Shown piece after piece: positions 1 through 64,000 of a stretch of 64,000 nucleotides of DNA (position 1 is the first letter of the stretch; each line of letters starts with the position of its first letter). The notes beneath the pieces were generated by a model, which had not been told where the DNA came from, did not search any database, and worked only from the letters and a program-made list of their open reading frames with translations. The position numbers and the translations under genes were made by a program. The stretch lies in the NCBI RefSeq assembly GCF_031583065.1, contig NZ_CP134053.1, positions 5,435,001 through 5,499,000 on the forward strand, written 5' to 3'. The stretch comes from Streptomyces sp. CGMCC 4.7035. Lineage in GTDB: Bacteria > Actinomycetota > Actinomycetes > Streptomycetales > Streptomycetaceae.

Positions 1-447
1 GGCTTCGACCACGTTGAGCGCTTCGTTGAGCATCAGTTCCTGGCCGCGGCGGAGCTCGTCGAGCTCCACGCTGGGGCTGACGTTCACGCGGAGTTTGCGG
101 CCTCCGGTGAAGATGTCGGCCGTGCCGTCCTCGTTCGCCTGCAGGAAGACACCGAAGCCGGCCGGTGGCTGTGCGAGCCGGTCGACTTCTTCCTTGAGGG
201 CCACGATCTGGTCGCGGGCCTCACGGAGCGTATTGGCGAGCCGCTCGTTCTGTGCGGACACGCCGGCCAGGTTGGTCTGCAGCTCGACGATCCGCTCTTC
301 GAGAATTCTCGTGTGTCGCGGAGAGTCGGCGAGCTTGCGTCGCAGGACGGCGATCTCCTGCTCAAGGTAGGCGATCTGCCCGGCCGGGTCGTCAGACCCT
401 CGTCCCGGGCGGATGCCGCGGTTCATGTCGTCGTCGTGGGCTGCCAC
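1..447 (-). CDS. arc: Proteasome-associated AAA ATPase ARC/Mpa, N-terminal part (cut by window edge)
   Basis: The N-terminal ~149 residues are visible: a coiled coil (about residues 20-95, containing IAYLEQEIAVLRRKLADS) followed by the first OB-fold stretch (GFGVFLQANEDGTADIFTGG). This is the arrangement of ARC/Mpa, the hexameric ATPase that recognises Pup-tagged proteins through its coiled coil and feeds the actinobacterial 20S proteasome. The AAA domain lies beyond position 1. The GTG at 447 is chosen because GGAGGTGAGG precedes it at good spacing; an in-frame ATG lies at 426. Family assignment is firm from the coiled coil and OB sequence. ATPase function is inferred, since that part is not in the window. 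Confidence 0.9.
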   Translation of the reverse strand, partial: MAAHDDDMNRGIRPGRGSDDPAGQIAYLEQEIAVLRRKLADSPRHTRILEERIVELQTNLAGVSAQNERLANTLREARDQIVALKEEVDRLAQPPAGFGVFLQANEDGTADIFTGGRKLRVNVSPSVELDELRRGQELMLNEALNVVEA

Positions 448-692
448 GGTCCTCACCTCCTCCAAGGGGAGCTGGACGCTTCCAGACCCTACCTGGGTGG
501 GTGTCGATTGAAACCCCTAGATCACAAAGACTGTCGAGGTGTGTCCGATCTTCACCCTTGCGCTCTCCCTCACGCCAGGGGAATACCCACCGAACATGAT
601 TGGGAAGCGGCCGAAGGTAGGGTCGGGGTGTTCAACACCCGTCGGAGCTGGCCCGATTCCCGGGCGGCTCCGCGCAGGAAACAGCAGGGGAG

Positions 693-998
693 ATGACCGT
701 GCAGCAGCAGGCCGGTGTCGACGGCGAGGCGCTGGAGGTCTGGATCGACCAGGATCTGTGTACCGGTGATGGCATCTGTGCCCAGTACGCGCCCGAGGTC
801 TTTGAGCTGGACATCGACGGCCTGGCCTATGTGAAGGGCCCGGATGAGGAGCTTTTGCAGGCCAGGGGGGCCACAACGCCCGTTCCGCTGCCGCTTCTCA
901 CCGATGTCGTGGACTCGGCGCGGGAGTGTCCGGGTGAGTGCATCCATGTGCGTCGGGTTTCGGACAGGGTGGAGGTCTTCGGGCCCGACGCTGAGTGA
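693..998 (+). CDS. Ferredoxin (3Fe-4S type or Asp-ligated 4Fe-4S)
   Basis: About 101 residues, acidic and soluble. The cluster ligands are C23-x5-C29 and C79-P. The place where a 4Fe-4S ferredoxin has its second cysteine is Asp26, as in 3Fe-4S ferredoxins that serve cytochromes P450 or other oxygenases. A further C83 follows in CPGEC. No P450 is adjacent, so the electron partner is unknown. The gene is divergent from the ARC ATPase. The ATG at 693 sits only one base after AGGGGAG; the GTG at 699 is six bases from that site and may be the true start. Confidence 0.85.
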   Translation: MTVQQQAGVDGEALEVWIDQDLCTGDGICAQYAPEVFELDIDGLAYVKGPDEELLQARGATTPVPLPLLTDVVDSARECPGECIHVRRVSDRVEVFGPDAE

Positions 999-1079
999 TG
1001 ATGTGCTCACTGGGCGTCATGTGATGTCTGGTTTCTCACATCGTGTTTGTCGTACCGACGCGCCCGTGTCTCCCGGCGG

Positions 1080-1661
1080 TCACACGTTCTGTGCGCCGGT
1101 GGGGGCGGAGCGGATGAACGCGCCCCCCTTCCACTGCCACTTGGCGCGGTTCTTCACGTCGGGGCAGCAACTCGGTACGTCGGGCGAGGAGTAGCCGAGG
1201 AGGGTCGCGGTGACCGTGGCGTCGCGGAGGGCGAAGTCGGTGACGGTGAGGCGGTCCTTGGGGTCGACCAGGGTGGCGACGACGCGTGGCCGGGTGGTGC
1301 CCGCGGCCTGGGTGAGGACGTAGACGCCGTCGGGTGGGGTGCCCATGGCGGTGTCGCAGCGGACGAGGGCGACGGTTTCGGGGTGGCCGTCGCCGTCGAG
1401 GTCGCCGGTGGCTTTCTTCCGGACGAGGAGTTTGGTGGTGGGGCCGCAGTCGAGGGGGAAGTGGGCCTTGGCCGGGTCGGGGGGTGCCGTGGGGGCCGGG
1501 GGCGTCTTGGTGTCGGTGTGGGTCTGGGCCGCTGTCGCGGAGCCGGGCTGCAGCACGGAGGACAGGGCGATCACACCGGAGACGGCGGTGGCTGTGGCGA
1601 CCCAGTGGATGGGTCGGGTGGTGGTGTGAGCGAGTTCCGGAACGGCGGAGGGCTGCAGCAC
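1080..1661 (-). CDS. Secreted or membrane-anchored hypothetical protein with a DxDGDG calcium-type motif
   Basis: About 193 residues if the GTG at 1661 is used (AGGAG 11 bases upstream); a longer reading from ATG 1718 lacks a ribosome site. A hydrophobic segment (WVATATAVSGVIALSSVL) near residues 20-37 looks like a signal peptide or anchor. It is followed by a Pro/Thr-rich linker and a small globular domain with GDLDGDGHPE, typical of calcium-binding or FG-GAP-like loops, and a paired cysteine CCPD near the C-terminus. The family is not recognised. An extracytoplasmic location is inferred. It lies between ferredoxin and trmI and converges with the ferredoxin gene. Confidence 0.65.
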   Translation of the reverse strand: MLQPSAVPELAHTTTRPIHWVATATAVSGVIALSSVLQPGSATAAQTHTDTKTPPAPTAPPDPAKAHFPLDCGPTTKLLVRKKATGDLDGDGHPETVALVRCDTAMGTPPDGVYVLTQAAGTTRPRVVATLVDPKDRLTVTDFALRDATVTATLLGYSSPDVPSCCPDVKNRAKWQWKGGAFIRSAPTGAQNV

Positions 1662-1875
1662 GAGAGAAGTGTCTCCTGGGAGGGCTGTGCCGGTGGGGTG
1701 CCCCGCATCGTGCCACACGTCACAGTGCGGGGGAACGGCGGGGGCCGCACTTCTGGTGTCGTGTCAGGTTCCGGTGTGCGCCGGTGTCCCAACGCGTGAG
1801 CGCCGTGGTCGAGTTCCCCGGTGGGTGCGGGAACTGGGCCACGGCGCTGGTGCGTTGGTTGCGGTGGGGGCGGCC

Positions 1876-2778
1876 TCAGCGGCCGGCGCCTCCGTCGGCG
1901 TTGGGGCCGGCGTAGTCCTCGCCGTAGGCGCCCTTGGCGGGGCGGCGGCGGCGCATGGGCGGCTCGACGCCGTCGGCGAGGCGGCGGGCGGTGAGGAGGA
2001 AGCCGGTGTGGCCGATCATGCGGTGGTCGGGGCGGACGGCGAGGCCTTCGATGTGCCAGTTGCGGATCATCGTCTCCCAGGCGGTCGGCTCGTTGAAGCA
2101 GCCGATCTCGCGGATGGATTCGACGGTCCGGGCGAGCTGGGTGGTGGTGGCCACGTAGCAGCAGAGGATGCCGCCGGGGACGAGTGCCTTGGAGACGGCT
2201 TCGAGGCATTCCCAGGGGGCGAGCATGTCGAGGATGACGCGGTCGACGTCGGTGTCGCTCAGGTTGTCCTGGAGGTCGCCGACGGTGAGCTGCCAGGCGG
2301 GGTGGGGGCCGCCGAAGTAGCGTTCCACGTTGGCCTGGGCGATCTCGGCGAAGTCCGCGCGGCGCTCGTAGCTGTGCAGCATGCCCTGGTCGCCGATGGC
2401 GCGCAGCAGGAAGCTGCTGAGCGAGCCGGAGCCGACGCCGGCCTCGACGACGCGTGCGCCGGGGAAGATGTCGGCGAAGGCGAGGATCTGCCCCGCGTCC
2501 TTGGGGTAGACGACGGCTGCCCCTCGGGGCATGGACAGGACGTAGTCGGGGAGCAGGGGGCGCAGCGCGAGGTAGGCGACGTTCCCGGTGGTGCGGACAA
2601 CGCTGCCCTCGGGGGCGCCGATCAGTTCGTCGTGCGGGAAGGAACCCTTGTGGGTGTGGAAGTTCTTTCCCGCTTCGAGTGTGAACGTGTAGTGGCGGCC
2701 CTTGGGGTCGGTCAGCTGTACCTGGTCCCCGACCTTGAAGGGCCCGCGACGGCGGGCGGCACCGGTCGGTTCGGACAT
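1876..2778 (-). CDS. trmI: tRNA (adenine(58)-N1)-methyltransferase TrmI
   Basis: 300 residues, the usual length. TrmI transfers a methyl group from SAM to N1 of A58 in the tRNA T-loop and works as a homotetramer. The N-terminal beta domain (residues ~12-75, FKVGDQVQLTDPKG) is followed by a Rossmann fold with SAM motif I, VVEAGVGSGSLSSF, at about residue 112, and the active-site motif VILDMLAPWECLE near 182. The ATG at 2778 starts the conserved region. Its neighbours (ARC ATPase, RecB-like nuclease) match the usual Streptomyces order as recalled. The basic, disordered C-terminus is normal for actinobacterial members. Confidence 0.93.
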   Translation of the reverse strand: MSEPTGAARRRGPFKVGDQVQLTDPKGRHYTFTLEAGKNFHTHKGSFPHDELIGAPEGSVVRTTGNVAYLALRPLLPDYVLSMPRGAAVVYPKDAGQILAFADIFPGARVVEAGVGSGSLSSFLLRAIGDQGMLHSYERRADFAEIAQANVERYFGGPHPAWQLTVGDLQDNLSDTDVDRVILDMLAPWECLEAVSKALVPGGILCCYVATTTQLARTVESIREIGCFNEPTAWETMIRNWHIEGLAVRPDHRMIGHTGFLLTARRLADGVEPPMRRRRPAKGAYGEDYAGPNADGGAGR

Positions 2779-2831
2779 GTGACCAGCCTACCGGTCGTTG
2801 GCGGGGCCGCCGACCACGGTGCGGGCGGGGG

Positions 2832-4565
2832 TCAGCTGGGGCGGGCCATGGCTTTGACGAAGGCGCGTTCGACGTCGGCGGCCGAGAGGACGCCGTAGAT
2901 CTCGCCGGTCTCCTCGACGACGAGGTATTCGGTGGCGGGGGTGGCGCGCAGGGCGTCGAGGAGGTCTTCGCCGGCCAGTTCCGCGGAGACGCACATGCCG
3001 TCGGTGAGTTCCTGGGCGAGGCCGCTGACGGTGACCCAGGGGCGGCGGTGTTCGGGGACGCCGACGATGGCGGCCTCGCGTACGAGGGAGAGGGGTTCGC
3101 CGTGGGCGTCGACGACGACGAGGGCGCGGGCGCCGGCGTCGTTGGCGCGGCGTAGGGCCTCGGAGAGGGGGGTGTCGGTCTCGACGGGGACGGCGCGGCG
3201 GGTGAGGGTGCGGGCGCGCAGTTCGGGGAGGTGTTCGCGCAGTCGGGCCATGCGCAGGCTGTTGCCGGCGCCGGTCCAGATGATCGCGGCGAGGATGGCG
3301 GCGAGGAGGGCGTCGGTGACGGTGTCCATGCCGACGTTGTCCTCGGCGGTGGTGCCGAGTGCGCCGGACTGGGTGAGGAGGGGGAGGCCGATGAGGACGG
3401 AGACGGCGAGGGCGCGGCCGACCCAGGCGGCGGCGATCGTGCCGGTCATGGGCCTGCCGGTGATCTTCCAGACGACGGCGCGGAGCATGCGGCCGCCGTC
3501 GAGGGGCAGTCCGGGGAGCAGGTTGAAGGCGGCCACGATGAGGTTGGAGATCATGAGGCCGGCCAGGAGGACGCCGGGGACGGTGCCGGGCTGGACGGGC
3601 TGCATGGCGAGGTAGAAGACGCCGGCGAGGACGAGGGAGAGCAGCGGTCCGACGAAGGCGAGCACGAACTCGCGGCCGGGGGTTTCGGCCTCTTTCTCGA
3701 TCTCGGAGACGCCGCCGAAGAACTGGAGCTGGATGCGGCGCACCGGGAGCTTGAAGCGGAGGGCGGCGACGGTGTGGGCGAGTTCGTGGACGAGGACGGA
3801 GGCGTAGAAGGCGACGGCGAAGAAGAGGGAGACGAGGTAGCGGGCGGCGCCGAGTTCGGGCAGTACGCGGTCGAGCTGACCGCCGAACACCCAGGTGATC
3901 AGGGCGGCGACGAGGAACCAGCTGGGCGCGACGTAGACGGGGACGCCGAAGGGCCGGCCCATGAGGATGCCGCCGCCGGGCTCCTTGGGGCGCTGCGGCG
4001 GGCGGCCCTTGCCGGTTAGGTCGGTGTGGGCGAGGGTGCGGCTGGATTCGAGGTCGGTGGGGTGGTGCGGGAAGTCGGGTCCGTCGGGGCGCGAGGGGGT
4101 GGGGGCGGTGGGGTGGCCCGCCGCCGGGTCCGCGTTCGGAGGGACCGAGGTGGTGGGGTGGTCCGGTGGCGGGGGCCCTGCGGGATCGTCGGCACCCGCG
4201 GAGGCAGGGGCCGTGGGGTCGCCCGCCGTCGATGCCTCGTCGCTCGACGGGGCCACGGTCGGTTCGTCTCCGGGCGCGGGTGCCCTCTGTTCACCGCGGG
4301 GCGTCCCGGCTTCCGCTCGCTCCCCGTCGCGCGTCACGGGGGTCGTCGTCTCCTCGGGGGACGGCTTCGCGGCCGTCGTCTCCTCGTGCGGTCGCGTGGG
4401 CTCGGTCTCGTCCCCGGCGGGGGCGGGTGTCGGCCGGGCGTCGGCGCGGTCGCGGTCTTCCTCGGGGTGTGCGGTGTCGGCGGTCTTTGCCGTGAGGGCT
4501 TCCTCGCGGTCGGTCGCCCCGTCGTTGCCGGAGCGCGGCTGCCCGCTCCCGCCGCTCTCGTCCAC
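2832..4565 (-). CDS. Site-2 protease family zinc metalloprotease (M50) with C-terminal CBS pair
   Basis: 577 residues. Residues 1 to ~195 are a low-complexity stretch rich in Pro, Thr, Glu and Asp. The membrane core begins at MGRPFGVPVYVAPSWFLVAA. Zinc site: HELAH; second conserved motif: NLLPGLPLDGGRML with the ligand Asp. A CBS-domain pair occupies roughly residues 440-570 (TDTPLSEALRRANDAGARAL, then VVEETGEIYGVLSAADVERA). Such intramembrane proteases cut membrane proteins such as anti-sigma factors; the substrate here is unknown. GTG 4565 has AGGGG five bases upstream. The internal ATG at the membrane core could start a shorter form. The long acidic N-terminal extension is the odd feature. 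Confidence 0.9.
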   Translation of the reverse strand: MDESGGSGQPRSGNDGATDREEALTAKTADTAHPEEDRDRADARPTPAPAGDETEPTRPHEETTAAKPSPEETTTPVTRDGERAEAGTPRGEQRAPAPGDEPTVAPSSDEASTAGDPTAPASAGADDPAGPPPPDHPTTSVPPNADPAAGHPTAPTPSRPDGPDFPHHPTDLESSRTLAHTDLTGKGRPPQRPKEPGGGILMGRPFGVPVYVAPSWFLVAALITWVFGGQLDRVLPELGAARYLVSLFFAVAFYASVLVHELAHTVAALRFKLPVRRIQLQFFGGVSEIEKEAETPGREFVLAFVGPLLSLVLAGVFYLAMQPVQPGTVPGVLLAGLMISNLIVAAFNLLPGLPLDGGRMLRAVVWKITGRPMTGTIAAAWVGRALAVSVLIGLPLLTQSGALGTTAEDNVGMDTVTDALLAAILAAIIWTGAGNSLRMARLREHLPELRARTLTRRAVPVETDTPLSEALRRANDAGARALVVVDAHGEPLSLVREAAIVGVPEHRRPWVTVSGLAQELTDGMCVSAELAGEDLLDALRATPATEYLVVEETGEIYGVLSAADVERAFVKAMARPS

Positions 4566-4773
4566 GATGTCCCCTCGATCGAAGCGTCTCTCCGGCCCCG
4601 GTCGTGCGGGTCGGAGGGTCTGGGGTCGATGGTATGCGGCCGTCGCGTCGTGTTCCGCCCCGGCACCCCCTCTGTTTTCCGCGCCGTCGTACGAGCCGCT
4701 CGCCCACCGGTGGCGTGGTCCGGCCGGGGCGCGACTGTGTCACTGTCAGTGGCGGGCCGTATGGTCTGTGGTC

Positions 4774-5631
4774 ATGGAAACCAGCACTGACGGCGCTGCC
4801 GGGCCGTCCGCCGTGGCCGCCGCGCCCCCGGGGTCGTTGTCGCCCTCGCGCGCCAGCGACTTCATGCAGTGCCCGCTGCTCTACCGCTTTCGGGTGATCG
4901 ACAAGCTGCCCGAGAAGCCGAGTGAGGCGGCGACCCGGGGCACGCTGGTGCACGCGGTGCTGGAGCGGCTCTTCGACGCGCCGGCCGCCGAGCGGACCGC
5001 TCCGCGTGCCAAGTCGCTGGTGCCCGGCCAGTGGGACCGGCTGCGGGAGAGCAGGCCGGAGGTCGTGGAGCTGTTCGCGGACGATCCGGACGGTGAGCGG
5101 CTGGCGCGCTGGCTCGGCGAGGCGGAGCAGCTCGTGGAGCGCTGGTTCACGCTGGAGGATCCGACGCGTCTGGAGCCGGCCGAGCGCGAGCTGTTCGTCG
5201 AGGCGGAGTTGGAGTCCGGGCTGAGGCTGCGGGGGATCATCGACCGTGTCGACGTGGCGCCCACGGGTGAGGTGCGGATCGTCGACTACAAGACGGGGAA
5301 GGCGCCCCGGCCCGAGTATGCCGAGGGTGCGCTGTTCCAGATGAAGTTCTATGCCCTGGTGGTGTGGCGGCTGAAGAAGGTCGTTCCGCGGCGGTTGCAG
5401 CTGGTCTATCTCGGCAGTGGCGACGTGCTGACGTACGACCCGGTGCTCGCGGATCTGGAGCGGGTCGAGCGCAAGCTGCTCGCGCTGTGGGAGGCGATCC
5501 GGCTGGCGACGGAGACGGGTGACTGGCGGCCGCGCCCGACCAAGTTGTGCGGCTGGTGCGACCACCAGGCGGTCTGTCCGGAGTTCGGCGGCACTCCCCC
5601 GCCGTATCCGCTGCCGGTGCGCACGGGCTAG
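4774..5631 (+). CDS. RecB-family PD-(D/E)XK nuclease with iron-sulfur cluster
   Basis: 285 residues. It has the nuclease fold common to RecB/AddB/Cas4: an opening SPSRASDFMQCPLLYRF with the first cluster cysteine, the catalytic VRIVDYKTGKAPRPEYAE with Asp and Lys (about residues 168-185), and a C-terminal cysteine set KLCGWCDHQAVCPEF. The cysteine pattern C...C-x2-C-x5-C predicts a 4Fe-4S cluster. It lacks helicase domains, so it is a stand-alone nuclease; DNA-repair function is inferred. ATG 4774 starts the conserved protein, although the reading frame stays open upstream. The last eight codons form the first copy of a 69-bp tandem repeat. Confidence 0.9.
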   Translation: METSTDGAAGPSAVAAAPPGSLSPSRASDFMQCPLLYRFRVIDKLPEKPSEAATRGTLVHAVLERLFDAPAAERTAPRAKSLVPGQWDRLRESRPEVVELFADDPDGERLARWLGEAEQLVERWFTLEDPTRLEPAERELFVEAELESGLRLRGIIDRVDVAPTGEVRIVDYKTGKAPRPEYAEGALFQMKFYALVVWRLKKVVPRRLQLVYLGSGDVLTYDPVLADLERVERKLLALWEAIRLATETGDWRPRPTKLCGWCDHQAVCPEFGGTPPPYPLPVRTG

Positions 5632-5828
5632 CGGGGCTCCGGCCGGGGGTCCGGGGGTCGCCCCCGCAAAGCACAGCCGCTGCCGGTGCGAACCTGCTGG
5701 CCGGCCTCCGGCCAAGGGTCCGGGGGTCGCCCCCGCAAAGCACAACCGCTGCCGGTGCGAACCTGCTGGCCGGCCTCCGGCCAAGGGTCCGGGGGTCGCC
5801 CCCGCAAAGCACAGCCGCTGCCGGTCAG
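5608..5828 (+). repeat. 69-bp tandem repeat, 3.2 copies, beginning inside the upstream coding sequence
   Basis: CCGCTGCCGGTGCG recurs at 5608, 5677, 5746 and 5815, an exact 69-base step. The first copy spans the last codons and TAG stop of the RecB-like gene and has diverged in its middle; copies two and three are almost identical. Each unit carries a hairpin GGGGGTCGCCCCC and an inverted GGCCGGCCTCCGGCC, so the array makes serial stem-loops after the stop codon. It fills most of the space before the response regulator gene. Confidence 0.9.
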
Positions 5829-5891
5829 GGTGCCGGAGAACGGTGGTGGCGGGCAGGGCAGAATGGGGGCGGACTAGCGAAGGAGACTTAC

Positions 5892-6563
5892 GTGGCCATC
5901 CGCGTCCTACTGGTCGACGACCAGCCGCTGCTGCGTACGGGCTTCCGGATGATCCTGGAGGCCGAGCAGGACATCGCGGTCGTCGGCGAGGCCGGAGACG
6001 GCCTCCAGGCACTTGACCAGGTGCGTGCCCTGCAGCCCGATGTGGTTCTGATGGACATCCGCATGCCGCGGATGGACGGGGTGGAGGCGACCCGGCAGAT
6101 CACCGGTCCGGGACGGGACGGCCCGGCCAAGGTGCTTGTGCTGACCACGTTCGACCTCGACGAGTATGTGGTGGAGGCGTTGCGGGCCGGTGCGAGTGGC
6201 TTCCTCCTCAAGGATGCCCCGGCCAATGAGCTGGTGCAGGCGATCCGGGTGGTCGCCGATGGTGAGGCGATGCTCGCGCCGAGCATCACGCGCCGGCTGC
6301 TCGACAAGTACGCGGGGCACCTGCCGTCCGGGGACGATCCGGTTCCGGACACGTTGCACACCCTCACCGATCGCGAGGTGGAGGTGCTGAAGCTGGTGGC
6401 GCGCGGGTTGTCGAACGCCGAGATCGCCGCCGATCTCTTCGTCAGCGAGACGACGGTCAAGACGCATGTAGGTCACGTCCTGACCAAGTTGGGGCTGCGG
6501 GACCGGGTGCAGGCGGCGGTGTACGCGTATGAGAGCGGGCTGGTGCGCCCGGGCGCACAGTAG
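5892..6563 (+). CDS. NarL/LuxR-family two-component response regulator
   Basis: 223 residues. The receiver domain (1-120) has the acidic pair VDD, the phospho-acceptor Asp in VVLMDIRMPRMDG near residue 54, Thr in LVLTTFDLDEY and Lys in FLLKDAP. The C-terminal LuxR helix-turn-helix (TLTDREVEVLKLVARGLSN, ETTVKTHVGHVLTKLGLRDR) binds DNA. GTG 5892 is chosen because AGGAGA lies five bases upstream. No sensor kinase gene adjoins, so it is an orphan regulator and its signal and targets are not known. Confidence 0.92.
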   Translation: MAIRVLLVDDQPLLRTGFRMILEAEQDIAVVGEAGDGLQALDQVRALQPDVVLMDIRMPRMDGVEATRQITGPGRDGPAKVLVLTTFDLDEYVVEALRAGASGFLLKDAPANELVQAIRVVADGEAMLAPSITRRLLDKYAGHLPSGDDPVPDTLHTLTDREVEVLKLVARGLSNAEIAADLFVSETTVKTHVGHVLTKLGLRDRVQAAVYAYESGLVRPGAQ

Positions 6564-6604
6564 GCGGCGGCTGCCTCTGCCCGAAGCACGGTGACGACGA
6601 CGGG

Positions 6605-6632
6605 GGCGCCCCCTTCTCGCGACGGGGGCGCC
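6605..6632. terminator. Bidirectional hairpin terminator between convergent genes
   Basis: A perfect 9-bp stem (GGCGCCCCC at 6605 with GGGGGCGCC ending at 6632) and a 10-base loop lie between the response regulator and the oppositely directed substrate-binding protein gene. Confidence 0.7.
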
Positions 6633-6654
6633 GTCCGTGCGGGTGCGGCCTCGT

Positions 6655-8238
6655 TCAGCCCTTGCTGATCTCCCAGAACCGGAACACCGTCGATGCGTCG
6701 AGGCAGTATTCGAGCCCGTAGACGTTGTCGCGCTCGACGGCGTACTGCTTGGCCTGCCAGATCGGGATGATGGGGATGTCCTCGGCGACGATGTTCTGGA
6801 GTTCGCCGTAGTGGGCCTCGGTCGATGAACGGTCGCTCTCGGCGGCCGTCTTCGGGATCAGGTCCCCTGTGATGGTGTTGTTGACGTAGTTGTTGCCCAG
6901 CACGTTGCCCTTGCCGAAGAACGGCGCGGTGAAGTTGTCGGGGTCCGGGTAGTCGGGCACCCAGCCCTTCACGTAGACGCCGTACTTGCCGGCGGCGATG
7001 TCCTTCTCGTACTGGTCGAAGGCGACGGACTTGACGGTCGCGTCGAACAGCCCGCTGGCGTTGAGTTGCCCGGCGATCGTCTTGAATTCCTCGTCGGTGG
7101 CGGGCCCGTAGCGGGAGGGTGTCGACCACAGCGTCAGTTTCACCTTGCCGGTGATGCCTTCGGCCTGCAGGGCCGCGGCCGCCTTGGTCTTGGAGGGGCG
7201 GGCGCCGTAGGTGTCGAAGAAGGACGTGTCGTGGCCGGTGATGCCGGCGGGGATGATCGAGTAGAGCGGGGTCGCCGTGTCGTCGTAGACCTTGTTGACG
7301 AGGGCATCGCGGTCGAGGAGGTAGGCGATGGCCTTGCGGACGCCGAGCTTGCCGGTCACGGGGTCGTTCATGTTGAGGACGAGGTGCTGGACTTCGGCGC
7401 TGGAGCCTTCGACGACCTCGATGCTCTTGCTGGTGGAAGTGTCCTCGTCGATGTCGGCGATGTCCGCGGCGGCGAGGCCTCGGTAGGCGAGGTCGATCTG
7501 CTTTTTGAGCAGGGCGTTCTTGAGGGCGGTCTGGTCGCCGTGGAAGAGCTTCAGGGTGACGCCGGAGTTGCGCACTTGGGCGGTGCCCTTGTAGTTGCCG
7601 TTGACGGAGAAGACGGCCTGGTCCTTGCCGTAGGAGTCCAGTGTGTACGGGCCGGAGCCGACCGCCTTGCCGTCCTTGCGCAGCGAGTCGGCGGGGTATT
7701 CGTCGTGGTCCACGATGGAGCCGGCGCCGGAGGCTATCTTGCTGGGGAAGGTGGCGTCGGCGTACTTCAGCTTGAAGACGACGGTCTTGGCGTCGGGTGT
7801 CTCCACCGAGTCGAGCATGGGGAACATGATCGCGGGACCGGCGGAGTCGTTGATCTTCAGCATGCGGTCGAAGGAGAACTTGACGTCCTTCGAGGTGAGC
7901 GCGTCACCGTTGCTGAACCTCAGTCCGTCCTTGAGTGTGCACGAGTAGACCTGGGTCGCCGTGTCCTTGAACGAGCACTCCTTGGCGGCCTCCGGTTCGG
8001 GTTCGGTGCCGCCCTTGGGGAAGCTGAGCAAGGACTGGAAGACATTGTTGAACAGCAGCCAGGATCCGGGGTCGTAGCCGGAGGCCGGGTCGGTGGCCAG
8101 GACGTCGTCGGTCATCCCCATGACGATGGAGGAGCCGGTGCCACCGGAGTCGTTGGTGGAGGTGCCGCATCCGGCGAGCAGGCCGGCGGCCAATCCCGTG
8201 GCGACGGACAGGACCGGCCACTGGGTACGCATGTTCAC
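6655..8238 (-). CDS. Family-5 (peptide/nickel type) ABC substrate-binding lipoprotein
   Basis: About 527 residues. The N-terminus is a lipoprotein signal: VATGLAAGLLAGCG, with the lipidated Cys after LLAG. The mature part has the SBP_bac_5 fold: MTDDVLATDPASGYDPGSWLLFNNVFQSLL, then KFSFDRMLKINDSAGPA and VRKAIAYLLDRDALVNKVY. Such proteins deliver peptides or similar solutes to an importer at the outer face of the membrane. No permease or ATPase gene is nearby. GTG 8238 (AAGG nine bases upstream) or ATG 8232 may start it. It is a diverged paralogue of the next gene. Confidence 0.9.
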   Translation of the reverse strand: MNMRTQWPVLSVATGLAAGLLAGCGTSTNDSGGTGSSIVMGMTDDVLATDPASGYDPGSWLLFNNVFQSLLSFPKGGTEPEPEAAKECSFKDTATQVYSCTLKDGLRFSNGDALTSKDVKFSFDRMLKINDSAGPAIMFPMLDSVETPDAKTVVFKLKYADATFPSKIASGAGSIVDHDEYPADSLRKDGKAVGSGPYTLDSYGKDQAVFSVNGNYKGTAQVRNSGVTLKLFHGDQTALKNALLKKQIDLAYRGLAAADIADIDEDTSTSKSIEVVEGSSAEVQHLVLNMNDPVTGKLGVRKAIAYLLDRDALVNKVYDDTATPLYSIIPAGITGHDTSFFDTYGARPSKTKAAAALQAEGITGKVKLTLWSTPSRYGPATDEEFKTIAGQLNASGLFDATVKSVAFDQYEKDIAAGKYGVYVKGWVPDYPDPDNFTAPFFGKGNVLGNNYVNNTITGDLIPKTAAESDRSSTEAHYGELQNIVAEDIPIIPIWQAKQYAVERDNVYGLEYCLDASTVFRFWEISKG

Positions 8239-8331
8239 GTGCTTGTGCCTTGTCTTGGGTCTCGGGGGCCCCGGACTCCAGGTACGCCGGAGCTGTGTGC
8301 AGCTCCGGGATCGTAGCCTGGATGGCACAAA

Positions 8332-8365
8332 GAGGCCCCCGGGTTGGCCAAAACCCGGGGGCCTC
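8332..8365 (-). terminator. Hairpin terminator after the upstream substrate-binding protein gene
   Basis: A perfect 14-bp stem (8332-8345 with 8352-8365) and six-base loop directly follow the stop of the gene at 8377-9981. A second inverted repeat, CCGGAGCT-N6-AGCTCCGG, lies at 8287-8308 and precedes the next gene on this strand. Confidence 0.8.
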
Positions 8366-8376
8366 AAGGTGTTCGG

Positions 8377-9981
8377 TCAGTTGCTCACACCGCGGCCGAG
8401 CTCCCAGAGCTGCAGCGTGGAGGAGGAGTTGATCGCGTATTCGCTGCCCGTGATGTCGTCACGGGTGGCGACGTACTGCTTGCCCTGCCACAGCGGGATG
8501 AACGGCGCGTCGTCGGCGACGATGTCCTGGATGTCGGTGAGGCTCTTCGACGCGGTGAGGCGGTCGGCCTCGCGGCGGGACTGCGGGATCAGGTTCTTGA
8601 TGATGTCGCTGTTGGAGTAGGGGGACTTGAGGGTGTTGTCCTTGTCGAGGAACGGCGCGATGTAGTTGTCGGCGTCCGGGAAGTCGGGGAACCAACCCAT
8701 GCCGTAGACGTCGTACTCGCCCTTGCGCTCGTTCGGGCTGTACTTGGCCCAGGGCGTGCCCTCGATGCTGACGTCGAACAGACCGCTGTCGTTGAGCTGC
8801 TTCTTGAGCACCTCGAACTCCTTGGCGGTGGCCGGGCCGTAGTGGTCGGTCGTGTAGTGCATCGTCAGCTTCACCGGGGTGGTGATGTTCGCGCTGGTGA
8901 GCAGGTCCTTGGCCTTGGAGACGCTCGGGTCGCTGTACTTGTTGAAGAACGAGTTGGAGTGGCCGGTGATGGTGGCCGGGACCATCGAGTACAGCGGGTC
9001 GGCCTCGTTGCCGTACACCTTGGAGATCAGCTCGGCGCGGTTGATGATCTGCGCGATGGCCTGGCGGACGGCCTTGCTCTTCACCGACGTGGCGTCGGTG
9101 TTGAAGCCCAGGTAGCGGATTTCGAGGCCCGCCATCTCGACCAGGTTGATGTTGCCGCCCGGGTTGTTCTGGAGCTTGCGGATCTGATCCGGCGACATCG
9201 TGCGGGTCATGACGTCGATGTCGCCCTTTTCGAGGGCGGTGCCCATGGCATCGGCGCTCTCGAAGGGCTTCAGCTCCACCTTGTCGTTCTTCGGGGTGAG
9301 CAGACCCTTGTAGTTGGGGTTCTTGGTGAACGTGGCCGTGACCAGCTCGTTGTCCTTGACCTCGGCCTGCAGCGTGTAGGGCCCGGAGCCGTCGACGGAG
9401 AAGCCGTCGCGCAGCTTGTTCTTCTCGTAGTCGTCGGGGTTGACGATGCCGGCGACCGGCGTCGACAGCTTGAACGGGAAGGTGGCGTCCGCGGTCTTGA
9501 GGTGGAAGATGACTTCGTTGTCACCCTGCGTCTCGACTCTGTCGATGGTCGACAGCAGCGCGAAGACACCGAGGTCGGACTTGATGGCGCGGGCACGGTC
9601 GATGGAGAACTTCACATCGGCCGCGGTCACGGGGTCGCCGTTGGAGAACTTGAGGTCCTTGCGCAGCTTGCAGGCGTAGCGCTCGTTGCCGGTGTCGGTG
9701 AAGCCGCAGCTCTCGGCGGCGTCGGGCTGGGGCTCGCCGTCGCCCTTGGGCTGGGTCATCAGCGTCTGCACGGTCTGCCGCAGGATGTTCCAGGTGCCGA
9801 CGTCATACGCGTATGCCGGGTCGATCGGCGCGGGCGCGTCCTTGGTGATGGTGAACCGGTCGGTGGTGCCGACGACGATGGCGTCACCGCTCTTGCCGCC
9901 ACTGCTGGACCCGCCGCAGGCAGCAAGGAGCGGGGTGAGCAGGCCCGCGATGGCCGGCAGCACCAAAGTCTTACGGTTCAT
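8377..9981 (-). CDS. Family-5 ABC substrate-binding lipoprotein (second copy)
   Basis: 534 residues. Lipoprotein signal: LPAIAGLLTPLLAACGG, Cys after LLAA. The mature domain resembles its neighbour over its length (TKDAPAPIDPAYAYDVGTWNILRQTVQTLM; VKFSIDRARAIKSDLGVF; VRQAIAQIINRAELISKVYGNEADPLYSMVP), so the pair arose by duplication, with substantial divergence since. ATG 9981 has GGAG ten bases upstream; an in-frame ATG at 10026 would put non-signal residues before the signal peptide. A terminator separates it from the downstream copy, so the two are probably transcribed separately. Substrate unknown, peptide-like by family. Confidence 0.9.
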   Translation of the reverse strand: MNRKTLVLPAIAGLLTPLLAACGGSSSGGKSGDAIVVGTTDRFTITKDAPAPIDPAYAYDVGTWNILRQTVQTLMTQPKGDGEPQPDAAESCGFTDTGNERYACKLRKDLKFSNGDPVTAADVKFSIDRARAIKSDLGVFALLSTIDRVETQGDNEVIFHLKTADATFPFKLSTPVAGIVNPDDYEKNKLRDGFSVDGSGPYTLQAEVKDNELVTATFTKNPNYKGLLTPKNDKVELKPFESADAMGTALEKGDIDVMTRTMSPDQIRKLQNNPGGNINLVEMAGLEIRYLGFNTDATSVKSKAVRQAIAQIINRAELISKVYGNEADPLYSMVPATITGHSNSFFNKYSDPSVSKAKDLLTSANITTPVKLTMHYTTDHYGPATAKEFEVLKKQLNDSGLFDVSIEGTPWAKYSPNERKGEYDVYGMGWFPDFPDADNYIAPFLDKDNTLKSPYSNSDIIKNLIPQSRREADRLTASKSLTDIQDIVADDAPFIPLWQGKQYVATRDDITGSEYAINSSSTLQLWELGRGVSN

Positions 9982-10401
9982 GCTCGCGTTTCTCCAGGCT
10001 GTTGAGTCCGTGTAACCGGCATGCATGGGTGGCGCGACGGGTCACGGATAGTGTGGCGATGTTCTCGCGATGAGATTAGTCCGCGCCTGCACGACGGCTG
10101 ACAGCCACCGGAGTTGAGTTCCCATCACGCTGCGAAACCGGTTGCGGACGCACCGAAAGACCGGTCGGGGAAGGATTCGTGCAGCGTTTCACCAATCGGG
10201 ACACAAGGGCACGCCGCGCCCGCCCGAAAGGGGCGGAGCAGCACACGAGGGGACCGCTGTCGACCCCCTTGCGCGTGGTGAACGTCACATTCCCAACTGT
10301 GCGGGTGGCCGCCGGAATTCGGCCTGGTGACCGGTTATTAATTCGGTCGGCCGGACAGTCCGCGGCAATGTGTCCATTCGAGATGCACGCTGGGTGAACG
10401 C
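9982..10401. other. Intergenic region without a supported gene
   Basis: No coding sequence is convincing here. It must hold the promoter of the 8377-9981 gene. It includes one AT-richer patch with an inverted repeat GACCG-N10-CGGTC at 10328-10347, of unknown role. Confidence 0.5.
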
Positions 10402-11103
10402 CTAGCGCATTTCCGTCATCAAACCCTGCAGAAATGGCAGGTCGACCTCTTCCAGTGAGGTCACGACAGTGCGGCCCGCGGCGGGTGCGATGGGGGTGAC
10501 CGAGGGCACGGCGACGACTCGGCAGCCCGCGGCCTCGGCGGCCGCGACGCCGGTCGTGGTGTCCTCGATGACCGCGCAGCGGCCGGGTTCGGCGCCGAGT
10601 CCGGCAGCCGCCAGCAGATACGGGTCCGGGAACGGCTTGGTGCGCTTCACTTCGTCGCCCGCGACCGTCAGCGCGAAGTACTGCGGGCCGATCGAGGCCA
10701 GGATGCGGTCGATGATGCGGCGGTGCGAGGCGGAGACCAGGGCGGTGGGGATCTCGTGCGCCGCGAGTTCGGCCAGCAGCCGGGCGGCGCCAGGCATCAG
10801 CGGCAGCGTGCGGCCGATGCGGTCCTCGAACCCGTCGTTGAGGAGCACGGTGAGCTCGTCGAGGGTGATGTCGGCGCCGGTGGCCTCGATCAGGAAGCCC
10901 GCGCTGCGCGTCATGGGGCCGCCGACCACGACGTGGCGCCAGGATTCGTCGAGCGCGTGGCCGAGGCCGGCGAAGACCTCGACCTCGACGTCCCACCAGA
11001 ACCCTTCGGTGTCCACCAGGGTGCCGTCCATGTCGAGAAGCACGGCCTGCAGTGCGGAGCCTTCGGCCGTACGGGTTCCGAGGGCGGGGACCGTGGTGGT
11101 CAT
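10402..11103 (-). CDS. HAD-superfamily phosphatase (beta-phosphoglucomutase-like)
   Basis: 233 residues. HAD motif I LLDMDGTLVDTE with the nucleophile Asp (near residue 22), motif II Ser in TALVSASHRRII, motif III Lys in VKRTKPFPDPYLLAA and motif IV IEDTTTGVAAAEAAGC are all present, with a helical cap between I and II. Members hydrolyse small sugar or nucleotide phosphates; the substrate cannot be told from sequence. ATG 11103 is preceded by GAAGGAGGT at eight bases. It lies downstream of metH on the same strand but is separated by more than 600 bases, so it likely has its own promoter. Confidence 0.92.
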   Translation of the reverse strand: MTTTVPALGTRTAEGSALQAVLLDMDGTLVDTEGFWWDVEVEVFAGLGHALDESWRHVVVGGPMTRSAGFLIEATGADITLDELTVLLNDGFEDRIGRTLPLMPGAARLLAELAAHEIPTALVSASHRRIIDRILASIGPQYFALTVAGDEVKRTKPFPDPYLLAAAGLGAEPGRCAVIEDTTTGVAAAEAAGCRVVAVPSVTPIAPAAGRTVVTSLEEVDLPFLQGLMTEMR

Positions 11104-11760
11104 CCGGCGTACCTCCTTCAAGGGACGACCAGGCCGGTTCCCGGAGAGGGAACCGGCCTGCGGGGGACCGACCAGTGTACGACTCCTGCGCGGAAAGTGC
11201 GTCGCGACACGGGAGCGACGGGCCGGCGGCCGTGGTCCACGCCCGTGGCGCGGACGCGCGAGGGCACCGGGCATGGACGCACGAGCGCCAGATGGCCCGG
11301 CCCGAGGGCCCCGAGTGTGGGCCCCCAAGGCCACCGGCCCGAGGCGTGTGGGGCGTGGGCGTACGAGGGCATCGGCGGCCACCCTGGGCCCAGCCTGGGG
11401 GCTCCCTGACCGCACCAGCACCGGCCAGGAGCCCCGCTGCGGGCCTACGAGGATGCCTTACGAGGCCGCCCCTGGGGCAAGGCGGCGGGGCCTTGGGCTG
11501 TCACGTCCTGAGCGGTGCCCTGGTACGCCCATGCTGCCCCACGCTTCTCGCCCCGGGCGTGGCCTGGGGCAAGCCCTTCGCTGTGGCCGTGCCGGACCCC
11601 GGCACGGTGGCGGGGTCCGGCACGGTGCCGGGTCCTAGCACGGTGGCGGGGTCCGGCACGGTAACAACGCGCCGGAGCGGGGCCGTGCGGGGCCCCGGCG
11701 CGGTGGCGGGCGCCGGAGCGCGCGTTGCGGGCGAGCTCCGGCGTCGGCCGCGCGGGTGCG
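11104..11760. repeat. Non-coding spacer with degenerate GC-rich tandem repeats
   Basis: This 657-base spacer between metH and the HAD gene has no convincing gene. The stretch 11592-11665 repeats GGCACGGTGGCGGGGTCC-like units of about 18 bases, alternating with GGCACGGTGCCGGGTCCT. Related GGGGCCGTGCGGGGCCCCGG sequence continues almost to the metH stop codon. The region looks like expanded hairpin sequence downstream of metH. Confidence 0.6.
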
Positions 11761-14700
11761 CTACCGCGCGTTGAAGTACTTGGCCTCCGGGTGGTGGATC
11801 ACGATCGCGTCCGTCGACTGCTCCGGGTGGAGCTGGAACTCCTCGGAGAGGTGGACGCCGATCCGCTCCGGCTCGAGCAGCTGGGCGATCTTGGCGCGGT
11901 CCTCCAGGTCGGGGCAGGCGCCGTAGCCGAGCGAGAAGCGGGCGCCGCGGTACTTGAGGGCGAACATGTCTTCCATGGCGTCCGGGTCCTCGCCTGCGAA
12001 GCCCAGTTCGGAACGCACGCGCGCGTGCCAGTACTCCGCCAGCGCCTCCGCCAACTGAACGGACAAGCCGTGCAGTTCGAGGTAGTCGCGGTAGGAGTTG
12101 GACTCGAAGAGCCGCGCGGTCTCCTCGCCGATGCGGGAGCCGACGGTGACGACCTGGAGGCCGACCACGTCGGTCTCCCCCGACTCCTCGGGGCGGAAGA
12201 AGTCGGCCAGGCACAGCCGGCGGCCGCGGCGCTGGCGCGGGAAGGTGAACCGGGTGCGTTCGTTGCCCTGTTCGTCCAGGATGATCAGGTCGTCGTCCTT
12301 GGACACGCAGGGGAAGTAGCCGTGGACGACGGCCGCTTCGAGGAGGTTGTCGGTCTGGAGCCGGTCGAGCAGGCCGCGCAGCCGGGGCCTGCCCTCGGTC
12401 TCGACCAGTTCCTCGTACGTCGGTCCCTCGCCCGTTCGTGCCTGCTTGAGGCCCCACTGGCCCTTGAACAGCGCGCCCTCGTCGAGCCAGGAGGCGTACT
12501 CCTTGAGGGGGATGCCCTTGACGACGCGGGTGCCCCAGAAGGGGGGCGTGGGCACGGGGTTGTCGGTGGCGATGTCCGAGCGGACGTGGCCTTCCTCGGG
12601 CCGTTCCTCGATCTCGACCGTGGCCGCCCGTACCCGCCGCTGCCTCAGCTCCGGCAGCTTCGCCCCGGGCACGCCCCGCTTGACCCCGATGAGGGCGTCC
12701 ATCAGGCGCAGGCCCTCGAACGCGTCCCGGGCGTAGCGGACCTCGCCCTCGTACAGCTCGTACAGGTCCTGCTCCACGTACGCGCGGGTGAGAGCGGCGC
12801 CGCCGAGGATGACCGGGTAGGTGGCGGCGAGGCCCCGCTGGTTGAGCTCCTCCAGGTTCTCCTTCATGATCACCGTGGACTTGACCAGGAGTCCGGACAT
12901 GCCGATGACGTCGGCCCTGTGTTCTTCGGCGGCGTCCAGGATCGCGGAGACCGGCTGCTTGATGCCGAGGTTGACGACGTTGTAGCCGTTGTTGGACAGG
13001 ATGATGTCGACGAGGTTCTTGCCGATGTCGTGCACGTCGCCGCGCACGGTGGCCAGCACGATGGTGCCCTTGCCCTCGGCGTCCGACTTCTCCATGTGCG
13101 GTTCGAGGTAGGCGACGGCGGCCTTCATCACCTCGGCGGACTGGAGCACGAACGGCAGCTGCATCTGCCCGGAGCCGAACAGCTCGCCGACGACCTTCAT
13201 GCCGTCCAGCAGTGTCTCGTTGACGATGTCGAGGGCGGGACGGTCCTGGAGCGCGTCGTCCAGGTCCGCTTCCAGGCCGTTGCGTTCGCCGTCGATGATG
13301 CGCCGCTTGAGGCGCTCCTCCAGCGGCAGCGCGGCGAGTTCCTCCGCCTTGCCGGCCTTCAGTGACTTGGCGGTGGCGCCCTCGAACAGCGCCATGAGCT
13401 TCTGCAGCGGGTCGTAGCCCTCGGTGCGGCGGTCGTAGACCAGGTCGAGGGCCGTGGTGACCTGTTCCTCGTCGAAGCGCGCGATCGGGAGGATCTTCGA
13501 GGCGTGGACGATCGCCGAGTCGAGGCCGGCCTTCACGCACTCGTCGAGGAAGACGGAGTTGAGCAGGATGCGCGCGGCCGGGTTGAGGCCGAAGGAGATG
13601 TTCGACAGGCCGAGCGTGGTCTGCACGTCGGGGTGGCGGCGCTTGAGTTCGCGGATCGCCTCGATGGTGGCGATGCCGTCCCCGCGGGACTCCTCCTGGC
13701 CGGTGCAGATGGTGAAGGTCAGACAGTCGATGAGGATGTCCTCCTCATGGATGCCCCAGTTGCCGGTCAGGTCGGCGATGAGCCGTTCTGCGATCTCGAC
13801 CTTCTTCTGAGGGGTGCGGGCCTGGCCCTCCTCGTCGATGGTGAGTGCGATGAGCGCGGCGCCGTGCTCCTTGGCGAGCCGGGTGACCTTCGTGAACCGG
13901 GACTCCGGGCCGTCGCCGTCCTCGTAGTTGACGGAGTTGATGACCGCGCGGCCGCCGAGCTTCTCCAGTCCGGCCTCGATGACGTCGACTTCGGTGGAGT
14001 CGAGGACGATGGGCAGGGTGGATGCGGTGGCGAACCGGCCGGCCAGTTCCTCCATGTCGGCGACGCCGTCGCGGCCCACGTAGTCGACGCACAGGTCGAG
14101 CATGTGCGCGCCCTCGCGGATCTGCTCGCGGGCCATCTCCACACAGTCGTCCCAGCGGCCTTCCAGCATGGCTTCGCGGAACTTCTTCGAGCCGTTGGCG
14201 TTGGTGCGCTCGCCGATCGCCAGGTACGAGGTGTCCTGCCGGAACGGCACGGTCTGGTAGAGGGAGGCGGCGCCGGGCTCGGGCTGCGGGTTGCGCTCCA
14301 CGGGCGTGAGGTCGCGGACGCGTTCGACGACCTGGCGCAGGTGCTCGGGGGTGGTGCCGCAGCAGCCGCCGATCAGGGAGAGTCCGTAGTCGCGGACGAA
14401 GTTCTCCTGCGCGTCGGCCAGGCCCTCGGGGCCGAGCGGGAAGTGCGCGCCGTCCTTGGTGAGGACGGGCAGGCCGGCGTTCGGCATGCACAGCAGCGGG
14501 ATGCGGGAGTGGCGCGTCAGATAGCGCAGGTGTTCGCTCATCTCGGCGGGGCCGGTCGAGCAGTTCAGGCCGATCATGTCGATGCCGAGCGGTTCCAGCG
14601 CGGTCAGCGCGGCGCCGATCTCGGAGCCGAGCAGCATCGTGCCGGTGGTCTCGAACGCCATCGAGCACAGCAGGGGCACCTCGATGCCGGTGGCTTCCAT

Positions 14701-15285
14701 CGCGCGCCGGGCGCCGAGGATCGAGGCCTTGGTCTGGAGCAGGTCCTGGGTGGTCTCGACGATCAGGGCGTCCGCGCCGCCGGCGAGCAGTCCCTCGGCG
14801 TTGGCCTGGAAGCCGTCGCGGATCGTGGTGTAGCCGATGTGGCCGAGGGTGGGCAGCTTGGTGCCGGGGCCGATCGAGCCGAGGACCCAGCGGGGGCGGC
14901 CGTCATCGCCGACGTACCGGTCCGCCACCTCGCGGGCGATCCGGGCGCCCGCCTCGGACAGTTCGTACACGCGGTCCGCGATGTCGTACTCGGCCATGGC
15001 CGCGTGGTTTGCGCCGAACGTGTTGGTCTCGACGCAGTCGACGCCCACCGCGAAGTACGCCTCGTGGACGGAGCGGACGATGTCGGGGCGGGTCAGGTTC
15101 AGGATCTCGTTGCAGCCCTCGAGGCCCTCGAAGTCCTCCAGCGTAGGGTCCTGGGCCTGGAGCATCGTGCCCATCGCGCCGTCGGCCACCACGACACGGG
15201 TGGCGAGGGCTTCCCGGAGGGCTTCGGTTCGGGTCCGGGCGTCGGTGGCGGCGGACGAAAGGGACGTGTTCGGCAACGAGGCCAT
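11761..15285 (-). CDS. metH: Cobalamin-dependent methionine synthase
   Basis: 1174 residues with all four MetH modules in order: homocysteine-binding domain with zinc cysteines (GLNCSTGPAEM and IGGCCGTTPEHLRQ), pterin-binding domain (YLAIGERTNANGSKKFREAM), B12 domain with the cobalt-coordinating DVHDIGKN, and the SAM-dependent reactivation domain (FSLGYGACPDLEDRAKIAQL). It methylates homocysteine with methyltetrahydrofolate. ATG 15285 has AGGGAG eight bases upstream; ATG 15333 has none. It makes the methionine that the salvage genes at 21-36 kb would recover. The leader is too short for a cobalamin riboswitch. Confidence 0.97.
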   Translation of the reverse strand: MASLPNTSLSSAATDARTRTEALREALATRVVVADGAMGTMLQAQDPTLEDFEGLEGCNEILNLTRPDIVRSVHEAYFAVGVDCVETNTFGANHAAMAEYDIADRVYELSEAGARIAREVADRYVGDDGRPRWVLGSIGPGTKLPTLGHIGYTTIRDGFQANAEGLLAGGADALIVETTQDLLQTKASILGARRAMEATGIEVPLLCSMAFETTGTMLLGSEIGAALTALEPLGIDMIGLNCSTGPAEMSEHLRYLTRHSRIPLLCMPNAGLPVLTKDGAHFPLGPEGLADAQENFVRDYGLSLIGGCCGTTPEHLRQVVERVRDLTPVERNPQPEPGAASLYQTVPFRQDTSYLAIGERTNANGSKKFREAMLEGRWDDCVEMAREQIREGAHMLDLCVDYVGRDGVADMEELAGRFATASTLPIVLDSTEVDVIEAGLEKLGGRAVINSVNYEDGDGPESRFTKVTRLAKEHGAALIALTIDEEGQARTPQKKVEIAERLIADLTGNWGIHEEDILIDCLTFTICTGQEESRGDGIATIEAIRELKRRHPDVQTTLGLSNISFGLNPAARILLNSVFLDECVKAGLDSAIVHASKILPIARFDEEQVTTALDLVYDRRTEGYDPLQKLMALFEGATAKSLKAGKAEELAALPLEERLKRRIIDGERNGLEADLDDALQDRPALDIVNETLLDGMKVVGELFGSGQMQLPFVLQSAEVMKAAVAYLEPHMEKSDAEGKGTIVLATVRGDVHDIGKNLVDIILSNNGYNVVNLGIKQPVSAILDAAEEHRADVIGMSGLLVKSTVIMKENLEELNQRGLAATYPVILGGAALTRAYVEQDLYELYEGEVRYARDAFEGLRLMDALIGVKRGVPGAKLPELRQRRVRAATVEIEERPEEGHVRSDIATDNPVPTPPFWGTRVVKGIPLKEYASWLDEGALFKGQWGLKQARTGEGPTYEELVETEGRPRLRGLLDRLQTDNLLEAAVVHGYFPCVSKDDDLIILDEQGNERTRFTFPRQRRGRRLCLADFFRPEESGETDVVGLQVVTVGSRIGEETARLFESNSYRDYLELHGLSVQLAEALAEYWHARVRSELGFAGEDPDAMEDMFALKYRGARFSLGYGACPDLEDRAKIAQLLEPERIGVHLSEEFQLHPEQSTDAIVIHHPEAKYFNAR

Positions 15286-15350
15286 GGAAGATGCTCCCTG
15301 GAGTGCGACGGCTGTCGGCTTTGCGCTTCCCATGGAAGACGCACGCGGTC

Positions 15351-15380
15351 AGGGTAGCCCGCGGCGGGCCGTACGGTCAG
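15351..15380 (-). promoter_or_regulatory. Candidate metH promoter
   Basis: On the minus strand CTGACC (15375-15380) and TACCCT (15351-15356) are 18 bases apart, close to the housekeeping pattern. The predicted leader is about 60 bases. Not tested. Confidence 0.45.
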
Positions 15381-15486
15381 GGGGCGTCCACGGGGCGGAC
15401 GGGTGTTGCCCGCGTGGCCGGGGTCGGGATTCCGGCGATAGGGATGGCGACCACCCATTAGCGGGAGGTCGGCAACGACCGGTAGT

Positions 15487-15503
15487 GTTCGACATTGCCG
15501 AAC
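15487..15503. promoter_or_regulatory. Candidate GylR operator upstream of gylR
   Basis: The imperfect palindrome GTTCGACATTGCCGAAC lies 53 bases before the gylR ATG and just upstream of TATAAG (15509). In reverse complement it matches 15 of 17 bases of the element at 16591-16607 before glpF, and flanking CCGGTAG is shared too. IclR proteins bind such palindromes, so autoregulation by GylR is inferred. Confidence 0.6.
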
Positions 15504-15556
15504 GTCGGTATAAGAACGTCGGCCGACGGTCGAAGGGGACGGAGGGCAGGAGGGCG

Positions 15557-16321
15557 ATGGCACGGAACATCCAGTCGCTCGAGCGGGCGGCCGCGATGCT
15601 GCGGCTGCTCGCGGGTGGCGAGCGACGGCTCGGCCTGTCGGACATCGCCTCGTCGCTGGGCCTGGCCAAGGGGACGGCCCACGGCATACTCCGTACGCTC
15701 CAGCAGGAGGGGTTCGTCGAGCAGGACACGGCCTCGGGCCGCTACCAGCTGGGCGCCGAGCTGCTGCGGCTGGGAACCACATATCTCGACGTGCACGAGT
15801 TGCGGGCGCGTGCCCTGGTGTGGACGGACGATCTGGCCCGTTCCAGCGGGGAGAGCGTCTATCTGGGGGTGCTGCACCAGCAGGGCGTGCTGATCGTGCA
15901 CCACGTGTTCCGGCCCGACGACAGCCGGCAGGTGCTGGAGGTAGGGGCCATGCAGCCGCTGCATTCCACGGCCCTCGGCAAGGTCCTGTCGGCGTACGAC
16001 CCGGTGGCGCACAGCGAGGTCCTGGAGGCCGAGCGCAAGCCGTTCACCCCGCGGACCATCAGCGAACTGGAGCAGTTCGAGCACGTTCTCGACATCACGC
16101 GCGCGCGTGGGTACGCGGCCGACGTCGAGGAGACCTGGACCGGCGTGGCCTCGGTCGCCGCACCCATCCACGACCGGCGGCGGATGCCGGTGGGCGCCGT
16201 GGGCATCACCGGCGCCGTGGAGCGCGTGTGCCAGGACGGGGAGCTGCGCCCCGAACTGATCGCGGCGGTACGCGACTGTGCCCGCGCGGTGTCGAGGGAC
16301 CTGGGCGCCGGACGGTTCTGA
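15557..16321 (+). CDS. gylR: Glycerol operon repressor GylR (IclR family)
   Basis: 254 residues, the length known for GylR. The N-terminal winged helix (IQSLERAAAMLRLLAGGERR, SDIASSLGLAKGTAHGILRTL) binds DNA; the C-terminal IclR effector domain (GVLIVHHVFRPDDSRQVLEVG, LHSTALGKVLSAYDP) senses a ligand, by analogy glycerol-3-phosphate. ATG 15557 has AGGAGG just upstream. It stands directly before glpF-glpK-glpD in the same direction, with a terminator and operator between, and is divergent from metH. GylR of Streptomyces coelicolor represses this operon and its own gene. Confidence 0.95.
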   Translation: MARNIQSLERAAAMLRLLAGGERRLGLSDIASSLGLAKGTAHGILRTLQQEGFVEQDTASGRYQLGAELLRLGTTYLDVHELRARALVWTDDLARSSGESVYLGVLHQQGVLIVHHVFRPDDSRQVLEVGAMQPLHSTALGKVLSAYDPVAHSEVLEAERKPFTPRTISELEQFEHVLDITRARGYAADVEETWTGVASVAAPIHDRRRMPVGAVGITGAVERVCQDGELRPELIAAVRDCARAVSRDLGAGRF

Positions 16322-16354
16322 AGCCCCGCGGCGAAGGGGCGCACTCCATCACAG

Positions 16355-16379
16355 GCCGGTACGGCGTCGCCGTACCGGC
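16355..16379 (+). terminator. Terminator between gylR and glpF
   Basis: A perfect 11-bp stem (GCCGGTACGGC, three-base loop, GCCGTACCGGC) is followed by TCTTTCG. It separates gylR transcription from the glp operon. Confidence 0.75.
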
Positions 16380-16502
16380 TCTTTCGCCTGCCCGCGGGCC
16401 GCGGCGGCATCCCCTCACCAGGCGACGCGGCAGGCCTTCGCGGGGGTGCTCGCGGCGACGAGACGTGCCTGGTCGTACGCGGTGCGCGCGTGCCTCAAGA
16501 TC

Positions 16503-16543
16503 GATAACTCGCAGCGATCAATAACGATCGCGCTTTCGATAAC
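16503..16543 (+). promoter_or_regulatory. Three spaced ATAAC repeats upstream of the glp operon
   Basis: GATAAC at 16503, AATAAC at 16520 and GATAAC at 16538 stand 17 and 18 bases apart, in a patch unusually A/T-rich for this genome. TTGACG follows at 16551. Helical-turn-like spacing suggests an activator or UP-type element; function unknown. Confidence 0.4.
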
Positions 16544-16590
16544 AGGACTCTTGACGACGCGCCGAACCTGGAGCGAGACTCCCGTCCATC

Positions 16591-16632
16591 GGTCGGCATT
16601 GTCGAACACCTACCGGCAATACGCGCTAGAGT
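16591..16632 (+). promoter_or_regulatory. glp operon promoter with candidate GylR operator
   Basis: GGTCGGCATTGTCGAAC (16591-16607) matches the element before gylR in inverted orientation. It overlaps the expected -35 zone of a -10 hexamer TAGAGT at 16627-16632, about 100 bases before the glpF start. This arrangement fits repression by GylR. The inference rests on the match only. Confidence 0.6.
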
Positions 16633-16735
16633 GTGACAACGCCAAGGGCCGGCATCGCTCTCACCCCTGAGGGCGCGGACCACCGGAGGGACCCGGGGTT
16701 CGCCTTCCCCTGGACGAAGGACAAAGGAGTCGCGG

Positions 16736-17524
16736 GTGTCCAGCTCCGACATCTTCATCGGCGAGACCATCGGTACCGCCATACTCATCCTGCTGGGCGG
16801 CGGCGTCTGCGCCGCGGTCACACTGAAGGCCTCCAAGGCCCGTAACGCCGGTTGGCTCGCCATCACCTTCGGGTGGGGTTTCGCCGTCCTCACGGCGGTT
16901 TACACCTCGGCACCCCTCTCCGGTGCCCACCTCAACCCCGCCGTGACGCTCGCACTCGCCATCAAGGACGGCGACTGGAGCAACGTCCCGGTCTACTGGG
17001 CCGGACAGCTGCTCGGCGCCATGATCGGTGCGGCCCTGGTCTGGGTCGTCTACTACGGCCAGTTCCAGGCCCACCTCACCGACCAGGAGATCGTCGGCGG
17101 CCCGGGCGCGCAGGCCACCAAGGCCGCCGAGGCTCAGGAGGCCCAGGCCGGCCCGGTGCTGGGTGTCTTCTCCACCGGCCCGGAGATCCGCAACGTGGTG
17201 CAGAACGTCGCCACCGAGGTCATCGGCACGATCGTGCTGGTGCTCGCGGTCCTCACGCAGGGCCTCAACGACAAGGGCAACGGCCTCGGCACCCTGGGCG
17301 CTCTGGTCACCGCGCTCGTGGTCGTCTCGATCGGCCTCTCCCTGGGCGGCCCGACCGGCTACGCGATCAACCCGGCCCGTGACCTCGGCCCGCGTATCGT
17401 GCACGCTCTCCTCCCCCTGCCCAACAAGGGCGGTTCCGACTGGGGCTACGCCTGGATCCCGGTCGTCGCTCCGCTGATCGGCGGCGCGATCGCCGCAGGC
17501 ATCTACAACGTCGCTTTCGCTTGA
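16736..17524 (+). CDS. glpF: Glycerol uptake facilitator (aquaglyceroporin)
   Basis: 262 residues with six membrane spans and two half-helices carrying the MIP signatures: [14 protein letters not shown] (first NPA, about residue 68) and [14 protein letters not shown] (second NPA, the Arg-Asp following it typical of glycerol rather than water channels). It lets glycerol cross the membrane passively. GTG 16736 has AAAGGAG seven bases upstream. It is the first gene of the glycerol operon; glpK follows after 85 bases. The insertion between halves ([16 protein letters not shown]) is hydrophilic. Confidence 0.95.
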
Positions 17525-17609
17525 TCACACTGAGCTGTACCCAGGTATTGCTGAAAGCACCGCGCCGTAAAGACCGCCCCTCTTATCCACGGAACTTCAG
17601 GAGCACACC

Positions 17610-19148
17610 GTGACCGACGCACACACCGCCGGCCCGTTCATCGCCGCCATCGACCAGGGCACGACCTCTTCGCGCTGCATCATCTTCGACCGGGACGGCC
17701 GTATCGTCTCCGTCGACCAGAAGGAGCACGAGCAGATCTTCCCGAAGCCGGGCTGGGTGGAGCACAACGCCACCGAGATCTGGACCAACGTTCAGGAGGT
17801 CGTCGCCGGAGCCGTCGAGAAGGCCGGCATCACCCGCGACGACATCAAGGCCATCGGTATCACCAACCAGCGCGAGACCACCGTGCTGTGGGACAAGAAC
17901 ACCGGTGAGCCCGTCCACAACGCCATCGTCTGGCAGGACACCCGTACCGACGCCCTGTGCAAGGAGCTCGGCCGCAACGTCGGCCAGGACCGCTTCCGCC
18001 GCGAGACCGGTCTGCCGCTGGCCTCGTACTTCGCCGGTCCGAAGGCCCGCTGGCTGCTGGACAACGTCGAGGGCCTGCGCGAGCGCGCCGAGGCCGGCGA
18101 CATCCTCTTCGGCACCATGGACACCTGGGTCATCTGGAACCTGACCGGCGGTGTCAACGGCGGCCACCACGTCACCGACGTGACCAACGCCTCCCGCACC
18201 CTGCTCATGAACCTCCACACGCTGGAGTGGGACGAGAAGATCGCCGAGTCCATCGGCGTCCCGCTCGCGATGCTGCCGGAGATCCGCTCGTCGGCCGAGG
18301 TGTACGGCGAGATCACCGGCGGCAAGCTGGGCGACCTGCTCGGTGGCATCCCGGTCGCCTCCGCGCTCGGCGACCAGCAGGCGGCCCTGTTCGGCCAGAC
18401 CTGCTTCTCCGAGGGTGAGGCCAAGTCCACCTACGGCACCGGCACCTTCATGCTGATGAACACCGGTGAGAAGATCATCAACTCCTACTCGGGCCTGCTG
18501 ACCACGGTCGGCTACCGGATCGGCGACGAGAAGCCGGTCTACGCCCTGGAGGGCTCGATCGCCGTCACCGGCTCCCTGGTGCAGTGGATGCGCGACCAGA
18601 TGGGCCTGATCAAGACCGCCGCCGAGATCGAGACGCTCGCGCTGTCGGTCGAGGACAACGGTGGCGCCTACTTCGTGCCCGCCTTCTCCGGTCTCTTCGC
18701 CCCGTACTGGCGCTCCGACGCCCGCGGTGTCATCGCCGGCCTGACCCGGTATGTCACCAAGGCGCACCTCGCGCGCGCCGTCCTGGAGGCCACGGCCTGG
18801 CAGACCCGCGAGATCACCGACGCCATGACGAAGGACTCCGGCGTCGAGCTCGCGGCCCTCAAGGTCGACGGCGGCATGACCTCCAACAACCTGCTGATGC
18901 AGACGCTGTCGGACTTCCTGGACGCGCCGGTGGTGCGCCCGATGGTCGCCGAGACCACCTGCCTCGGCGCCGCCTACGCCGCCGGTCTCGCCGTCGGCTT
19001 CTGGACCAACACCGACGACCTGCGCGCCAACTGGCGCCGGGCCGCCGAGTGGACCCCCAACCTGGACGCGGAGACCCGCGACCGTGAGTACAAGAACTGG
19101 CTCAAGGCCGTTGAGCGGACCATGGGCTGGATCGAGCACGAGGAGTAA
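17610..19148 (+). CDS. glpK: Glycerol kinase
   Basis: 512 residues. FGGY-family kinase: [19 protein letters not shown] phosphate-binding loop at the N-terminus, [19 protein letters not shown] substrate region near residue 85, catalytic Asp in [15 protein letters not shown] near 250, and [12 protein letters not shown] plus [11 protein letters not shown] in the ATP site. It converts glycerol to sn-glycerol-3-phosphate and so traps what GlpF admits. GTG 17610 follows CAGGAG. glpD begins six bases after its stop, so the two are co-translated in one operon. Confidence 0.97.
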
Positions 19149-19154
19149 TTCGCG

Positions 19155-20762
19155 ATGACCACCCTGCAGAGTGTCCCGGCTCTTGGGACGCATCCGGCGT
19201 ACGGCTCCAACCCGAGCCGCGCCGAGACCCGGGAGCAGCTGTCCAAGGCGACATACGACCTCCTGGTGATCGGCGGCGGGATCCTGGGCATCTCCACGGC
19301 CTGGCATGCCGCGCAGTCGGGCCTGCGGGTGGCGCTGGTGGACGCCGGCGACTTCGCCGGCGCCACCTCCTCCGCCTCCTCCAAGCTGCTTCACGGCGGT
19401 CTGCGCTACCTGCAGACCGGCGCGGTGAAGCTGGTGGCGGAGAACCACTTCGAGCGCCGTGCGGTCTCCCGTCAGGTGGCTCCCCACCTGGCGAACCCGC
19501 TCACGTTCTACCTCCCCGTGTACAAGGGCGGGCCGCACGGCGCGGCGAAGCTCGGGGCGGGCGTCTTCGCCTACTCCGCGCTGTCGGCGTTCGGTGACGG
19601 CGTCGGCCACCTGCTCTCGCCGGCCAAGGCACAGCAGGACGTGCCGGAGCTGCGCACCGAGAACCTGAAGGCCGTGGCCGTCTACGGCGACGACCAGATG
19701 AACGACGCGCGCATGGCGCTGATGACGGTCCGCGCGGCCGTCGAGGCGGGTGCGGTCGTCCTCAACCACGCCGAGGTCACCGGGCTGCGCTTCACCAAGG
19801 GCCGGGTCACCGGCGCCGAGCTGAAGGACCGGACCTCCGGCGACGAGTTCGGTGTCGACGCCCGGCTGGTGCTGAACGCGACCGGCCCCTGGGTCGACCA
19901 CCTGCGCCGGATGGAGGACCCGAACGCGGCCCCATCCATACGCCTGTCCAAGGGCGTGCACCTGGTCCTCAAGCGCACCTCCCCCTGGAAGGCCGCGCTC
20001 GCGACGCCGATCGACAAGTACCGCATCACCTTCGCCCTCCCCTGGGAGGACATGCTGCTGCTCGGTACCACGGACGAGGAGTTCGAGGGCGACCCGGCCG
20101 ATGTCTCGGTCAACGAGAAGGACATCGCCCAGATCCTGGACGAGGCCGCCTTCTCCGTCCGTGACCAGCAGCTCCAGCGCGATCTGATCACCTACTCGTT
20201 CGCCGGTCTGCGCGTGCTGCCGGGCGGTCCCGGCGACACCGCCAAGGCCAAGCGCGAGACCGTCGTCACCGAGGGCAAGGGCGGGATGCTGTCGGTGGCG
20301 GGCGGCAAGTGGACGACCTTCCGGCACATCGGCCGTACGGTCATGCAGAAGCTGGAGGCGCTGCCGGGCCGCCCGCTCGGCGACGACTTCGAGCCGATCT
20401 CCTCGCTGCCGAAGAAGCTGCCGCTGCCGGGTATCGCCAACCCGCGCGCGGTCGCGCACCGGCTGGTCGTCGACGGTCCGGCGCCGGGTCCGCGCATGGC
20501 GCCCGACACGGCCAAGCACCTGGCCACCCACTACGGTTCGCTGGCCTTCGACATCGCGCGGCTGGCCAACGAGAACCCGGAGCTGGGCGAGCGCGTCCAC
20601 CCGGACGCCCCGGAGATCTGGGCGCAGGTCGTCTACGCCCGGGACCACGAGTGGGCCGAGACGGCGGACGACGTGCTGCGCCGCCGTACCACGCTGACGA
20701 TCCGGGGCCTTGCCACGGACGAGGTGCGCGGCAAGGTGCAGGACCTGCTCGACAAGAAGTAG
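19155..20762 (+). CDS. glpD: Aerobic FAD-dependent glycerol-3-phosphate dehydrogenase
   Basis: 535 residues. Rossmann FAD motif LLVIGGGILGISTAWHAA near residue 36, followed by DFAGATSSASSKLLHGGLRYL, the GlpD signature, and the C-terminal VAGGKWTTFRHIGRTVMQKL. It oxidises glycerol-3-phosphate to dihydroxyacetone phosphate, passing electrons to the quinone pool at the inner face of the membrane. Last gene of the operon, with a strong terminator about 75 bases later. ATG 19155 follows the glpK stop by six bases. Confidence 0.95.
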   Translation: MTTLQSVPALGTHPAYGSNPSRAETREQLSKATYDLLVIGGGILGISTAWHAAQSGLRVALVDAGDFAGATSSASSKLLHGGLRYLQTGAVKLVAENHFERRAVSRQVAPHLANPLTFYLPVYKGGPHGAAKLGAGVFAYSALSAFGDGVGHLLSPAKAQQDVPELRTENLKAVAVYGDDQMNDARMALMTVRAAVEAGAVVLNHAEVTGLRFTKGRVTGAELKDRTSGDEFGVDARLVLNATGPWVDHLRRMEDPNAAPSIRLSKGVHLVLKRTSPWKAALATPIDKYRITFALPWEDMLLLGTTDEEFEGDPADVSVNEKDIAQILDEAAFSVRDQQLQRDLITYSFAGLRVLPGGPGDTAKAKRETVVTEGKGGMLSVAGGKWTTFRHIGRTVMQKLEALPGRPLGDDFEPISSLPKKLPLPGIANPRAVAHRLVVDGPAPGPRMAPDTAKHLATHYGSLAFDIARLANENPELGERVHPDAPEIWAQVVYARDHEWAETADDVLRRRTTLTIRGLATDEVRGKVQDLLDKK

Positions 20763-20838
20763 ACCCTCCGTCGGCCACTCCCCTGACCGGGCCGACGCGA
20801 CCGAGGACCGGCCCCGCCGCACCGGGGCCGGTGCACCA

Positions 20839-20878
20839 CGAGAGGGGCGACTCCACGCCGACGGAGTCGCCCCTCTCG
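20839..20878 (+). terminator. Strong terminator of the glp operon
   Basis: A perfect 16-bp stem (20839-20854 with 20863-20878) and eight-base loop follow glpD. Confidence 0.85.
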
Positions 20879-21005
20879 CGTGCCGGCTGCCGCACTGTCA
20901 CAGCGCCGCCCATGCCCCGCACGGACACGGGCGCCGGCGCGCGCACATGCGCGGCACAGGCACGGAGGCACGGGCCCGGTCGCGGGCCCGGGGCGCGGGC
21001 GCGGG

Positions 21006-21125
21006 AATGGGCACGGGCGCGGGCGCGGGGCAGGGCGCGGGCACGCGGCACGGACGCGGGAATGGGCACGGGCGCGGGGCACGGGCGCGGGAATGGGCAC
21101 GGGCGCGGGGCACGGGCGCGGGATT
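21006..21125. repeat. 31-bp tandem repeat in the spacer after the glp operon
   Basis: AATGGGCACGGGCGCGGG recurs at 21006, 21061 and 21092 and starts again, diverged, at 21123. The last three are spaced exactly 31 bases. The surrounding sequence is built of GGGCAC and GGGCGC words. It lies between the glp terminator and the 3' end of the mtnK gene. Confidence 0.75.
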
Positions 21126-21213
21126 GGGTGCGACGAGTCGGTGTGGGCCCGCGTCGTCATCTGCCCGGCGCGCTCGCGGTGGCCGTCCCCCGGTCTCGGC
21201 TGTCCTGACGGTG

Positions 21214-22374
21214 TCAGACGAGCGCCCGGATGTCCTGCGGTGACGTCAACCGCTCGCGCCGCACGATCAGTTCGCGTCCCAGCACCAGCGCCCGGCGGGA
21301 CGCCGGTACCGGGTCGGGCAGGGTCGTGAGGTCCGTCAGATGGGCGAAGCCGATGATGCGGCGGATGATCTCGGTGCCCGCGAAGCCGACGGACTCCGTC
21401 CAGACGCGGCGCAGGAAGCGGTCGAGGTAGGCGTCGTCGAAGAAGGTGTCGACGCGGGCCGGCCACAGGCGGCGGAACTCCGCCTCGAACGCCTCCCAGG
21501 ACAGGCGGAGCTGGTCGCCGTGGTCGGTGAGGGTGCCGAGCGCGCGGGCCCGCTCCTCGGACACGAGCGCGTTGGCCCAGTACAGCCCGAGGTCGAAGCC
21601 GATCGGGCCGACGAAGGAAAACTCGGGGTCGAAGACCCGTACGACGTGCGCGCCGTCGCGTTCGCCGACCATGATGCTGCCGGTGTGCAGGTCGCCGTGG
21701 AGCAGGGACTGCGCACTGGTCATGAAGGTGTGGCGGAGGTCGGCCACCTCCGTGCGCAGCCGGGTGTCGGCGCGGAACTCGGCGGCCAAGTCGTCGAGTC
21801 CGGGGTGCCAGTGGTTGTGCTCGTGCTCGATGTACGGCTCAGACAGCACCACATCCTCGGTGATCTTGCACAGCTCCGGGTTGACGGAGGCGGCGATCAG
21901 CGCCTTGCGCTCGGCGGAGGGCATGCCGAAGTCGCTGGTGGCGAAGGAGAGCTGGGCGACGAGCTCACCGATGCGGGCCGAGGTGTGCGGGCCGTAGGAG
22001 CCGCCCTCGTTGAGGACCGTGCGCAGGACCCCCAGGTCGGACAGGTCCTCCATGACGAGGGCGTAGTTGTCGGCGTCGTAGCCGTGGATCGCGGGGATCT
22101 TGTCCGGGGCGACCTTGGCGAGCTGCTCGTAGGCGCGGGCCTCGGCGTCGGCGCGGTCGGGGCTCAGCGGCCAGGAGGGGCCCGCGACGCGGACCCACGG
22201 CAGGGCCTGCTTGACGGCGACGCTGCGGTTGCCGGCGGTGTCGGAGGCGAGGAACACGCGGTTCACGTTGCCGTCGGAGACCTCGCGGACGTGGATGTCG
22301 TCGATGTCGTCCCAGTGGCCGCGCTCGCGCAGGTAGGCGGGGACGTCCTCGGTCTCCAGGATGCGGTAGCCCAT
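21214..22374 (-). CDS. mtnK: S-methyl-5-thioribose kinase
   Basis: 386 residues, the usual size. Protein-kinase-like fold: VNRVFLASDTAGNRSVAVKQALPWVRVAG (ATP lysine region, about residues 38-66), catalytic loop SLLHGDLHTGSIMVG near 240 and metal motif VVRVFDPEFSFVGPIGFDLG just after. It phosphorylates methylthioribose to methylthioribose-1-phosphate, the substrate of MtnA at 28.8-29.8 kb. It is the last gene of a minus-strand operon with an ABC importer, so imported methylthioribose would be phosphorylated at once. ATG 22374 is 22 bases after the permease stop. Confidence 0.95.
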   Translation of the reverse strand: MGYRILETEDVPAYLRERGHWDDIDDIHVREVSDGNVNRVFLASDTAGNRSVAVKQALPWVRVAGPSWPLSPDRADAEARAYEQLAKVAPDKIPAIHGYDADNYALVMEDLSDLGVLRTVLNEGGSYGPHTSARIGELVAQLSFATSDFGMPSAERKALIAASVNPELCKITEDVVLSEPYIEHEHNHWHPGLDDLAAEFRADTRLRTEVADLRHTFMTSAQSLLHGDLHTGSIMVGERDGAHVVRVFDPEFSFVGPIGFDLGLYWANALVSEERARALGTLTDHGDQLRLSWEAFEAEFRRLWPARVDTFFDDAYLDRFLRRVWTESVGFAGTEIIRRIIGFAHLTDLTTLPDPVPASRRALVLGRELIVRRERLTSPQDIRALV

Positions 22375-22395
22375 CGTGTCGGTTTCCTCGTCGGG

Positions 22396-23442
22396 TCAGG
22401 CGGTGCGGCGCTTGGACAGGGTGAAGCTGAAGACCAGGGCGAGGATGAGGACCGCGCCCTCGACGACGTCCTGGGTGTAGTAGGGCAGGCCCTTGATCGT
22501 CAGGCCGGTGGTGATGATGCCGATCAGGACGGCGCCCAGGGCCGTGCCCCACACGTTCGGCCGGCCGCGGCCGAGGACCGAGGTGCCGACGAGTGCGACC
22601 GCGACCGCCTCCAGGAGCTGGGAGCTTCCGGCCGAGACGTCGCCCTGGCCGATGCGGGAGGCCAGGATGAGGCCGCCGACGGAGGCGAGGACGCCGGACA
22701 GGACGTACGCGAGCGCCCGGTAGGCGCCGACGCGGATGCCTGCCAGGCGGGCGGCCTCGGGGTTGGCGCCGATCGCGTACAGCACCCGGCCCCAGCGGGT
22801 GCGGGCGAGGAACACCCAGGCGGCGATCGTCAGCGCGGCGAAGATCAGCACGGAGACGGGCACCCCGAGGACCGTGCCGCGGTCGATGCGCAGGAAGCCC
22901 TCGGTGAACCGTCCGGGCGCCGTGGTGCCGTCGGACCGCGTCATACCGGGGGTGACGGACTGGCCGTCGACCAGGACGAGTTTGGAGCCCTGGATCACGA
23001 ACAGGGTGCCGAGTGTGGCCAGCATGTCGGGGATCTTCAGGACGACGATCAGCAGCGCGTTGAGCAGGCCCACGAGCGCGCCCGCCGCGAGGACGGCGAG
23101 GACGGCGACCGTGCCGACCTGGTTGTAGATCACCATCGTCTGGGCGGCGACGGAGACGCCGAGTCCGGCGACCGCGCCGACGGACATGTCCATTCCGCCG
23201 ATGGCCAGGGTGAGGGTGACGCCGAGGCCGAGGATCGCGGCGACGGAGACGTAGCGGAGGGTGTCGAGGAGCGTCGCCGACTCGCGGAACGACGGCTCGC
23301 TCAGCGCGAAGTACGCGAAGAGCGCGACCGTGACGAAGATGAAGCCGTACTTGATGACGGCGTTCTGGATGCGCGGGGCGGCGGGGGCGAGGGACGGGGT
23401 CGGTGTCTGCACGGCCGTGTCGGCGCTCTGGGTCGTGGTCAT
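22396..23442 (-). CDS. ABC importer permease, RbsC/sugar type (probable methylthioribose uptake)
   Basis: About 348 residues with eight to ten membrane spans (VIKYGFIFVTVALFAYFAL; VAAILGLGVTLTLAIGGMDMSVGA; AVLAVLAAGALVGLLNALLIVVLKI) and the cytoplasmic coupling loop GANPEAARLAGIRVGAYRALAYVLSG. Family: BPD_transp_2, monosaccharide importers. The ATG at 23442 has its own AGGAAAG site; an ATG at 23466 overlaps the ATPase stop as TGATG and is an alternative. Placement between the ATPase and mtnK is the reason to propose methylthioribose as solute. This is inferred. Confidence 0.88.
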   Translation of the reverse strand: MTTTQSADTAVQTPTPSLAPAAPRIQNAVIKYGFIFVTVALFAYFALSEPSFRESATLLDTLRYVSVAAILGLGVTLTLAIGGMDMSVGAVAGLGVSVAAQTMVIYNQVGTVAVLAVLAAGALVGLLNALLIVVLKIPDMLATLGTLFVIQGSKLVLVDGQSVTPGMTRSDGTTAPGRFTEGFLRIDRGTVLGVPVSVLIFAALTIAAWVFLARTRWGRVLYAIGANPEAARLAGIRVGAYRALAYVLSGVLASVGGLILASRIGQGDVSAGSSQLLEAVAVALVGTSVLGRGRPNVWGTALGAVLIGIITTGLTIKGLPYYTQDVVEGAVLILALVFSFTLSKRRTA

Positions 23443-23465
23443 GTCGGCTTTCCTGACGTCGGGCA

Positions 23466-25001
23466 TCAGACGGATGCCGAGATGGTCTGAATCACGCGGT
23501 CACGCTCGGCGTCCTCGCCGTAGGCGTCGAGGCGGATCTCTCCGGCGGCGAGCACGACGACCCGGTCGGCGACCTCCAGGACCTCGTCCACGTCCGCCGA
23601 CAGGACGAGGACCGCGGCGCCCTCGGCGGCCAGGGCCCGGGCGCGGCGGCCGATGTCGCGGCGCGCACCGATGTCCACGCCTCGGAACGGCTCGTCCAGG
23701 ATGAGGACGCGTGGGGTCTCGGCGAGCCAGCGGCCGACGACGACCTTCTGCTGGTTGCCGCCGGACAGCTCCTCGACGGTGCTGTGCTCGTCGCGGGCGA
23801 CGACGCCGAGGGCCTCGATGGTGTCGCGGCCCAGGGCGTCCTCGCGGGAGACGCTGACGAGCCCGGCCCGCGACAGGGACTTCAGGAACGGCAGCGAGAT
23901 GTTCTGCGCCAGCGACCAGCCGGGGACGAGGGCGTCGGCGTGCCGGTCCTCGGGGACGAGGTGGACTCCGTTCCGGATCGCGTCGGCGGGGCGGCGTGGG
24001 GCGTACGGCCTGCCGCCCAGTTCGAGCGCGCCCGTGGGGAAGGGTTCGGCGCCGAACAGGCCACGGGCCAGCTCGGTCTTGCCGGCGCCCAGCAGGCCGA
24101 CCACGCCGGTGACCTCGCCGGCGTGGATGTCGAGGTCCTGCGGGGTGTGGCCGGTGAGCAGCGGGACGCCGCGCAGGGAGAGGACGACTTCGCCCTGCGC
24201 GCCCTCCCGCTGCGGTCGTGCGGTGGTGGCCTCGTGTGCCTGGGCGAGCATGGCGCGCAGGGCGCTGTCCCAGTCGAAGGGCCGGGGCTGGTCCTCGGTG
24301 AGCCGGCCGTCGCGCAGGACGACCAGCCGGTCGGCGAGTGCGTCGATCTCGCCGAGCCGGTGGGAGACGTACAGGACCGCGATGCCGTCGTCGCGCATCC
24401 GTTCGACGAGCGCGAACAGGCGCTCCGCTTCGGCGGCGGAGAGCGCGGAGGTCGGCTCGTCGAGGATGAGCAGGCGTGGGCGGGTCGCCAAAGCCCTGGC
24501 CAGGATCAGCAGCTGGCGGTCGGAGATGCCGAGTTCGGTGACGTCCCGTTTGAGGACGGCGTCGCTCCAGCCGAGGTCGAGGGCGGCCTGGATCTCGCGG
24601 GCGCGGGCCAGGACGCGGCGGCTGTTCAGGAACGGGTTGCCCCGGGCCTGGGCCAGCTCTTCGAAGACCAGGTTCTCGGCGACCGTGAGGCCGGGCACGA
24701 TGCCCTCGCCGATGCGTTGGTGCACGGTCTGGATGCCCAGCCGGCGGGCGGCGAGCGGGGAGTGGAGGGCGGCGGGTGAGCCGCCGACCCGGACCTCCCC
24801 TCCGTGGTCGGTGTGGACGCCGGACAGGATCTTGATCAGTGTGGACTTGCCCGCGCCGTTCGCGCCGAGCAGCGCGACGACGCTGCCCGGGGCGATGTCC
24901 AGGGTGACGGAGGCCAGGACGGTCTTGCCGCCGAACGCCATGCTGACGTCCCGCAGGCTCACCGCCGGCACGGTGGGGTCGGTGGCGTCAGTGGGCGACA
25001 T
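23466..25001 (-). CDS. ABC importer ATPase, RbsA type, two nucleotide-binding domains
   Basis: 511 residues holding two tandem ABC domains. Domain 1: Walker A GANGAGKST (about residue 50), Walker B LLILDEPTSALS, switch His in VSHR. Its signature is degenerate: TELGISDRQ instead of LSxGxxQ. Domain 2: weak Walker A GLLGAGKTE, normal signature ELSGGNQQK, Walker B VLILDEPFRGVDIG. In RbsA-type proteins one site is commonly degenerate, but loss of the LSGGQ in domain 1 is worth noting. It overlaps the substrate-binding gene by 14 bases and powers the importer that ends with mtnK. Confidence 0.92.
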   Translation of the reverse strand: MSPTDATDPTVPAVSLRDVSMAFGGKTVLASVTLDIAPGSVVALLGANGAGKSTLIKILSGVHTDHGGEVRVGGSPAALHSPLAARRLGIQTVHQRIGEGIVPGLTVAENLVFEELAQARGNPFLNSRRVLARAREIQAALDLGWSDAVLKRDVTELGISDRQLLILARALATRPRLLILDEPTSALSAAEAERLFALVERMRDDGIAVLYVSHRLGEIDALADRLVVLRDGRLTEDQPRPFDWDSALRAMLAQAHEATTARPQREGAQGEVVLSLRGVPLLTGHTPQDLDIHAGEVTGVVGLLGAGKTELARGLFGAEPFPTGALELGGRPYAPRRPADAIRNGVHLVPEDRHADALVPGWSLAQNISLPFLKSLSRAGLVSVSREDALGRDTIEALGVVARDEHSTVEELSGGNQQKVVVGRWLAETPRVLILDEPFRGVDIGARRDIGRRARALAAEGAAVLVLSADVDEVLEVADRVVVLAAGEIRLDAYGEDAERDRVIQTISASV

Positions 25002-26085
25002 TGGGGATCCAGTCCGCGGTGCTGACCTGGGAGAGGTTCAGCGCGGGCAGCGCCGTGCGCAGCTGGTCCATGTTCTCGATCTTGTTCTTGCGCAGGAAGT
25101 CCTGGGTGATGGCGACGGCCGGGAACTGGACCGAGGACTTGTTCAGCTGACCGGCCAGTTCCAGGGCGGTCGTACGGACGACGGCGGCGCCCACCGCGGA
25201 CGGGTCGGTGCCCGCCGTGGCGGCCCACGGGCTGTCCTTGGCGGTCATGTTCTGGATGTCGGCATTGGAGACGTCCGCGCCGAACACCTTCACCTTGTCC
25301 TGAAGCTTCTTGTTCTGGACGGCGAGGACGGTGCCCTTGGCCAGCTCGTCATAGGGGGCGAAGACGCCGGTCACGTCGGAGTGCTGGGTGAGGGCGGCGG
25401 AGACCAGCGGCACGTTGTCGGTGGCCGTCGAGTCGGTGACCTTGCCGACCTTGAACTGCTGCTGCCAGCCGTTCGCGGCCACGACCTTCTTCCAGACGCC
25501 GTCACGCGCGTCGAGAGGGGCGAATCCCGCGACGTTGACGTAGCCGACCTTGGCGTTCTTGCCGAGCGTCTGGGTCATGACGTCGAGCGTGGCCTGGGCG
25601 ATGCTGGCGTCGTCCTGCGAGGTCTTGATGACCGACGTGTTCGTGGTGTCGACGTCGTAGACGACGACCTTGATGCCCTTCTTGACGGCCTCGTCGATCT
25701 CGGACTTGATCGTCGCCGGGAAGCCGTGGTCGATGATGATCGCCTGGGCGCCGGAGTTGATCGCCGAGGACAGGTCGGTGGCCTGCTTGGCGTTGTCGGC
25801 CTGGGCGTCGTACACGGTCAGGTCGATGCCGAGGGCCTTGGCCTGCGCCTTGGCACCGTTGCCCCACTGCTCGAAGTAGTCTCCGGCGCCACTCTGCCGC
25901 ACGAGCGCGACCTTGACCGTGCCCTTGTCGAACGGGGCGGGCTTCTTGCCGGTGGCGGCCGAGGCGGAGGCGGCCGTGTTGCCCGTGGTCTGCGAGGAGT
26001 TCGTCGACTGCGAGCAGCCCGCGAGGAGGAGGGCGGAGGCGGACGCCAGCGAGAGCGCGGCGAGAGGCAGACGGGTACGGGACAT
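24988..26085 (-). CDS. Periplasmic-binding-type lipoprotein, RbsB family (probable methylthioribose binding)
   Basis: 365 residues. Lipoprotein signal: ALSLASASALLLAGCSQS, Cys after LLAG. The mature domain is a type-I sugar-binding fold: VKVALVRQSGAGDYFEQWGNGAKAQAKALGIDLTVYDA, then AIIIDHGFPATIKSEIDEAVKKGIKVVVYD and VTGVFAPYDELAKGTVLAVQ. It catches the solute outside the membrane for the permease and ATPase that follow. First structural gene of the operon, preceded by a 150-base leader carrying a small peptide gene. Solute assignment rests on linkage to mtnK. Confidence 0.9.
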   Translation of the reverse strand: MSRTRLPLAALSLASASALLLAGCSQSTNSSQTTGNTAASASAATGKKPAPFDKGTVKVALVRQSGAGDYFEQWGNGAKAQAKALGIDLTVYDAQADNAKQATDLSSAINSGAQAIIIDHGFPATIKSEIDEAVKKGIKVVVYDVDTTNTSVIKTSQDDASIAQATLDVMTQTLGKNAKVGYVNVAGFAPLDARDGVWKKVVAANGWQQQFKVGKVTDSTATDNVPLVSAALTQHSDVTGVFAPYDELAKGTVLAVQNKKLQDKVKVFGADVSNADIQNMTAKDSPWAATAGTDPSAVGAAVVRTTALELAGQLNKSSVQFPAVAITQDFLRKNKIENMDQLRTALPALNLSQVSTADWIPNVAH

Positions 26086-26234
26086 GTAGGGCTCCAGGGT
26101 GCCGTGGTGCGGAGGGGTGAAGAGGGAGGGTGAGGGAGGGATGCGGGCCCCGGAGCGGGCGAAGGCGATGCGCGACCGCCGTGTGTGTACGGCGAAAGCC
26201 CGGGGGGCAGGGCGGCTTGGCGCTCCGGGAGGGG

Positions 26235-26306
26235 TCAGCGACAGCGGGCTGTGGTCGACCGGAGCAAGTCCACGTACAGCCGCCGCACGAGCAGCAGCGT
26301 CTTCAT
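26235..26306 (-). CDS. 23-residue leader peptide of the methylthioribose uptake operon
   Basis: A short reading frame on the minus strand, starting MKTLLLVRRLYVDLL and ending TTARCR. The pattern LxxRxxVDLLR...CR is that of the small leader peptides found in Streptomyces ahead of sulfur-related transporter genes. It has no ribosome site, but the TTGACG/CATCAT promoter would place the transcript start at its own ATG, so it is probably leaderless. The penultimate Cys and an Arg-rich C-terminus suggest translation-coupled attenuation in response to cysteine or charged tRNA supply. Function is inferred; existence is supported by pattern and position. Confidence 0.7.
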   Translation of the reverse strand: MKTLLLVRRLYVDLLRSTTARCR

Positions 26307-26312
26307 ACGCAG

Positions 26313-26342
26313 ATGATGAGAACGATTTCAGTCAGGCGTCAA
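26313..26342 (-). promoter_or_regulatory. Promoter of the leader peptide and uptake operon
   Basis: On the minus strand TTGACG (26337-26342) and CATCAT (26313-26318) are 18 bases apart. Six bases then precede the leader ATG at 26306, so transcription would begin at the start codon. Confidence 0.6.
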
Positions 26343-26358
26343 AGCCCTGGACAGGGAT

Positions 26359-26373
26359 TCTCAATAATTGAGA
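26359..26373. promoter_or_regulatory. Perfect 15-base palindrome between divergent methionine-salvage operons
   Basis: TCTCAATAATTGAGA is a perfect 7-1-7 palindrome and one of the most A/T-rich sites in the window. It lies just upstream of the -35 of the minus-strand operon and about 160 bases before mtnD. A shared repressor or activator site is likely; the regulator is not known. Confidence 0.55.
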
Positions 26374-26533
26374 CGACCAGTTCGTCACATCGGTCGACGT
26401 GACGCCTGGAGTTACCATCACGGGACCGGCACCCGCGCCCTCCGCGCCCGCGCGGCACCGCCGCCGCTTCTCCCCGCTTGCCCGGTGCCCGTCTCGGCAT
26501 TCGGACATCCCTTCCAGCACCTGGAGTTGCCCC

Positions 26534-27133
26534 ATGACCCTGCTGACGACGTGGCCCGAGTCCGGCCCCGAGACCGTGGTGCGCCGCACCTCCGACCCGG
26601 CCGAGATCGCGGCCGCGCTCGCCCCGCTCGGGGTGCGCTACGAGCAGTGGCCGATCCGCGAGGACGTCCCCGCGGATGCCGACAGCGACTCCGTGTTCGC
26701 CGCGTACGGCCCGGAGATCGACAAGCTCAACGCCGAGGAGGGGTTCACGACGGTCGACGTCCTGGGCCTGCACCCGAGCGACGACCCCGAGTACCCGGTG
26801 AAGGCGAAGGCCGCGCGCGAAAAGTTCCTTCAGGAGCACACGCACGACGACGATGACGAGGTCCGCTTCTTCGTCTCCGGCGCCGGGATCTTCTATCTGC
26901 ACGTGAACGGCGAGGTGCACGCCGTGCTGTGCGAGAAGGGTGACCTGCTGGGCGTGCCGCGCGGTACGACCCACTGGTTCGACATGGGCACGAAGCCGTC
27001 GTTCACCGCGATCCGTTTCTTCCACGAGGAGGACGGCTGGATCGGCAACTTCACCGGCTCCACCATCGCCACCCGCTTCCCCGACTACGACACCATCGCG
27101 GCGGGCTACGAGCAGGACAAGGGCGCCGCGTGA
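26534..27133 (+). CDS. mtnD: Acireductone dioxygenase
   Basis: 199 residues, cupin fold. Metal site: [24 protein letters not shown] gives HxH and the Glu at about residues 103-109, and [12 protein letters not shown] gives the distal His. It oxidises the acireductone made by MtnC to 2-keto-4-methylthiobutyrate, which a transaminase turns into methionine; with another metal the same family yields an off-pathway product. First gene of the mtnD-mtnC-mtnB operon. ATG 26534 has TGGAG eight bases upstream. Its stop overlaps the mtnC start as GTGA. Confidence 0.95.
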
Positions 27134-27855
27134 CCCTGCGGTTCGAGGTGGACGCCGTGGTGCTCGACATCGAGGGCACCACGAGCGCCACGGGCTTCGT
27201 CGTGGACGTGCTCTACCCTTACTCGCGCTCTCGGTTCGGAGCACTGCTCTCGGAGCGGAGCGGTGATCCGGAGGTGGCGCGGGCGGTCGCGCAGGTGCGG
27301 GAGCTGCTCGGCGACCCGGACGCGGACGCCGCGGGGATCGAGAAGGCGCTGGGTGCCTGGCTCGACGAGGACCGCAAGGCCACCCCCCTGAAGACCCTTC
27401 AGGGGATCATCTGGTCGGAGGGGTTCGCCCGGGGCGACCTCGTCTCGCACTTCTACGAGGACGTGGTGCCGGCGCTGCGCGCGTGGCACGCGGCGGGCGT
27501 ACGGCTGCACGTGTACTCGTCGGGTTCGGTGGCCGCGCAGCGCGCGTGGTTCCGTTCCAGCCCCGAGGGCGACCTGCTGCCGCTCGTCTCCGGTCTGTAC
27601 GACACGGAGAACGCGGGGCCGAAGCAGGAGCCGGAGTCGTACCGGAGGATCGCGGAGGCGACCGGCACGGCGGCGGACCGCCTCCTGTTCCTCTCCGACC
27701 GCCCGGGTGAACTGGACGCCGCGCGGGAGGCGGGCTGGCACGCCGTCGGCATCCGGCGCCCGGGAGAGCCGTACTACGAGCAAGGCGTCGGCGACCACGC
27801 GCAGGCGGGGACGTTCGACGAGATCAGCGTCATCAGTTCAAGGAGCACCACGTGA
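27130..27855 (+). CDS. mtnC: Enolase-phosphatase E1
   Basis: 241 residues, HAD superfamily. Motif [23 protein letters not shown] carries Asp and Glu in place of the usual DxD, as in MtnC; motif II Ser in [16 protein letters not shown]; Lys in [19 protein letters not shown]; motif [19 protein letters not shown]. It enolises and dephosphorylates diketo-methylthiopentyl phosphate to the acireductone substrate of MtnD. The GTG start overlaps the mtnD stop, and its own stop overlaps the mtnB start, so all three are translationally coupled. Confidence 0.95.
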
Positions 27856-28460
27856 CCGACGGGATCAGCGCATTCGACCTGGAGGAGGCGGGGGCCGTAC
27901 TCGCCGCCGAGTCCGCCCGCTTCGCGGCCTTCGGCTGGATGCGCGGCACGTCCGGGAACCTGTCCACGGTGCTCTCCCGTGACCCGCTGCGGCTCGCGGT
28001 CACCGCCAGCGGCCACGACAAGGGCGAACTGACGCCCGCGGACGTGGTGCTGGTGGACGGCCACGGAGCCGCCGTCGACGGCGGCAGGCCGTCCGCCGAG
28101 GCCGAGCTGCACGCGCGCGTGGCCGCGCTCACCGGCGCCGGGGCCGTGGTGCACGTGCATACGGTGGCGTCCGTGGCGATGGGCCGCCGCGAGCCGGGCG
28201 GGATCGTCTTCAAGGACCTGGAGATGCTGAAGGGTGTCGGCCAGCCGGCGCACGACGTCGAGGTGACACTGCCGGTCATCGCCAACAGCCAGGACATGAA
28301 GGTACTGGGGGATCGCCTGGAGAAGGCGCGTGACCCTCGGATGCCCGCGGTGGTCGTCGCGGGGCACGGGCTGTACGTGTGGGGGGCGGACCCCCGGCAG
28401 GCCCGGCACCACACCGAAGTGGTGGAGTGGCTCCTGGAGTTGGAGCTGGCGCAGCGGTAG
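27852..28460 (+). CDS. mtnB: Methylthioribulose-1-phosphate dehydratase
   Basis: 202 residues, class-II aldolase/AraD fold. Motifs: FGWMRGTSGNLSTVLS (substrate phosphate), TASGHDKGELTPADVVLVD, AVVHVHTVASVAMG with two zinc-binding His, and a third His in VVAGHGLYVWGADPRQARHHTEVVEWLLELE. It dehydrates methylthioribulose-1-phosphate to the diketone used by MtnC. Last gene of the operon; it converges on mtnA across an array of 38-bp repeats. Confidence 0.94.
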   Translation: MTDGISAFDLEEAGAVLAAESARFAAFGWMRGTSGNLSTVLSRDPLRLAVTASGHDKGELTPADVVLVDGHGAAVDGGRPSAEAELHARVAALTGAGAVVHVHTVASVAMGRREPGGIVFKDLEMLKGVGQPAHDVEVTLPVIANSQDMKVLGDRLEKARDPRMPAVVVAGHGLYVWGADPRQARHHTEVVEWLLELELAQR

Positions 28461-28524
28461 GGGCGGCCGGGGCGAGGGCCCGCGCGCATGCCGCCGGACC
28501 CTCGCCACCGTGCTCACACACCGG

Positions 28525-28763
28525 GCCGCGAAGACACTCAGGCACGCGCACCCGTCACGGCGCCGCAAAGACACCTCGCGCACGCCCGCCCGCCACAGCA
28601 GCGCGAAAACACTTCCCGCACGCCCGCCCGTCGCGGCGGCGCAAAGACACCTCCCGCACCCCCGCCACAGCAGCGCGAAAACACCTCCCGCAAGCCCGCC
28701 CGTCGCAGCGACGCGAGGACAGCTCCCGCGAGCGCAGCGGTCGCAGCGGCGCGAAGACGCCTA
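28525..28763. repeat. 38-bp tandem repeat array between mtnB and mtnA
   Basis: Seven copies of a unit with the core GCGAAGACACCTCCCGCACG recur at intervals of 37, 38, 38, 34, 38 and 38 bases (cores near 28531, 28568, 28606, 28644, 28678, 28716, 28754). The last copy runs to the mtnA stop codon. The array fills the whole 300-base gap between convergent genes. Copies alternate between two sub-types (CAAAGACAC and GAAAACAC). No flanking transposase or direct repeats were seen. Confidence 0.85.
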
Positions 28764-29792
28764 CTTCAGCCGGTCCCCGGGCAGTTCCCCGGCCGACACC
28801 TCCAGCACGCCCCGTTCCGTCACCAGCCCGGTGACCAGGCGCCCGGGCGTCACGTCGAACGCCGGGTTGTGCCCGCGCGAGGCCGCGGGAGCGGTCCGCA
28901 TGCCCGACCACTCCAGTACCTCGTCCTCGCCCCGCAGTTCGATGTGGATGTCGTCCCCTGTGGCGGTCGAGAGGTCCACCGTCGTCGTCGGGGCCGCCAC
29001 CAGGAACGGCACCTCCGCATACGCGCAGGCCAGTGCGACACCCACCGTGCCGACCTTGTTCGCCGTGTCGCCGTTCGCCGCGATGCGGTCCGCGCCGACG
29101 ATCGCCGCGTCGACCTCGCCCCGCAGGATGGTGCCCGCCGCCGCCCCGTCCGCCTGGACGTAGTGCGGGATGCCCTCCTGGACCAACTCCCAGGCGGTCA
29201 GCCGGGACCCCTGCAACAGGGGGCGCGTCTCGTCCGCGTACACCACCTCCAGCAGGCCCCGCGTGTGCAGTTCGCGGATGACGCCGAGCGCCGTGCCCCA
29301 ACCCGCCGTCGCCAGCGCGCCCGTGTTGCAGTGCGTCAGCACCCGCAGCGGACGGTCCACGCCCAGCCGCTTGATCAGCCAGTCCGCACCGTGCGCCCCC
29401 ATCGCCCGGTTCGCCTCGACGTCCTCGCGCTGCACCGCGGCGGCCTCCTCCAGAACCGCGTCGAGCCCCTCGTCGAAACGGGTCATGACCCGGTCCACGC
29501 ACACCATGAGGTTGACGGCGGTGGGCCGGGCCTCACGGATGCGGGCGACGGCCGCGCGCACCTCGTCGGTCGTCCAGCCCTCGCGCTCGCCCTGCGCCAG
29601 CGCTATCGCGACGCCGTACGCGCCCGCCGCCCCGATCGCGGGGGCACCGCGCACGACGAGCCGCTGGACCGCATCGATCAGGGTGTCCACATCGCGGACA
29701 TCCACTGTCTCGGTGCGATGCGGGAGCACGGTCTGGTCGATCAGCGCGAGGCTGCTTCCGGTCCAGTCGACGGCGCGCAGTTCATGGGACAT
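28761..29792 (-). CDS. mtnA: S-methyl-5-thioribose-1-phosphate isomerase
   Basis: 343 residues, eIF2B-like aldose-ketose isomerase. Motifs: VQRLVVRGAPAIGAAGAYGVAIAL near residue 45, LTHCNTGALATAGWGTALGVI with the catalytic Cys near 155, and VGADRIAANGDTANKVGTVGVAL with the catalytic Asp. It converts methylthioribose-1-phosphate to methylthioribulose-1-phosphate for MtnB. ATG 29792 has CAGGAG nine bases upstream; the frame is open further 5' without a site. It stands apart from mtnBCD and is divergent from the nucleoside importer operon, sharing a 326-base control region. Confidence 0.95.
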   Translation of the reverse strand: MSHELRAVDWTGSSLALIDQTVLPHRTETVDVRDVDTLIDAVQRLVVRGAPAIGAAGAYGVAIALAQGEREGWTTDEVRAAVARIREARPTAVNLMVCVDRVMTRFDEGLDAVLEEAAAVQREDVEANRAMGAHGADWLIKRLGVDRPLRVLTHCNTGALATAGWGTALGVIRELHTRGLLEVVYADETRPLLQGSRLTAWELVQEGIPHYVQADGAAAGTILRGEVDAAIVGADRIAANGDTANKVGTVGVALACAYAEVPFLVAAPTTTVDLSTATGDDIHIELRGEDEVLEWSGMRTAPAASRGHNPAFDVTPGRLVTGLVTERGVLEVSAGELPGDRLK

Positions 29793-29957
29793 AACGGGAC
29801 ACTCCTGATGTTCCGATGATGTCCGCCACCGTACATGACCTGGACGAACCACAGTTCGAGACGGTCGAGCAGGCGTCCGGAAGCGGGTGTTACAGTCCAG
29901 CACCTGTATCCCACGGGCCAACACCTGCATCCCGCATGCCGAGACGAAGGAGGACGC

Positions 29958-30023
29958 GTGCTGCTCATGATGCGCCGCTTCCTCGACCACGGCCGCTGCG
30001 CCGGCGACAGCTGTCGACGCTGA
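29958..30023 (+). CDS. Possible 21-residue leader peptide ahead of the nucleoside importer operon
   Basis: A GTG-started frame with an excellent GAAGGAGG site four bases upstream; it starts LLMMRRFLDHGRC and ends DSCRR (two cysteines, arginine-rich). The stop lies 95 bases before the lipoprotein gene. The palindrome CGACAGCTGTCG covers its last codons and could fold into a hairpin. Upstream, ACCTGYATCCC is repeated 21 bases apart. No family is recognised; the strong ribosome site is the main support. Confidence 0.45.
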   Translation: MLLMMRRFLDHGRCAGDSCRR

Positions 30024-30118
30024 GAACCGTCCCCGCTCCGCGCCCGTCCCCCGCTCTCACCCCACCCTCCAGCGCTCACCGTCGAGCGTCGCCCTGCCGC
30101 ACCTCCGGAAGGTCCCCG

Positions 30119-31171
30119 ATGCACCGTAGATCCCGCCGCACCGCGCAACTCGCCGCCGCCACCGCGCTCCTGGTCGCCGGCGCCACCGCCTGCAACGCGG
30201 CCGCGAAGAACGACGCCTCCAGCAGCGGCACCAAGAGCGGCGGCACGTCGTTCACGCTCGTCACCCCGGACGGCGTCGGGCAGAACGAGTTTCTGAAGCT
30301 TGCCGTCAACGGGGTCAAGGCCGCGGCGAAGGCGCACAACGGGACGCAGAAGGTGTACGAGTCCACGGACACCGCCTCCCAGCAGCAGAACGTGCAGGCC
30401 GCCGTGGACGCCAAGCCGGACGTCATCGTGCTGGTCGGCTTCGAGTTCGCCGACATCGTCGCGCAGCAGGCCCAGAAGAACCCGAAGCAGCAGTTCCTGA
30501 TCGTCGACGCCTGCACCACGAAGACGTTCAAGAATGTCAGCTGCGCGGTCTTCCGCGAGCACGAAGGCGTGTATCTCGCGGGCGCCGAGGCCGGACTCCT
30601 CAGCAAGAGCGGCAAGGTCGGCGCGGTGGACGTGCTCGACACACCCCAGTTCCGCCGCTACAGCGACCCCTTCGCGGCCGGCGCCAAGAAGGTCGCCCCC
30701 AAGACGCAGACCGCCACCCGTTTCGTCGGCGGCCAGTCCCCGTTCGACGACTCGGCCCGCGCCAAGGAGCAGGCGAACACGCTGCTGTCCAACGGCACCG
30801 ACGAGATCATGGCGGCGGCCGCGGCCGGCAACTACGGCGTCTTCGAGGCGGCCAAGGCCAAGGGCGCGTTCGCGTACGGCGTCGACGTCAACCAGTGCCC
30901 CTCCTCTCCCGGCACGGTCGTCGACAACGTCATCAAGCGCACCGACGTCGCCGTGCAGAAGGGCATCGACGCGGTCCTCGGCGGCAAGGCGGGCACCACC
31001 GTCTCGTACGGCCTGAAGGAGGGCGGCATCAGTCTGACGGGGCTGGAGTCCGGCGTGGACTCCTCCCAGTGCGTCATCGCGAAGCACAAGGACGTCCTGA
31101 CGAAGGTCGAGGCGCTGCGCGACCAGATCGTGTCCGGTGAGCTGACGGTCGATGACCCCGCGGCAAGCTGA
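30119..31171 (+). CDS. BMP-family substrate-binding lipoprotein (nucleoside type)
   Basis: 350 residues. Lipoprotein-type signal: LAAATALLVAGATACNAA, Cys after ATA. The mature domain is of the basic membrane protein (BmpA/TmpC/PnrA) family, which binds purine nucleosides: SFTLVTPDGVGQNEFLKLAVNG, DVIVLVGFEFADIVAQQAQKNP, FREHEGVYLAGAEAGLLSKSGKVG. It feeds the importer encoded by the next three genes. ATG 30119 has GGAAGG upstream. The gene overlaps the ATPase gene by 20 bases, showing operon organisation. Confidence 0.9.
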   Translation: MHRRSRRTAQLAAATALLVAGATACNAAAKNDASSSGTKSGGTSFTLVTPDGVGQNEFLKLAVNGVKAAAKAHNGTQKVYESTDTASQQQNVQAAVDAKPDVIVLVGFEFADIVAQQAQKNPKQQFLIVDACTTKTFKNVSCAVFREHEGVYLAGAEAGLLSKSGKVGAVDVLDTPQFRRYSDPFAAGAKKVAPKTQTATRFVGGQSPFDDSARAKEQANTLLSNGTDEIMAAAAAGNYGVFEAAKAKGAFAYGVDVNQCPSSPGTVVDNVIKRTDVAVQKGIDAVLGGKAGTTVSYGLKEGGISLTGLESGVDSSQCVIAKHKDVLTKVEALRDQIVSGELTVDDPAAS

Positions 31172-32681
31172 CACCGACGTCGCGGTCGAGCTCCGGGGAA
31201 TCACCAAGCGGTTCCCCGGCACGCTCGCCAACGACGCCGTCGACCTGACCGTGCGCCGCGGTGAGATCCACGCCCTGATGGGCGAGAACGGCGCGGGCAA
31301 GTCCACCCTGATGTCGGTCCTTTACGGCATGGAGCGCCCCGACTCCGGTTCGATCCGGATCGACGGGCGCGAGGTGACGTTCGGCGGCCCCGGTGACGCC
31401 CTGGCCGCCGGGCTCGGCATGGTCCACCAGAGCTTCAAGCTGTTCGACTCGCTGACGGTGGCGGAGAACGTGGTGTTCGCGGCCGAGCCACGCCGTTTCG
31501 GCCTGGTGGACCGGGCGGCGGCCCGCCGCCGGGTACGCGAACTCACCGAGGAGCACGGGCTCGCCGTCGACCCGGACGCTCGTGTGGGCGACCTGTCGGT
31601 CGGGCTGCGGCAGCGGGTGGAGATCCTGAAGCTGCTGCACCGCGGCGCCCGTACGCTCATCCTCGACGAGCCGACCGCCGTGCTCACCCCGGCCGAGGCC
31701 GACGCTCTGTTCGCGGTGCTCAAGTCGCTGGCGGGGCAGGGCCGTACGGTCATTCTGGTCACGCACAAGCTGCGCGAGGTCCTGGAGGGCAGCGACCGGG
31801 TGACCGTGCTGCGGGACGGCCGGGTGGTGGCGCGGCTGCGCACCGCCGACACCTCCGCGGACGAGATCGCGGCGGCGATGACCGGCCGCGCGGTGGAGCT
31901 GGACCGGATCCACGCGCCCGGAACGCCGGGTGACGTGGTGCTCGATGTGGCGGGTCTGGCCGGCGACGCCGTGCACGACGTGGACCTCACCGTCCGCGCG
32001 GGCGAGATCGTCGGCATCGCGGGCGTCGCCGGCAACGGGCAGAGCGAGCTGATCGAGGCGCTGGCCGGGCTGCGGCCGGTGCGCGGCGGCCGGGTCCGGC
32101 TGAAGGGCGAGGACATCACGCACGCCTCCGCGACCGAGCGGCGCGCGCGGGGCCTCGCGTACGTCCCCGAGGACCGGCACGCGGTCGGAACGGCGCCCGC
32201 CGCGACCGTGGCGGACAACCTGGCGATGGGTCACCACCGTACGGCGCTGGCCACGCGCCGCGGTCTGCTGCCGCCCACGGCCGTGCGCGCCCACGCGGCG
32301 CGTCTGATCGAGCGGTTCGGCATCAAGGCGTCCACCCCGCAGGTGCCCGCCTCCGCGCTGTCCGGCGGCAATCTCCAAAAGCTGCTGATCGGCCGCGAAC
32401 TCGCCCATGAGGCCCCGCTGCTGCTGGTGGAGCAGCCGACGCGTGGGGTGGACATCGGCGCGATCCAGAACATCCACGACCAGTTGATCGCCTACCGCGA
32501 CGCGGGGCACGCCGTGCTGCTGGTCTCCGCCGAGTTGAGCGAGATCCGGGGGCTCGCGGACCGGGTGCTGGTGATGTACGAGGGCCGGATCACGGCCGCG
32601 TACCCGAAGGGCGAGGCGGACGAGCGGACGCTGGGCCTCGCCATGGCGGGCGCCGCCGTCCCGGTGGAGGCCGGAGAGTGA
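31152..32681 (+). CDS. Nucleoside ABC importer ATPase (two ABC domains)
   Basis: 509 residues. Domain 1: Walker A GENGAGKST, signature LSVGLRQRVEILK, Walker B LILDEPTAVLTP, switch THK. Domain 2: degenerate Walker A GVAGNGQSE, signature ALSGGNLQKLLIGRE, Walker B LLLVEQPTRGVDIG. This is the pattern of the NupO/YufO-type partner of BMP lipoproteins, where only one site hydrolyses ATP. It overlaps the lipoprotein gene by 20 bases and its stop is one base from the permease start. Cytoplasmic side of the membrane. Confidence 0.93.
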   Translation: MTPRQADTDVAVELRGITKRFPGTLANDAVDLTVRRGEIHALMGENGAGKSTLMSVLYGMERPDSGSIRIDGREVTFGGPGDALAAGLGMVHQSFKLFDSLTVAENVVFAAEPRRFGLVDRAAARRRVRELTEEHGLAVDPDARVGDLSVGLRQRVEILKLLHRGARTLILDEPTAVLTPAEADALFAVLKSLAGQGRTVILVTHKLREVLEGSDRVTVLRDGRVVARLRTADTSADEIAAAMTGRAVELDRIHAPGTPGDVVLDVAGLAGDAVHDVDLTVRAGEIVGIAGVAGNGQSELIEALAGLRPVRGGRVRLKGEDITHASATERRARGLAYVPEDRHAVGTAPAATVADNLAMGHHRTALATRRGLLPPTAVRAHAARLIERFGIKASTPQVPASALSGGNLQKLLIGRELAHEAPLLLVEQPTRGVDIGAIQNIHDQLIAYRDAGHAVLLVSAELSEIRGLADRVLVMYEGRITAAYPKGEADERTLGLAMAGAAVPVEAGE

Positions 32682-32682
32682 C

Positions 32683-33720
32683 ATGAACCGAATAACAGGA
32701 GCACTCCGCTCCCCCGTCGTCTTCTCCGTCCTGGCCGGAGTCGTCATCGGCGCGCTGTTCCTGCTGGGCACGGGCGCGGACCCGGTGACGGCGTACGGCG
32801 CCGTCCTCACCGGGTCGCTGGGCACCGACGGCATCGGCTCCACGCTGAGCACCGGCACCAGCGTGCTGGGGCTCGCGCTGGCCCTGGCCATTCCGTTGCG
32901 GGCGGGACTGATCAACCTCGGCGGCGACGGGCAGATGGTCCTCGGCGGCATGGCGGCCGCGGTCACCGGACTGTACGTACCACTGCCCGCGCCCCTCGCC
33001 ACCGTCGCGGCCGTGCTCGCGGGCATGGCCGCCGGCGCCGGGTACGCGGCCCTGGCCGCCCTGTGCGAGAACCACCTCGGGGTGCCGCTGCTGGTGAGCA
33101 GCCTGCTGCTGAGCTATCCGGCGGTCTCGTTCGCCTCGTATCTGGCCCGCTATCCGCTCAAGGAGCCGGGCTCCAGCCTGCCGCAGACGCGGCAGCTGCC
33201 GGAGGGCGTGGCGCTGCCCGCGTTCGGCGACTCGACCGTGACGGCAGGGCTGGTCCTCGTGGCGCTCGCGGCGGCCGCGTACTGGTTCGCCGACCGGCGC
33301 ACGGCGATCGGGTACGAGATCCGGATGACGGGTCTCAACGCCCGCTTCTCCGCGTACGCGGGTGTCGAGCGCCGGGGGCTGACGCTGCGGCTGCTGGCGG
33401 TCTCGGGCGCGCTGGCCGGACTCGTGGGCGCCGTCGGGGTGCTGAGTTTCCCGTACCGCTTCCTGGACGGCGCGCTCACCGCGCCCGGCTACACCTGGAC
33501 GGGACTGACCGCCGCGCTGCTCGCGGGCGCGGCACCGGTGGGCACGGTCGTCGCGTCGTTCTTCTTCGCCGTCCTCCAGGTCGGCGGGCTCTCGATGGAG
33601 CGCACGACCGAGGTACCGCGCGAGCTGACCCAGGTGCTGCAGGCCGTCGTGATCGTGTTCCTGGCGGCGCGGCTGAGGTTCCCCGCCCGGTGGTTCAACC
33701 GGCAGAAGGAGGCCGTGTGA
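32683..33720 (+). CDS. Nucleoside ABC importer permease, subunit 1
   Basis: 345 residues with about eight to nine membrane spans (VFSVLAGVVIGALFLLGTG; VLGLALALAIPLRAGLINLGGDGQMVLGGMAAAV; ATVAAVLAGMAAGAGYAALAA) and the coupling loop EIRMTGLNARFSAYAGVERR. The family is the BPD_transp_2 permease found with BMP lipoproteins. It pairs with the next gene as a heterodimer. ATG 32683 starts one base after the ATPase stop; its stop overlaps the next start as TGATG. Confidence 0.92.
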   Translation: MNRITGALRSPVVFSVLAGVVIGALFLLGTGADPVTAYGAVLTGSLGTDGIGSTLSTGTSVLGLALALAIPLRAGLINLGGDGQMVLGGMAAAVTGLYVPLPAPLATVAAVLAGMAAGAGYAALAALCENHLGVPLLVSSLLLSYPAVSFASYLARYPLKEPGSSLPQTRQLPEGVALPAFGDSTVTAGLVLVALAAAAYWFADRRTAIGYEIRMTGLNARFSAYAGVERRGLTLRLLAVSGALAGLVGAVGVLSFPYRFLDGALTAPGYTWTGLTAALLAGAAPVGTVVASFFFAVLQVGGLSMERTTEVPRELTQVLQAVVIVFLAARLRFPARWFNRQKEAV

Positions 33721-34586
33721 TGTTCTTCGACTCCGATCTGCTGATGTCGGCGCTGCGCGCGCTGACGCCCATCCTGCTGGCCGCGCTCGGCGGCGCGCTG
33801 TGCGAGCGCGCGGGTGTGTTCAACATCGGCCTCGAAGGCATGATGCTGCTCGGCTGCTTCACGTCCGTCGCCACGAGCTGGTTCACCGGCAGCCCTTGGC
33901 TCGGGGTGCTCGCGGCGGCGCTCGCCTCGGCCGCGTACTCCCTGGTCCTGGCCGTCGGCGCGGTGACCCTGCGCGGGGACGCGGTCGTGCTCGGCATCGC
34001 CATGAATCTGCTGGCCGTCGGACTGACCAGCTTCCTACTGCGTACGGTGTTCGGTGTGCAGGGCACCTTCGACGATCCCACGCTGGCGGGGCTCCCGCTG
34101 GTCGGTGGCTTCTCGCCGCTCGCGTACCTGGCGTGGGCCGCGGTGGCCGCGGCCGCCGTGCTGCTCTCGCGGCATGTGTGGGGCCTCAGGCTGCGCGGGG
34201 TCGGCGAGGCCCCGGACGCCGCGGCCACGCTCGGGGTGAGCCCGGCGCGGTACCAGTACGGGGCCGTGCTCGTCTCGGGCGTGCTGTGCGGGCTCGCCGG
34301 GGCGCAGCTCGCCCTGGGGAACGTCACGCTGTTCTCGGAGAACATGACCGCGGGACGCGGCTGGATCGCCGTCGTCGCGGTCATGCTCGGCCGTGCGGCG
34401 CCGCTCGGTGTGCTGCTGGCCGCGCTGCTGTTCGGGCTCGCCGAGGCGGCCGGATTCCGGCTGCAGGGCCTCGGTCTGCCGCAGCAGGCGACCGATGCCG
34501 CGCCGTACGTGGTCACGCTCGGCGCCCTCTTCCTGACGACGGCGCGCCGCCGTCGCCGTACCCGACCCACTGGAGTCGCCTCATGA
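33720..34586 (+). CDS. Nucleoside ABC importer permease, subunit 2
   Basis: 288 residues, seven to eight membrane spans. Family signatures LGGALCERAGVFNIGLEGMMLLGCF near the N-terminus and VVAVMLGRAAPLGVLLAALLFGLAEA near the C-terminus are typical of the second permease of nucleoside importers; coupling loop LRGVGEAPDAAATLGVSPARYQYGAV. The ATG shares its A with the preceding stop, and its own stop overlaps the phosphorylase start (ATGA), so transporter and enzymes are made together. Confidence 0.93.
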   Translation: MFFDSDLLMSALRALTPILLAALGGALCERAGVFNIGLEGMMLLGCFTSVATSWFTGSPWLGVLAAALASAAYSLVLAVGAVTLRGDAVVLGIAMNLLAVGLTSFLLRTVFGVQGTFDDPTLAGLPLVGGFSPLAYLAWAAVAAAAVLLSRHVWGLRLRGVGEAPDAAATLGVSPARYQYGAVLVSGVLCGLAGAQLALGNVTLFSENMTAGRGWIAVVAVMLGRAAPLGVLLAALLFGLAEAAGFRLQGLGLPQQATDAAPYVVTLGALFLTTARRRRRTRPTGVAS

Positions 34587-35344
34587 CGCAGGACCTGTCA
34601 CCCGTCACCCGCGTTCCCCGCACCGGACTTCCCCCATACGCCGTCGTGGTCGGGGACCCGGCGCGCGCGGCGGCCGTCGCCGCGCTGCTCGACGGGGCCC
34701 AGGAGGTCTCCTACCACCGCGAGTACCGGGTGTTCAGCGGGAGTTGGAAGGGTGTGCCGGTGACGGTCGCCTCGCACGGGGTGGGTGCCCCGGGCGCGAT
34801 CCTGCTCTTCCAGGAGCTGGCGGACGCGGGGGTCCGCACGTTTCTGCGGTTCGGTACGGCGGGCGCGATGAAGCCGGGGATCGGCGACGGCGACCTGGTG
34901 ATCGCGGAGGCGGCCGTGCGCGACGACGGTGTCACCCAGCAGCTGCTGCCGCCCGAGTACCCGGCGGTGTCCGCGCCCGAGGCGGTGTTCGCCCTTCAGC
35001 GTGCGGCCCGCGAGGTGGGCGCGCCGCACCACCGCGGGATCGTGTGGACGCGGGCGGCCTTCCAGCCCGGGCTGATCCCGCTCGACGCGTACGAGAAGGC
35101 GGGCCTCGCCGCGATCGAGATGGAGCTGTCCGCGCTGCTGGTGACCGCCTCGTTGCGGGGGCTGGTGGCGGGCGGCGTGCTCGTCGTGGACGGCGCCAAC
35201 GCCGACGAACTGCTCGACGAGGAGGCGTCCTTCTCGACGGGGGCCTACGACCCGCACCGTGAGGTCGTGGCCCAGGGCGTGGAGCGGGGCTCGGTCGTTG
35301 CGCTGGAGGCGCTGCGGCTGCTGGCGGAAGGGGACGTGGCATGA
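34583..35344 (+). CDS. Nucleoside phosphorylase, NP-I (uridine/purine phosphorylase) family
   Basis: 253 residues. NP-I motifs: VVGDPARAAAVAALL (phosphate loop), VASHGVGAPGAILLFQELADAGVRTFLRFGTAGAMKPGIGDGDLVIAEAA (base and phosphate site) and the ribose-binding AIEMELSALLVTASLRG near residue 177. It splits a nucleoside with phosphate into base and ribose-1-phosphate. In this operon it follows a nucleoside importer and precedes an MTA/SAH-type deaminase, so methylthioinosine is a plausible substrate, giving hypoxanthine and methylthioribose-1-phosphate for MtnA. A general uridine or purine activity is the alternative. Substrate is inferred only. Confidence 0.85.
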   Translation: MTQDLSPVTRVPRTGLPPYAVVVGDPARAAAVAALLDGAQEVSYHREYRVFSGSWKGVPVTVASHGVGAPGAILLFQELADAGVRTFLRFGTAGAMKPGIGDGDLVIAEAAVRDDGVTQQLLPPEYPAVSAPEAVFALQRAAREVGAPHHRGIVWTRAAFQPGLIPLDAYEKAGLAAIEMELSALLVTASLRGLVAGGVLVVDGANADELLDEEASFSTGAYDPHREVVAQGVERGSVVALEALRLLAEGDVA

Positions 35345-36651
35345 GCGAGCGCGTCGATCTGCTGGTGCACGGCGGCGACGTCCTGACGGTCGACGACGCG
35401 GGCACCGTCGTACGGGAGGGCGCCGTGGCCGTCCGCGGCGGGGAGATCCTCGCGGTGGGCCGGGCCGAGGAGCTGCGCGCCCGGTACACGGCGGAGGAGT
35501 ACCTCGACGCCGGAGGCTGTCTCGTACTGCCGGGGCTCGTCAACACCCACACGCACCTGGCGATGACGCTGCTGCGCGGCTGCGCCGACGACGTCACGCT
35601 GCAGGGCTTCCTGGAACGCGTGCTGCCCCGGGAGGCCGAGCTGCTGTCGCCGAAGAACGTGGGCGCGGCGGTGCGGGTCGCGATCGCGGAGAGCGTACGG
35701 GCCGGGGTGACCTCCGCGCTCGACATGTACTGGTTCCACGAGACCGCCGAGCAGGTCGCGCGGGACGCGGGGTGGCGGCTGCTGACCGGGCCCACTTTCA
35801 TGGACGTTCCGGACTCCCCCGACGGCATGGCCTATGAGGACCGCTTGGAGTGGGCGCGCCGGGACCTGGCCGCGCGGACCGCGACACGGCCCGGTTTCCG
35901 GCCCGTGCTGTTCGCGCACTCGACCTACACCCTGAGCCCCGACCAGCTCACCGAGATCGCCGCGCTGGCGCGGGAGTTCGGGGCGCTGCTGCACATCCAC
36001 GCCGCGGAGAACGCGCACGAGGTCGCCACCGTCGAGGTGCGGTGGGGCAAGCGGCCGGTGGAACTGCTCGACTCGCTCGGCCTGCTCGGTCCCGACCTGC
36101 TGCTCGCGCACGCGGTCGACCTGACCGGTCCGGAGATCGCGGCGCTGGCCCATACGGGCACCTCGGTGGCGCACTGTCCGGTGTCCAACCTCAAGCTGGG
36201 CTGCGGAATCGCACCGGTGCCGCGGCTGCTGAGCGCGGGGGTGACCGTCGGGCTCGGCACGGACGGGGCGGTCAGCTCCAACACGCTGGACGTGCTGGGC
36301 GCCGTGCGGCAGGCGGCGCTGGTGCACAAGGCGGCCGGCGATCCCACGGCGGTCGGTGCCGAGCAGGCGGTGCGGATGGCGACGATCGAGGGGGCGCGCG
36401 CGCTCGGGCTCGGCGATCGGCTGGGCTCGCTGGAGCCGGGCAAGCGGGCCGACCTGATCGTGCTCGACCTCGGCGGGCCGCATCTGCGTCCTCGGCACGA
36501 CGTGTGGTCGACGCTGGCGTACGCGGCGCACTCCGCGGATGTCCGGGACACGGTCGTCGACGGCCGGGTCCTGATGCGGCAGCGGGTGCTGACGACGCTC
36601 GACGAGGCGGCGGCGCTGGCGGATCTGGAGGCGCTGGAGGGGCTCGCCTGA
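35341..36651 (+). CDS. Amidohydrolase: 5'-methylthioadenosine/S-adenosylhomocysteine deaminase type
   Basis: 436 residues. TIM-barrel amidohydrolase with metal ligands in LVNTHTHLAMTLLRG (about residue 70), LLHIHAAENAHE, SVAHCPVSNLKLGCG and VGLGTDGAVSSNT (catalytic Asp). The stretch MTLLRGCADDVTLQGFLERVLPREAELLSP resembles MtaD enzymes, which deaminate MTA or SAH to the inosine form. Combined with the preceding phosphorylase, this gives a route MTA to methylthioinosine to methylthioribose-1-phosphate. Other aminohydrolases of this clade (guanine-like, triazine) cannot be excluded. ATG overlaps the phosphorylase stop by four bases; last gene of the operon. Confidence 0.87.
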   Translation: MSERVDLLVHGGDVLTVDDAGTVVREGAVAVRGGEILAVGRAEELRARYTAEEYLDAGGCLVLPGLVNTHTHLAMTLLRGCADDVTLQGFLERVLPREAELLSPKNVGAAVRVAIAESVRAGVTSALDMYWFHETAEQVARDAGWRLLTGPTFMDVPDSPDGMAYEDRLEWARRDLAARTATRPGFRPVLFAHSTYTLSPDQLTEIAALAREFGALLHIHAAENAHEVATVEVRWGKRPVELLDSLGLLGPDLLLAHAVDLTGPEIAALAHTGTSVAHCPVSNLKLGCGIAPVPRLLSAGVTVGLGTDGAVSSNTLDVLGAVRQAALVHKAAGDPTAVGAEQAVRMATIEGARALGLGDRLGSLEPGKRADLIVLDLGGPHLRPRHDVWSTLAYAAHSADVRDTVVDGRVLMRQRVLTTLDEAAALADLEALEGLA

Positions 36652-36722
36652 GTCTGCCTTCGCCTCTGTGACATCGGGACTCCCCCCTCCGTTCAACTGG
36701 CTGAACCCCATAATGAGACAGC

Positions 36723-36735
36723 GACATCGGATGTC
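36723..36735. promoter_or_regulatory. Candidate autoregulatory operator of the FadR-family gene
   Basis: GACATCGGATGTC is a perfect 6-1-6 palindrome 23 bases before the start codon. A CATAAT -10-like hexamer lies at 36709-36714, a second GACATCGG at 36670 and an inverted repeat GTTCA-N6-TGAAC at 36691-36706. The layout fits repression at the transcript start. Confidence 0.45.
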
Positions 36736-36758
36736 TGAGCGACAGGGAGGGCTCCGCC

Positions 36759-37430
36759 ATGGCAGTCACCGATGAGGCGATCGAGAAGATCAAGGGAATG
36801 ATCGTCTCCGGCGCGCTGCGTCCAGGCGACCGCCTGCCCAAGGAGAGCGAACTCGCCGCCGGACTCGGGCTGTCCCGCAACTCCCTGCGCGAGGCCGTGC
36901 GCGCCCTGTCGCTGATCCGCATCCTGGACGTCCGGCAGGGCGACGGCACCTATGTGACGAGCCTCGATCCGCAGCTCCTGCTGGAGGCGCTGAGCTTCGT
37001 CGTCGACTTCCACCGCGACGACACCGTGCTGGAGTTCCTCGCGGTGCGCCGCATCCTGGAACCGGCCGCCACGGCCATGGCGGCCCCGCGGATCAGTGAG
37101 CGGCAACTCGACGCGTTGACGGCCCAGTTGGACGAGCTGGGCCGGCAGCCGTCGGTGGAGGAGCTGGTCGCCTCCGATCTGGAGTTCCACCGGGGCATCG
37201 TGCAGAGCTCCGGCAACTCGGTGCTGTGCTCCCTGCTGGACGGGCTGTCCGGACCCACCACCCGGGCCCGGATCTGGCGGGGGCTGACCCAGGAGGACGC
37301 GGTCAGCCGCACGTTGCACGAGCACCGCGCCATCCTCGGCGCCTTGCGCGACCGCGACGCGGAGGCGGCCCGCTCCTGGGCGACGGTGCACATCGCGTCC
37401 GTGGAGCAGTGGCTGCGCTCGACCCTCTGA
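36759..37430 (+). CDS. FadR/GntR-family transcription regulator
   Basis: 223 residues. N-terminal winged helix (EAIEKIKGMIVSGALRPGDRLPKESELAAGLGLSRNSLREAVRAL) and an all-helical FCD effector domain (VLEFLAVRRILEPAATAMAA; ASDLEFHRGIVQSSGNSVL; LHEHRAILGALRDRDAEAA) with metal-binding Asp/His positions. It follows the importer/deaminase operon in the same direction after 107 bases and may regulate it; ligand unknown. ATG 36759 follows AGGGAGG. Confidence 0.9.
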   Translation: MAVTDEAIEKIKGMIVSGALRPGDRLPKESELAAGLGLSRNSLREAVRALSLIRILDVRQGDGTYVTSLDPQLLLEALSFVVDFHRDDTVLEFLAVRRILEPAATAMAAPRISERQLDALTAQLDELGRQPSVEELVASDLEFHRGIVQSSGNSVLCSLLDGLSGPTTRARIWRGLTQEDAVSRTLHEHRAILGALRDRDAEAARSWATVHIASVEQWLRSTL

Positions 37431-37611
37431 TACCTCGGAGGTACGGGCCCGCCCGAGGGGCGGGGTGGCCCGGGGTGACGATCATGGGTGTTCGAAGGCC
37501 CCGGACGGGGCAGTCATCCGTTCACTCCCCCGTGCAAGGGGGCTGCGGGCGCCCACGCGGCACGCCGTAAGGTTGGGGCGTAGGCGAGGGCACGTCGGAA
37601 GGAGGCGCTGG

Positions 37612-38586
37612 GTGATCGAGCTCGAGGGGGTTCCCGAGCTGATCGACCCGGTCATGGTGGCCGCGTTCGAGGGCTGGAACGATGCCGGCGACGCCGCCTC
37701 CACCGCGGTCGCGCATCTGGACAGGGAGTGGAAGGGCGAGGTGTTCGCGGCGCTGGACGCCGAGGACTACTACGACTTCCAGGTGAACCGCCCCACGGTG
37801 TTCATGGAGGCCGGGGTCCGCAAGATCACCTGGCCGACGACAAGGTTGTCGGTGGTCCGCGTCGGCGGCGAGAAGCCCCGCGACCTCGTACTGGTCCGCG
37901 GCATCGAACCGTCGATGCGCTGGCGCTCGTTCTGCAACGAGCTGCTGGGCTTCGCCCACGAACTGGGCGTGGAGCTGGTGGTGATCCTGGGCGCCCTGCT
38001 CGGTGACACCCCGCACACGCGTCCGGTCCCGATCAGCGGGACCACGTCCGACCCGGACCTGGCCCGCCGGATGGACCTGGAGGAGACCAAGTACGAGGGC
38101 CCCACGGGCATCGTGGGCGTCCTCCAGGAAGCGTGCACGCACGCGGGCGTCCCGGCCGTCTCGCTGTGGGCGGCGGTCCCGCACTATGTGTCGCAGCCGC
38201 CCAACCCGAAGGCCACGCTGGCCCTTCTGAACCGCCTGGAGGACCTGCTCGACCTGCGCATCCCGCTCGGCGAGCTGCCGGAGGACGCGCGCGCCTGGCA
38301 GGTGGGCGTGGACCAGCTGGCCGCCGAGGACAGCGAGGTCGCCGAGTACGTCCAGACGCTGGAGGAGGCCCGGGACACCGCCGACCTGCCGGAGGCTTCG
38401 GGCGAGGCGATCGCCCGCGAGTTCGAGCGGTATCTGCGGCGGCGGGACGTCAGCCCGCCCGGCGGGCACGCCACGGCGGACGGCGGGGACAGCGGCTCGT
38501 TCCGGCGGGACAATCCCAGCGGTCGTACCCGACCGCCGAAGCCGCCGCGGACGGGCGGCGAGGACGAGGACTCGTCGGAGGACTGA
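37612..38586 (+). CDS. PAC2-family protein
   Basis: 324 residues. The PAC2 fold of proteasome assembly chaperone 2-like proteins spans ~1-280: VPELIDPVMVAAFEGWNDAGDAASTAVAHL, then VRGIEPSMRWRSFCNELLGFAHELGVELVVILGALLGDTPHTRPVP and GIVGVLQEACTHAGVPAVSLWAAVPHYVSQPPNPKATLALL. The C-terminal 45 residues are disordered and acidic. Bacterial function is not established; actinobacteria with proteasomes usually have it. GTG 37612 has GGAAGGAGG six bases upstream. Confidence 0.9.
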   Translation: MIELEGVPELIDPVMVAAFEGWNDAGDAASTAVAHLDREWKGEVFAALDAEDYYDFQVNRPTVFMEAGVRKITWPTTRLSVVRVGGEKPRDLVLVRGIEPSMRWRSFCNELLGFAHELGVELVVILGALLGDTPHTRPVPISGTTSDPDLARRMDLEETKYEGPTGIVGVLQEACTHAGVPAVSLWAAVPHYVSQPPNPKATLALLNRLEDLLDLRIPLGELPEDARAWQVGVDQLAAEDSEVAEYVQTLEEARDTADLPEASGEAIAREFERYLRRRDVSPPGGHATADGGDSGSFRRDNPSGRTRPPKPPRTGGEDEDSSED

Positions 38587-38587
38587 T

Positions 38588-38617
38588 GAGGGCGGTGCGC
38601 CTCGGCGCACCGCCCTC
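38588..38617 (+). terminator. Terminator after the PAC2 gene
   Basis: A perfect 13-bp stem (38588-38600 with 38605-38617) and a four-base loop start one base after the stop codon. Confidence 0.85.
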
Positions 38618-38619
38618 GC

Positions 38620-39001
38620 TCCTTGCGGCACCCGTCGTGGCCAGGGCGTAGGACGCGAGGACCGGGCCCGTGCGCGCGTCGACCACCCTGGCGCCCGCAT
38701 CCCGCCCGGCGACGAACAGCCGCCCGCGGGGGTCGAGTTTGAGCCCGACCGATGGCGTCCCGGGACCGGCCGAGATGATCCGGCCCTCTCCCGAGCACAG
38801 ATCGGCGCGGTAGATCGAACCGTCGGCGAGCGAGCCGAGGTAGGCGTACGAGCCCGCTCCGATCGTGATGCCCTCCGGGCGGAAGCCGTTCGGCAGCCCG
38901 ATCACGGTGGGCCAGGTGTGTGCGAGCGCCGGTGAGCCGACCGCCGTGGCACCGGCGCCCAGAACGGCGGCCGCGAGCAGCTGTTCCAGGACGGATTGCA
39001 C
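38620..39001 (-). pseudogene. Truncated secreted beta-propeller (SMP-30/SGL-like) protein remnant
   Basis: On the minus strand, a frame from GTG 39001 reads a signal-like LLAAAVLGAGATAVGSPALAH, then TWPTVIGLPNGFRPEGITIGAGSYAYLGSLADGSIYRADL and VGLKLDPRGRLFVAGRDAGARVVDARTG. This is the first third of a secreted Streptomyces beta-propeller protein that normally runs to about 300 or more residues. The similarity stops at VLASYALAT, exactly where the PAC2 terminator begins. The positively charged signal start is missing and no ribosome site was found. It is a remnant of a deleted gene. Confidence 0.7.
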
Positions 39002-39037
39002 GCTTTGCTGCGTGAACAAGTGACGGCCGGACAGTGA

Positions 39038-39069
39038 GGCGCCGGGCGGATCCACCTCCGCCCGGCGCC
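39038..39069 (-). terminator. Terminator after mshC
   Basis: A perfect 13-bp stem (39038-39050 with 39057-39069), six-base loop, lies twelve bases past the mshC stop. Confidence 0.8.
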
Positions 39070-39080
39070 GTTGTCCTGTG

Positions 39081-40310
39081 TCAGAGAGCCACGCCGAGCA
39101 GCGCGTCCACGGCACGCGACACGACACCGGGCGCGCCGGTGTCCGTACCGCCGCTCTCCTGCTGGAGCGCGGCCCAGCGGTCGACCGCGGCGAGCGCGGC
39201 CGGGGCGTCCAGGTCGTTCGCGAGGGCGTCGCGGATCTCCTCGACGAGTGCCTCGGCGGGCGGGCCGTCGGGCCGGGAGACGGCCGCGCGCCAGCGGTCG
39301 AGCCGCGCCACGGCGTCCTGGAGGACCTGGTCGGTCCACTCCCAGTCGGACCGGTAGTGGTGGGCGAGCAGCGCGAGCCGGATCGCGGCCGGGTCGACGC
39401 CGTCGCGCCGCAGCTGGGAAACGAAGACGAGGTTGCCCTTGGACTTCGACATCTTCTCGCCGTCCAGCGCGACCATGCCGGCGTGGACGTACGCCTTGGC
39501 CATCGGGAACTCACCGGTCAGCACCTGCGCGTGCGAGGCACCCATCTCGTGGTGCGGGAAGGCGAGGTCGGAGCCGCCGCCCTGCACGTCGAAGCCCATG
39601 CCCAGGTGGTCGAGGGCGATGGCGACGCACTCGATGTGCCAGCCGGGCCGGCCACGGCCCAGCGAACCGCCGTCCCAGCTCGGCTCGCCCTCGCGGGCGG
39701 CCATCCAGAGCATCGGGTCGAGCGGGTTCTTCTTGCCCGGACGGTCCGGGTCGCCGCCGCGCTCGGCGGACAGCAGGCGCATCGCGGCGGCGTCCAGGCT
39801 GGACACCTTGCCGAAGTTCGGGTCGGACTCCACGGAGAAGTAGATGTCCCCTTCGAGCTCGTACGCGGCTCCGGCGTCCCTGAGGCGCTCGACGAGCGGC
39901 ACGATCCCGGGTATCGCCTCCACGGCGCCTATGTAGTGCCGCGGGGGCAGCATCCGCAGGGCCGTCATGTCCTCGCGGAAGAGGGTGGTCTCCTTCTCGG
40001 CGAGGGCGACCCAGTCGACGCCGTCGCGCTGTGCCCGCTCCAGCAGTGGATCGTCGACGTCGGTGACGTTCTGGACGTAGTGGACCTGCCGCTTGGTGTC
40101 GAGCCACACGCGCTGGACGAGGTCGAACGCGTTGTAGGTCGCCGCGTGACCTATGTGGGTCGCGTCGTACGGGGTGATGCCGCAGACGTAGATACGGGCG
40201 ACGGGACCGGGGTCAAGGGTGACCGGACCGCCGGTCGCGGTGTCGTGGATCCTCAGGTCGCGGCCCTGACCAGGCAGGGCGGGGACCTCGGAAGCGGGCC
40301 AGGCATGCAT
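39081..40310 (-). CDS. mshC: Mycothiol synthesis cysteine ligase
   Basis: 409 residues. Class-I aminoacyl-tRNA-synthetase fold related to CysRS: zinc Cys in [17 protein letters not shown] with the HIGH signature, KMSKSKGN second signature (about residue 289), [10 protein letters not shown] and [14 protein letters not shown] zinc ligands. It lacks the tRNA anticodon domain and is shorter than CysRS, as expected for MshC, which joins cysteine to glucosaminyl-inositol in mycothiol synthesis. The order with the next three genes is that usually seen in actinobacteria. ATG 40310 starts the conserved region without a clear ribosome site. Confidence 0.95.
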
Positions 40311-40463
40311 GTCATGAGCCTAACCGGCCGGAAGTTCGGTATACGAACCGGACGGGCTGGATGGCCGGGAAGGCGTTCTTGCACAAGCCCTGCCGGTATG
40401 CATGCCGCCACAGCGGCAGGCAGCCATATCCCGGGGCGACGCCCAGCGGACCTGCGGGCAGTC

Positions 40464-40564
40464 GTGCCTCCCCCAGTGCCTTAAGGGCCTGGGGGGACCC
40501 CCAGGCCCTTAAGGCACTGGGGGCGCTGGGGGTGCCCCCTGCTCGAAGAGCTTGGGGGAGGCAC
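40464..40564. repeat. Composite inverted repeat with perfect 26-bp arms
   Basis: Arms at 40470-40495 and 40498-40523 are exact reverse complements of 26 bases, separated by two bases, and include TTAAGGG/CCCTTAA. A wider pair, GTGCCTCCCCC (40464) and GGGGGAGGCAC (ending 40564), brackets it. It lies between the SCO1664-like gene's stop and the mshC start, and can act as a terminator. The GTGCCTCCCCC...GGGGG style resembles a dispersed inverted repeat of Streptomyces as recalled. Confidence 0.85.
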
Positions 40565-40625
40565 CCTGCCGGCGCCGGAAAGCGCAACCCACCCCCGGCC
40601 CGCGGTGCCCTTCCCCCGGCGGCCG

Positions 40626-41444
40626 CTACACCGGCGGCCACGGAATCGCCGGCCACTCCCCGCTCGGCTCCGGATGCCTGCCGGACTCCAGCAACGCCCG
40701 CACCCGCACCCGCGTGGCCTGGACCTCGGCCGCGGTGATCAGCTCCGCCAGCCGCACGGCCAGCTCCGCCCCCTCCTCCAGGGCCTCCTTCAGCCCCTTG
40801 AGCACCTCGACGGCCTCTCCTGTCAGCGGCTCCCCCGCCCACCCCCACAGCAGCGTGCGCAGCTTGTTCTCGGTGTTGAAGGTGACCCCGTGGTCGATGC
40901 CGTACAAGCGCCCCTCACCGGCGGGCAGCAGATGGCCGCCCTTGCGGTCGGCGTTGTTGATGACCGCGTCGAGCACGGCGAGCCGCCGCAGCCGCTCGTC
41001 GTCGGCATGCACGAGCAGCGCGGTCTTCCCGTCGCCGACCTCGGCGAAGCCGATGGCCTTCCAGCCCTCCTCCGGTTCCTCGCCGTCCACCAGGGCGAGC
41101 AGCTCGGCCTCCGGCTGCCCCTCGATCCACAGCTGGACCATGCCCTCGCCGTACGGCCCGTCGCGCAGCACGGTGGGCGGCACGAGCCCCCAGCCGGTCG
41201 CCTCGGACACCTCGTAGGCGGCGACCTCGCGCTGGGCCAGCGTGCCGTGTGGGAAGTCCCACAGGGGGCGCTCCCCGGCCACGGGTTTGTAGATGCAGGC
41301 GGCTTCCTGCCCGTCGTGGGAGACCGTGCAGTACAGCGCCGTGTTGGACGCGTCGCGGATGCGGCCGCGCACGGTCAGCTCGCCCTCGGCGAGCAGTTCG
41401 GCCGTGGTCACGCTCCGCGGCGGTATCCGTTCTGGCGCGGACAT
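40626..41444 (-). CDS. SCO1664-family protein (phosphatidylinositol-kinase-like fold)
   Basis: 272 residues. The sequence has a PI3/4-kinase-like core: AACIYKPVAGERPLWDFP with the ATP lysine (about residue 50), LAVLDAVINNADRKGGHLL with a catalytic-loop Asp and Asn pattern, and LYGIDHGVTFNTENKLRTLLWGW with the metal Asp. It belongs to the family recalled as TIGR03843/SCO1664, which keeps company with mshC. Substrate unknown. ATG 41444 has GGAAGGAC upstream. The gene overlaps the upstream DUF3090 gene by 37 bases. Confidence 0.85.
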   Translation of the reverse strand: MSAPERIPPRSVTTAELLAEGELTVRGRIRDASNTALYCTVSHDGQEAACIYKPVAGERPLWDFPHGTLAQREVAAYEVSEATGWGLVPPTVLRDGPYGEGMVQLWIEGQPEAELLALVDGEEPEEGWKAIGFAEVGDGKTALLVHADDERLRRLAVLDAVINNADRKGGHLLPAGEGRLYGIDHGVTFNTENKLRTLLWGWAGEPLTGEAVEVLKGLKEALEEGAELAVRLAELITAAEVQATRVRVRALLESGRHPEPSGEWPAIPWPPV

Positions 41445-41998
41445 ACATGTCCTTCCGGGTCGAGCGGGAGGCTGCACAGGGGGCACGGCGGCCGCCCGGC
41501 GTTGACGACGTCGAGGGCGCGCTTGGCGAAGGCCCGTGCCTGCGCACCGGTGAGCCGGACCCGGAGCATCGGCGGACCGTTCTCCTCGTCCTGCAGCAGC
41601 CGCTCCTCGGCCTCGGCGAGGTCTTCCTCGGATTCGGCGTCCAGTTCGACGAGGGCCTGGGCCTCGACGATCATGCGCTGTTCCTCGCCGTCCCAGGCCA
41701 GGGCCATGGTGCCGACGCGGAACTCCTCCTCGATGGGGCTCTCCAGGGGAGCCGTGTCCGTGATCTCCGCGGGGGCCACGGCGGGGACGGCGGCGCTGCC
41801 GCCGCTACGGCGCACGACCTCGTCGAGAAGCTCGTCCATGCGCTCGGCGAGCGCCGCGACCTGGGTCTTCTCCAGGGCCACGCTGGTCACCCGGTGTCCG
41901 GCCGAGGCCTGCAGGAAGAAGGTACGGCGCCCGGGCAGCCCGACCGTGCCGGCCACGAAACGGTCCGGTGGGTCGTAGAGGAACACCTGACGGGACAC
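41408..41998 (-). CDS. DUF3090 (SCO1665/TIGR03847) family protein
   Basis: 196 residues. Conserved opening MSRQVFLYDPPDRFVAGTVGLPGRRTFFLQA, then a central VEEEFRVGTMALAWDGEEQRMIVEAQA-like strand region (here starting IEEEFRVGTMALAW) and a C-terminal zinc-ribbon-like CPLCSLPLDPEGHVCPRQNGY. Function is unknown; the family sits with mshC and the SCO1664-like and phosphoglycerate-mutase-like genes. It overlaps the next gene, so the two are translationally coupled. Confidence 0.88.
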   Translation of the reverse strand: MSRQVFLYDPPDRFVAGTVGLPGRRTFFLQASAGHRVTSVALEKTQVAALAERMDELLDEVVRRSGGSAAVPAVAPAEITDTAPLESPIEEEFRVGTMALAWDGEEQRMIVEAQALVELDAESEEDLAEAEERLLQDEENGPPMLRVRLTGAQARAFAKRALDVVNAGRPPCPLCSLPLDPEGHVCPRQNGYRRGA

Positions 41999-42106
41999 GT
42001 CCTGTCTCCATTGGATCGGGATCGGGACCGGCTGAGCGCGCGGCCCGCTCCGGTTACTGACAACTACTGCGCTGGTTCGACCGCTTCACCCTACTGCGGC
42101 CGACGA

Positions 42107-42793
42107 TCACGGTGCGCCCGCACCGCCTCCGACCGGGGCGTCTCCACCGGAGGGTTCCTCACGCGGCACGAGGGAGGCGAAATCACCGGTGTCACCGAGA
42201 CGAACGAGAAATGGCCGCAGTCGGGTGTAACGGATCGCGGTGATGGAACACGGTTCGACGGAGATCCGCTGGAAGAGGTCGAGATGAAGTCCGAGGGCGT
42301 CCGCGACGAGGGACTTGATGATGTCACCGTGCGAGCACATGAGATACACGGCGTCGGCACCGTGGTCGCGCTCCACGCGCGCGTTCCACTCCCGTACCGC
42401 CTCCGCGGCCCGGGTCTGCATGGCCCGCATCGACTCGCCGCCGGGGAACGCCGCCGCCGACGGATGCGCCTGGACGACCTCCATCAGCGGCTCGTCCTTC
42501 AGCTCGGCGAGCTTGCGGCCGGACCAGTCGCCGTAGTGGCACTCGCCGATCCGCTCCTCGGTGTGCGCGCGGAGCCCGGGGCGGGCGTCGAGCAGGGGCT
42601 GGATGGTCTCCTGGCAGCGTTGCAGAGGGCTCGTGACGACCTCGGCGATCGGCACCTCGGCGAGGCGCCCGGGCAGGGCCGCGGCCTGCGCGGCGCCGCG
42701 TTCGTCGAGGGCGACGCCGGGCGTCCAGCCGGCGAGCAGTCCCTCGGTGTTGGCGGTGGAGCGTCCGTGCCGGACGAGGATCAACGTGGGCAT
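42107..42793 (-). CDS. Histidine phosphatase (MSMEG_4193-type phosphomutase-like) protein
   Basis: 228 residues. Catalytic LILVRHGRSTAN with the phospho-accepting His at residue 9, Arg in VVTSPLQRCQETIQPLL, Glu in ERIGECHYGDWSGRKL and second His in LMCSHGDIIKSLVADALG. The family is the histidine phosphatase branch that accompanies mshC in actinobacteria. Substrate not known. It is likely the first gene of the minus-strand set running to mshC. The glycine/proline-rich C-terminal tail is disordered. Confidence 0.9.
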   Translation of the reverse strand: MPTLILVRHGRSTANTEGLLAGWTPGVALDERGAAQAAALPGRLAEVPIAEVVTSPLQRCQETIQPLLDARPGLRAHTEERIGECHYGDWSGRKLAELKDEPLMEVVQAHPSAAAFPGGESMRAMQTRAAEAVREWNARVERDHGADAVYLMCSHGDIIKSLVADALGLHLDLFQRISVEPCSITAIRYTRLRPFLVRLGDTGDFASLVPREEPSGGDAPVGGGAGAP

Positions 42794-42872
42794 GCCGCCC
42801 AGCCTAAAGGGACGCCTCGGTGCCCGGACCGGGCGAGCGCCCGGCGCCCGGCGGGTGAGCCGGAGGGGCGGA

Positions 42873-42915
42873 CGTACCGCTGCGGAGTGCGGCGGCCGTA
42901 CCGCTGCGGAGTGCG
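42873..42915. repeat. 24-bp tandem duplication upstream of corA
   Basis: CGTACCGCTGCGGAGTGCG occurs at 42873 and again at 42897, in the corA leader. Confidence 0.8.
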
Positions 42916-42934
42916 AAGGAGGAGAGAACCGCCG

Positions 42935-42976
42935 ATGTGCGGCCGGGTTCTCCTGACGGAAGAATGCGCCCCGTGA
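42935..42976 (+). CDS. Possible 13-residue upstream reading frame coupled to corA
   Basis: ATG 42935 follows a strong GAAGGAGGAG and opens the short frame MCGRVLLTEECAP, whose TGA overlaps the GTG proposed for corA (GTGA). Translation of this small frame could deliver ribosomes to corA, which lacks a good site of its own. Alternatively GTG 42937 in the corA frame uses the same ribosome site and makes corA 12 residues longer. Evidence is positional only. Confidence 0.4.
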   Translation: MCGRVLLTEECAP

Positions 42977-43971
42977 TCGTCGACTGCGCCATCTACCGCG
43001 ACGGGCACCGGACCGAGGGCCCCGAGGACCTCTCCGACGCCCTGGACGAGGCGCGCGCCTCGGGCGACTCCTTCTTGTGGATCGGGTTGTACGAGCCGAC
43101 GGCGAAGGAGTTCGACCTGGTCACCAAGGAGTTCGGACTCCACCCGCTGGCCATCGAGGACGCCCTGAAGGCACACCAGCGACCCAAGCTGGAGGTGTAC
43201 GAGGACTCGCTGTTCATGGTGTTCAAGCCGGTGTCGTACGAACCGCGCAGCGACACCGTTTCCACCGGCGAGCTGATGGTCTTCCTCGGCGACTCCTTCG
43301 TGGTCACCGTGCGCCATGGTGAGGAGATGCCGCTGAGGTCCCTGCGCCACCATCTGGAGGACCAGCCGGAGATGCTGCGGCACGGGCCCACGGGGGTGCT
43401 GTACTCGATCGCGGACTCCGTCGTCGACCACTACCTGGACGTGGCGACCGAGCTGGGGACCGATCTGGAGGAACTGGAGGCGGAGGTCTTCGCTCCGTCC
43501 GGCGGCGGCTCGCGGCACACGGCCTCGCGGATATACACGTTCAAACGGCAGGTCCTGGAGTTCCGGCGGGCCACGGTCCCGCTGGCGCCGCCGCTGACCC
43601 GGCTGGCGGGACAGGGGACGTTCGGCGCGGCGGTGCCGTTCGTGCAGGAGAAGTCGCGCCCCTTCTTCCGTGACGTCAACGACCATCTGACCCGGGTGAA
43701 CGAGTCCGTGGAGGGCCTGGACCGGCTGGTCTCCGACATCCTCTCGGCGCATCTGGCGCAGATGAGCGTCCGGCAGAACGACGACATGCGGAAGATCTCG
43801 GCGTGGGCGGCGATGGCCGCGATCCCCACGATGATCGCGGGGATCTACGGGATGAACTTCGACCACATGCCGGAGCTGCACTGGGTCTGGTCGTACCCGG
43901 CGGTGATCGTGGTGATGGCGGCGTTCGAGGTGGTGCTGTACCGGCTGTTCAAGCGGCGGGGCTGGATGTAG
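42973..43971 (+). CDS. corA: CorA-family magnesium/cobalt transporter
   Basis: 332 residues. The cytoplasmic funnel domain (SFLWIGLYEPTAKEFDLVTKEFGLHPLAIEDALKAHQRPKLE) is followed by long helices and two C-terminal membrane spans around the selectivity motif YGMNFDHMPE (about residue 300). It forms a pentameric channel for divalent cations. GTG 42973 begins the conserved IVDCAIYRDG. In-frame alternatives are ATG 42964 and GTG 42937; the last would use the strong AAGGAGGAG. Confidence 0.92.
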   Translation: MIVDCAIYRDGHRTEGPEDLSDALDEARASGDSFLWIGLYEPTAKEFDLVTKEFGLHPLAIEDALKAHQRPKLEVYEDSLFMVFKPVSYEPRSDTVSTGELMVFLGDSFVVTVRHGEEMPLRSLRHHLEDQPEMLRHGPTGVLYSIADSVVDHYLDVATELGTDLEELEAEVFAPSGGGSRHTASRIYTFKRQVLEFRRATVPLAPPLTRLAGQGTFGAAVPFVQEKSRPFFRDVNDHLTRVNESVEGLDRLVSDILSAHLAQMSVRQNDDMRKISAWAAMAAIPTMIAGIYGMNFDHMPELHWVWSYPAVIVVMAAFEVVLYRLFKRRGWM

Positions 43972-43992
43972 CGGAGTTCCGCTTCTCGGCCT

Positions 43993-44118
43993 CCACGCGC
44001 GCGTGGTGGTCGTCCGGGAGCGCGTGCGTGACGGCGTACGGGCCGCACGGGCGGGGCGGATTTGCTTCGGTAGGCGCGTGCGTGACGGCGTACGGGCCTC
44101 ACGCGCGCGTGATGGTCG
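43993..44118. repeat. Duplicated palindrome-containing sequence between corA and the ferritin-like gene
   Basis: GCGCGTGCGTGACGGCGTAC begins at 44020 and 44074, 54 bases apart. The perfect palindrome CACGCGCGCGTG followed by TGGTCG flanks both ends (near 43994 and 44099). This fills the convergent spacer and may serve as a terminator. Confidence 0.75.
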
Positions 44119-44121
44119 GGT

Positions 44122-44910
44122 TCAGGCGAACTCGGGCATGGGCGTGGCGGGGCCGCCCAGGGCGTCGCGCCGCTCCGGCATCTTCAGGGTGACCATCCGC
44201 CGCCAGCCCGCGAACCGCTCATAGGCGTACATGACGTGGATACCGGCCGCCAGCACCACCGCCTTCGCCTTCGACCAGCCGAGGATGCGCCCCATGTGGG
44301 CCATCACGGCGAGGCTGACGTCCCGGTAGATCCGGATCTCGGCCAGTGCGCAGTCGCGCAACGTCCGCTGGATTTCGCGGCCGTGTCCGGCGTAGGCGAA
44401 ACGCAGCAGCTCCTCGTGGCAGTAGGCGAGGTGGTTGTCCTCGTCGTTCGAGATCATCCGCACCGCGCGGCCCACGTCCGGGTGGTCGCCGAAGTGTTTG
44501 CACAGCAGCTCCATCTGCTCGGAGGCGCGCTGTTCGGTGACCCTGCTGTGGGCGAGGTAGGTGACGATGTCCCGCACGGTCAGCGGCTGGTCGCTGTTGA
44601 GCTTCGTGTGGGCGAGCCCGATGCCGTGCTTCTCCAGGAGCATCGTGTAGTCGGTCTCGGGCGGCACCTCTGCGGGTGCGAGGCCGCGTTTCCTCATCAG
44701 GGCGTAGAAGATCCGCCCGTGTTTGTCCTCGTCGGCGCCGTGCCGGGTGATCTTGGGTGCGAGTTCGCGTTCGTCGGCCGGCACCAGTGCGGCGATACGC
44801 CCGTTCTCCCAGCCGCCTTGGGACTCGCCGCTGGCGGCGATGGAGCAGAAGAGCCGGAACGATTCGTCGTTGTCGAAGATCTCCTGGAACAGACTCTTGG
44901 CCGAAAGCAT
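44122..44910 (-). CDS. Ferritin-like domain protein
   Basis: 262 residues, mostly helical. Two metal-binding-type motifs, HGADEDKHGRIFYAL (about residue 69) and ISNDEDNHLAYCHEELL (about 147), provide the Glu/Asp and His ligands of a di-iron four-helix bundle. Members include oxidases and hydroxylases of unknown substrate. ATG 44910 has GAGAGG seven bases upstream; the GTG at 44919 would overlap that site. It is separated from the following LLM gene by a terminator. Confidence 0.8.
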   Translation of the reverse strand: MLSAKSLFQEIFDNDESFRLFCSIAASGESQGGWENGRIAALVPADERELAPKITRHGADEDKHGRIFYALMRKRGLAPAEVPPETDYTMLLEKHGIGLAHTKLNSDQPLTVRDIVTYLAHSRVTEQRASEQMELLCKHFGDHPDVGRAVRMISNDEDNHLAYCHEELLRFAYAGHGREIQRTLRDCALAEIRIYRDVSLAVMAHMGRILGWSKAKAVVLAAGIHVMYAYERFAGWRRMVTLKMPERRDALGGPATPMPEFA

Positions 44911-45063
44911 GGCTGGCACCTCTCTGCAGGGTCCGCAAAGAACGAGTCAAGTGCGGTGCCAGGGGTGCGGCAACACGTGCGCCGGACGGCTGAGCCGAAT
45001 GACGGACAGCCGGGCGCGGAGCGGCGCGTAACCAGGAGGCGCGTCGGCGCGTTGTTCCCGGTG

Positions 45064-45106
45064 ACGGCCGTGGCGGGGAAGACCCCCGAGCCCCCACCAC
45101 GGCCGT
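45064..45106 (-). terminator. Terminator after the LLM oxidoreductase gene
   Basis: Arms 45064-45078 and 45092-45106 pair over 15 bases with one mismatch; they follow the stop at 45126 on the minus strand. Confidence 0.7.
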
Positions 45107-45125
45107 GGAGAATCTCCGCTCGTCC

Positions 45126-46181
45126 TTACGCGAGCCCAGCCCGCTCCAGGGCCTCGGATCCGGCCCGGAGCGAGGCGATCCGCTCCCCCAGAGTGAAGCC
45201 CGCGGGGGCCAGCGAGAGCGTGGTGACGCCGGCCGCGGCGTAGGCCTTCATCCGGTCGGCGATGCGGTCCACGGAGCCGAGCAGGGTGGTCCGGTCGATC
45301 AGCTCGTGCGGGACCGCGGCCGCGGCGCCCTGCTTGTCGCCGGAGAGGTACTTCTCCTGGACCTCGGCGGCCGCCTGCTCGTAGCCCATGCGCCGGGCGA
45401 GCTGGTTGTAGAAGTTCTGCTTGGGGCTGCCCATGCCGCCGATGTACAGGGCGGTGTAGGGGCGGAAGGTGTCGGCGAGCGCGGCCACGTCCTTGTCGTC
45501 ACCGAGCGCGAGCGGGAGCGTGGGGCAGACGTCGAAGCCGTCGAGGGTCTTGCCGGCCTTCTCACGCCCGGCGCGCAGATAGGTGATCGCGGTCTCTTCG
45601 AGGTGGTCGGCCGAGGGGAAGATGAGCAGCGCGCCGTCGGCGATCTCGCCGGTCTGCTCCAGGTTCTTGGGGCCGATGGCGGCGATGTAGAGCGGGATGT
45701 GCTCGCGCTGGGGGTGCACGGTCAGCTTGATCGGCTTGCCGGGGCCGCCGGGCAGCGGCAGGGTCCAGTGCTCGCCCTCGTACGACAGCCGCTCGCGCGT
45801 CATCGCCTTGCGTACGATCTCCACGTACTCCCGGGTGCGGGACAGCGGCTTGTCGAACTTGACGCCGTACCAGCCCTCGGAGACCTGCGGCCCGGAGACG
45901 CCGAGGCCGAGACGGAAACGGCCGCCGGAGAGCGAGTCGAGGGTGGCGGCGGTCATCGCGGTCATCGCCGGCTGACGGGCCGGGATCTGGAAGATGGCAG
46001 AGCCGACATCGATGCGTTCGGTCTGGGCGGCGACCCAGCTCAGCACGGTGGCCGCGTCGGAGCCGTAGGCCTCGGCGGCCCAGCACACCGCGTATCCGAG
46101 CCGGTCGGCCTCCTGGGCCACGGCGAGGTTGTCCGCGTCCATTCCGGCGCCCCAGTAGCCGAGGTTGATCCCGAGCTGCAT
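45126..46181 (-). CDS. LLM-class F420-dependent oxidoreductase
   Basis: 351 residues, luciferase-like TIM barrel. Conserved opening MQLGINLGYWGAGMDADNLAVAQEADRLGYAVCW, then IDVGSAIFQIPARQPAMTAMTAATLDSLSGGRFRLGLGVSGPQVSEGWYG and PLYIAAIGPKNLEQTGEIADG. This is the F420-using subgroup common in actinobacteria; the substrate is not predictable. The ATG at 46181 opens the barrel. The gene stands alone, with its own terminator. Confidence 0.92.
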   Translation of the reverse strand: MQLGINLGYWGAGMDADNLAVAQEADRLGYAVCWAAEAYGSDAATVLSWVAAQTERIDVGSAIFQIPARQPAMTAMTAATLDSLSGGRFRLGLGVSGPQVSEGWYGVKFDKPLSRTREYVEIVRKAMTRERLSYEGEHWTLPLPGGPGKPIKLTVHPQREHIPLYIAAIGPKNLEQTGEIADGALLIFPSADHLEETAITYLRAGREKAGKTLDGFDVCPTLPLALGDDKDVAALADTFRPYTALYIGGMGSPKQNFYNQLARRMGYEQAAAEVQEKYLSGDKQGAAAAVPHELIDRTTLLGSVDRIADRMKAYAAAGVTTLSLAPAGFTLGERIASLRAGSEALERAGLA

Positions 46182-46374
46182 GGCCGATTCCCCTTACCGA
46201 TCAGTAACGTCCCTTGTGCGCAGACCTTAGCGCGGGGTGCGTCCGGAGGGGAGGGCGGTTCCCCGGCGGTGGGCGTCCCCGGCGGTGGGCGCGCCGCCGG
46301 CACCCGGAAAACCCGGTGGGTGTACGGGAAAACGGTTATCCACAGGCAACCCACTCGGAGAGTTCCGGCCAGTA

Positions 46375-47370
46375 ATGTCGGCGTTCATGGAGCAGAGGCA
46401 TCTCGGCCGTACCGGCCTTCGCGTGTCCCGGATCGGACTCGGCACCCTCACCTGGGGGCGCGACACGGACGAGCACGACGCCGCGGAACAGTTGAAGGTG
46501 TTCTGGGAGGCGGGCGGAACCCTCATCGACACGGCGGACGTGTACGGGGACGGCGAGGCCGAGTATCTGCTCGGGCAGCTCATGGATGCGCTCGTGCCGC
46601 GCCGGGACCTGGTCATCTCGACGAAGGCGGGGAGCGTGCCCGACCCCGACCGCCGCTTCGACGGTTCGCGCGGCCATCTGCTCGCCGCACTGGACGCCTC
46701 GCTCGCCCGCCTCGGCACGGACTACGTCGACGTATGGCACATCCACGCCTTCGACCCCGACACCCCGCTGGAGGAGACCCTGCAGGCGCTCGACCTGGCG
46801 GTCGGCAGCGGCCGGGCACGGTACGCGGGCGTGTCCAACTTCTGCGGCTGGCAGCTCGCGAAGGCGGCGACATGGCAGCTCGCGGCGCCTGACACGCGGA
46901 CCCGGATCGCCAGCACGCAGATGGAGTACTCACTGCTTCAGCGCGGTGTGGAGCGCGAGGTACTGCCGGCGGCGTTGGACCTTGGGGTGGGCCTGCTGCC
47001 GTCCTCCCCGCTGGGCCGGGGCGTGCTCACGGGCAAGTACCGCACCTCGACGCCGGCCGACTCGCGCGGGGCGTCGGAGCACATGGCCCCGTTCGTCGCA
47101 CCGTACCTCGACGACACGGCGAGCAGCATCGTCGACGCGGTGCAGACGGCCGCCGACGGGCTCGCGACGACGCCGCTCCAGGTGGCGCTGGCGTGGGTCC
47201 GCGACCGGCCGGGCGTGGTCGCGCCGATCGTCGGTGCGCGCAACGCACAGCAGCTCACGGCGGCATTGTCAGTGGAGGCGCTTAGTCTTCCTGACGAGAT
47301 CTGCCGGGCGCTGGACGACGTCTCGGCCCCGCTGCACCGCTATCCCGATCACGACTGGAGCACGCTGTGA
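46375..47370 (+). CDS. Aldo/keto reductase
   Basis: 331 residues, NADPH-dependent TIM barrel. Catalytic tetrad: Asp and Tyr in GTLIDTADVYGDGEAEYLLG, Lys in LVISTKAGSVPD, His in VDVWHIHAFDPDTPLEE; cofactor end SPLGRGVLTGKYRT and VAPIVGARNAQQLTAAL. Start is uncertain: ATG 46375 has a distant GGAG, while ATG 46387 follows TAATGT by eight bases and could be leaderless. Its stop overlaps the next gene's GTG, coupling it to the RecD-like protein; a functional link is not obvious. Confidence 0.9.
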   Translation: MSAFMEQRHLGRTGLRVSRIGLGTLTWGRDTDEHDAAEQLKVFWEAGGTLIDTADVYGDGEAEYLLGQLMDALVPRRDLVISTKAGSVPDPDRRFDGSRGHLLAALDASLARLGTDYVDVWHIHAFDPDTPLEETLQALDLAVGSGRARYAGVSNFCGWQLAKAATWQLAAPDTRTRIASTQMEYSLLQRGVEREVLPAALDLGVGLLPSSPLGRGVLTGKYRTSTPADSRGASEHMAPFVAPYLDDTASSIVDAVQTAADGLATTPLQVALAWVRDRPGVVAPIVGARNAQQLTAALSVEALSLPDEICRALDDVSAPLHRYPDHDWSTL

Positions 47371-49592
47371 CCACGGACCCGGAGACCACGGAGACGGCCC
47401 CTCGGCCGGAGAAGCCGGAGGACGGGGCCGACACGCGCGAAGCCGCGGCGGCGGGGGCGCAACCGGCGGAGCCGAGCACCGAGGACGCGCCCGCCGCGGG
47501 CACCGGCGAGAGCGAAGCCGCCGCAGGCACCACCGAAGACCAGGACTCCGCGGCACAGCCGTCCGAGGCCGAGGCCGAGCTGGCCGCTCAGCAGGTCGAG
47601 CGGGAGCGGATCGAGCGTCGGAAGGCCGAGAAGAAGGGCCCGATCGAGGCCGGCGGGAAGCTCAGCGGCAAGGCCGCCGACCTGCTCGCGGCCGTGCGCG
47701 CCGTGGAGAGCGGCGAGAAGCCGGTGGCGAGCGCGTTCAGCGAGCCGGCGCCCGCCCCGCGCAGGCCGAGCGCGCCCGAGCCGGTGCGGCGCACAGAGCC
47801 CGTGGCGCCCCCGGTCGCCGCGGCGGCGCCCGCGGCGGAGGCCGTCGGGGCCGTGCGCGCCGTCCTGGCCGGGGGCGGCGCCCCCGAAGCGCTCGCGCCC
47901 CAGGTCGCGGCGGCCCTCGGCGAGGGGGTCGACGCGCGGCTGCGGGCGGACCCCTGGCAGTTGCTGCGGGTCCCCGGGGTGCGGCCCGAGCAGGCCGACG
48001 GGTTCGCCCGGGCGCTGCTCGGCGCGGAGTGCAGCCCGGACGACGAGCGACGGGCGCGTGCGGTGACGGTCTGGCTGCTGGAGCAGGCGGCCCTGGCCGG
48101 GCACACCGCGCTGGAGGTCCCTGCCCTTGAGGCCGCGCTCGCGCAGCGCTCGGTGCCGGACCCCGAAGCGGCCGTCCACAGCACGATCGCCGAGGGCGAG
48201 GCCCTGGTCTTCCAGGACGCCCTGGAGACGGCCGCACCGACCGACAGCGGCGAGGACGAGGAGGACGAGAACCGTCCGGTTCGCGTCCTGATCGGCCTGG
48301 AGCGGTACGCGCTCGCGGAGGAGAGCCTCGCCGACGGGCTGGCCCGGCTGATCAACTCCGTGCCGAAGGCGGACGGTTCGGCCGAGGACTGGGATCGGGC
48401 GGCCTCATCGGCGCGCGGCTCCGCCGCGGAGCTGCTCCGCGCGGTCGCCGGGCACGGCCTGGTGCTCCACACCGGCGGGGAGGCCTCCCGCGTCGAGCCG
48501 GCGACACTGCTGCACGAGGCGCGCAGGCTCGGCGTGCGCGCCTGGGCCGCCACGCACAGCCCGGCCGGCCGCGATCTGTTCGCCGCGCTCCTGACCCGGC
48601 TCGACCTGCCGGACGCCCCCGCCGAACCGACGCAACCGGCGCTCGCCACCGTGGCGGGCCTCCTGTCGGGCGCCGAGGGGCCGGGCCGGGACGCGGACGG
48701 TGCGCTGGACCTCGACCTGCTCATCGTGCTGGACGCACCCCAACTGGACGTCGAGACGGCGGCCCTGCTGACCGAGTCGCTGCCCGACGGCGCCCGGCTG
48801 GTGCTGAGCGGCGATCCGGGGGTGCTGTGGTCGGCGGGTCCGGGACGGGTGTTCGCGGATCTGCTCGCCGCCCGGGCCTGCCCGCAGATCGCCTCGCGGA
48901 CCCCCGACCCCGGCCCGATCGGGGACCTGGTCTCGGCGATCGGCGTCGGTGAGCTGCCGCAGGTCGACGCGCCCGGCAAGGAGGTCGTGATCGTGCCGGT
49001 GCGGGACGCCGGGGAGGCGGTGCACCGGACCGTGCAGCTGGTCGCGGACTCCGTGCCGCGCGCCATCGGGATCCCGGCCGAGGAGACGCAGGTGATCACG
49101 CCGGGCCACGGCGGAGCGGCGGGCACCCGCGCGCTGAACGCAGCGCTCAAGGAGCGGCTCAACCCCGGCCCGGGCCGCTTCGGCGGGTTCGACCCCGGCG
49201 ACCGGATCGCCTACTCCCCCGTCCCGGGCCGTACGGTGCCGGGTCGTGTCGTGAAGGCGGACGCGGAGGGGCTGCACCTGGAGTGCTCGGGCGCCCCCGT
49301 CGTCGTACGGAAGGAGCGGGTGGAGCAGTCCGTGCGGCACGGCTGGGCGCTCACCGCGCATCAGGCGGTGGGGCAGCAGTGGCGCGCGGTCGTCGTGGTA
49401 CTGCCGGGTGACGCCGCCCAGACCCTGACCCGGCCCTGGGTGTACACGGCCTTCGGCCGGGCAGACCGCCATCTGTCGATCGTGCACGGAGTGGAACAGG
49501 CGCTGCCGCGGGCCGTGACGGAAATCCCCGCCAAGCCTCGAACGACGCGTCTGCCCGTACTACTGAGACCACAGATCCCGACCGCCGGCTGA
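47367..49592 (+). CDS. RecD2-like helix-hairpin-helix protein with apparently lost ATP-binding loop
   Basis: 741 residues. N-terminal ~170 residues are Ala/Glu/Pro-rich and disordered. Then a helix-hairpin-helix region (WQLLRVPGVRPEQADGFARALLG), followed by the RecD-type layout: LDLLIVLDAPQLDVETAALLTESLPDGARLVLSGDPGVLWSAGPGRVFADLLA (motifs II-III), TQVITPGHGGAAGTRALNAALKERLNP, and WALTAHQAVGQQWRAVVVVLP with LTRPWVYTAFGRADRHL (motifs V-VI). The Walker A GxGKT expected near residue 355 reads VLHTGGEASRVE, and the DE of motif II is DAPQ. ATP hydrolysis is therefore doubtful. GTG overlaps the preceding stop. Confidence 0.85.
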   Translation: MTTDPETTETAPRPEKPEDGADTREAAAAGAQPAEPSTEDAPAAGTGESEAAAGTTEDQDSAAQPSEAEAELAAQQVERERIERRKAEKKGPIEAGGKLSGKAADLLAAVRAVESGEKPVASAFSEPAPAPRRPSAPEPVRRTEPVAPPVAAAAPAAEAVGAVRAVLAGGGAPEALAPQVAAALGEGVDARLRADPWQLLRVPGVRPEQADGFARALLGAECSPDDERRARAVTVWLLEQAALAGHTALEVPALEAALAQRSVPDPEAAVHSTIAEGEALVFQDALETAAPTDSGEDEEDENRPVRVLIGLERYALAEESLADGLARLINSVPKADGSAEDWDRAASSARGSAAELLRAVAGHGLVLHTGGEASRVEPATLLHEARRLGVRAWAATHSPAGRDLFAALLTRLDLPDAPAEPTQPALATVAGLLSGAEGPGRDADGALDLDLLIVLDAPQLDVETAALLTESLPDGARLVLSGDPGVLWSAGPGRVFADLLAARACPQIASRTPDPGPIGDLVSAIGVGELPQVDAPGKEVVIVPVRDAGEAVHRTVQLVADSVPRAIGIPAEETQVITPGHGGAAGTRALNAALKERLNPGPGRFGGFDPGDRIAYSPVPGRTVPGRVVKADAEGLHLECSGAPVVVRKERVEQSVRHGWALTAHQAVGQQWRAVVVVLPGDAAQTLTRPWVYTAFGRADRHLSIVHGVEQALPRAVTEIPAKPRTTRLPVLLRPQIPTAG

Positions 49593-49619
49593 AGGCCGGC
49601 GGACCCCCCATTCATCCCC

Positions 49620-50060
49620 TCCGGCGTTCGAGAAGCGAGGTCCGGGGCGCAGCGCCGCGGGGTGCGGGGCGGGGGCCCGGCGGGGGCCCGGCGGGGGCCA
49701 GGGGCGGAGCCCCCGGGGACCAGGGGCCAGAGCCCGGGCAGGGGTGCACGGGCACTGCCCCGCGAGGGTCCACAGGAGTCCAGGGGCGGAGCCCCCTGGG
49801 GATGCGGGGGGCCGAGCCCCGGCAGGGATCCACGGGCGAAGCCCAAGCGTGGTCGAAGCGGCGGAGCCCCAGCGGGGTACGGGGGCGGAGCCCCAGCGGG
49901 GTACGGGGGCGGAGCCCCAGCCCGGTCGAAGGGGCGGAGCCCCAGCAGGGATCCGCGGGCGGAGCCCCAGCTCGGTCGAAGGCAGAGCCCCAGTGGGGTA
50001 CGGGGGCAGAGCCCCGGCGGGGTCGAAGGGGCGGAGCCCCTGGGGACGGGAAGGGTAGGG
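49620..50060. repeat. Array of GGGGCGGAGCCCC hairpins in a 534-base spacer
   Basis: About a dozen perfect or near-perfect copies of GGGGCGGAGCCCC lie in tandem, joined by links such as AGCGGGGTACG, CCCGGTCGAA and AGCAGGGATCCGC in a period of roughly 27-32 bases. The spacer separates the RecD-like gene from a convergent gene and has no supported coding sequence. Some copies are altered to GGGCAGAGCCC or GGGCGAAGCCC. The array can form many alternate stem-loops. Confidence 0.9.
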
Positions 50061-50126
50061 GCGGCGGGGGCGAGCCGACACGGGTGCCCCGGGTGGCAAC
50101 GCCACGGCCCCCGGCCGAGCCCCCGG

Positions 50127-50846
50127 TCAGCGATCCGCGTCCAGTGGCTCCAGGTCCTCGTCGTCGTCCAGATCGCCGTCCAGCTCCGGGTCGGGCCCGA
50201 GGTCCTCCTCCAGTCGGTCGACCTCCAGTCGATCGTCCTCCGACTCCTCGTCGAAGACCGCGCTGACGTCGAAGCGGCAGACGACCCGCTGCGGATCGAG
50301 CTGCTCGAAGGGGACCTCCAGCCACTCGCCCGGCTCGGCCGGTTCGTCCGCGGCCGTCACCCACAACGTGGAGTCGCCCTCCTCAAGGCCGAACTCCTTG
50401 TGCCGGGAGGCGATCTCGTCCGGCTCGAACTCACCGAAGAGAACGCCGAGCGCGCCATGGACCGTGCCGGCCGACGGCGCGGGCGTACCCTCCTCGTCCG
50501 CGGCCTCCACGCGCCGCGCCTGAGCCAGCAGCCGCTGCGGCTCCACCACCGTGTAGTCCCGGCGGATCAGCACGCTCAGCGCGTTCGGCTCCTCGGGGCC
50601 CGTGTACGGCGGCAGGGCCTCCTCCGCACCGGGGATCTCGAAGGGCGTGACCTCGTCGTAACGGTCGTAGAGCAGTTCGTCGTACTCCTCGGCGGCCGCC
50701 GCCAGCTCGTTGAACGCCTCGTAGACGGCCGGGTCGTCCTCACCCGTCCTGCGCTCGACCGCGGCCAGGTGGCGGTCGAGGGCGGTCTTGACCGCCTCGG
50801 CGGCGGCGCGTACCTCGGCAGCGGTGGGCTGCGCAGCATCAGACAT
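50127..50846 (-). CDS. Hypothetical acidic protein
   Basis: 239 residues, strongly acidic, ending in an Asp/Glu-rich tail (DEESEDDRLEVDRLEEDLG). It starts with a helical segment (AAEVRAAAEAVKTALDRHLAAVE) and contains ALSVLIRRDYTVVEPQRLLAQARRVE. No membrane span or known motif is seen. There is no ribosome site at ATG 50846, but TAGCGT lies seven bases before it, as in leaderless actinobacterial genes. It is divergent from the DUF5703 gene. Family not recognised; orthologues are expected in other Streptomyces. Confidence 0.75.
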   Translation of the reverse strand: MSDAAQPTAAEVRAAAEAVKTALDRHLAAVERRTGEDDPAVYEAFNELAAAAEEYDELLYDRYDEVTPFEIPGAEEALPPYTGPEEPNALSVLIRRDYTVVEPQRLLAQARRVEAADEEGTPAPSAGTVHGALGVLFGEFEPDEIASRHKEFGLEEGDSTLWVTAADEPAEPGEWLEVPFEQLDPQRVVCRFDVSAVFDEESEDDRLEVDRLEEDLGPDPELDGDLDDDEDLEPLDADR

Positions 50847-50893
50847 AGTGCAGACGCTATCCGTACCGGGCCCCAGCCCGCACAATAGATGCG

Positions 50894-51082
50894 ATGCCGG
50901 AATACGAATTTGTCGACGTGTACGTACCGCGCGGGGTCTCCCGCAAGGACGCCACACGTCTGCTGACCGACCATGCCGAGTACGGACACTGGGAGTTGGA
51001 CCGCCTGAGCCTGCTGCGAGACGGCAGCCGCAAGGTGCGGTTGCGCCGGCGGATCATTCGCCAGGTGCGCGCCACGTGGTGA
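50894..51082 (+). CDS. DUF5703-type small protein
   Basis: 62 residues, basic at the C-terminus. Sequence MPEYEFVDVYVPRGVSRKDA then LLTDHAEYGHWELDRLSLLRDGSRKVRLRRRI is recognised as a small conserved actinobacterial family of unknown function. Only 47 bases separate it from the divergent acidic protein gene, so the two share a control region. A perfect terminator follows. Confidence 0.8.
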   Translation: MPEYEFVDVYVPRGVSRKDATRLLTDHAEYGHWELDRLSLLRDGSRKVRLRRRIIRQVRATW

Positions 51083-51095
51083 GCGAAGGCGGCTG

Positions 51096-51135
51096 AAACG
51101 GATCGGGCCCCGCTGCGGCGGGGCCCGATCCGTTT
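51096..51135 (+). terminator. Very strong terminator, perfect 18-bp stem
   Basis: Arms 51096-51113 and 51118-51135 are exact complements with the loop TGCG, thirteen bases after the DUF5703 stop. Confidence 0.9.
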
Positions 51136-51239
51136 CGGACGCCGTGACGCCATCGCGCGAGGCGTGCGGTGCGACGCGGTCGCGCGATGAAACGTGGTGT
51201 GCGTGTGTACGTGGTGTCGGTGATGTGCATCCGGCGCCG

Positions 51240-52184
51240 TTACGCGTGTGCGCGCGCCCTGCGGTAGAGCAGCGCGCCGCCGAGCAGCGCGCCCGCGCCC
51301 GCCGGCACCAGCACGCCGAGGGACAGGTCGCTGCCGGTGTGGGCGAGCTGTGCGGCGCCCGAGGGCTGGGTGACGGAGTTCACACCGGGGTGGTTGATGT
51401 GGTGGGAGCCACCGCCCCCCGGATGCTGCGGCGTGCCGGGGTGCCCAGGCGTGCCCGGAGGCGTCGTGCCACCTCCGCCGCCGGGAGGCGTGGTACCGCC
51501 ACCGCCACCGGGAGGCGTGGTACCGCCGCCACCGCCGGGAGGCGTCTCGTGCCCGCCGCCGGGCGGGGTGGTCGAGTGGCCGCCGCCCGTGTTGGCGCAG
51601 TCGTTGCCGGCCGCCGGATTGCCGAGACCGATCACGTTCACGCTGTTGCCGCAGGCGTTGACCGGCACGTCCACCGGCACCTGCACGTTGTTGCCGGAGC
51701 CGACACCCGGCGAGCCACTGGTGTGCCCGCCCGCGTGGGAGCCGCCGCCCCCGTTGTGGCTGCCGTTGACGCAGTCGTTGCCCACCGCCGGGTTGAGCAA
51801 CCCGACCACGTTGACGCTGTTGCCGCAGGCGTTGACCGGCGCGTGTACCGGCACCTGCACGTTGTTGCCGGAGCCGACACCCGGCGAGTTACTGGCGTGC
51901 CCGCTCGCATGGGCGCCGCCGCCCCCGGCGTGGCTGCCGCCGCCCTTGTTGGCGCACGAGTTGCCCGCCGCCGGGTTGAGCAGTCCGACCACGTTCACGG
52001 TGTTGCCGCAGACGTTCACCGGGACGTGCACGGGCGCCTGTACCGAGTTGCCCGACAACACGCCGGGCGAGTTGGTGGCCGATCCGTTCGCACTCGCGTC
52101 GGCGTGCGCGTAGCCGCCGGTGACGGCGAGGACGCCGGTCGCCGCCGCCATGGTCATCAGGCCCTTGCGGGTGACCTGTCGCAT
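51240..52184 (-). CDS. Long chaplin with three chaplin domains and a sortase signal
   Basis: 314 residues. Signal peptide 1-28 (MTMAAATGVLAVTGGYAHA). Three chaplin domains follow, each with two cysteines 18 residues apart: C59/C77, C120/C138 and C178/C196, with the repeated core VPVNxCGNxVNVxGLxNPAxGNxC. A Gly/Pro-rich linker with GGGGGTTPP repeats leads to a class-E sorting signal LAHTG at 280-284, a hydrophobic span and RRARAHA. Long chaplins are attached to the wall by sortase and display amyloid-forming domains that help aerial hyphae leave water. Long chaplins usually have two domains; three is unusual. ATG 52184 has AGGGA upstream. Confidence 0.95.
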   Translation of the reverse strand: MRQVTRKGLMTMAAATGVLAVTGGYAHADASANGSATNSPGVLSGNSVQAPVHVPVNVCGNTVNVVGLLNPAAGNSCANKGGGSHAGGGGAHASGHASNSPGVGSGNNVQVPVHAPVNACGNSVNVVGLLNPAVGNDCVNGSHNGGGGSHAGGHTSGSPGVGSGNNVQVPVDVPVNACGNSVNVIGLGNPAAGNDCANTGGGHSTTPPGGGHETPPGGGGGTTPPGGGGGTTPPGGGGGTTPPGTPGHPGTPQHPGGGGSHHINHPGVNSVTQPSGAAQLAHTGSDLSLGVLVPAGAGALLGGALLYRRARAHA

Positions 52185-52200
52185 TGCTGATTCCCTGCCT

Positions 52201-52228
52201 TCAACCTTGTCGTGAACCTTCCGGAACG
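52201..52228 (-). promoter_or_regulatory. Weak sigma-BldN-like promoter of the long chaplin gene
   Basis: On the minus strand CGTTCC (52223-52228), 16 bases, GGTTGA (52201-52206). This matches nine of twelve positions of the recalled BldN pattern CGTAAC-N16-CGTTGA. The resulting leader would be very short. Confidence 0.35.
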
Positions 52229-52264
52229 CGCCTCGCGCTGCACGCACGGGCACGGTGCGAACCG

Positions 52265-52303
52265 GTCGGCCCCGGAGCGCATGGCACGCACTCCGGGGCC
52301 GAC
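52265..52303 (-). terminator. Terminator between chpH and the long chaplin gene
   Basis: Arms GTCGGCCCCGGAG (52265-52277) and CTCCGGGGCCGAC (52291-52303) pair perfectly over 13 bases. Confidence 0.75.
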
Positions 52304-52353
52304 GGGCTCAGACCCTCATGGGGTGAGGCCTCTCATGGGGGTGGTGCACAACG

Positions 52354-52587
52354 TCACTTGTTGATGCAGGTGTTGCCGAAGGCGGGGTTCAGCAGCCCGA
52401 TCACGTTGATCGTGTTGCCGCAGACGTTCACCGGGACGTGCACCGGAACCTGAACGACGTTGCCGGACAGGACACCCGGGGAGTGCACGGCGGCACCCTG
52501 GGCACCCGAGTCGGCAACAGCCAGGCCCGCACCCGCGAGAACCAGGCCACCGGTGGCAGCCGCAGCAGCGACGACCTTCTTGATCAT
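52354..52587 (-). CDS. chpH: Short chaplin ChpH
   Basis: 77 residues, identical in length to ChpH. Signal peptide MIKKVVAAAAATGGLVLAGAG...VAD, then one chaplin domain (GVLSGNVVQVPVHVPVNVCG, ending NPAFGNTCINK) with the two cysteines that form the intramolecular disulfide. Secreted, it assembles into amyloid films that lower surface tension during aerial growth; with ChpE it is one of the short chaplins made early. ATG 52587 has AAGGAGGA five bases upstream. The gene is next to a long chaplin, as in other streptomycetes. Confidence 0.97.
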   Translation of the reverse strand: MIKKVVAAAAATGGLVLAGAGLAVADSGAQGAAVHSPGVLSGNVVQVPVHVPVNVCGNTINVIGLLNPAFGNTCINK

Positions 52588-52636
52588 TATTCCTCCTTGT
52601 TGGCAAAAGCGATCCAAGCCTCGGATCACGTCACCT

Positions 52637-52664
52637 GTAACGAGGAGGGAGTAATGGAGCTACG
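52637..52664 (-). promoter_or_regulatory. Candidate sigma-BldN promoter of chpH
   Basis: On the minus strand CGTAGC (52659-52664), 16 bases, CGTTAC (52637-52642). Nine of twelve bases agree with the recalled BldN consensus and the spacing is exact. chpH is a known BldN target in Streptomyces. Confidence 0.5.
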
Positions 52665-52784
52665 AGCTTATGGTCGCATTCACCCGTCCTGGTCGGCCCC
52701 CGTACGCGCTGGCGAATTGTGAAGTCTCGTTTCAGCGCCCGAACCAGGACGGAACGCAGGGAGTCGAGGGCTGTTCAGCGGCGC

Positions 52785-54110
52785 TCAGGACGCGTCGATG
52801 AACCGGTCGAGCACGCGTACGCCGAACTTCAGCGCATCCACCGGAACCCGCTCGTCGACGCCGTGGAACATGCCCGCGAAGTCCAGCTCCGGCGGCAGCT
52901 TCAGCGGCGCGAAGCCGAAGCAGCGGATGTCGAGGTCGGCGAAGGACTTGGCGTCGGTACCAGCCGAGAGCATGTACGGCACGGCGCGGGCGATCGGGTC
53001 CTCGGCGGACAGCGCGGTCTGCATGGCCTCGACCAGCGCGCCGTCGAAGCTGGTCTCCAGCGCCTTGTCCGCGTGCACGTCCTCGCGCTTGACGCGCGGG
53101 CCGAGGATGCGGTCGAGGTCGGCGAGGAACTCCTCCTCATAGCCCGGCAGATAGCGCGCGTCGACGTGCGCGGTGGCCTGGCCCGGGATCACGTTCACCT
53201 TGTAACCGGCGCCCAGCTGGGTCGGGTTGGCGGTGTTCTGCAGCGAGGCGCCGATCAGCTTGGCGATGCCGCCGAGCTTCGCGAGCGTCTCGTCCATGTT
53301 CTCGGGGTCGAGCTCGGTGCCGAGCGCGTCGCCGAGTTCGTCGAGGAAGTGCCGCAGTGTCTTGGTCACGCGCACCGGGAACCTGTACCGGCCGAGGCGC
53401 CCGACGGCCTCGGACAGCTCGGTGATGGCGTTGTCCCTGTGGATCATCGAACCGTGACCGGCCGTGCCGTCCACGGTCAGCTTCATCCAGTGCATGCCCT
53501 TCTGCGCGGTCTCCACGAGGTACAGCCGCAGCTTCTCGTTGACCGTGAAGGAGAACCCGCCGACCTCCCCGATCGCCTCGGTGACGCCCTCGAAGAGATC
53601 GGGATGCTTGTCGACCAGGTGCCGGGCACCGTACGTCCCGCCGGCCTCCTCGTCCGCGAGGAAGGCGAGGACGATGTCGCGCGGCGGCCTGCGCCCGCTG
53701 CGCAGCCGGTCGCGGACGACCGCCAGCGTCATGGCGTCCATGTCCTTCATGTCGACCGCGCCGCGCCCCCACACGCACCCGTCGGCGATCTCGCCGGAGA
53801 ACGGATGGTGCGTCCAGTCCACCGCATTGGCCGGTACGACGTCGGTGTGGCCGTGGATCAGCAGCGCGGGCCGTGAGGGGTCCTCGCCCTCGATACGGGC
53901 CACCGTGGAGGCACGGCCCTTGTGCGACTCGAAGATCTGCGGTTCGAGCCCCACCTCGGCGAGCTTCTCCGCGACGTACTCGGCGGCGACGCGCTCACCG
54001 GGCCCGGAGTGGTCGCCGTAGTTGCTGGTGTCGATCTGGATCAGCTCTCGGCAGAGGTCCACGACCTCGTCCTGGCCGGTGACGCTCCTGGCCGTGTCCG
54101 TCTGGCTCAC
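52785..54110 (-). CDS. M20-family metallopeptidase/deacylase
   Basis: 441 residues. Zinc ligands: His in ALLIHGHTDVVPANAVDW, bridging Asp in GRGAVDMKDMDAM, catalytic Glu pair in VLAFLADEEAGGTYGARHL, and the C-terminal His in LDFAGMFHGVDERVPVDAL. A lid dimerisation domain lies between about 190 and 320 (WMKLTVDGTAGHGSMIHRDN). Members cleave small peptides or N-acyl amino acids; the substrate is unknown. GTG 54110 has GGGAGGA six bases upstream; the frame is open to ATG 54131. Confidence 0.93.
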   Translation of the reverse strand: MSQTDTARSVTGQDEVVDLCRELIQIDTSNYGDHSGPGERVAAEYVAEKLAEVGLEPQIFESHKGRASTVARIEGEDPSRPALLIHGHTDVVPANAVDWTHHPFSGEIADGCVWGRGAVDMKDMDAMTLAVVRDRLRSGRRPPRDIVLAFLADEEAGGTYGARHLVDKHPDLFEGVTEAIGEVGGFSFTVNEKLRLYLVETAQKGMHWMKLTVDGTAGHGSMIHRDNAITELSEAVGRLGRYRFPVRVTKTLRHFLDELGDALGTELDPENMDETLAKLGGIAKLIGASLQNTANPTQLGAGYKVNVIPGQATAHVDARYLPGYEEEFLADLDRILGPRVKREDVHADKALETSFDGALVEAMQTALSAEDPIARAVPYMLSAGTDAKSFADLDIRCFGFAPLKLPPELDFAGMFHGVDERVPVDALKFGVRVLDRFIDAS

Positions 54111-54298
54111 GCTGCTTCCTCCCACTGTCACTGCTGGTGGTCCCCTTCATCCTCTCTCCGACCCCCGTCGCACCCCAAGGCAGGAGTCGGCCCGTCACAC
54201 GCCGTTCACGCCGGAACGGGGTGTGATCGAACGCCCCCGAAAGCCTGGTAATGTTTCCTTCGTCGCCGCGAGGGAAACCCCGCACGACAGACACCTTG

Positions 54299-54382
54299 TC
54301 CGGGTGGCGGAATGGCAGACGCGCTAGCTTGAGGTGCTAGTGCCCTTTATCGGGCGTGGGGGTTCAAGTCCCCCCTCGGACA
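54299..54382 (+). tRNA. tRNA-Leu (anticodon GAG)
   Basis: An 84-base class-II tRNA. Acceptor stem GTCCGGG pairs with CTCGGAC (one G-T); anticodon stem CTAGC/GCTAG encloses loop TTGAGGT, anticodon GAG, reading CUC and CUU. A long variable arm (TGCCCTTTATCGGGCG) and T arm GGGGGTTCAAGTCCCCC are present. The terminal CCA is not encoded. Confidence 0.97.
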
Positions 54383-54391
54383 CATGCAACG

Positions 54392-54428
54392 CGAAGGGTG
54401 CCGACCGGTTCTGGGTCGGCACCCTTCG
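54392..54428 (+). terminator. Terminator after tRNA-Leu
   Basis: A perfect 15-bp stem (54392-54406 with 54414-54428) and seven-base loop start ten bases after the tRNA. Confidence 0.9.
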
Positions 54429-54452
54429 TGCTTTGTTCCTAGACTCTGAGGT

Positions 54453-56180
54453 ATGGCCCGGCCCAACGACGAGGTCGAGGCGCTCCTTCAGGAATACGCG
54501 GACCTCATCGCCATCACCGGAGGCGACGCCTTCAAGGCGCGTGCCTACGAGAAGGCCGCGCGTGCGATCGGCGGCTACCCGGCCGACATCTCCCACCTGG
54601 ACGCCGAAGGGCTGCGGGAGATACCGAACGTGGGCAGGTCCATCGCCGAGAAGGTGATCGAGTACTTGCGGACCGGGACCGTCGCGGTGGTCGAGGAACG
54701 CCGGGCGGGAATCCCCGCCGGGGTGAGGGAGCTCATCACGATCCCCACGCTCGGCCCGAAGAAGGCGCTGCGGCTCTACGAGGACCTGCACATCTCGTCG
54801 GTGAACGAGCTGACCGCCGCCATCGAGGCGGACGCGCTGCACGACCTGAAGGGCTTCGGGGAGAAGACGCAGGAGAACATCCTGCACGGGATCGAGCTCA
54901 TGCAGCAGGCGGGCGGCCGGATCCCGCTGCATCTGGCCCTCGACACGGCCGAGGGGATCGTCGCCGAGCTCTCCGCGGTGACCGGCTGCAAGCGCTGCGC
55001 GTACGCCGGTTCCCTGCGCCGTATGAAGGAGACCGTCGGCGACATCGACGTCCTTGTCGCCGCGAAACGCTCCGCCCCCTTCATGGACGCGCTCGCCGCG
55101 CTGCCGGTCACCGCCGAGGTGATCGCCCACGGCCCGAAGAAGACGTCGATCCGCACCACCAAGGGCGTCCAGGTCGACCTCAGGGTCCTGCCGCCGGACT
55201 CGTGGGGCGCCGGACTGCAGTACTTCACCGGGTCCAAGGCGCACAACATCCGCACCCGCACCATCGCCGTCCGCCAGGGACTGAAGCTGTCCGAATACGG
55301 CCTGTTCGAGGTGGACAGCGGGGAGTCGGTCGCCTCCCGCTCCGAGGAGGAGGTGTACGCGCGGCTCGGCCTGCCGTGGATCCCGCCCACGCTGCGTGAG
55401 GACCGGGGCGAGATCGACGCCGCCCTGCGCGGCGAGCTTCCGGAGGTGGTGACCGAGCGGAGCATCCGGGGGGACCTGCACACCCACACGGACCTCACCG
55501 ACGGGCTCGCACCGCTGGAGTCGATGGTGGCGGCCGCCGCCGAACGCGGCTACGCGTACTACGCGGTCACCGACCACGCGCCCAACCTGTACATGCAGCG
55601 CATGACCGACGAGAAGATCCTCGCCCAGCGGGAGCAGCTACGGACGCTGGACGGCGCCCACCAGGGGATGCGGCTGCTGCACGGTACCGAGCTGAACATC
55701 GGCCCCGAAGGGGACGTGGACTGGCCCGACGACTTCCTCGCCGGCTTCGACATCTGCGTGGCCGCCCTGCACTCCCACTTCGACCTCGGCCGCAAGGCGA
55801 TGACCAGGCGCCTCGTGCGGGCCTGCGAGAACCCGCACGTCAACGTCCTCGGCCACCCGACGACCCGCCTGATCGGCAAACGGCCGGGGGTGGACGCCGA
55901 CTGGGACGAGGTGTTCGCCGTCTGCGCCCGTACCGGCACCGCCCTGGAGATCAACGCCCAGCCGGACCGTCTCGACCTGTGCGACGAGGACATCCTGCGC
56001 GCCAAGGAGTACGGCACGAAGTTCGCCGTGGACACCGACGCCCACTCGGTCCTCCACCTCGCCCACCTGCGCTACGGGGTGGGCACCGCGCAACGCGGCT
56101 GGCTCACCCCGGACGACGTCATCAACACCTGGCCGCTGCGCCGCCTGCGCCAGTTCCTGCGCAAGGGCAGGCCCGCCTGA
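54453..56180 (+). CDS. polX: DNA polymerase X family protein with PHP domain
   Basis: 575 residues. Helix-hairpin-helix DNA-binding region (AIGGYPADISHLDAEGLREIPNVGRSIAEKVIEYLRTG), nucleotidyltransferase core with GSLRRMKETVGDIDVLVAA (catalytic Asp pair, about residue 190-205) and GVQVDLRVLPP (third Asp), then a C-terminal PHP metal domain beginning GDLHTHTDLTDGLAPLESM with further His in YAVTDHAP, HSHFDLG, GHPTTR and DTDAHS. It is a gap-filling repair polymerase with an associated nuclease. No good ribosome site; TAGACT seven bases before ATG suggests a leaderless mRNA. Confidence 0.95.
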   Translation: MARPNDEVEALLQEYADLIAITGGDAFKARAYEKAARAIGGYPADISHLDAEGLREIPNVGRSIAEKVIEYLRTGTVAVVEERRAGIPAGVRELITIPTLGPKKALRLYEDLHISSVNELTAAIEADALHDLKGFGEKTQENILHGIELMQQAGGRIPLHLALDTAEGIVAELSAVTGCKRCAYAGSLRRMKETVGDIDVLVAAKRSAPFMDALAALPVTAEVIAHGPKKTSIRTTKGVQVDLRVLPPDSWGAGLQYFTGSKAHNIRTRTIAVRQGLKLSEYGLFEVDSGESVASRSEEEVYARLGLPWIPPTLREDRGEIDAALRGELPEVVTERSIRGDLHTHTDLTDGLAPLESMVAAAAERGYAYYAVTDHAPNLYMQRMTDEKILAQREQLRTLDGAHQGMRLLHGTELNIGPEGDVDWPDDFLAGFDICVAALHSHFDLGRKAMTRRLVRACENPHVNVLGHPTTRLIGKRPGVDADWDEVFAVCARTGTALEINAQPDRLDLCDEDILRAKEYGTKFAVDTDAHSVLHLAHLRYGVGTAQRGWLTPDDVINTWPLRRLRQFLRKGRPA

Positions 56181-56210
56181 CATCGGCCGCGACCTGGGAC
56201 ACCGACCCGG

Positions 56211-57329
56211 TCATGTGCGCTGCCCGCCGCGCAGGGGGCGCGGCGTGAGCGTTCCGTCGGGCGCACGCTCGACGCGGGTGGCGAACTCCCGGCTGAAGCG
56301 GTCGAGGACGGCGCGCAGCCACTCGGTGTCCTCGGGTGAGGCGTGCTCCAGCCGCATCGCGCGCGCCTGGAGGGGCACCATGCGCGCCTCGACCAGCCGG
56401 CCGGTGTCCGGCTCCACCGACACCAGGTACAGCACTCGCAGGTCGTCCCGGTACCGCTCGTAGCCGCCGATGCCCTCGTAGTCGTCGACGAGGTCGCCGC
56501 AGCCGTACAGGACGAGCCTGTCCCGGTAGACCTCCAGCGGGCGCGGGTGGTGCGAGGAATGTCCGTGCAGGATGTCCACGCCCGCGTCGACGAGCGCGTG
56601 GGCGAAGCGGACCTCGGAGCGGGAGACGTCGTAGCCCCAGTTGGGGCCCCAGTGGACCGAGGCGACCGCGATGTCCCCCGGTCGCTTGACCTGCCGCAGA
56701 CGGTCGGCGAACGCGGCCGCGGCGGCCACCGTGGGGCCGGTGACGACATCGACGCCGGCCCGTTCCCCGGTGGCGGCCCAGTCGTCCGGGATCCCGCTGG
56801 ACGGCATCCCGAAGGAGAAGACCAGAACCCGTCCGCCTGTGTCCAGGGGGACGACCGCCGGCCGCCCCGCCGCGAGGGCGTCCCGGCCCGCTCCCGCCGT
56901 CCGCAGCCCCGCCTCCGCCAGGGCGTCGAGCGTCTCGTGGAGGCCCAGCGGGCCGAAGTCGAGCACGTGGTTGTTGGCCAGCGCGCAGACGTCGGGGCGG
57001 GCCGCGGCCAGGCACGGCAGGTTGGCCGGGCTCATCCGGTAGTGGACGCCCTTGCCGGGCGCGAAGTCCCCGTCCCCGGTGACGGCGGTCTCCAGATTGA
57101 CCACCCGCACGTCGGGCGCCGCGTCGTCCAGGAGGGGCAGCGCCTCGCCCCAGGGCCATCGGAAGTCGACCGGCTGGGCAATCGGCCCGTTCGCCGCCTC
57201 GGCCAGGCCGACGTAGGCCCGGGCGTCGCGGATGTACGTCTCCCGCAGCTCGGGGTCACCGGGGTACGGAAGGATCTGGTCGACGCCCCGGCCGAGCATG
57301 ACGTCCCCGCCGAGGAACAGGGTGACCAC
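56211..57329 (-). CDS. CapA-family protein (metallophosphatase-like)
   Basis: About 372 residues. PGA_cap (CapA) fold: FLGGDVMLGRGVDQILPYPGDPELRETYI, VVNLETAVTGDG, CALANNHVLDFGPLGLHETLDALAEAGL and IAVASVHWGPNWGYDVSRSEVRFAHALVDAGVDILHGHSSHHPRPLEVYRDRL with His ligands. The name comes from poly-gamma-glutamate capsule proteins, but stand-alone copies are common and of unclear function. GTG 57341 would touch its GGAGG directly, so the GTG at 57329 is preferred. No signal peptide is seen, so it appears cytoplasmic. Confidence 0.88.
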   Translation of the reverse strand: MVTLFLGGDVMLGRGVDQILPYPGDPELRETYIRDARAYVGLAEAANGPIAQPVDFRWPWGEALPLLDDAAPDVRVVNLETAVTGDGDFAPGKGVHYRMSPANLPCLAAARPDVCALANNHVLDFGPLGLHETLDALAEAGLRTAGAGRDALAAGRPAVVPLDTGGRVLVFSFGMPSSGIPDDWAATGERAGVDVVTGPTVAAAAAFADRLRQVKRPGDIAVASVHWGPNWGYDVSRSEVRFAHALVDAGVDILHGHSSHHPRPLEVYRDRLVLYGCGDLVDDYEGIGGYERYRDDLRVLYLVSVEPDTGRLVEARMVPLQARAMRLEHASPEDTEWLRAVLDRFSREFATRVERAPDGTLTPRPLRGGQRT

Positions 57330-57411
57330 GCCGTCGTGCACCCTCCCACGCTAAGGCGGTCGGGGGCAGTGCGCGAAGGGCCGGGCACCGCCCCTGCGCT
57401 GTGTGCTTCGG

Positions 57412-58719
57412 TTACACGTGGGCGGGGGCCATGTGGTCGGTGAACCAGTCGCGGGCCAGGTCGGTCACCGCCTCCAGCGCGCCGGGCTCCTCGAACAGGT
57501 GCGTGGCGCCGGGGACGAGCGCGAGCCGGTTCTCGCAGCGCAGCCGGGCCTGCGCCTGCCGGTTGAGGTCGATCACGGTCAGGTCGGCGCCGCCGACAAT
57601 GAGCAGCGTGGGTGCGGTCACCGCGGCCAGCCGGGGGCCGGCGAGGTCGGGCCTGCCGCCGCGGGAGACGACCGCGGCGATGTGTGTCTCCGACTCCGCG
57701 GCGGCCCACAGGGCGGCGGCCGCGCCGGTGCTGGCGCCGAAGTACCCGATGGCGAGCCCCTCCGCCTCGGGCTGTCCGCGCAGCCAGCCGGTGGTGTCGG
57801 CCAGCCGTGCGGCCAGCAGTCCCGTGTCGAAGACGTTGGCCCGGTCGCGCTCCTCGTCCTCGGTGAGCAGGTCGAACAGCAGCGTGCCGAGCCCGGCCCG
57901 GTTCAGTCCCGCGGCCACGAACTGGTTGCGCGGGCTGTGCCGGCTGCTGCCGCTGCCGTGGGCGAAGACCACGACGCCGTCGGCATCCTCGGGTACGGTC
58001 AGGGTGCCGCGCAGCCTTGCGACACCGGCTGCCACCTCCACCTCCCGCTCCAAACGCCCGGCGTAGTCAGCGGATTCATGCGCACGGCCCGCCGCGCGCC
58101 GCAGACAGGCGGCGACTTCCTCGTCGTCGAGCTGGGAGAAGTCGACGTAGAACTGGCCGATCGCGTAGAAGTCCAGCGGCGTGTCCAGACAGACCAGGTC
58201 GTCGGCCTCCCCGCCCAGCCGCTCGGTCCAGCCCCGCGGCGCGACCGGGACCGCCAGCACGATCCGCGCGGCTCCGCGGGCCCGGGCGATCCGGCAGGCG
58301 GCCCGGGCGGTCGAGCCGGTGGCCACCCCGTCGTCGACCACCACCACCGTCCGCCCCGCGATGCCGACCGGTGCGCGCTCACCCCGGTAGCGCCGGGCCC
58401 GTCGCTCCAGCACCTCGCGCTCGTGTTCCTCGACCTGCGCCAGCTCCTGCGGTGTGACGCGCGCGTCGCGCACCACCGCGTCGTTGATCACGCGCACGCC
58501 GTCCTCGCCGATCGCGCCCATCCCCAGTTCGGGCTGGAAGGGCACGCCCAGCTTGCGGACCAGGCAGACGTCCAAGGGCGCGTCGAGCGCTTCGGCGACC
58601 TCCGCGGCGACCGGCACCCCTCCCCTCGGCAGGCCCAGCACCACGATGTCCTGGCCCCTGAGGTACTGGAGGTGGGCGCCCAGTTGCCGCCCCGCTTCGT
58701 GACGATCCATGAAGACCAC
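57412..58719 (-). CDS. Fusion: phosphoribosyltransferase and dienelactone-hydrolase-like domain
   Basis: 435 residues. Residues ~1-210 are a type-I phosphoribosyltransferase: LGLPRGGVPVAAEVAEALDAPLDVCLVRKLG and the PRPP loop TVVVVDDGVATGSTARAACR. Residues ~225-435 are an alpha/beta hydrolase: VVVFAHGSGSSRHSPRNQFVA, nucleophile in GYFGASTGAAAALWAA, acid in LLIVGGADLTVIDLN and His in LVPGATHLFEEPG. The fusion is known in actinobacteria and proteobacteria; the reaction is not established. GTG 58719 has GAGGAGG upstream. It lies twelve bases downstream of the DUF1876 gene, so the two form an operon. Confidence 0.92.
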   Translation of the reverse strand: MVFMDRHEAGRQLGAHLQYLRGQDIVVLGLPRGGVPVAAEVAEALDAPLDVCLVRKLGVPFQPELGMGAIGEDGVRVINDAVVRDARVTPQELAQVEEHEREVLERRARRYRGERAPVGIAGRTVVVVDDGVATGSTARAACRIARARGAARIVLAVPVAPRGWTERLGGEADDLVCLDTPLDFYAIGQFYVDFSQLDDEEVAACLRRAAGRAHESADYAGRLEREVEVAAGVARLRGTLTVPEDADGVVVFAHGSGSSRHSPRNQFVAAGLNRAGLGTLLFDLLTEDEERDRANVFDTGLLAARLADTTGWLRGQPEAEGLAIGYFGASTGAAAALWAAAESETHIAAVVSRGGRPDLAGPRLAAVTAPTLLIVGGADLTVIDLNRQAQARLRCENRLALVPGATHLFEEPGALEAVTDLARDWFTDHMAPAHV

Positions 58720-58731
58720 GATGCAGCCTCC

Positions 58732-59046
58732 TCATTCCCGGGGAGCCCAGAGCGGTGCGGGCGAGGGCTCTTCCTCCGCCCCGGCCGCTCTGATGTCACC
58801 CGATGCGGCGCGGAGCAGTTGCCGGCCGAGTGAGATCAGCGCCCGGCCGACGGCGAGTTCGTCACCGATCTCGGGCACCGCGGTGTCGTACGGGTTCCGG
58901 TGGGCCTCCGCGCGGCTCTCCAGCACGTTGTCACCGGTGTCCAGGACCACCCGGGCCATGGTGTCCGGGTCGTGTTCGGAAAGGTACAGGCGCAGCCTCC
59001 ACTCCTTGGCGGACGGCGGTCGGCTGCCGGCGGCTCGGGTCATCAT
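58732..59046 (-). CDS. DUF1876-family protein (dsRBD-like)
   Basis: 104 residues. The motif KEWRLRLYLSEHDPDTMARVVLDTGDN, then AEAHRNPYDTAVPEIGDELAVGRALISLGRQLLRAAS, is characteristic of this small actinobacterial family, predicted to have a double-stranded-RNA-binding-like fold. Function unknown. Two ATG codons in tandem (59046, 59043) follow GGAGG at five and eight bases. The gene after it encodes the phosphoribosyltransferase fusion. Confidence 0.85.
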   Translation of the reverse strand: MMTRAAGSRPPSAKEWRLRLYLSEHDPDTMARVVLDTGDNVLESRAEAHRNPYDTAVPEIGDELAVGRALISLGRQLLRAASGDIRAAGAEEEPSPAPLWAPRE

Positions 59047-59226
59047 CCGTCCCTCCTCACGCCGGTGGGCGGCAAGGGGACACCGGGGTACGCGGCCCTC
59101 TTCCACTGTGACTCCTCTGGGCGCGCGCCGCATGGTGCCCGCGGCCCCTGTCGTCGACGGCGACGGCCGGGTCCCGGGCGATCCCGGCCCGGGGCGCGCG
59201 CGAGGCGGCTTTCCGGAGCGGGCAGA

Positions 59227-59610
59227 ATGGCGGTCATGACCACGCGTTCCTGCCCGTGCGGGCTGCCCGAGGCGTACGAGAAGTGCTGCGGCCGTTTCCA
59301 CTCGGGTGCCGCCGCCGCGCCGACCGCCGAGGCGCTCATGCGGTCGCGCTACAGCGCCTTCGTGCGGCAGGACGCGGGCTATCTGCTGCGGACCTGGCAT
59401 CCGCGGACCCGGCCGGCCCGCGTCGACTTCGATCCCGGGATGCGGTGGACCGGTCTTGAGGTGCTGGACACGGCGGACGGCTCGGCGTTCCACTCCACGG
59501 GGACCGTGACCTTCCGGGCCTCGTACCGGGGCGGCTCGCTGCACGAGCGCAGCCGGTTCGAGCGGGTCGACGGGGCGTGGGTGTACGTCGACGGGGACTT
59601 CCTGGAGTAA
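59227..59610 (+). CDS. YchJ/UPF0225 family protein with SEC-C-like zinc motif
   Basis: 127 residues. The N-terminal RSCPCGLPEAYEKCCGRFH has the CxC...CC zinc pattern; the remainder (AEALMRSRYSAFVRQDAGYLLRTWHP; TFRASYRGGSLHERSRFERVDGAWVYVDG) is an NTF2-like fold. Function unknown. ATG 59227 has GGAG eight bases upstream; ATG 59236 is possible. It converges with the GntR regulator gene. Confidence 0.9.
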   Translation: MAVMTTRSCPCGLPEAYEKCCGRFHSGAAAAPTAEALMRSRYSAFVRQDAGYLLRTWHPRTRPARVDFDPGMRWTGLEVLDTADGSAFHSTGTVTFRASYRGGSLHERSRFERVDGAWVYVDGDFLE

Positions 59611-59643
59611 CGCCCGTTCCTCACCGGCCTGTTCGGGCCCTCG

Positions 59644-60345
59644 TCAGGGTGCCAGTATGTCCAGCTCGTGCAGCGCGCCGACCGTGATCTCGCGGGTCAG
59701 CCGCTCCGCGCGGGCCGCGTCGCCCTCCCGTACCGCCTCCGCGACCTGGACGTGCAGCGTGACCGCGGCGGGGTCGGGGTCCTCGAACATCACGTCGTGC
59801 TGGGTGCGGCCCGAGAGGACCTCCGCGACGACATCGCCGAGGCGGGCGAACATCTCGTTGCCCGAAGCCGCCAGGATCACCCGGTGGAAGGCCACGTCGT
59901 GGACCAGATAGGCCTCCAGCCTGTGGCCGCGTGAGTTGGCCACCATGCCGAGCGCGCACTCGGTGAGTTCGGCGCACTGCTCGGCCGTGGCGTGGCGCGC
60001 GGCCAGGCCCGCGGCCACCGGCTCGATCGCCGAGCGCAGCACGGTCAGCGAGCGCAGCTGCCGCGGGCGGTCGGCGCCGGCCAGACGCCACCGGATGACC
60101 TGGGGATCGTAGACGTTCCACTGGGACTCGGGACGGACCGTGACGCCGACCCGGCGGCGGGACTCCACCAGGTGCATCGACTCCAGGACGCGCACCGCCT
60201 CACGCATCACGGAGCGTGACACCTCGAAGTGCTGGGCGAGTTCGTCCGTACGCAGGACGCTGCCCGGCGGGTACTCGCCCGCGGTGATCGCGGGGCCGAG
60301 GGTGTCCAGTACATGGCCGTGCAGCCCCCGGCCCGGTGTGGTCAT
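59644..60345 (-). CDS. GntR/FadR-family regulator of gluconate genes
   Basis: 233 residues. Winged helix (HVLDTLGPAITAGEYPPGSVLRTDELAQHFEVSRSVMREAVRVLESMHLVE) and FCD effector domain (LTVLRSAIEPVAAGLAARHAT; YLVHDVAFHRVILAASGNEMF; LHVQVAEAVREGDAARAERL). It is divergent from gntK with a 131-base control region; by position it is the repressor of the gluconate operon and likely responds to gluconate or its phosphate. ATG 60345 opens the DNA-binding domain. Confidence 0.92.
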   Translation of the reverse strand: MTTPGRGLHGHVLDTLGPAITAGEYPPGSVLRTDELAQHFEVSRSVMREAVRVLESMHLVESRRRVGVTVRPESQWNVYDPQVIRWRLAGADRPRQLRSLTVLRSAIEPVAAGLAARHATAEQCAELTECALGMVANSRGHRLEAYLVHDVAFHRVILAASGNEMFARLGDVVAEVLSGRTQHDVMFEDPDPAAVTLHVQVAEAVREGDAARAERLTREITVGALHELDILAP

Positions 60346-60379
60346 GCACTCAGCGTACGAGGCGGGTCACGGGAAGAAA

Positions 60380-60403
60380 AAGTCAGACTTATTTGTCACA
60401 GAC
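60380..60403. promoter_or_regulatory. Candidate operator between gntR and gntK
   Basis: The palindrome AAGTCAGACTT (60380-60390) and GTCACAGAC (60395-60403) lie in an A/T-rich patch 35 bases from the regulator's start codon and about 75 bases before gntK. TCAGAC/ACAGAC is repeated directly. A FadR-family dimer could bind here. Confidence 0.45.
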
Positions 60404-60476
60404 TCTTGAATTCGTCGTACCTAATCGGTTTCAGTGACCGTCGACACCAGATGTCGAAGAAGACAGCGAGGCAGCG

Positions 60477-61001
60477 ATGAGTACCCCCCACGTCGTCGTG
60501 GTGATGGGCGTCGCGGGCACCGGGAAGACCACGATCGGTCCCCTGCTTGCGGCCCGGCTCGGCGTTCCGTACGCCGAGGGCGACGACTTCCACCCCCAGG
60601 CCAACATCGCCAAGATGTCGGCCGGCACCCCGCTCACCGACGAGGACCGTTGGCCCTGGCTGGACGCCATCGGCGCCTGGGCGCACGGGCGGGCGGGGCT
60701 CGGCGGGGTGGTCAGCAGCTCGGCGCTGAAGCGGGCGTACCGCGACCGGCTGCGGGCCGCGGCTCCCGGCGTCGTCTTCGTGCATCTGACGGGCGACCGC
60801 TCGCTCATCGAGGACCGGATGGCGCACCGGCAGGGGCACTTCATGCCCACCGCGCTGCTGGACTCCCAGTTCGCCACGCTCCAGCCGCTGGAGCCGGACG
60901 AGGCGGGGGTCGCGGTGGATGTCTCGGGCAGCCCCGAGGAGATCACCGCCCGCGCCATGGACGCCCTGAGCGCCCTCGAACGGTCCTCCGCCTCGCGGTA
61001 G
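60477..61001 (+). CDS. gntK: Gluconokinase
   Basis: 174 residues. Walker A MGVAGTGKTTIGPLLAARLGV near residue 10, then the substrate region EGDDFHPQANIAKMSAGTPLTDEDRWPWLDAI and SSALKRAYRDRLRAA; typical for the short P-loop GntK family. It phosphorylates gluconate to 6-phosphogluconate for the pentose phosphate pathway. First gene of an operon with gntP, the SDR and idonate dehydrogenase. ATG 60477 starts the family's conserved sequence. Confidence 0.95.
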   Translation: MSTPHVVVVMGVAGTGKTTIGPLLAARLGVPYAEGDDFHPQANIAKMSAGTPLTDEDRWPWLDAIGAWAHGRAGLGGVVSSSALKRAYRDRLRAAAPGVVFVHLTGDRSLIEDRMAHRQGHFMPTALLDSQFATLQPLEPDEAGVAVDVSGSPEEITARAMDALSALERSSASR

Positions 61002-61120
61002 GTCCCAGCCCCTCGCAGTAACCCACGGCACACGCGGCAGGCCCTCTCCCCCGGGTCGCGGTGCCGAGGTCCCTCCTCACCCGAAACCGAGAGTTCCTCT
61101 CCTCACCCAAGGGAACACCC

Positions 61121-62521
61121 GTGACCAGACTCAGCGTCGAGATACTGGCAGCGGCGGCCCCCGTCGAGCCGATCACGTCGGCGGGCCACGCTCAACTGGG
61201 CATCGCGGTACTGGCGGGCATCGCCGTCATCGTGCTGCTCATCACCAAGTTCAAGCTCCACGCCTTCCTGGCGCTGACCATCGGCTCGCTCGCGCTCGGC
61301 GCGTTCGCCGGGGCGCCGCTCGACAAGGCGATCGTCAGTTTCACCACCGGGCTCGGCACGACCGTCGCCGGTGTGGGCGTCCTGATCGCCCTGGGCGCGA
61401 TCCTCGGCAAGCTGCTCGCCGACTCCGGTGGCGCGGACCAGATCGTCGACACGATCCTCGCCAAGGCGGGCGGCCGTTCGATGCCGTGGGCGATGGTGCT
61501 GATCGCCTCGGTGATCGGTCTGCCGCTGTTCTTCGAGGTCGGCATCGTGCTGCTGATCCCGGTCGTGCTGATGGTCGCCAAGCGCGGCAACTACTCGCTG
61601 ATGCGCATCGGCGTCCCGGCGCTGGCCGGTCTGTCCGTGATGCACGGTCTGGTCCCGCCGCACCCCGGCCCGCTGGTCGCGATCGACGCCGTCAAGGCGA
61701 ACCTCGGCGTGACGCTGGCGCTCGGCGTGCTGGTGGCCATACCCACCGTGATCATCGCCGGTCCGGTGTTCTCCAAGGTCGCCGCCCGCTGGGTGGACGT
61801 CCCGGTCCCCGAGCGCATGATCCCCGCGCGCCCCTCCGAGGAACTGGAGAAGCGTCCCGGCTTCGGTGCCACGCTGGCCACCGTGCTGCTGCCGGTCGTC
61901 CTGATGCTGTCCAAGGCGCTGGTCGACATCATCGTCGACGACCCGACGAAGATGGTGCAGCGCGTCTTCGACGTGATCGGCTCCCCGCTCATCGCGCTGC
62001 TCTCGGCTGTGATCGTGGGCATCTTCACGCTGGGCCGCCCCGCCGGGTTCAGCAAGGAGCGGATCTCGCAGACCGTCGAGAAGGGCCTCGCTCCCATCGC
62101 GGCCATCCTGCTCATCGTCGGCGCCGGCGGCGGCTTCAAGCAGACGCTGATCGACTCCGGCGTGGGCCAGATGATCCTGGAGATCTCCAAGGACTGGTCG
62201 ATACCCGCACTGTTGCTGGCCTGGCTGATCGCGGTGGCGATCCGGCTGGCGACGGGTTCCGCCACCGTGGCGACCATTTCGGCCGCCGGTCTGGTCGCCC
62301 CGCTCGCGGCCGACATGTCGACCACGCACGCCGCCCTGCTGGTACTGGCCATCGGCGCCGGCTCGCTCTTCTTCAGCCATGTCAACGACGCCGGATTCTG
62401 GCTGGTCAAGGAGTACTTCGGCCTGAGCGTCGGACAGACCCTCAAGACCTGGTCGGTCATGGAGACGATCATCTCGGTGGTTGCCGGGAGCCTGGTCCTG
62501 CTGCTGTCCCTCGTGATCTAG
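61121..62521 (+). CDS. gntP: Gluconate permease (GntP family)
   Basis: 466 residues with about twelve to fourteen membrane spans. Family signatures: LIALGAILGKLLADSGGADQIVDTI, IGLPLFFEVGIVLLIPVVLM, HGLVPPHPGPLVAID and ATGSATVATISAAGLVAPL. It is a proton-coupled gluconate (or idonate) importer. GTG 61121 has AAGGGAA six bases upstream; the frame is open upstream without a site. It precedes the SDR dehydrogenase by ten bases. Confidence 0.95.
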   Translation: MTRLSVEILAAAAPVEPITSAGHAQLGIAVLAGIAVIVLLITKFKLHAFLALTIGSLALGAFAGAPLDKAIVSFTTGLGTTVAGVGVLIALGAILGKLLADSGGADQIVDTILAKAGGRSMPWAMVLIASVIGLPLFFEVGIVLLIPVVLMVAKRGNYSLMRIGVPALAGLSVMHGLVPPHPGPLVAIDAVKANLGVTLALGVLVAIPTVIIAGPVFSKVAARWVDVPVPERMIPARPSEELEKRPGFGATLATVLLPVVLMLSKALVDIIVDDPTKMVQRVFDVIGSPLIALLSAVIVGIFTLGRPAGFSKERISQTVEKGLAPIAAILLIVGAGGGFKQTLIDSGVGQMILEISKDWSIPALLLAWLIAVAIRLATGSATVATISAAGLVAPLAADMSTTHAALLVLAIGAGSLFFSHVNDAGFWLVKEYFGLSVGQTLKTWSVMETIISVVAGSLVLLLSLVI

Positions 62522-62531
62522 GGGTACCGGA

Positions 62532-63314
62532 ATGAGTCACCCTCTCTTCGACATCAGCGGCCGCACGGCGCTGGTGACCGGCTCCAGCCGCGGCATCGGG
62601 CTCGCGCTCGCCCGCGGTCTGCTGGAGGCCGGCTGCACGGTGGTCCTCAACGGACGCGACGCCGACCGGCTCACGAAGGCGGCGGAGGAACTGTCCGGGA
62701 ACGGGAACGCGAACGCGAACGGGGACGTGCACACGGCCGCGTTCGACGTGACCGACGGTCCCTCGGTCGCCGTCGGCATCGCTGATGTCGAGGAGCGGGT
62801 GGGCCCACTGGACATCCTGGTCAACAACGCGGGCATGCAACTGCGCGCCCCGCTCCTGGAGTTCACGGACACGGACTGGCACCGAATCCTGGACACCAAC
62901 TTGACCAGCGCGTTCCTGGTCGGCCGTGAGGCGGCGCGGCGGATGACCGAGCGCGGCCACGGGAAGATCATCAACATCTGCTCGCTGCAGAGCGAGGTGG
63001 TCCGCCCCGGCATCGCGCCGTACGCGGCGACCAAGGGCGCGCTGAAGATGCTCACCAAGGGCATGTGCGCGGACTGGGGCCCGCACGGCGTGCAGGTCAA
63101 CGGGCTCGGCCCCGGCTACATCGAGACCGAGCTCACCCGGCCGCTCGTCGAGGACGAGGAGTTCAGCGCCTGGGTGCGGCGACGCACCCCGGCGGGGCGC
63201 TGGGGGCGTACCGAGGACCTGGTGGGCGGGGTGCTGTTCCTCGCCTCCCCCGCGGCGGACTTCGTCGGCGGGCAGGTGCTGTACGTCGACGGCGGCATGA
63301 CCAGCGTTCTGTAG
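62532..63314 (+). CDS. Short-chain dehydrogenase, gluconate 5-dehydrogenase (IdnO/Gno) type
   Basis: 260 residues. NAD(P) motif ALVTGSSRGIGLALARG, NNAGMQLRAPLLEF, catalytic Ser/Tyr/Lys in CSLQSEVVRPGIAPYAATKGALK, and C-terminal FVGGQVLYVDGGMTSVL. In this operon it would reduce 5-ketogluconate to gluconate, linking idonate breakdown to gntK. A run of GNGNANANG near residue 56 comes from GGGAAC/GCGAAC hexanucleotide repetition in the gene and lengthens a surface loop. Confidence 0.88.
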   Translation: MSHPLFDISGRTALVTGSSRGIGLALARGLLEAGCTVVLNGRDADRLTKAAEELSGNGNANANGDVHTAAFDVTDGPSVAVGIADVEERVGPLDILVNNAGMQLRAPLLEFTDTDWHRILDTNLTSAFLVGREAARRMTERGHGKIINICSLQSEVVRPGIAPYAATKGALKMLTKGMCADWGPHGVQVNGLGPGYIETELTRPLVEDEEFSAWVRRRTPAGRWGRTEDLVGGVLFLASPAADFVGGQVLYVDGGMTSVL

Positions 63315-63335
63315 AAAGCAGAAAGGGGCCTGGCG

Positions 63336-64000
63336 ATGCTGGGTTGTGTGATCCACGGCCAGGGAGACCTGCGGGTCGACGAGTTGCCGGTCCCCGAGCC
63401 CGGTCCCGGGCAGGCACTGGTCGCCGTCCGCTACGGCGGGGTGTGCGGCTCGGACCTGCACTACTGGCGGCACGGCGGGGTCGGGGACTTCCGGCTGAAG
63501 GAGCCGATGGTGCTCGGGCACGAGGTGGTGGGGTCGGTCGTCGGCTACGGCGACGGTGCGTCGGGCCCGGCTGCCGGTACGGCGGTCGCCGTGCACCCGG
63601 CCACTCCGTGCGGGGTGTGCCCGGAGTGCGCGGACGGGCGGCGGAACGTCTGCCGCGACACGCGCTATCTGGGCAGCGCGGCCCGGTTCCCGCATGTCCA
63701 GGGCGGCTTCGCGGCGCACATCGTCGTACCGGCGGAGCAGTTGCGGCCGCTCCCGGCCGGTCTCGAACCGCGCCGGGCGGCGCTCGCCGAGCCGCTGTCG
63801 GTGGCACTGCACGCGGTACGGAGGGCCGGCGACTCGGTGGCCGGGCGGCATGTGCTGGTGACCGGCGCGGGGCCGATCGGCTGTCTGGTGGTGGCGGCCG
63901 CGAAGGCGGCGGGCGCGGCTTCGGTGACGGTCACGGACCTCCTGCCGCAGGCGCTACGGTTCGCCGCGGCGGCGGGCGCCGACACTCTCGTACGGGCGGA
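63336..64000 (+). CDS. L-idonate 5-dehydrogenase, zinc alcohol dehydrogenase family (cut by window end)
   Basis: 221 residues visible. Catalytic-zinc Cys in RYGGVCGSDLHYWRHGG and His in VLGHEVVGSVV; structural-zinc cysteines TPCGVCPECADGRRNVC; coenzyme site VLVTGAGPIGCLVVAAAKAAGA. This resembles IdnD, which oxidises L-idonate to 5-ketogluconate; sorbitol or other polyol dehydrogenase is an alternative. ATG 63336 follows GAAAGGGG by about eight bases. It is the fourth gene of the gluconate operon; the C-terminus lies beyond the window. Confidence 0.88.
   Translation, partial: MLGCVIHGQGDLRVDELPVPEPGPGQALVAVRYGGVCGSDLHYWRHGGVGDFRLKEPMVLGHEVVGSVVGYGDGASGPAAGTAVAVHPATPCGVCPECADGRRNVCRDTRYLGSAARFPHVQGGFAAHIVVPAEQLRPLPAGLEPRRAALAEPLSVALHAVRRAGDSVAGRHVLVTGAGPIGCLVVAAAKAAGAASVTVTDLLPQALRFAAAAGADTLVRA

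What the first reader, a model, noticed from the sequence alone, without database searches (positions are those of the whole stretch)
21214..36651. Possible two-route MTA/methylthioribose uptake and salvage island
Every step from extracellular methylthioribose (MTR) or methylthioadenosine (MTA) towards methionine can be assigned here. Route 1: an RbsABC-type importer is in one operon with MTR kinase mtnK. Route 2: a BMP-type nucleoside importer is in one operon, with stop-start overlaps at nearly every junction, with an NP-I phosphorylase and an MTA/SAH-type deaminase, giving MTA to methylthioinosine to MTR-1-phosphate. Both routes meet at mtnA, which sits between them, then mtnB, mtnC and mtnD. 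Importers dedicated to these compounds are poorly described in bacteria, and the use of an NP-I rather than MTAP-type phosphorylase would be new to me. The order around it matches the S. coelicolor core map as I recall it, so the block may be accessory.
Basis: partly seen in the sequence, partly recalled or inferred. Interest (0 to 1): 0.85.

Follow-up and report, generated by a model that had tools for sequence, protein, structure and literature searches.

The report
Two importers scavenging methylthio waste sulfur
A removable block of genes in a soil bacterium (Streptomyces) appears to import two waste products of methionine use by two separate doors and turn them back towards methionine; the enzymes are known types, but the second door and the switch placed in front of both doors seem not to have been described.

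Summary
In detail: mtnK-RbsCAB, mtnDCB, mtnA and BMP importer-phosphorylase-deaminase lie at 21214-36651. Route 1 (RbsABC + MtnK) is strong but not new in kind: its lipoprotein is 38% identical to a solved 5-methylthioribose transporter protein (4ry8), and such importers were predicted before. Route 2 is the interesting part. In other families the BMP importer shares an operon with mtnA-like, nucleoside hydrolase and MtnK genes or, in Actinophytocola, with the phosphorylase and mtnA-like, mtnC, mtnB. This swap of unrelated enzymes argues that the importer delivers a methylthioribose nucleoside. The phosphorylase keeps the catalytic residues of Plasmodium PNP, but the 5'-OH-holding His is hydrophobic in 31 of 31 block-type copies. 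The source genome has no MTAP or MTAN over cut-off. The block is accessory (phosphorylase in 22 of 121 Streptomyces genomes). Substrates and attenuation are inferred, not shown.

The parts
21214..22374 (-). mtnK, S-methyl-5-thioribose kinase
   Evidence: TIGR01767 419.9 bits over cut-off 275; solved relative 2olc methylthioribose kinase E 1e-69
22396..23466 (-). RbsC-type permease (start may be 23442)
   Evidence: PF02653 139.1 bits; no curated sugar-specific cut-off met
23466..25001 (-). RbsA-type double ATPase
   Evidence: PF00005 two stretches
24988..26085 (-). RbsB-type lipoprotein, inferred MTR-binding protein
26235..26306 (-). Leader-type small ORF before the rbsB operon (23 aa, one Cys next to last)
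   Evidence: NF042934 'putative leader peptide' E 4e-5, 23.1 bits, under cut-off 27
26534..27133 (+). mtnD, acireductone dioxygenase
   Evidence: PF03079 hit at G000:C1:5461714-5462043 = window 26714-27043; no NCBIfam match at E up to 1e-10
27130..27855 (+). mtnC, enolase-phosphatase
   Evidence: TIGR01691 223.4 bits over 128.1
27852..28460 (+). mtnB, methylthioribulose-1-P dehydratase
   Evidence: TIGR03328 172.1 bits over 137.05
28761..29792 (-). mtnA, MTR-1-P isomerase (island paralogue)
   Evidence: TIGR00512 424.6 bits over 279; a second, core-type mtnA lies at G000:C1:7174212-7175243
29958..30023 (+). Leader-type small ORF before bmp (21 aa, two Cys, GTG start after AAGGAGGACGC)
   Evidence: no NCBIfam match
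30119..31171 (+). BMP/PnrA-type nucleoside-binding lipoprotein
31152..32681 (+). ATPase of BMP importer
   Evidence: PF00005
32683..33720 (+). Permease 1 of BMP importer
   Evidence: PF02653
33720..34586 (+). Permease 2 of BMP importer (start could be 33717)
   Evidence: PF02653; 54-58% identical to the permeases of L116-L118 that precede mtnA-like, hydrolase and mtnC genes
34583..35344 (+). Hexameric-type (PNP/Udp/DeoD-like) nucleoside phosphorylase, inferred MTI/MTA phosphorylase
   Evidence: Best solved relatives 3mb8 (PNP) 5e-38 and Plasmodium PNP about 1e-34; 5'-OH His replaced
35341..36651 (+). MTA/SAH-type deaminase-like amidohydrolase
   Evidence: 4f0r MTA/SAH deaminase E 1e-78; no NCBIfam equivalog cut-off met
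36759..37430 (+). GntR/FCD regulator at the edge; also present where the block is missing or reduced, so probably core
   Evidence: PF07729, PF00392; L073, L077

Best explanation
It is an accessory sulfur-scavenging block with two doors. Door 1: the RbsABC-type importer takes up free methylthioribose, which MtnK phosphorylates to MTR-1-phosphate. Door 2: the BMP-type importer takes up a methylthioribose nucleoside (MTA and/or its deaminated form MTI); the amidohydrolase deaminates it and the hexameric phosphorylase splits it to hypoxanthine and MTR-1-phosphate. Both feed island MtnA, then MtnB, MtnC and MtnD give the keto acid of methionine; the last amination is by an enzyme elsewhere. Door 2 enzymes also serve the cell's own MTA, since this genome has no MTAP or MTAN over cut-off. 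Both importer operons are switched by a short Cys-containing leader ORF, so that uptake rises when sulfur amino acids run short. Shown by sequence: gene identities, linkage, leader conservation, replacement of enzymes, residue changes. Inferred: substrates, direction of transport, the leader mechanism.
For: (1) HMM identities. (2) Route 1 lipoprotein nearest by sequence and fold to the solved 5-methylthioribose transporter protein 4ry8. (3) Rbs genes beside mtnK in 7 of 13 other mtnK loci fetched. (4) BMP importer genes followed by an mtnA-like gene, a nucleoside hydrolase, mtnC and mtnB in L116-L118, with mtnK inside the operon in L117 and L118, and by phosphorylase, mtnA-like, mtnC, mtnB in Actinophytocola L133. 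(5) mtnA in the flanks of 22 of 80 BMP-permease loci, 13 of 71 outside Streptomyces, and in 0 of 22 loci of the tandem-hydrolase layout. (6) Phosphorylase: R45, M183, E184, D206 and R88 kept in 31 of 31 block-type copies, position of the 5'-OH His hydrophobic in 31 of 31. (7) No MTAP (best 83.3 of 274.85 bits) and no MTAN (best 37.6 of 73.8) over cut-off in the own genome, although 117 of 121 Streptomyces pass for MTAP. (8) Leader ORFs on both importer operons and none on mtnD (0 of 29), mtnA (0 of 27) or phosphorylase (0 of 32); the 2 of 462 other hits are SfnG and SsuA-family genes.
Against: Tyr160, critical for MTI in Plasmodium PNP, is Phe here and Val73 is Leu. The deaminase passes no curated equivalog cut-off. 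The closest BMP relatives outside, Naasia and Agreia (L130-L132), have the hydrolase but no mtn gene within the flank; in all, 3 of 11 single-hydrolase loci have mtnA. In L117 and L133 the mtnA-like protein is under the TIGR00512 cut-off (220.9 and 185.5 of 279). A phosphorylase of this family also pairs with an 8-oxoguanine deaminase (L129). L133, L045 and L053 have the phosphorylase without the deaminase. L061 and L062 have phosphorylase, deaminase and mtnDCB but no BMP importer. Leaders were found in 1 of 7 rbsB and 0 of 11 bmp loci outside Streptomyces.
Confidence: 0.72

Rival explanations
1. Door 2 is a general purine-nucleoside scavenging operon (inosine, guanosine, adenosine) that happens to share the site with methionine salvage genes.
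For: BMP relatives bind ordinary nucleosides; a phosphorylase of this family pairs with an 8-oxoguanine deaminase and a RihC-like hydrolase in L129; in L145, L148, L173 and L209 the phosphorylase is PunA by HMM, not MTAP or MTIP; Tyr160 is Phe.
Against: mtnA linkage in 13 of 71 non-Streptomyces BMP loci over four phyla, and single operons with mtnA-like, hydrolase and mtnK or with phosphorylase and mtnA-like genes; loss of the 5'-OH His; a leader ORF of the type seen before sulfur-scavenging genes.
Confidence: 0.13
2. The block mainly disposes of 5'-deoxyadenosine and 5-deoxyribose, by-products of radical SAM enzymes, and methylthio compounds are minor substrates.
For: MtnK and MtnA homologues act on 5-deoxyribose compounds in the DHAP shunt (PMC10986504, passages); the deaminase also resembles the 5'-deoxyadenosine deaminase model (340.4 bits, under cut-off 522); L203 has a BMP-phosphorylase-aldolase-mtnA layout of shunt type.
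Against: mtnD, which belongs to the methylthio branch, is in the block in 18 of 22 phosphorylase genomes; leader ORFs and a DszC/SfnB-like sulfur enzyme in L133 point to sulfur; 4ry8 is titled a methylthioribose transporter protein.
Confidence: 0.12
3. Deaminase and phosphorylase serve only internal MTA (as a substitute for the lost MTAP), and the BMP importer carries something else.
For: L061 and L062 keep mtnDCB, phosphorylase and deaminase but have another gene (MFS by Pfam in L062) in place of the BMP importer; own genome lacks MTAP.
Against: MTAP is over cut-off in 20 of the 22 phosphorylase genomes, so it is not simply a substitute; overlapping genes of importer and enzymes; importer kept with mtnA-like genes where the cleaving enzyme changes (L116-L118).
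Confidence: 0.1

Closest known systems
mtrACB, predicted methylthioribose ABC importer (Bacillus cereus, gammaproteobacteria; PMC3228920, passages read) and MTR transporter protein 4ry8 of Thermotoga lettingae
   Same: RbsABC-type importer next to mtnK; lipoprotein 38% identical to 4ry8 over 313 residues
   Different: Leader ORF; no SAM riboswitch matched by Rfam in the window; in one block with a second importer of another family
MTA deaminase plus MTI phosphorylase of Pseudomonas aeruginosa (Guan 2011, 2012, as cited in PMC6302742, passage)
   Same: Deaminate, then phosphorolyse to MTR-1-P and hypoxanthine; the deaminase is close to 4dyk/4gbd (that these are the Pseudomonas enzyme is recalled)
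   Different: Phosphorylase is PNP/Udp/DeoD-like (hexameric type), not MTAP-like; coupled to an importer and to mtnABCD
Plasmodium purine nucleoside phosphorylase (PMC3885546, passages)
   Same: Same hexameric family; R45, R88, M183, E184, D206 kept (role of R88 recalled); known to use MTI
   Different: 5'-OH His replaced by Val/Ile/Leu; Tyr160 is Phe; Val73 is Leu
BMP/PnrA nucleoside importers
   Same: Fold and Pfam family; nearest solved relatives carry guanosine, inosine, adenosine
   Different: Linked to methionine salvage; no MTA-specific member seen in the listings and passages of the papers searched
Streptomyces methionine salvage operon with MTAP (mtnA-B-D-C-MTAP, L065, L066)
   Same: Same mtnABCD chemistry
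   Different: There MTAP takes the place of deaminase and phosphorylase and no such importers adjoin; mtn proteins only about 35-53% identical

Membership tests
RbsABC-type MTR importer (mtrACB kind) | Lipoprotein homologous to a protein solved as MTR transporter | tested here: met
RbsABC-type MTR importer (mtrACB kind) | Linked to mtnK | tested here: met
   One operon here; 7 of 13 other mtnK loci fetched
RbsABC-type MTR importer (mtrACB kind) | Transports MTR | not testable with these tools
   Needs binding or uptake assay
BMP/PnrA nucleoside importer | Pfam Bmp domain and PnrA fold | tested here: met
NCBIfam 'B6 ABC transporter' (NF047927-NF047930) | Curated cut-offs | tested here: not met
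   61.2 of 400; 448.9 of 670, 163.6 of 400, 137.2 of 465
Uridine phosphorylase TIGR01718 / DeoD TIGR00107 | Curated cut-offs | tested here: not met
   150.2 of 280.3; 63.9 of 232.25
MTAP (TIGR01694) | Curated cut-off by any gene of own genome | tested here: not met
   Best 83.3 of 274.85, the PunA gene
MTA/SAH nucleosidase (TIGR01704) | Curated cut-off by any gene of own genome | tested here: not met
   Best 37.6 of 73.8, at the MqnB-like gene
MTI-using hexameric PNP (Plasmodium type) | Catalytic, phosphate and base residues | tested here: met
   R45, R88, M183, E184, D206 conserved in 31 of 31
MTI-using hexameric PNP (Plasmodium type) | Tyr160 at the 5' pocket | tested here: not met
   Phe in 31 of 31 block-type copies and in 12 of 12 aligned
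MTI-using hexameric PNP (Plasmodium type) | Activity on MTI | not testable with these tools
   Needs enzyme assay
MTA/SAH deaminase equivalog (NF012037) | Curated cut-off | tested here: not met
   230.7 of 779; homology to 4f0r is strong
cis_reg_atten putative leader peptide (NF042934) | Curated cut-off | tested here: not met
   rbsB leader 23.1 of 27 bits, E 4e-5, whole model matched; bmp leader no match
Aerobic methionine salvage pathway | MtnK, MtnA, MtnB, MtnC, MtnD present | tested here: met
Aerobic methionine salvage pathway | MtnE aminotransferase | not tested
   Not looked for; several aminotransferases can do the step (PMC3228920 passage)

The most novel reading that the evidence does not exclude
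The BMP importer with either deaminase plus hexameric phosphorylase, or nucleoside hydrolase plus MtnK, is an undescribed, widespread class of dedicated importer for MTA-type nucleosides as sulfur source. In Streptomyces it and the methylthioribose importer are co-controlled by one class of Cys-containing leader ORF that marks sulfur-scavenging operons in general.
Probability: 0.5. Interest if true: 0.72.

Novelty: new variant of a known kind. Interest (0 to 1): 0.6.

Why it matters
Methylthioribose is excreted by E. coli (PMC3228920, passage) and MTA by Prochlorococcus under phosphate limitation (PMC11698098, passage), so both may be shared sulfur sources in nature. A dedicated nucleoside door for MTA would show that they are traded and not just lost. 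It would give a substrate to a set of BMP importers now named by default. The leader ORF gives a sequence marker with which a sulfur-limitation regulon of Streptomyces could be listed from genomes alone: its only two other occurrences among 462 genes examined were before a dimethylsulfone monooxygenase and a sulfonate-binding protein. The source genome, which has no MTAP over cut-off, is a natural test of the deaminate-then-phosphorolyse route.

Tried and rejected
Purine catabolism as the main role was considered and put second (see rivals). MTAP loss compensated by the block: 2 of 4 MTAP-less genomes have the phosphorylase against 20 of 117 others, Fisher p 0.15, so not claimed. A riboswitch between mtnA and bmp: the conserved blocks looked like RNA, but Rfam at relaxed threshold over 26000-30200 gave three weak matches far under their gathering scores, and the longest block proved to be a small ORF; another block (29827-29862) stays unexplained. 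A shared operator for the GntR/FCD regulator was not seen by eye in the two intergenic alignments; no motif statistics were run. Plasmid carriage: of 72,556 plasmid records 82 held a match, all under 60% identity and none over 80% of the phosphorylase.

Limits: the gene caller in the scripts is home-made (GC3 score) and gave no genes for L113, L114, L125 and L148, L155, L173; tblastn was used there. The genome search scores only the best first-look candidates (6, 14 or 22 per genome for protein queries). The leader pattern was made from the two window ORFs and then applied to relatives, so the 44 positive-class loci are not independent; the 462 other genes include orthologues and operon-internal genes, and genes with under 300 nt upstream were left out. 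The four bmp misses are L052, L057, L074, L193; in L057 the alignment shows the ORF with one residue outside the pattern. The 121-genome and 393-genome draws overlap. The BMP lipoprotein gene itself lies beyond the fetched stretch in L117 and L118. In two other actinomycete phosphorylases (L127, L129) the position of Val8 is His in the alignment and by counting back without gaps from the GDP motif, but the larger alignment places their N-termini otherwise (gap and Leu), so that control is alignment-dependent; the pairing of Val8 with a His is read directly in the HMMER alignment to 3mb8. Metal ligands of the deaminase and the BMP ligand pocket were not compared residue by residue. HpnG-like and MqnB-like are named by recall from sequence and neighbours, not by HMM. 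Literature searches: answered; searches failed on time, so absence in print of a BMP-type MTA importer rests on listings over open-licence papers only. Rodionov 2004 and Sekowska 2004 are not held and are known only through citations.


Full report
WHAT IS THERE. The window is G000:C1:5435001-5499000 of an 8.09 Mb single-contig genome. That it is a Streptomyces is inferred from the Streptomyces-metH RNA at 15283-15403 and from closely similar named Streptomyces loci. The block 21214-36651 holds four transcription units: mtnK-rbsC-rbsA-rbsB (-), mtnD-mtnC-mtnB (+), mtnA (-) and bmp-ATPase-permease-permease-phosphorylase-deaminase (+). The HMM evidence is and the junctions.

ACCESSORY AND MODULAR. 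In a fixed draw of 121 genomes of the genus, a close phosphorylase (74% identity or more) is in 22 (one more genome, G094, has a fragment, and five further genomes with low-scoring hits were not counted). The deaminase at E up to 1e-100 is in 20, all among the 22. MtnK over its cut-off is in 11, all among the 22. mtnD over cut-off is in 28, of which 18 are among the 22. In the 20 fetched loci there are nested layouts: with mtnK and Rbs genes (10, one of them, L047, with mtnK and rbsA shortened and rbsC missing); without mtnK-Rbs (L057 on a short contig, L058, L059, L060; also L074/L075); mtnDCB, another gene (MFS in L062), phosphorylase and deaminase (L061, L062); phosphorylase and deaminase (L063, L064); phosphorylase only (L045, L053). 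glpD adjoins on one side in 13 of the 20, gntR on the other in 14, both in 12; in L073 the same site holds other genes with an mtnA, and in L077 remnants. A later class-wide draw gave one Streptomyces with mtnK-Rbs, mtnDCB and mtnA but no route 2 (L110), so MtnK is not tied to the phosphorylase.

ROUTE 2, THE LINKAGE. In L117 and L118 (one other actinomycete family) and L116 (another), genes for the same importer are followed, mostly with overlapping ends, by an mtnA-like gene, a nucleoside hydrolase of the IUNH kind (147-151 bits to UriH, under its cut-off 450), mtnK in L117 and L118, mtnC and mtnB. The mtnA-like protein of L117 has 220.9 of 279 bits for TIGR00512 and 272.8 of 271 for the subfamily model NF004326. 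In Actinophytocola algeriensis (L133) the genes run importer, phosphorylase, a DszC/SfnB-like sulfur-acquisition enzyme (285 and 262 bits, under cut-offs), mtnA-like (185.5 of 279; 269.3 of 271), mtnC, mtnB (in two tblastn pieces), with mtnD close by and no deaminase seen. A named survey with the permease alignment kept 80 loci. mtnA lies in the fetched flanks of 22: all 9 Streptomyces and 13 of 71 others, from Actinomycetota, Alphaproteobacteria, Bacillota and Mycoplasmatota. Among 22 loci with tandem hydrolases none has mtnA; among 11 with one hydrolase 3 have it. In Devosia faecipullorum (L148) and an alphaproteobacterial MAG (L173) the BMP-deaminase-PunA genes lie near mtnA-mtnK and Rbs-type importer genes; the phosphorylase there is PunA by HMM, so substrates are open. 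Against: Naasia and Agreia (L130-L132), nearest in sequence to L117, have importer and hydrolase with no mtn gene within reach.

THE SOURCE GENOME HAS NO OTHER ROUTE THAT I COULD FIND. Over 121 genomes MTAP passes its cut-off in 117. The own genome's best is 83.3 bits, the PunA gene. Its best for the MTA/SAH nucleosidase model is 37.6 of 73.8 bits. Its four PF01048 genes are PunA, the block phosphorylase, an HpnG-like gene beside a squalene-hopene-cyclase-like gene, and an MqnB-like gene before MqnD (HpnG, MqnB and the neighbours named by recall from sequence). Some other Streptomyces carry an unrelated operon mtnA-B-D-C-MTAP (L065, L066); L068 has mtnA-B-D-C without an MTAP hit there.

LEADER ORFS. 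Alignment of the mtnA-bmp intergenic regions showed a conserved short ORF with a Shine-Dalgarno sequence, window 29958-30023. Upstream of rbsB, on the other strand, is a second of the same make (26306-26235): paired Arg, hydrophobic-Asp, Arg, Cys near the stop. In the whole 64 kb the loose pattern occurs only at these two places. In 34 Streptomyces loci it occurs within 450 nt upstream of rbsB in 18 of 18, bmp in 22 of 26, mtnD 0 of 29, mtnA 0 of 27, phosphorylase 0 of 32, other genes 2 of 462. The two other genes are dimethylsulfone monooxygenase SfnG (628.2 bits over 382.95) and an SsuA-family sulfonate-binding protein (199.6 over 163.5). The rbsB leader matches NCBI's 'putative leader peptide' model over its whole length at E 4e-5 but under the cut-off; the bmp leader does not match. 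Leader peptides with runs of Cys codons upstream of cys operons are predicted for mycobacteria and others (PMC1262725, passages), without terminators, so the mechanism is open there too. Outside Streptomyces the pattern was seen in 1 of 7 rbsB and 0 of 11 bmp loci.

WHAT IT WORKS LIKE AND WHAT IT IS. It works like a two-door sulfur scavenger joined to the aerobic methionine salvage pathway. It is a member of that pathway by all tested enzymes (MtnE not tested). Route 1 is filed with RbsABC-type MTR importers. Route 2 is filed only as BMP/PnrA family importer plus hexameric-type phosphorylase plus amidohydrolase; MTA or MTI as substrate is an inference at about 0.7. Novelty: new variant of a known kind. 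The chemistry deaminate-then-phosphorolyse is known from Pseudomonas aeruginosa (PMC6302742, passage). I saw no paper on a BMP-type MTA importer in the listings of the searches answered; three further searches failed on time.

Noticed in passing
window 28527-28762: Tandem array, unit about 36-38 bp, about 6 copies, between the converging mtnB and mtnA genes.
   Followed up: no
L058:17989-19342, L063:17884-19354: In these sister Streptomyces the deaminase is followed by a small MsrP/YedY-like molybdopterin oxidoreductase and an FAD/NAD reductase; genes of like size stand there in L060, L064 and L075 but were not scanned. Perhaps a sulfoxide reductase that lets oxidised MTA or MTI enter the pathway.
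   Followed up: partly
L133:11640-12797: DszC/SfnB-like sulfur-acquisition enzyme between phosphorylase and mtnA-like gene in Actinophytocola.
   Followed up: partly
window 29827-29862 and relatives in alignment A5: Second conserved block between mtnA and bmp, upstream of the leader ORF, with a possible small hairpin; no Rfam match. Could be a promoter or operator.
   Followed up: no
window 15283-15403 (-) and 11761-15333 (-): Streptomyces-metH RNA with the 1190-aa ORF that follows it (metH by that RNA's name and recall), about 6 kb from the block.
   Followed up: no
L060:14502-15623: SfnG gene with a leader ORF of the same type lies about 2.4 kb from mtnD of the block in this genome.
   Followed up: partly
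L077, L123: Remnants of the block at the usual site: mtnK, mtnA and phosphorylase fragments in G094; mtnK and permease fragments beside full-length phosphorylase and deaminase in G356.
   Followed up: no
L203, L204, L209: BMP importer with phosphorylase, class II aldolase-like gene and mtnA in Erysipelotrichaceae-type and Mycoplasmatota genomes, a layout like the DHAP shunt with its own nucleoside importer.
   Followed up: partly
L065:5782-6987, L067:6487-7689: MTAP-type methionine salvage operons of Streptomyces are preceded by an ATP-grasp gene of unknown role; a gene of like size stands there in L066 but was not scanned.
   Followed up: no
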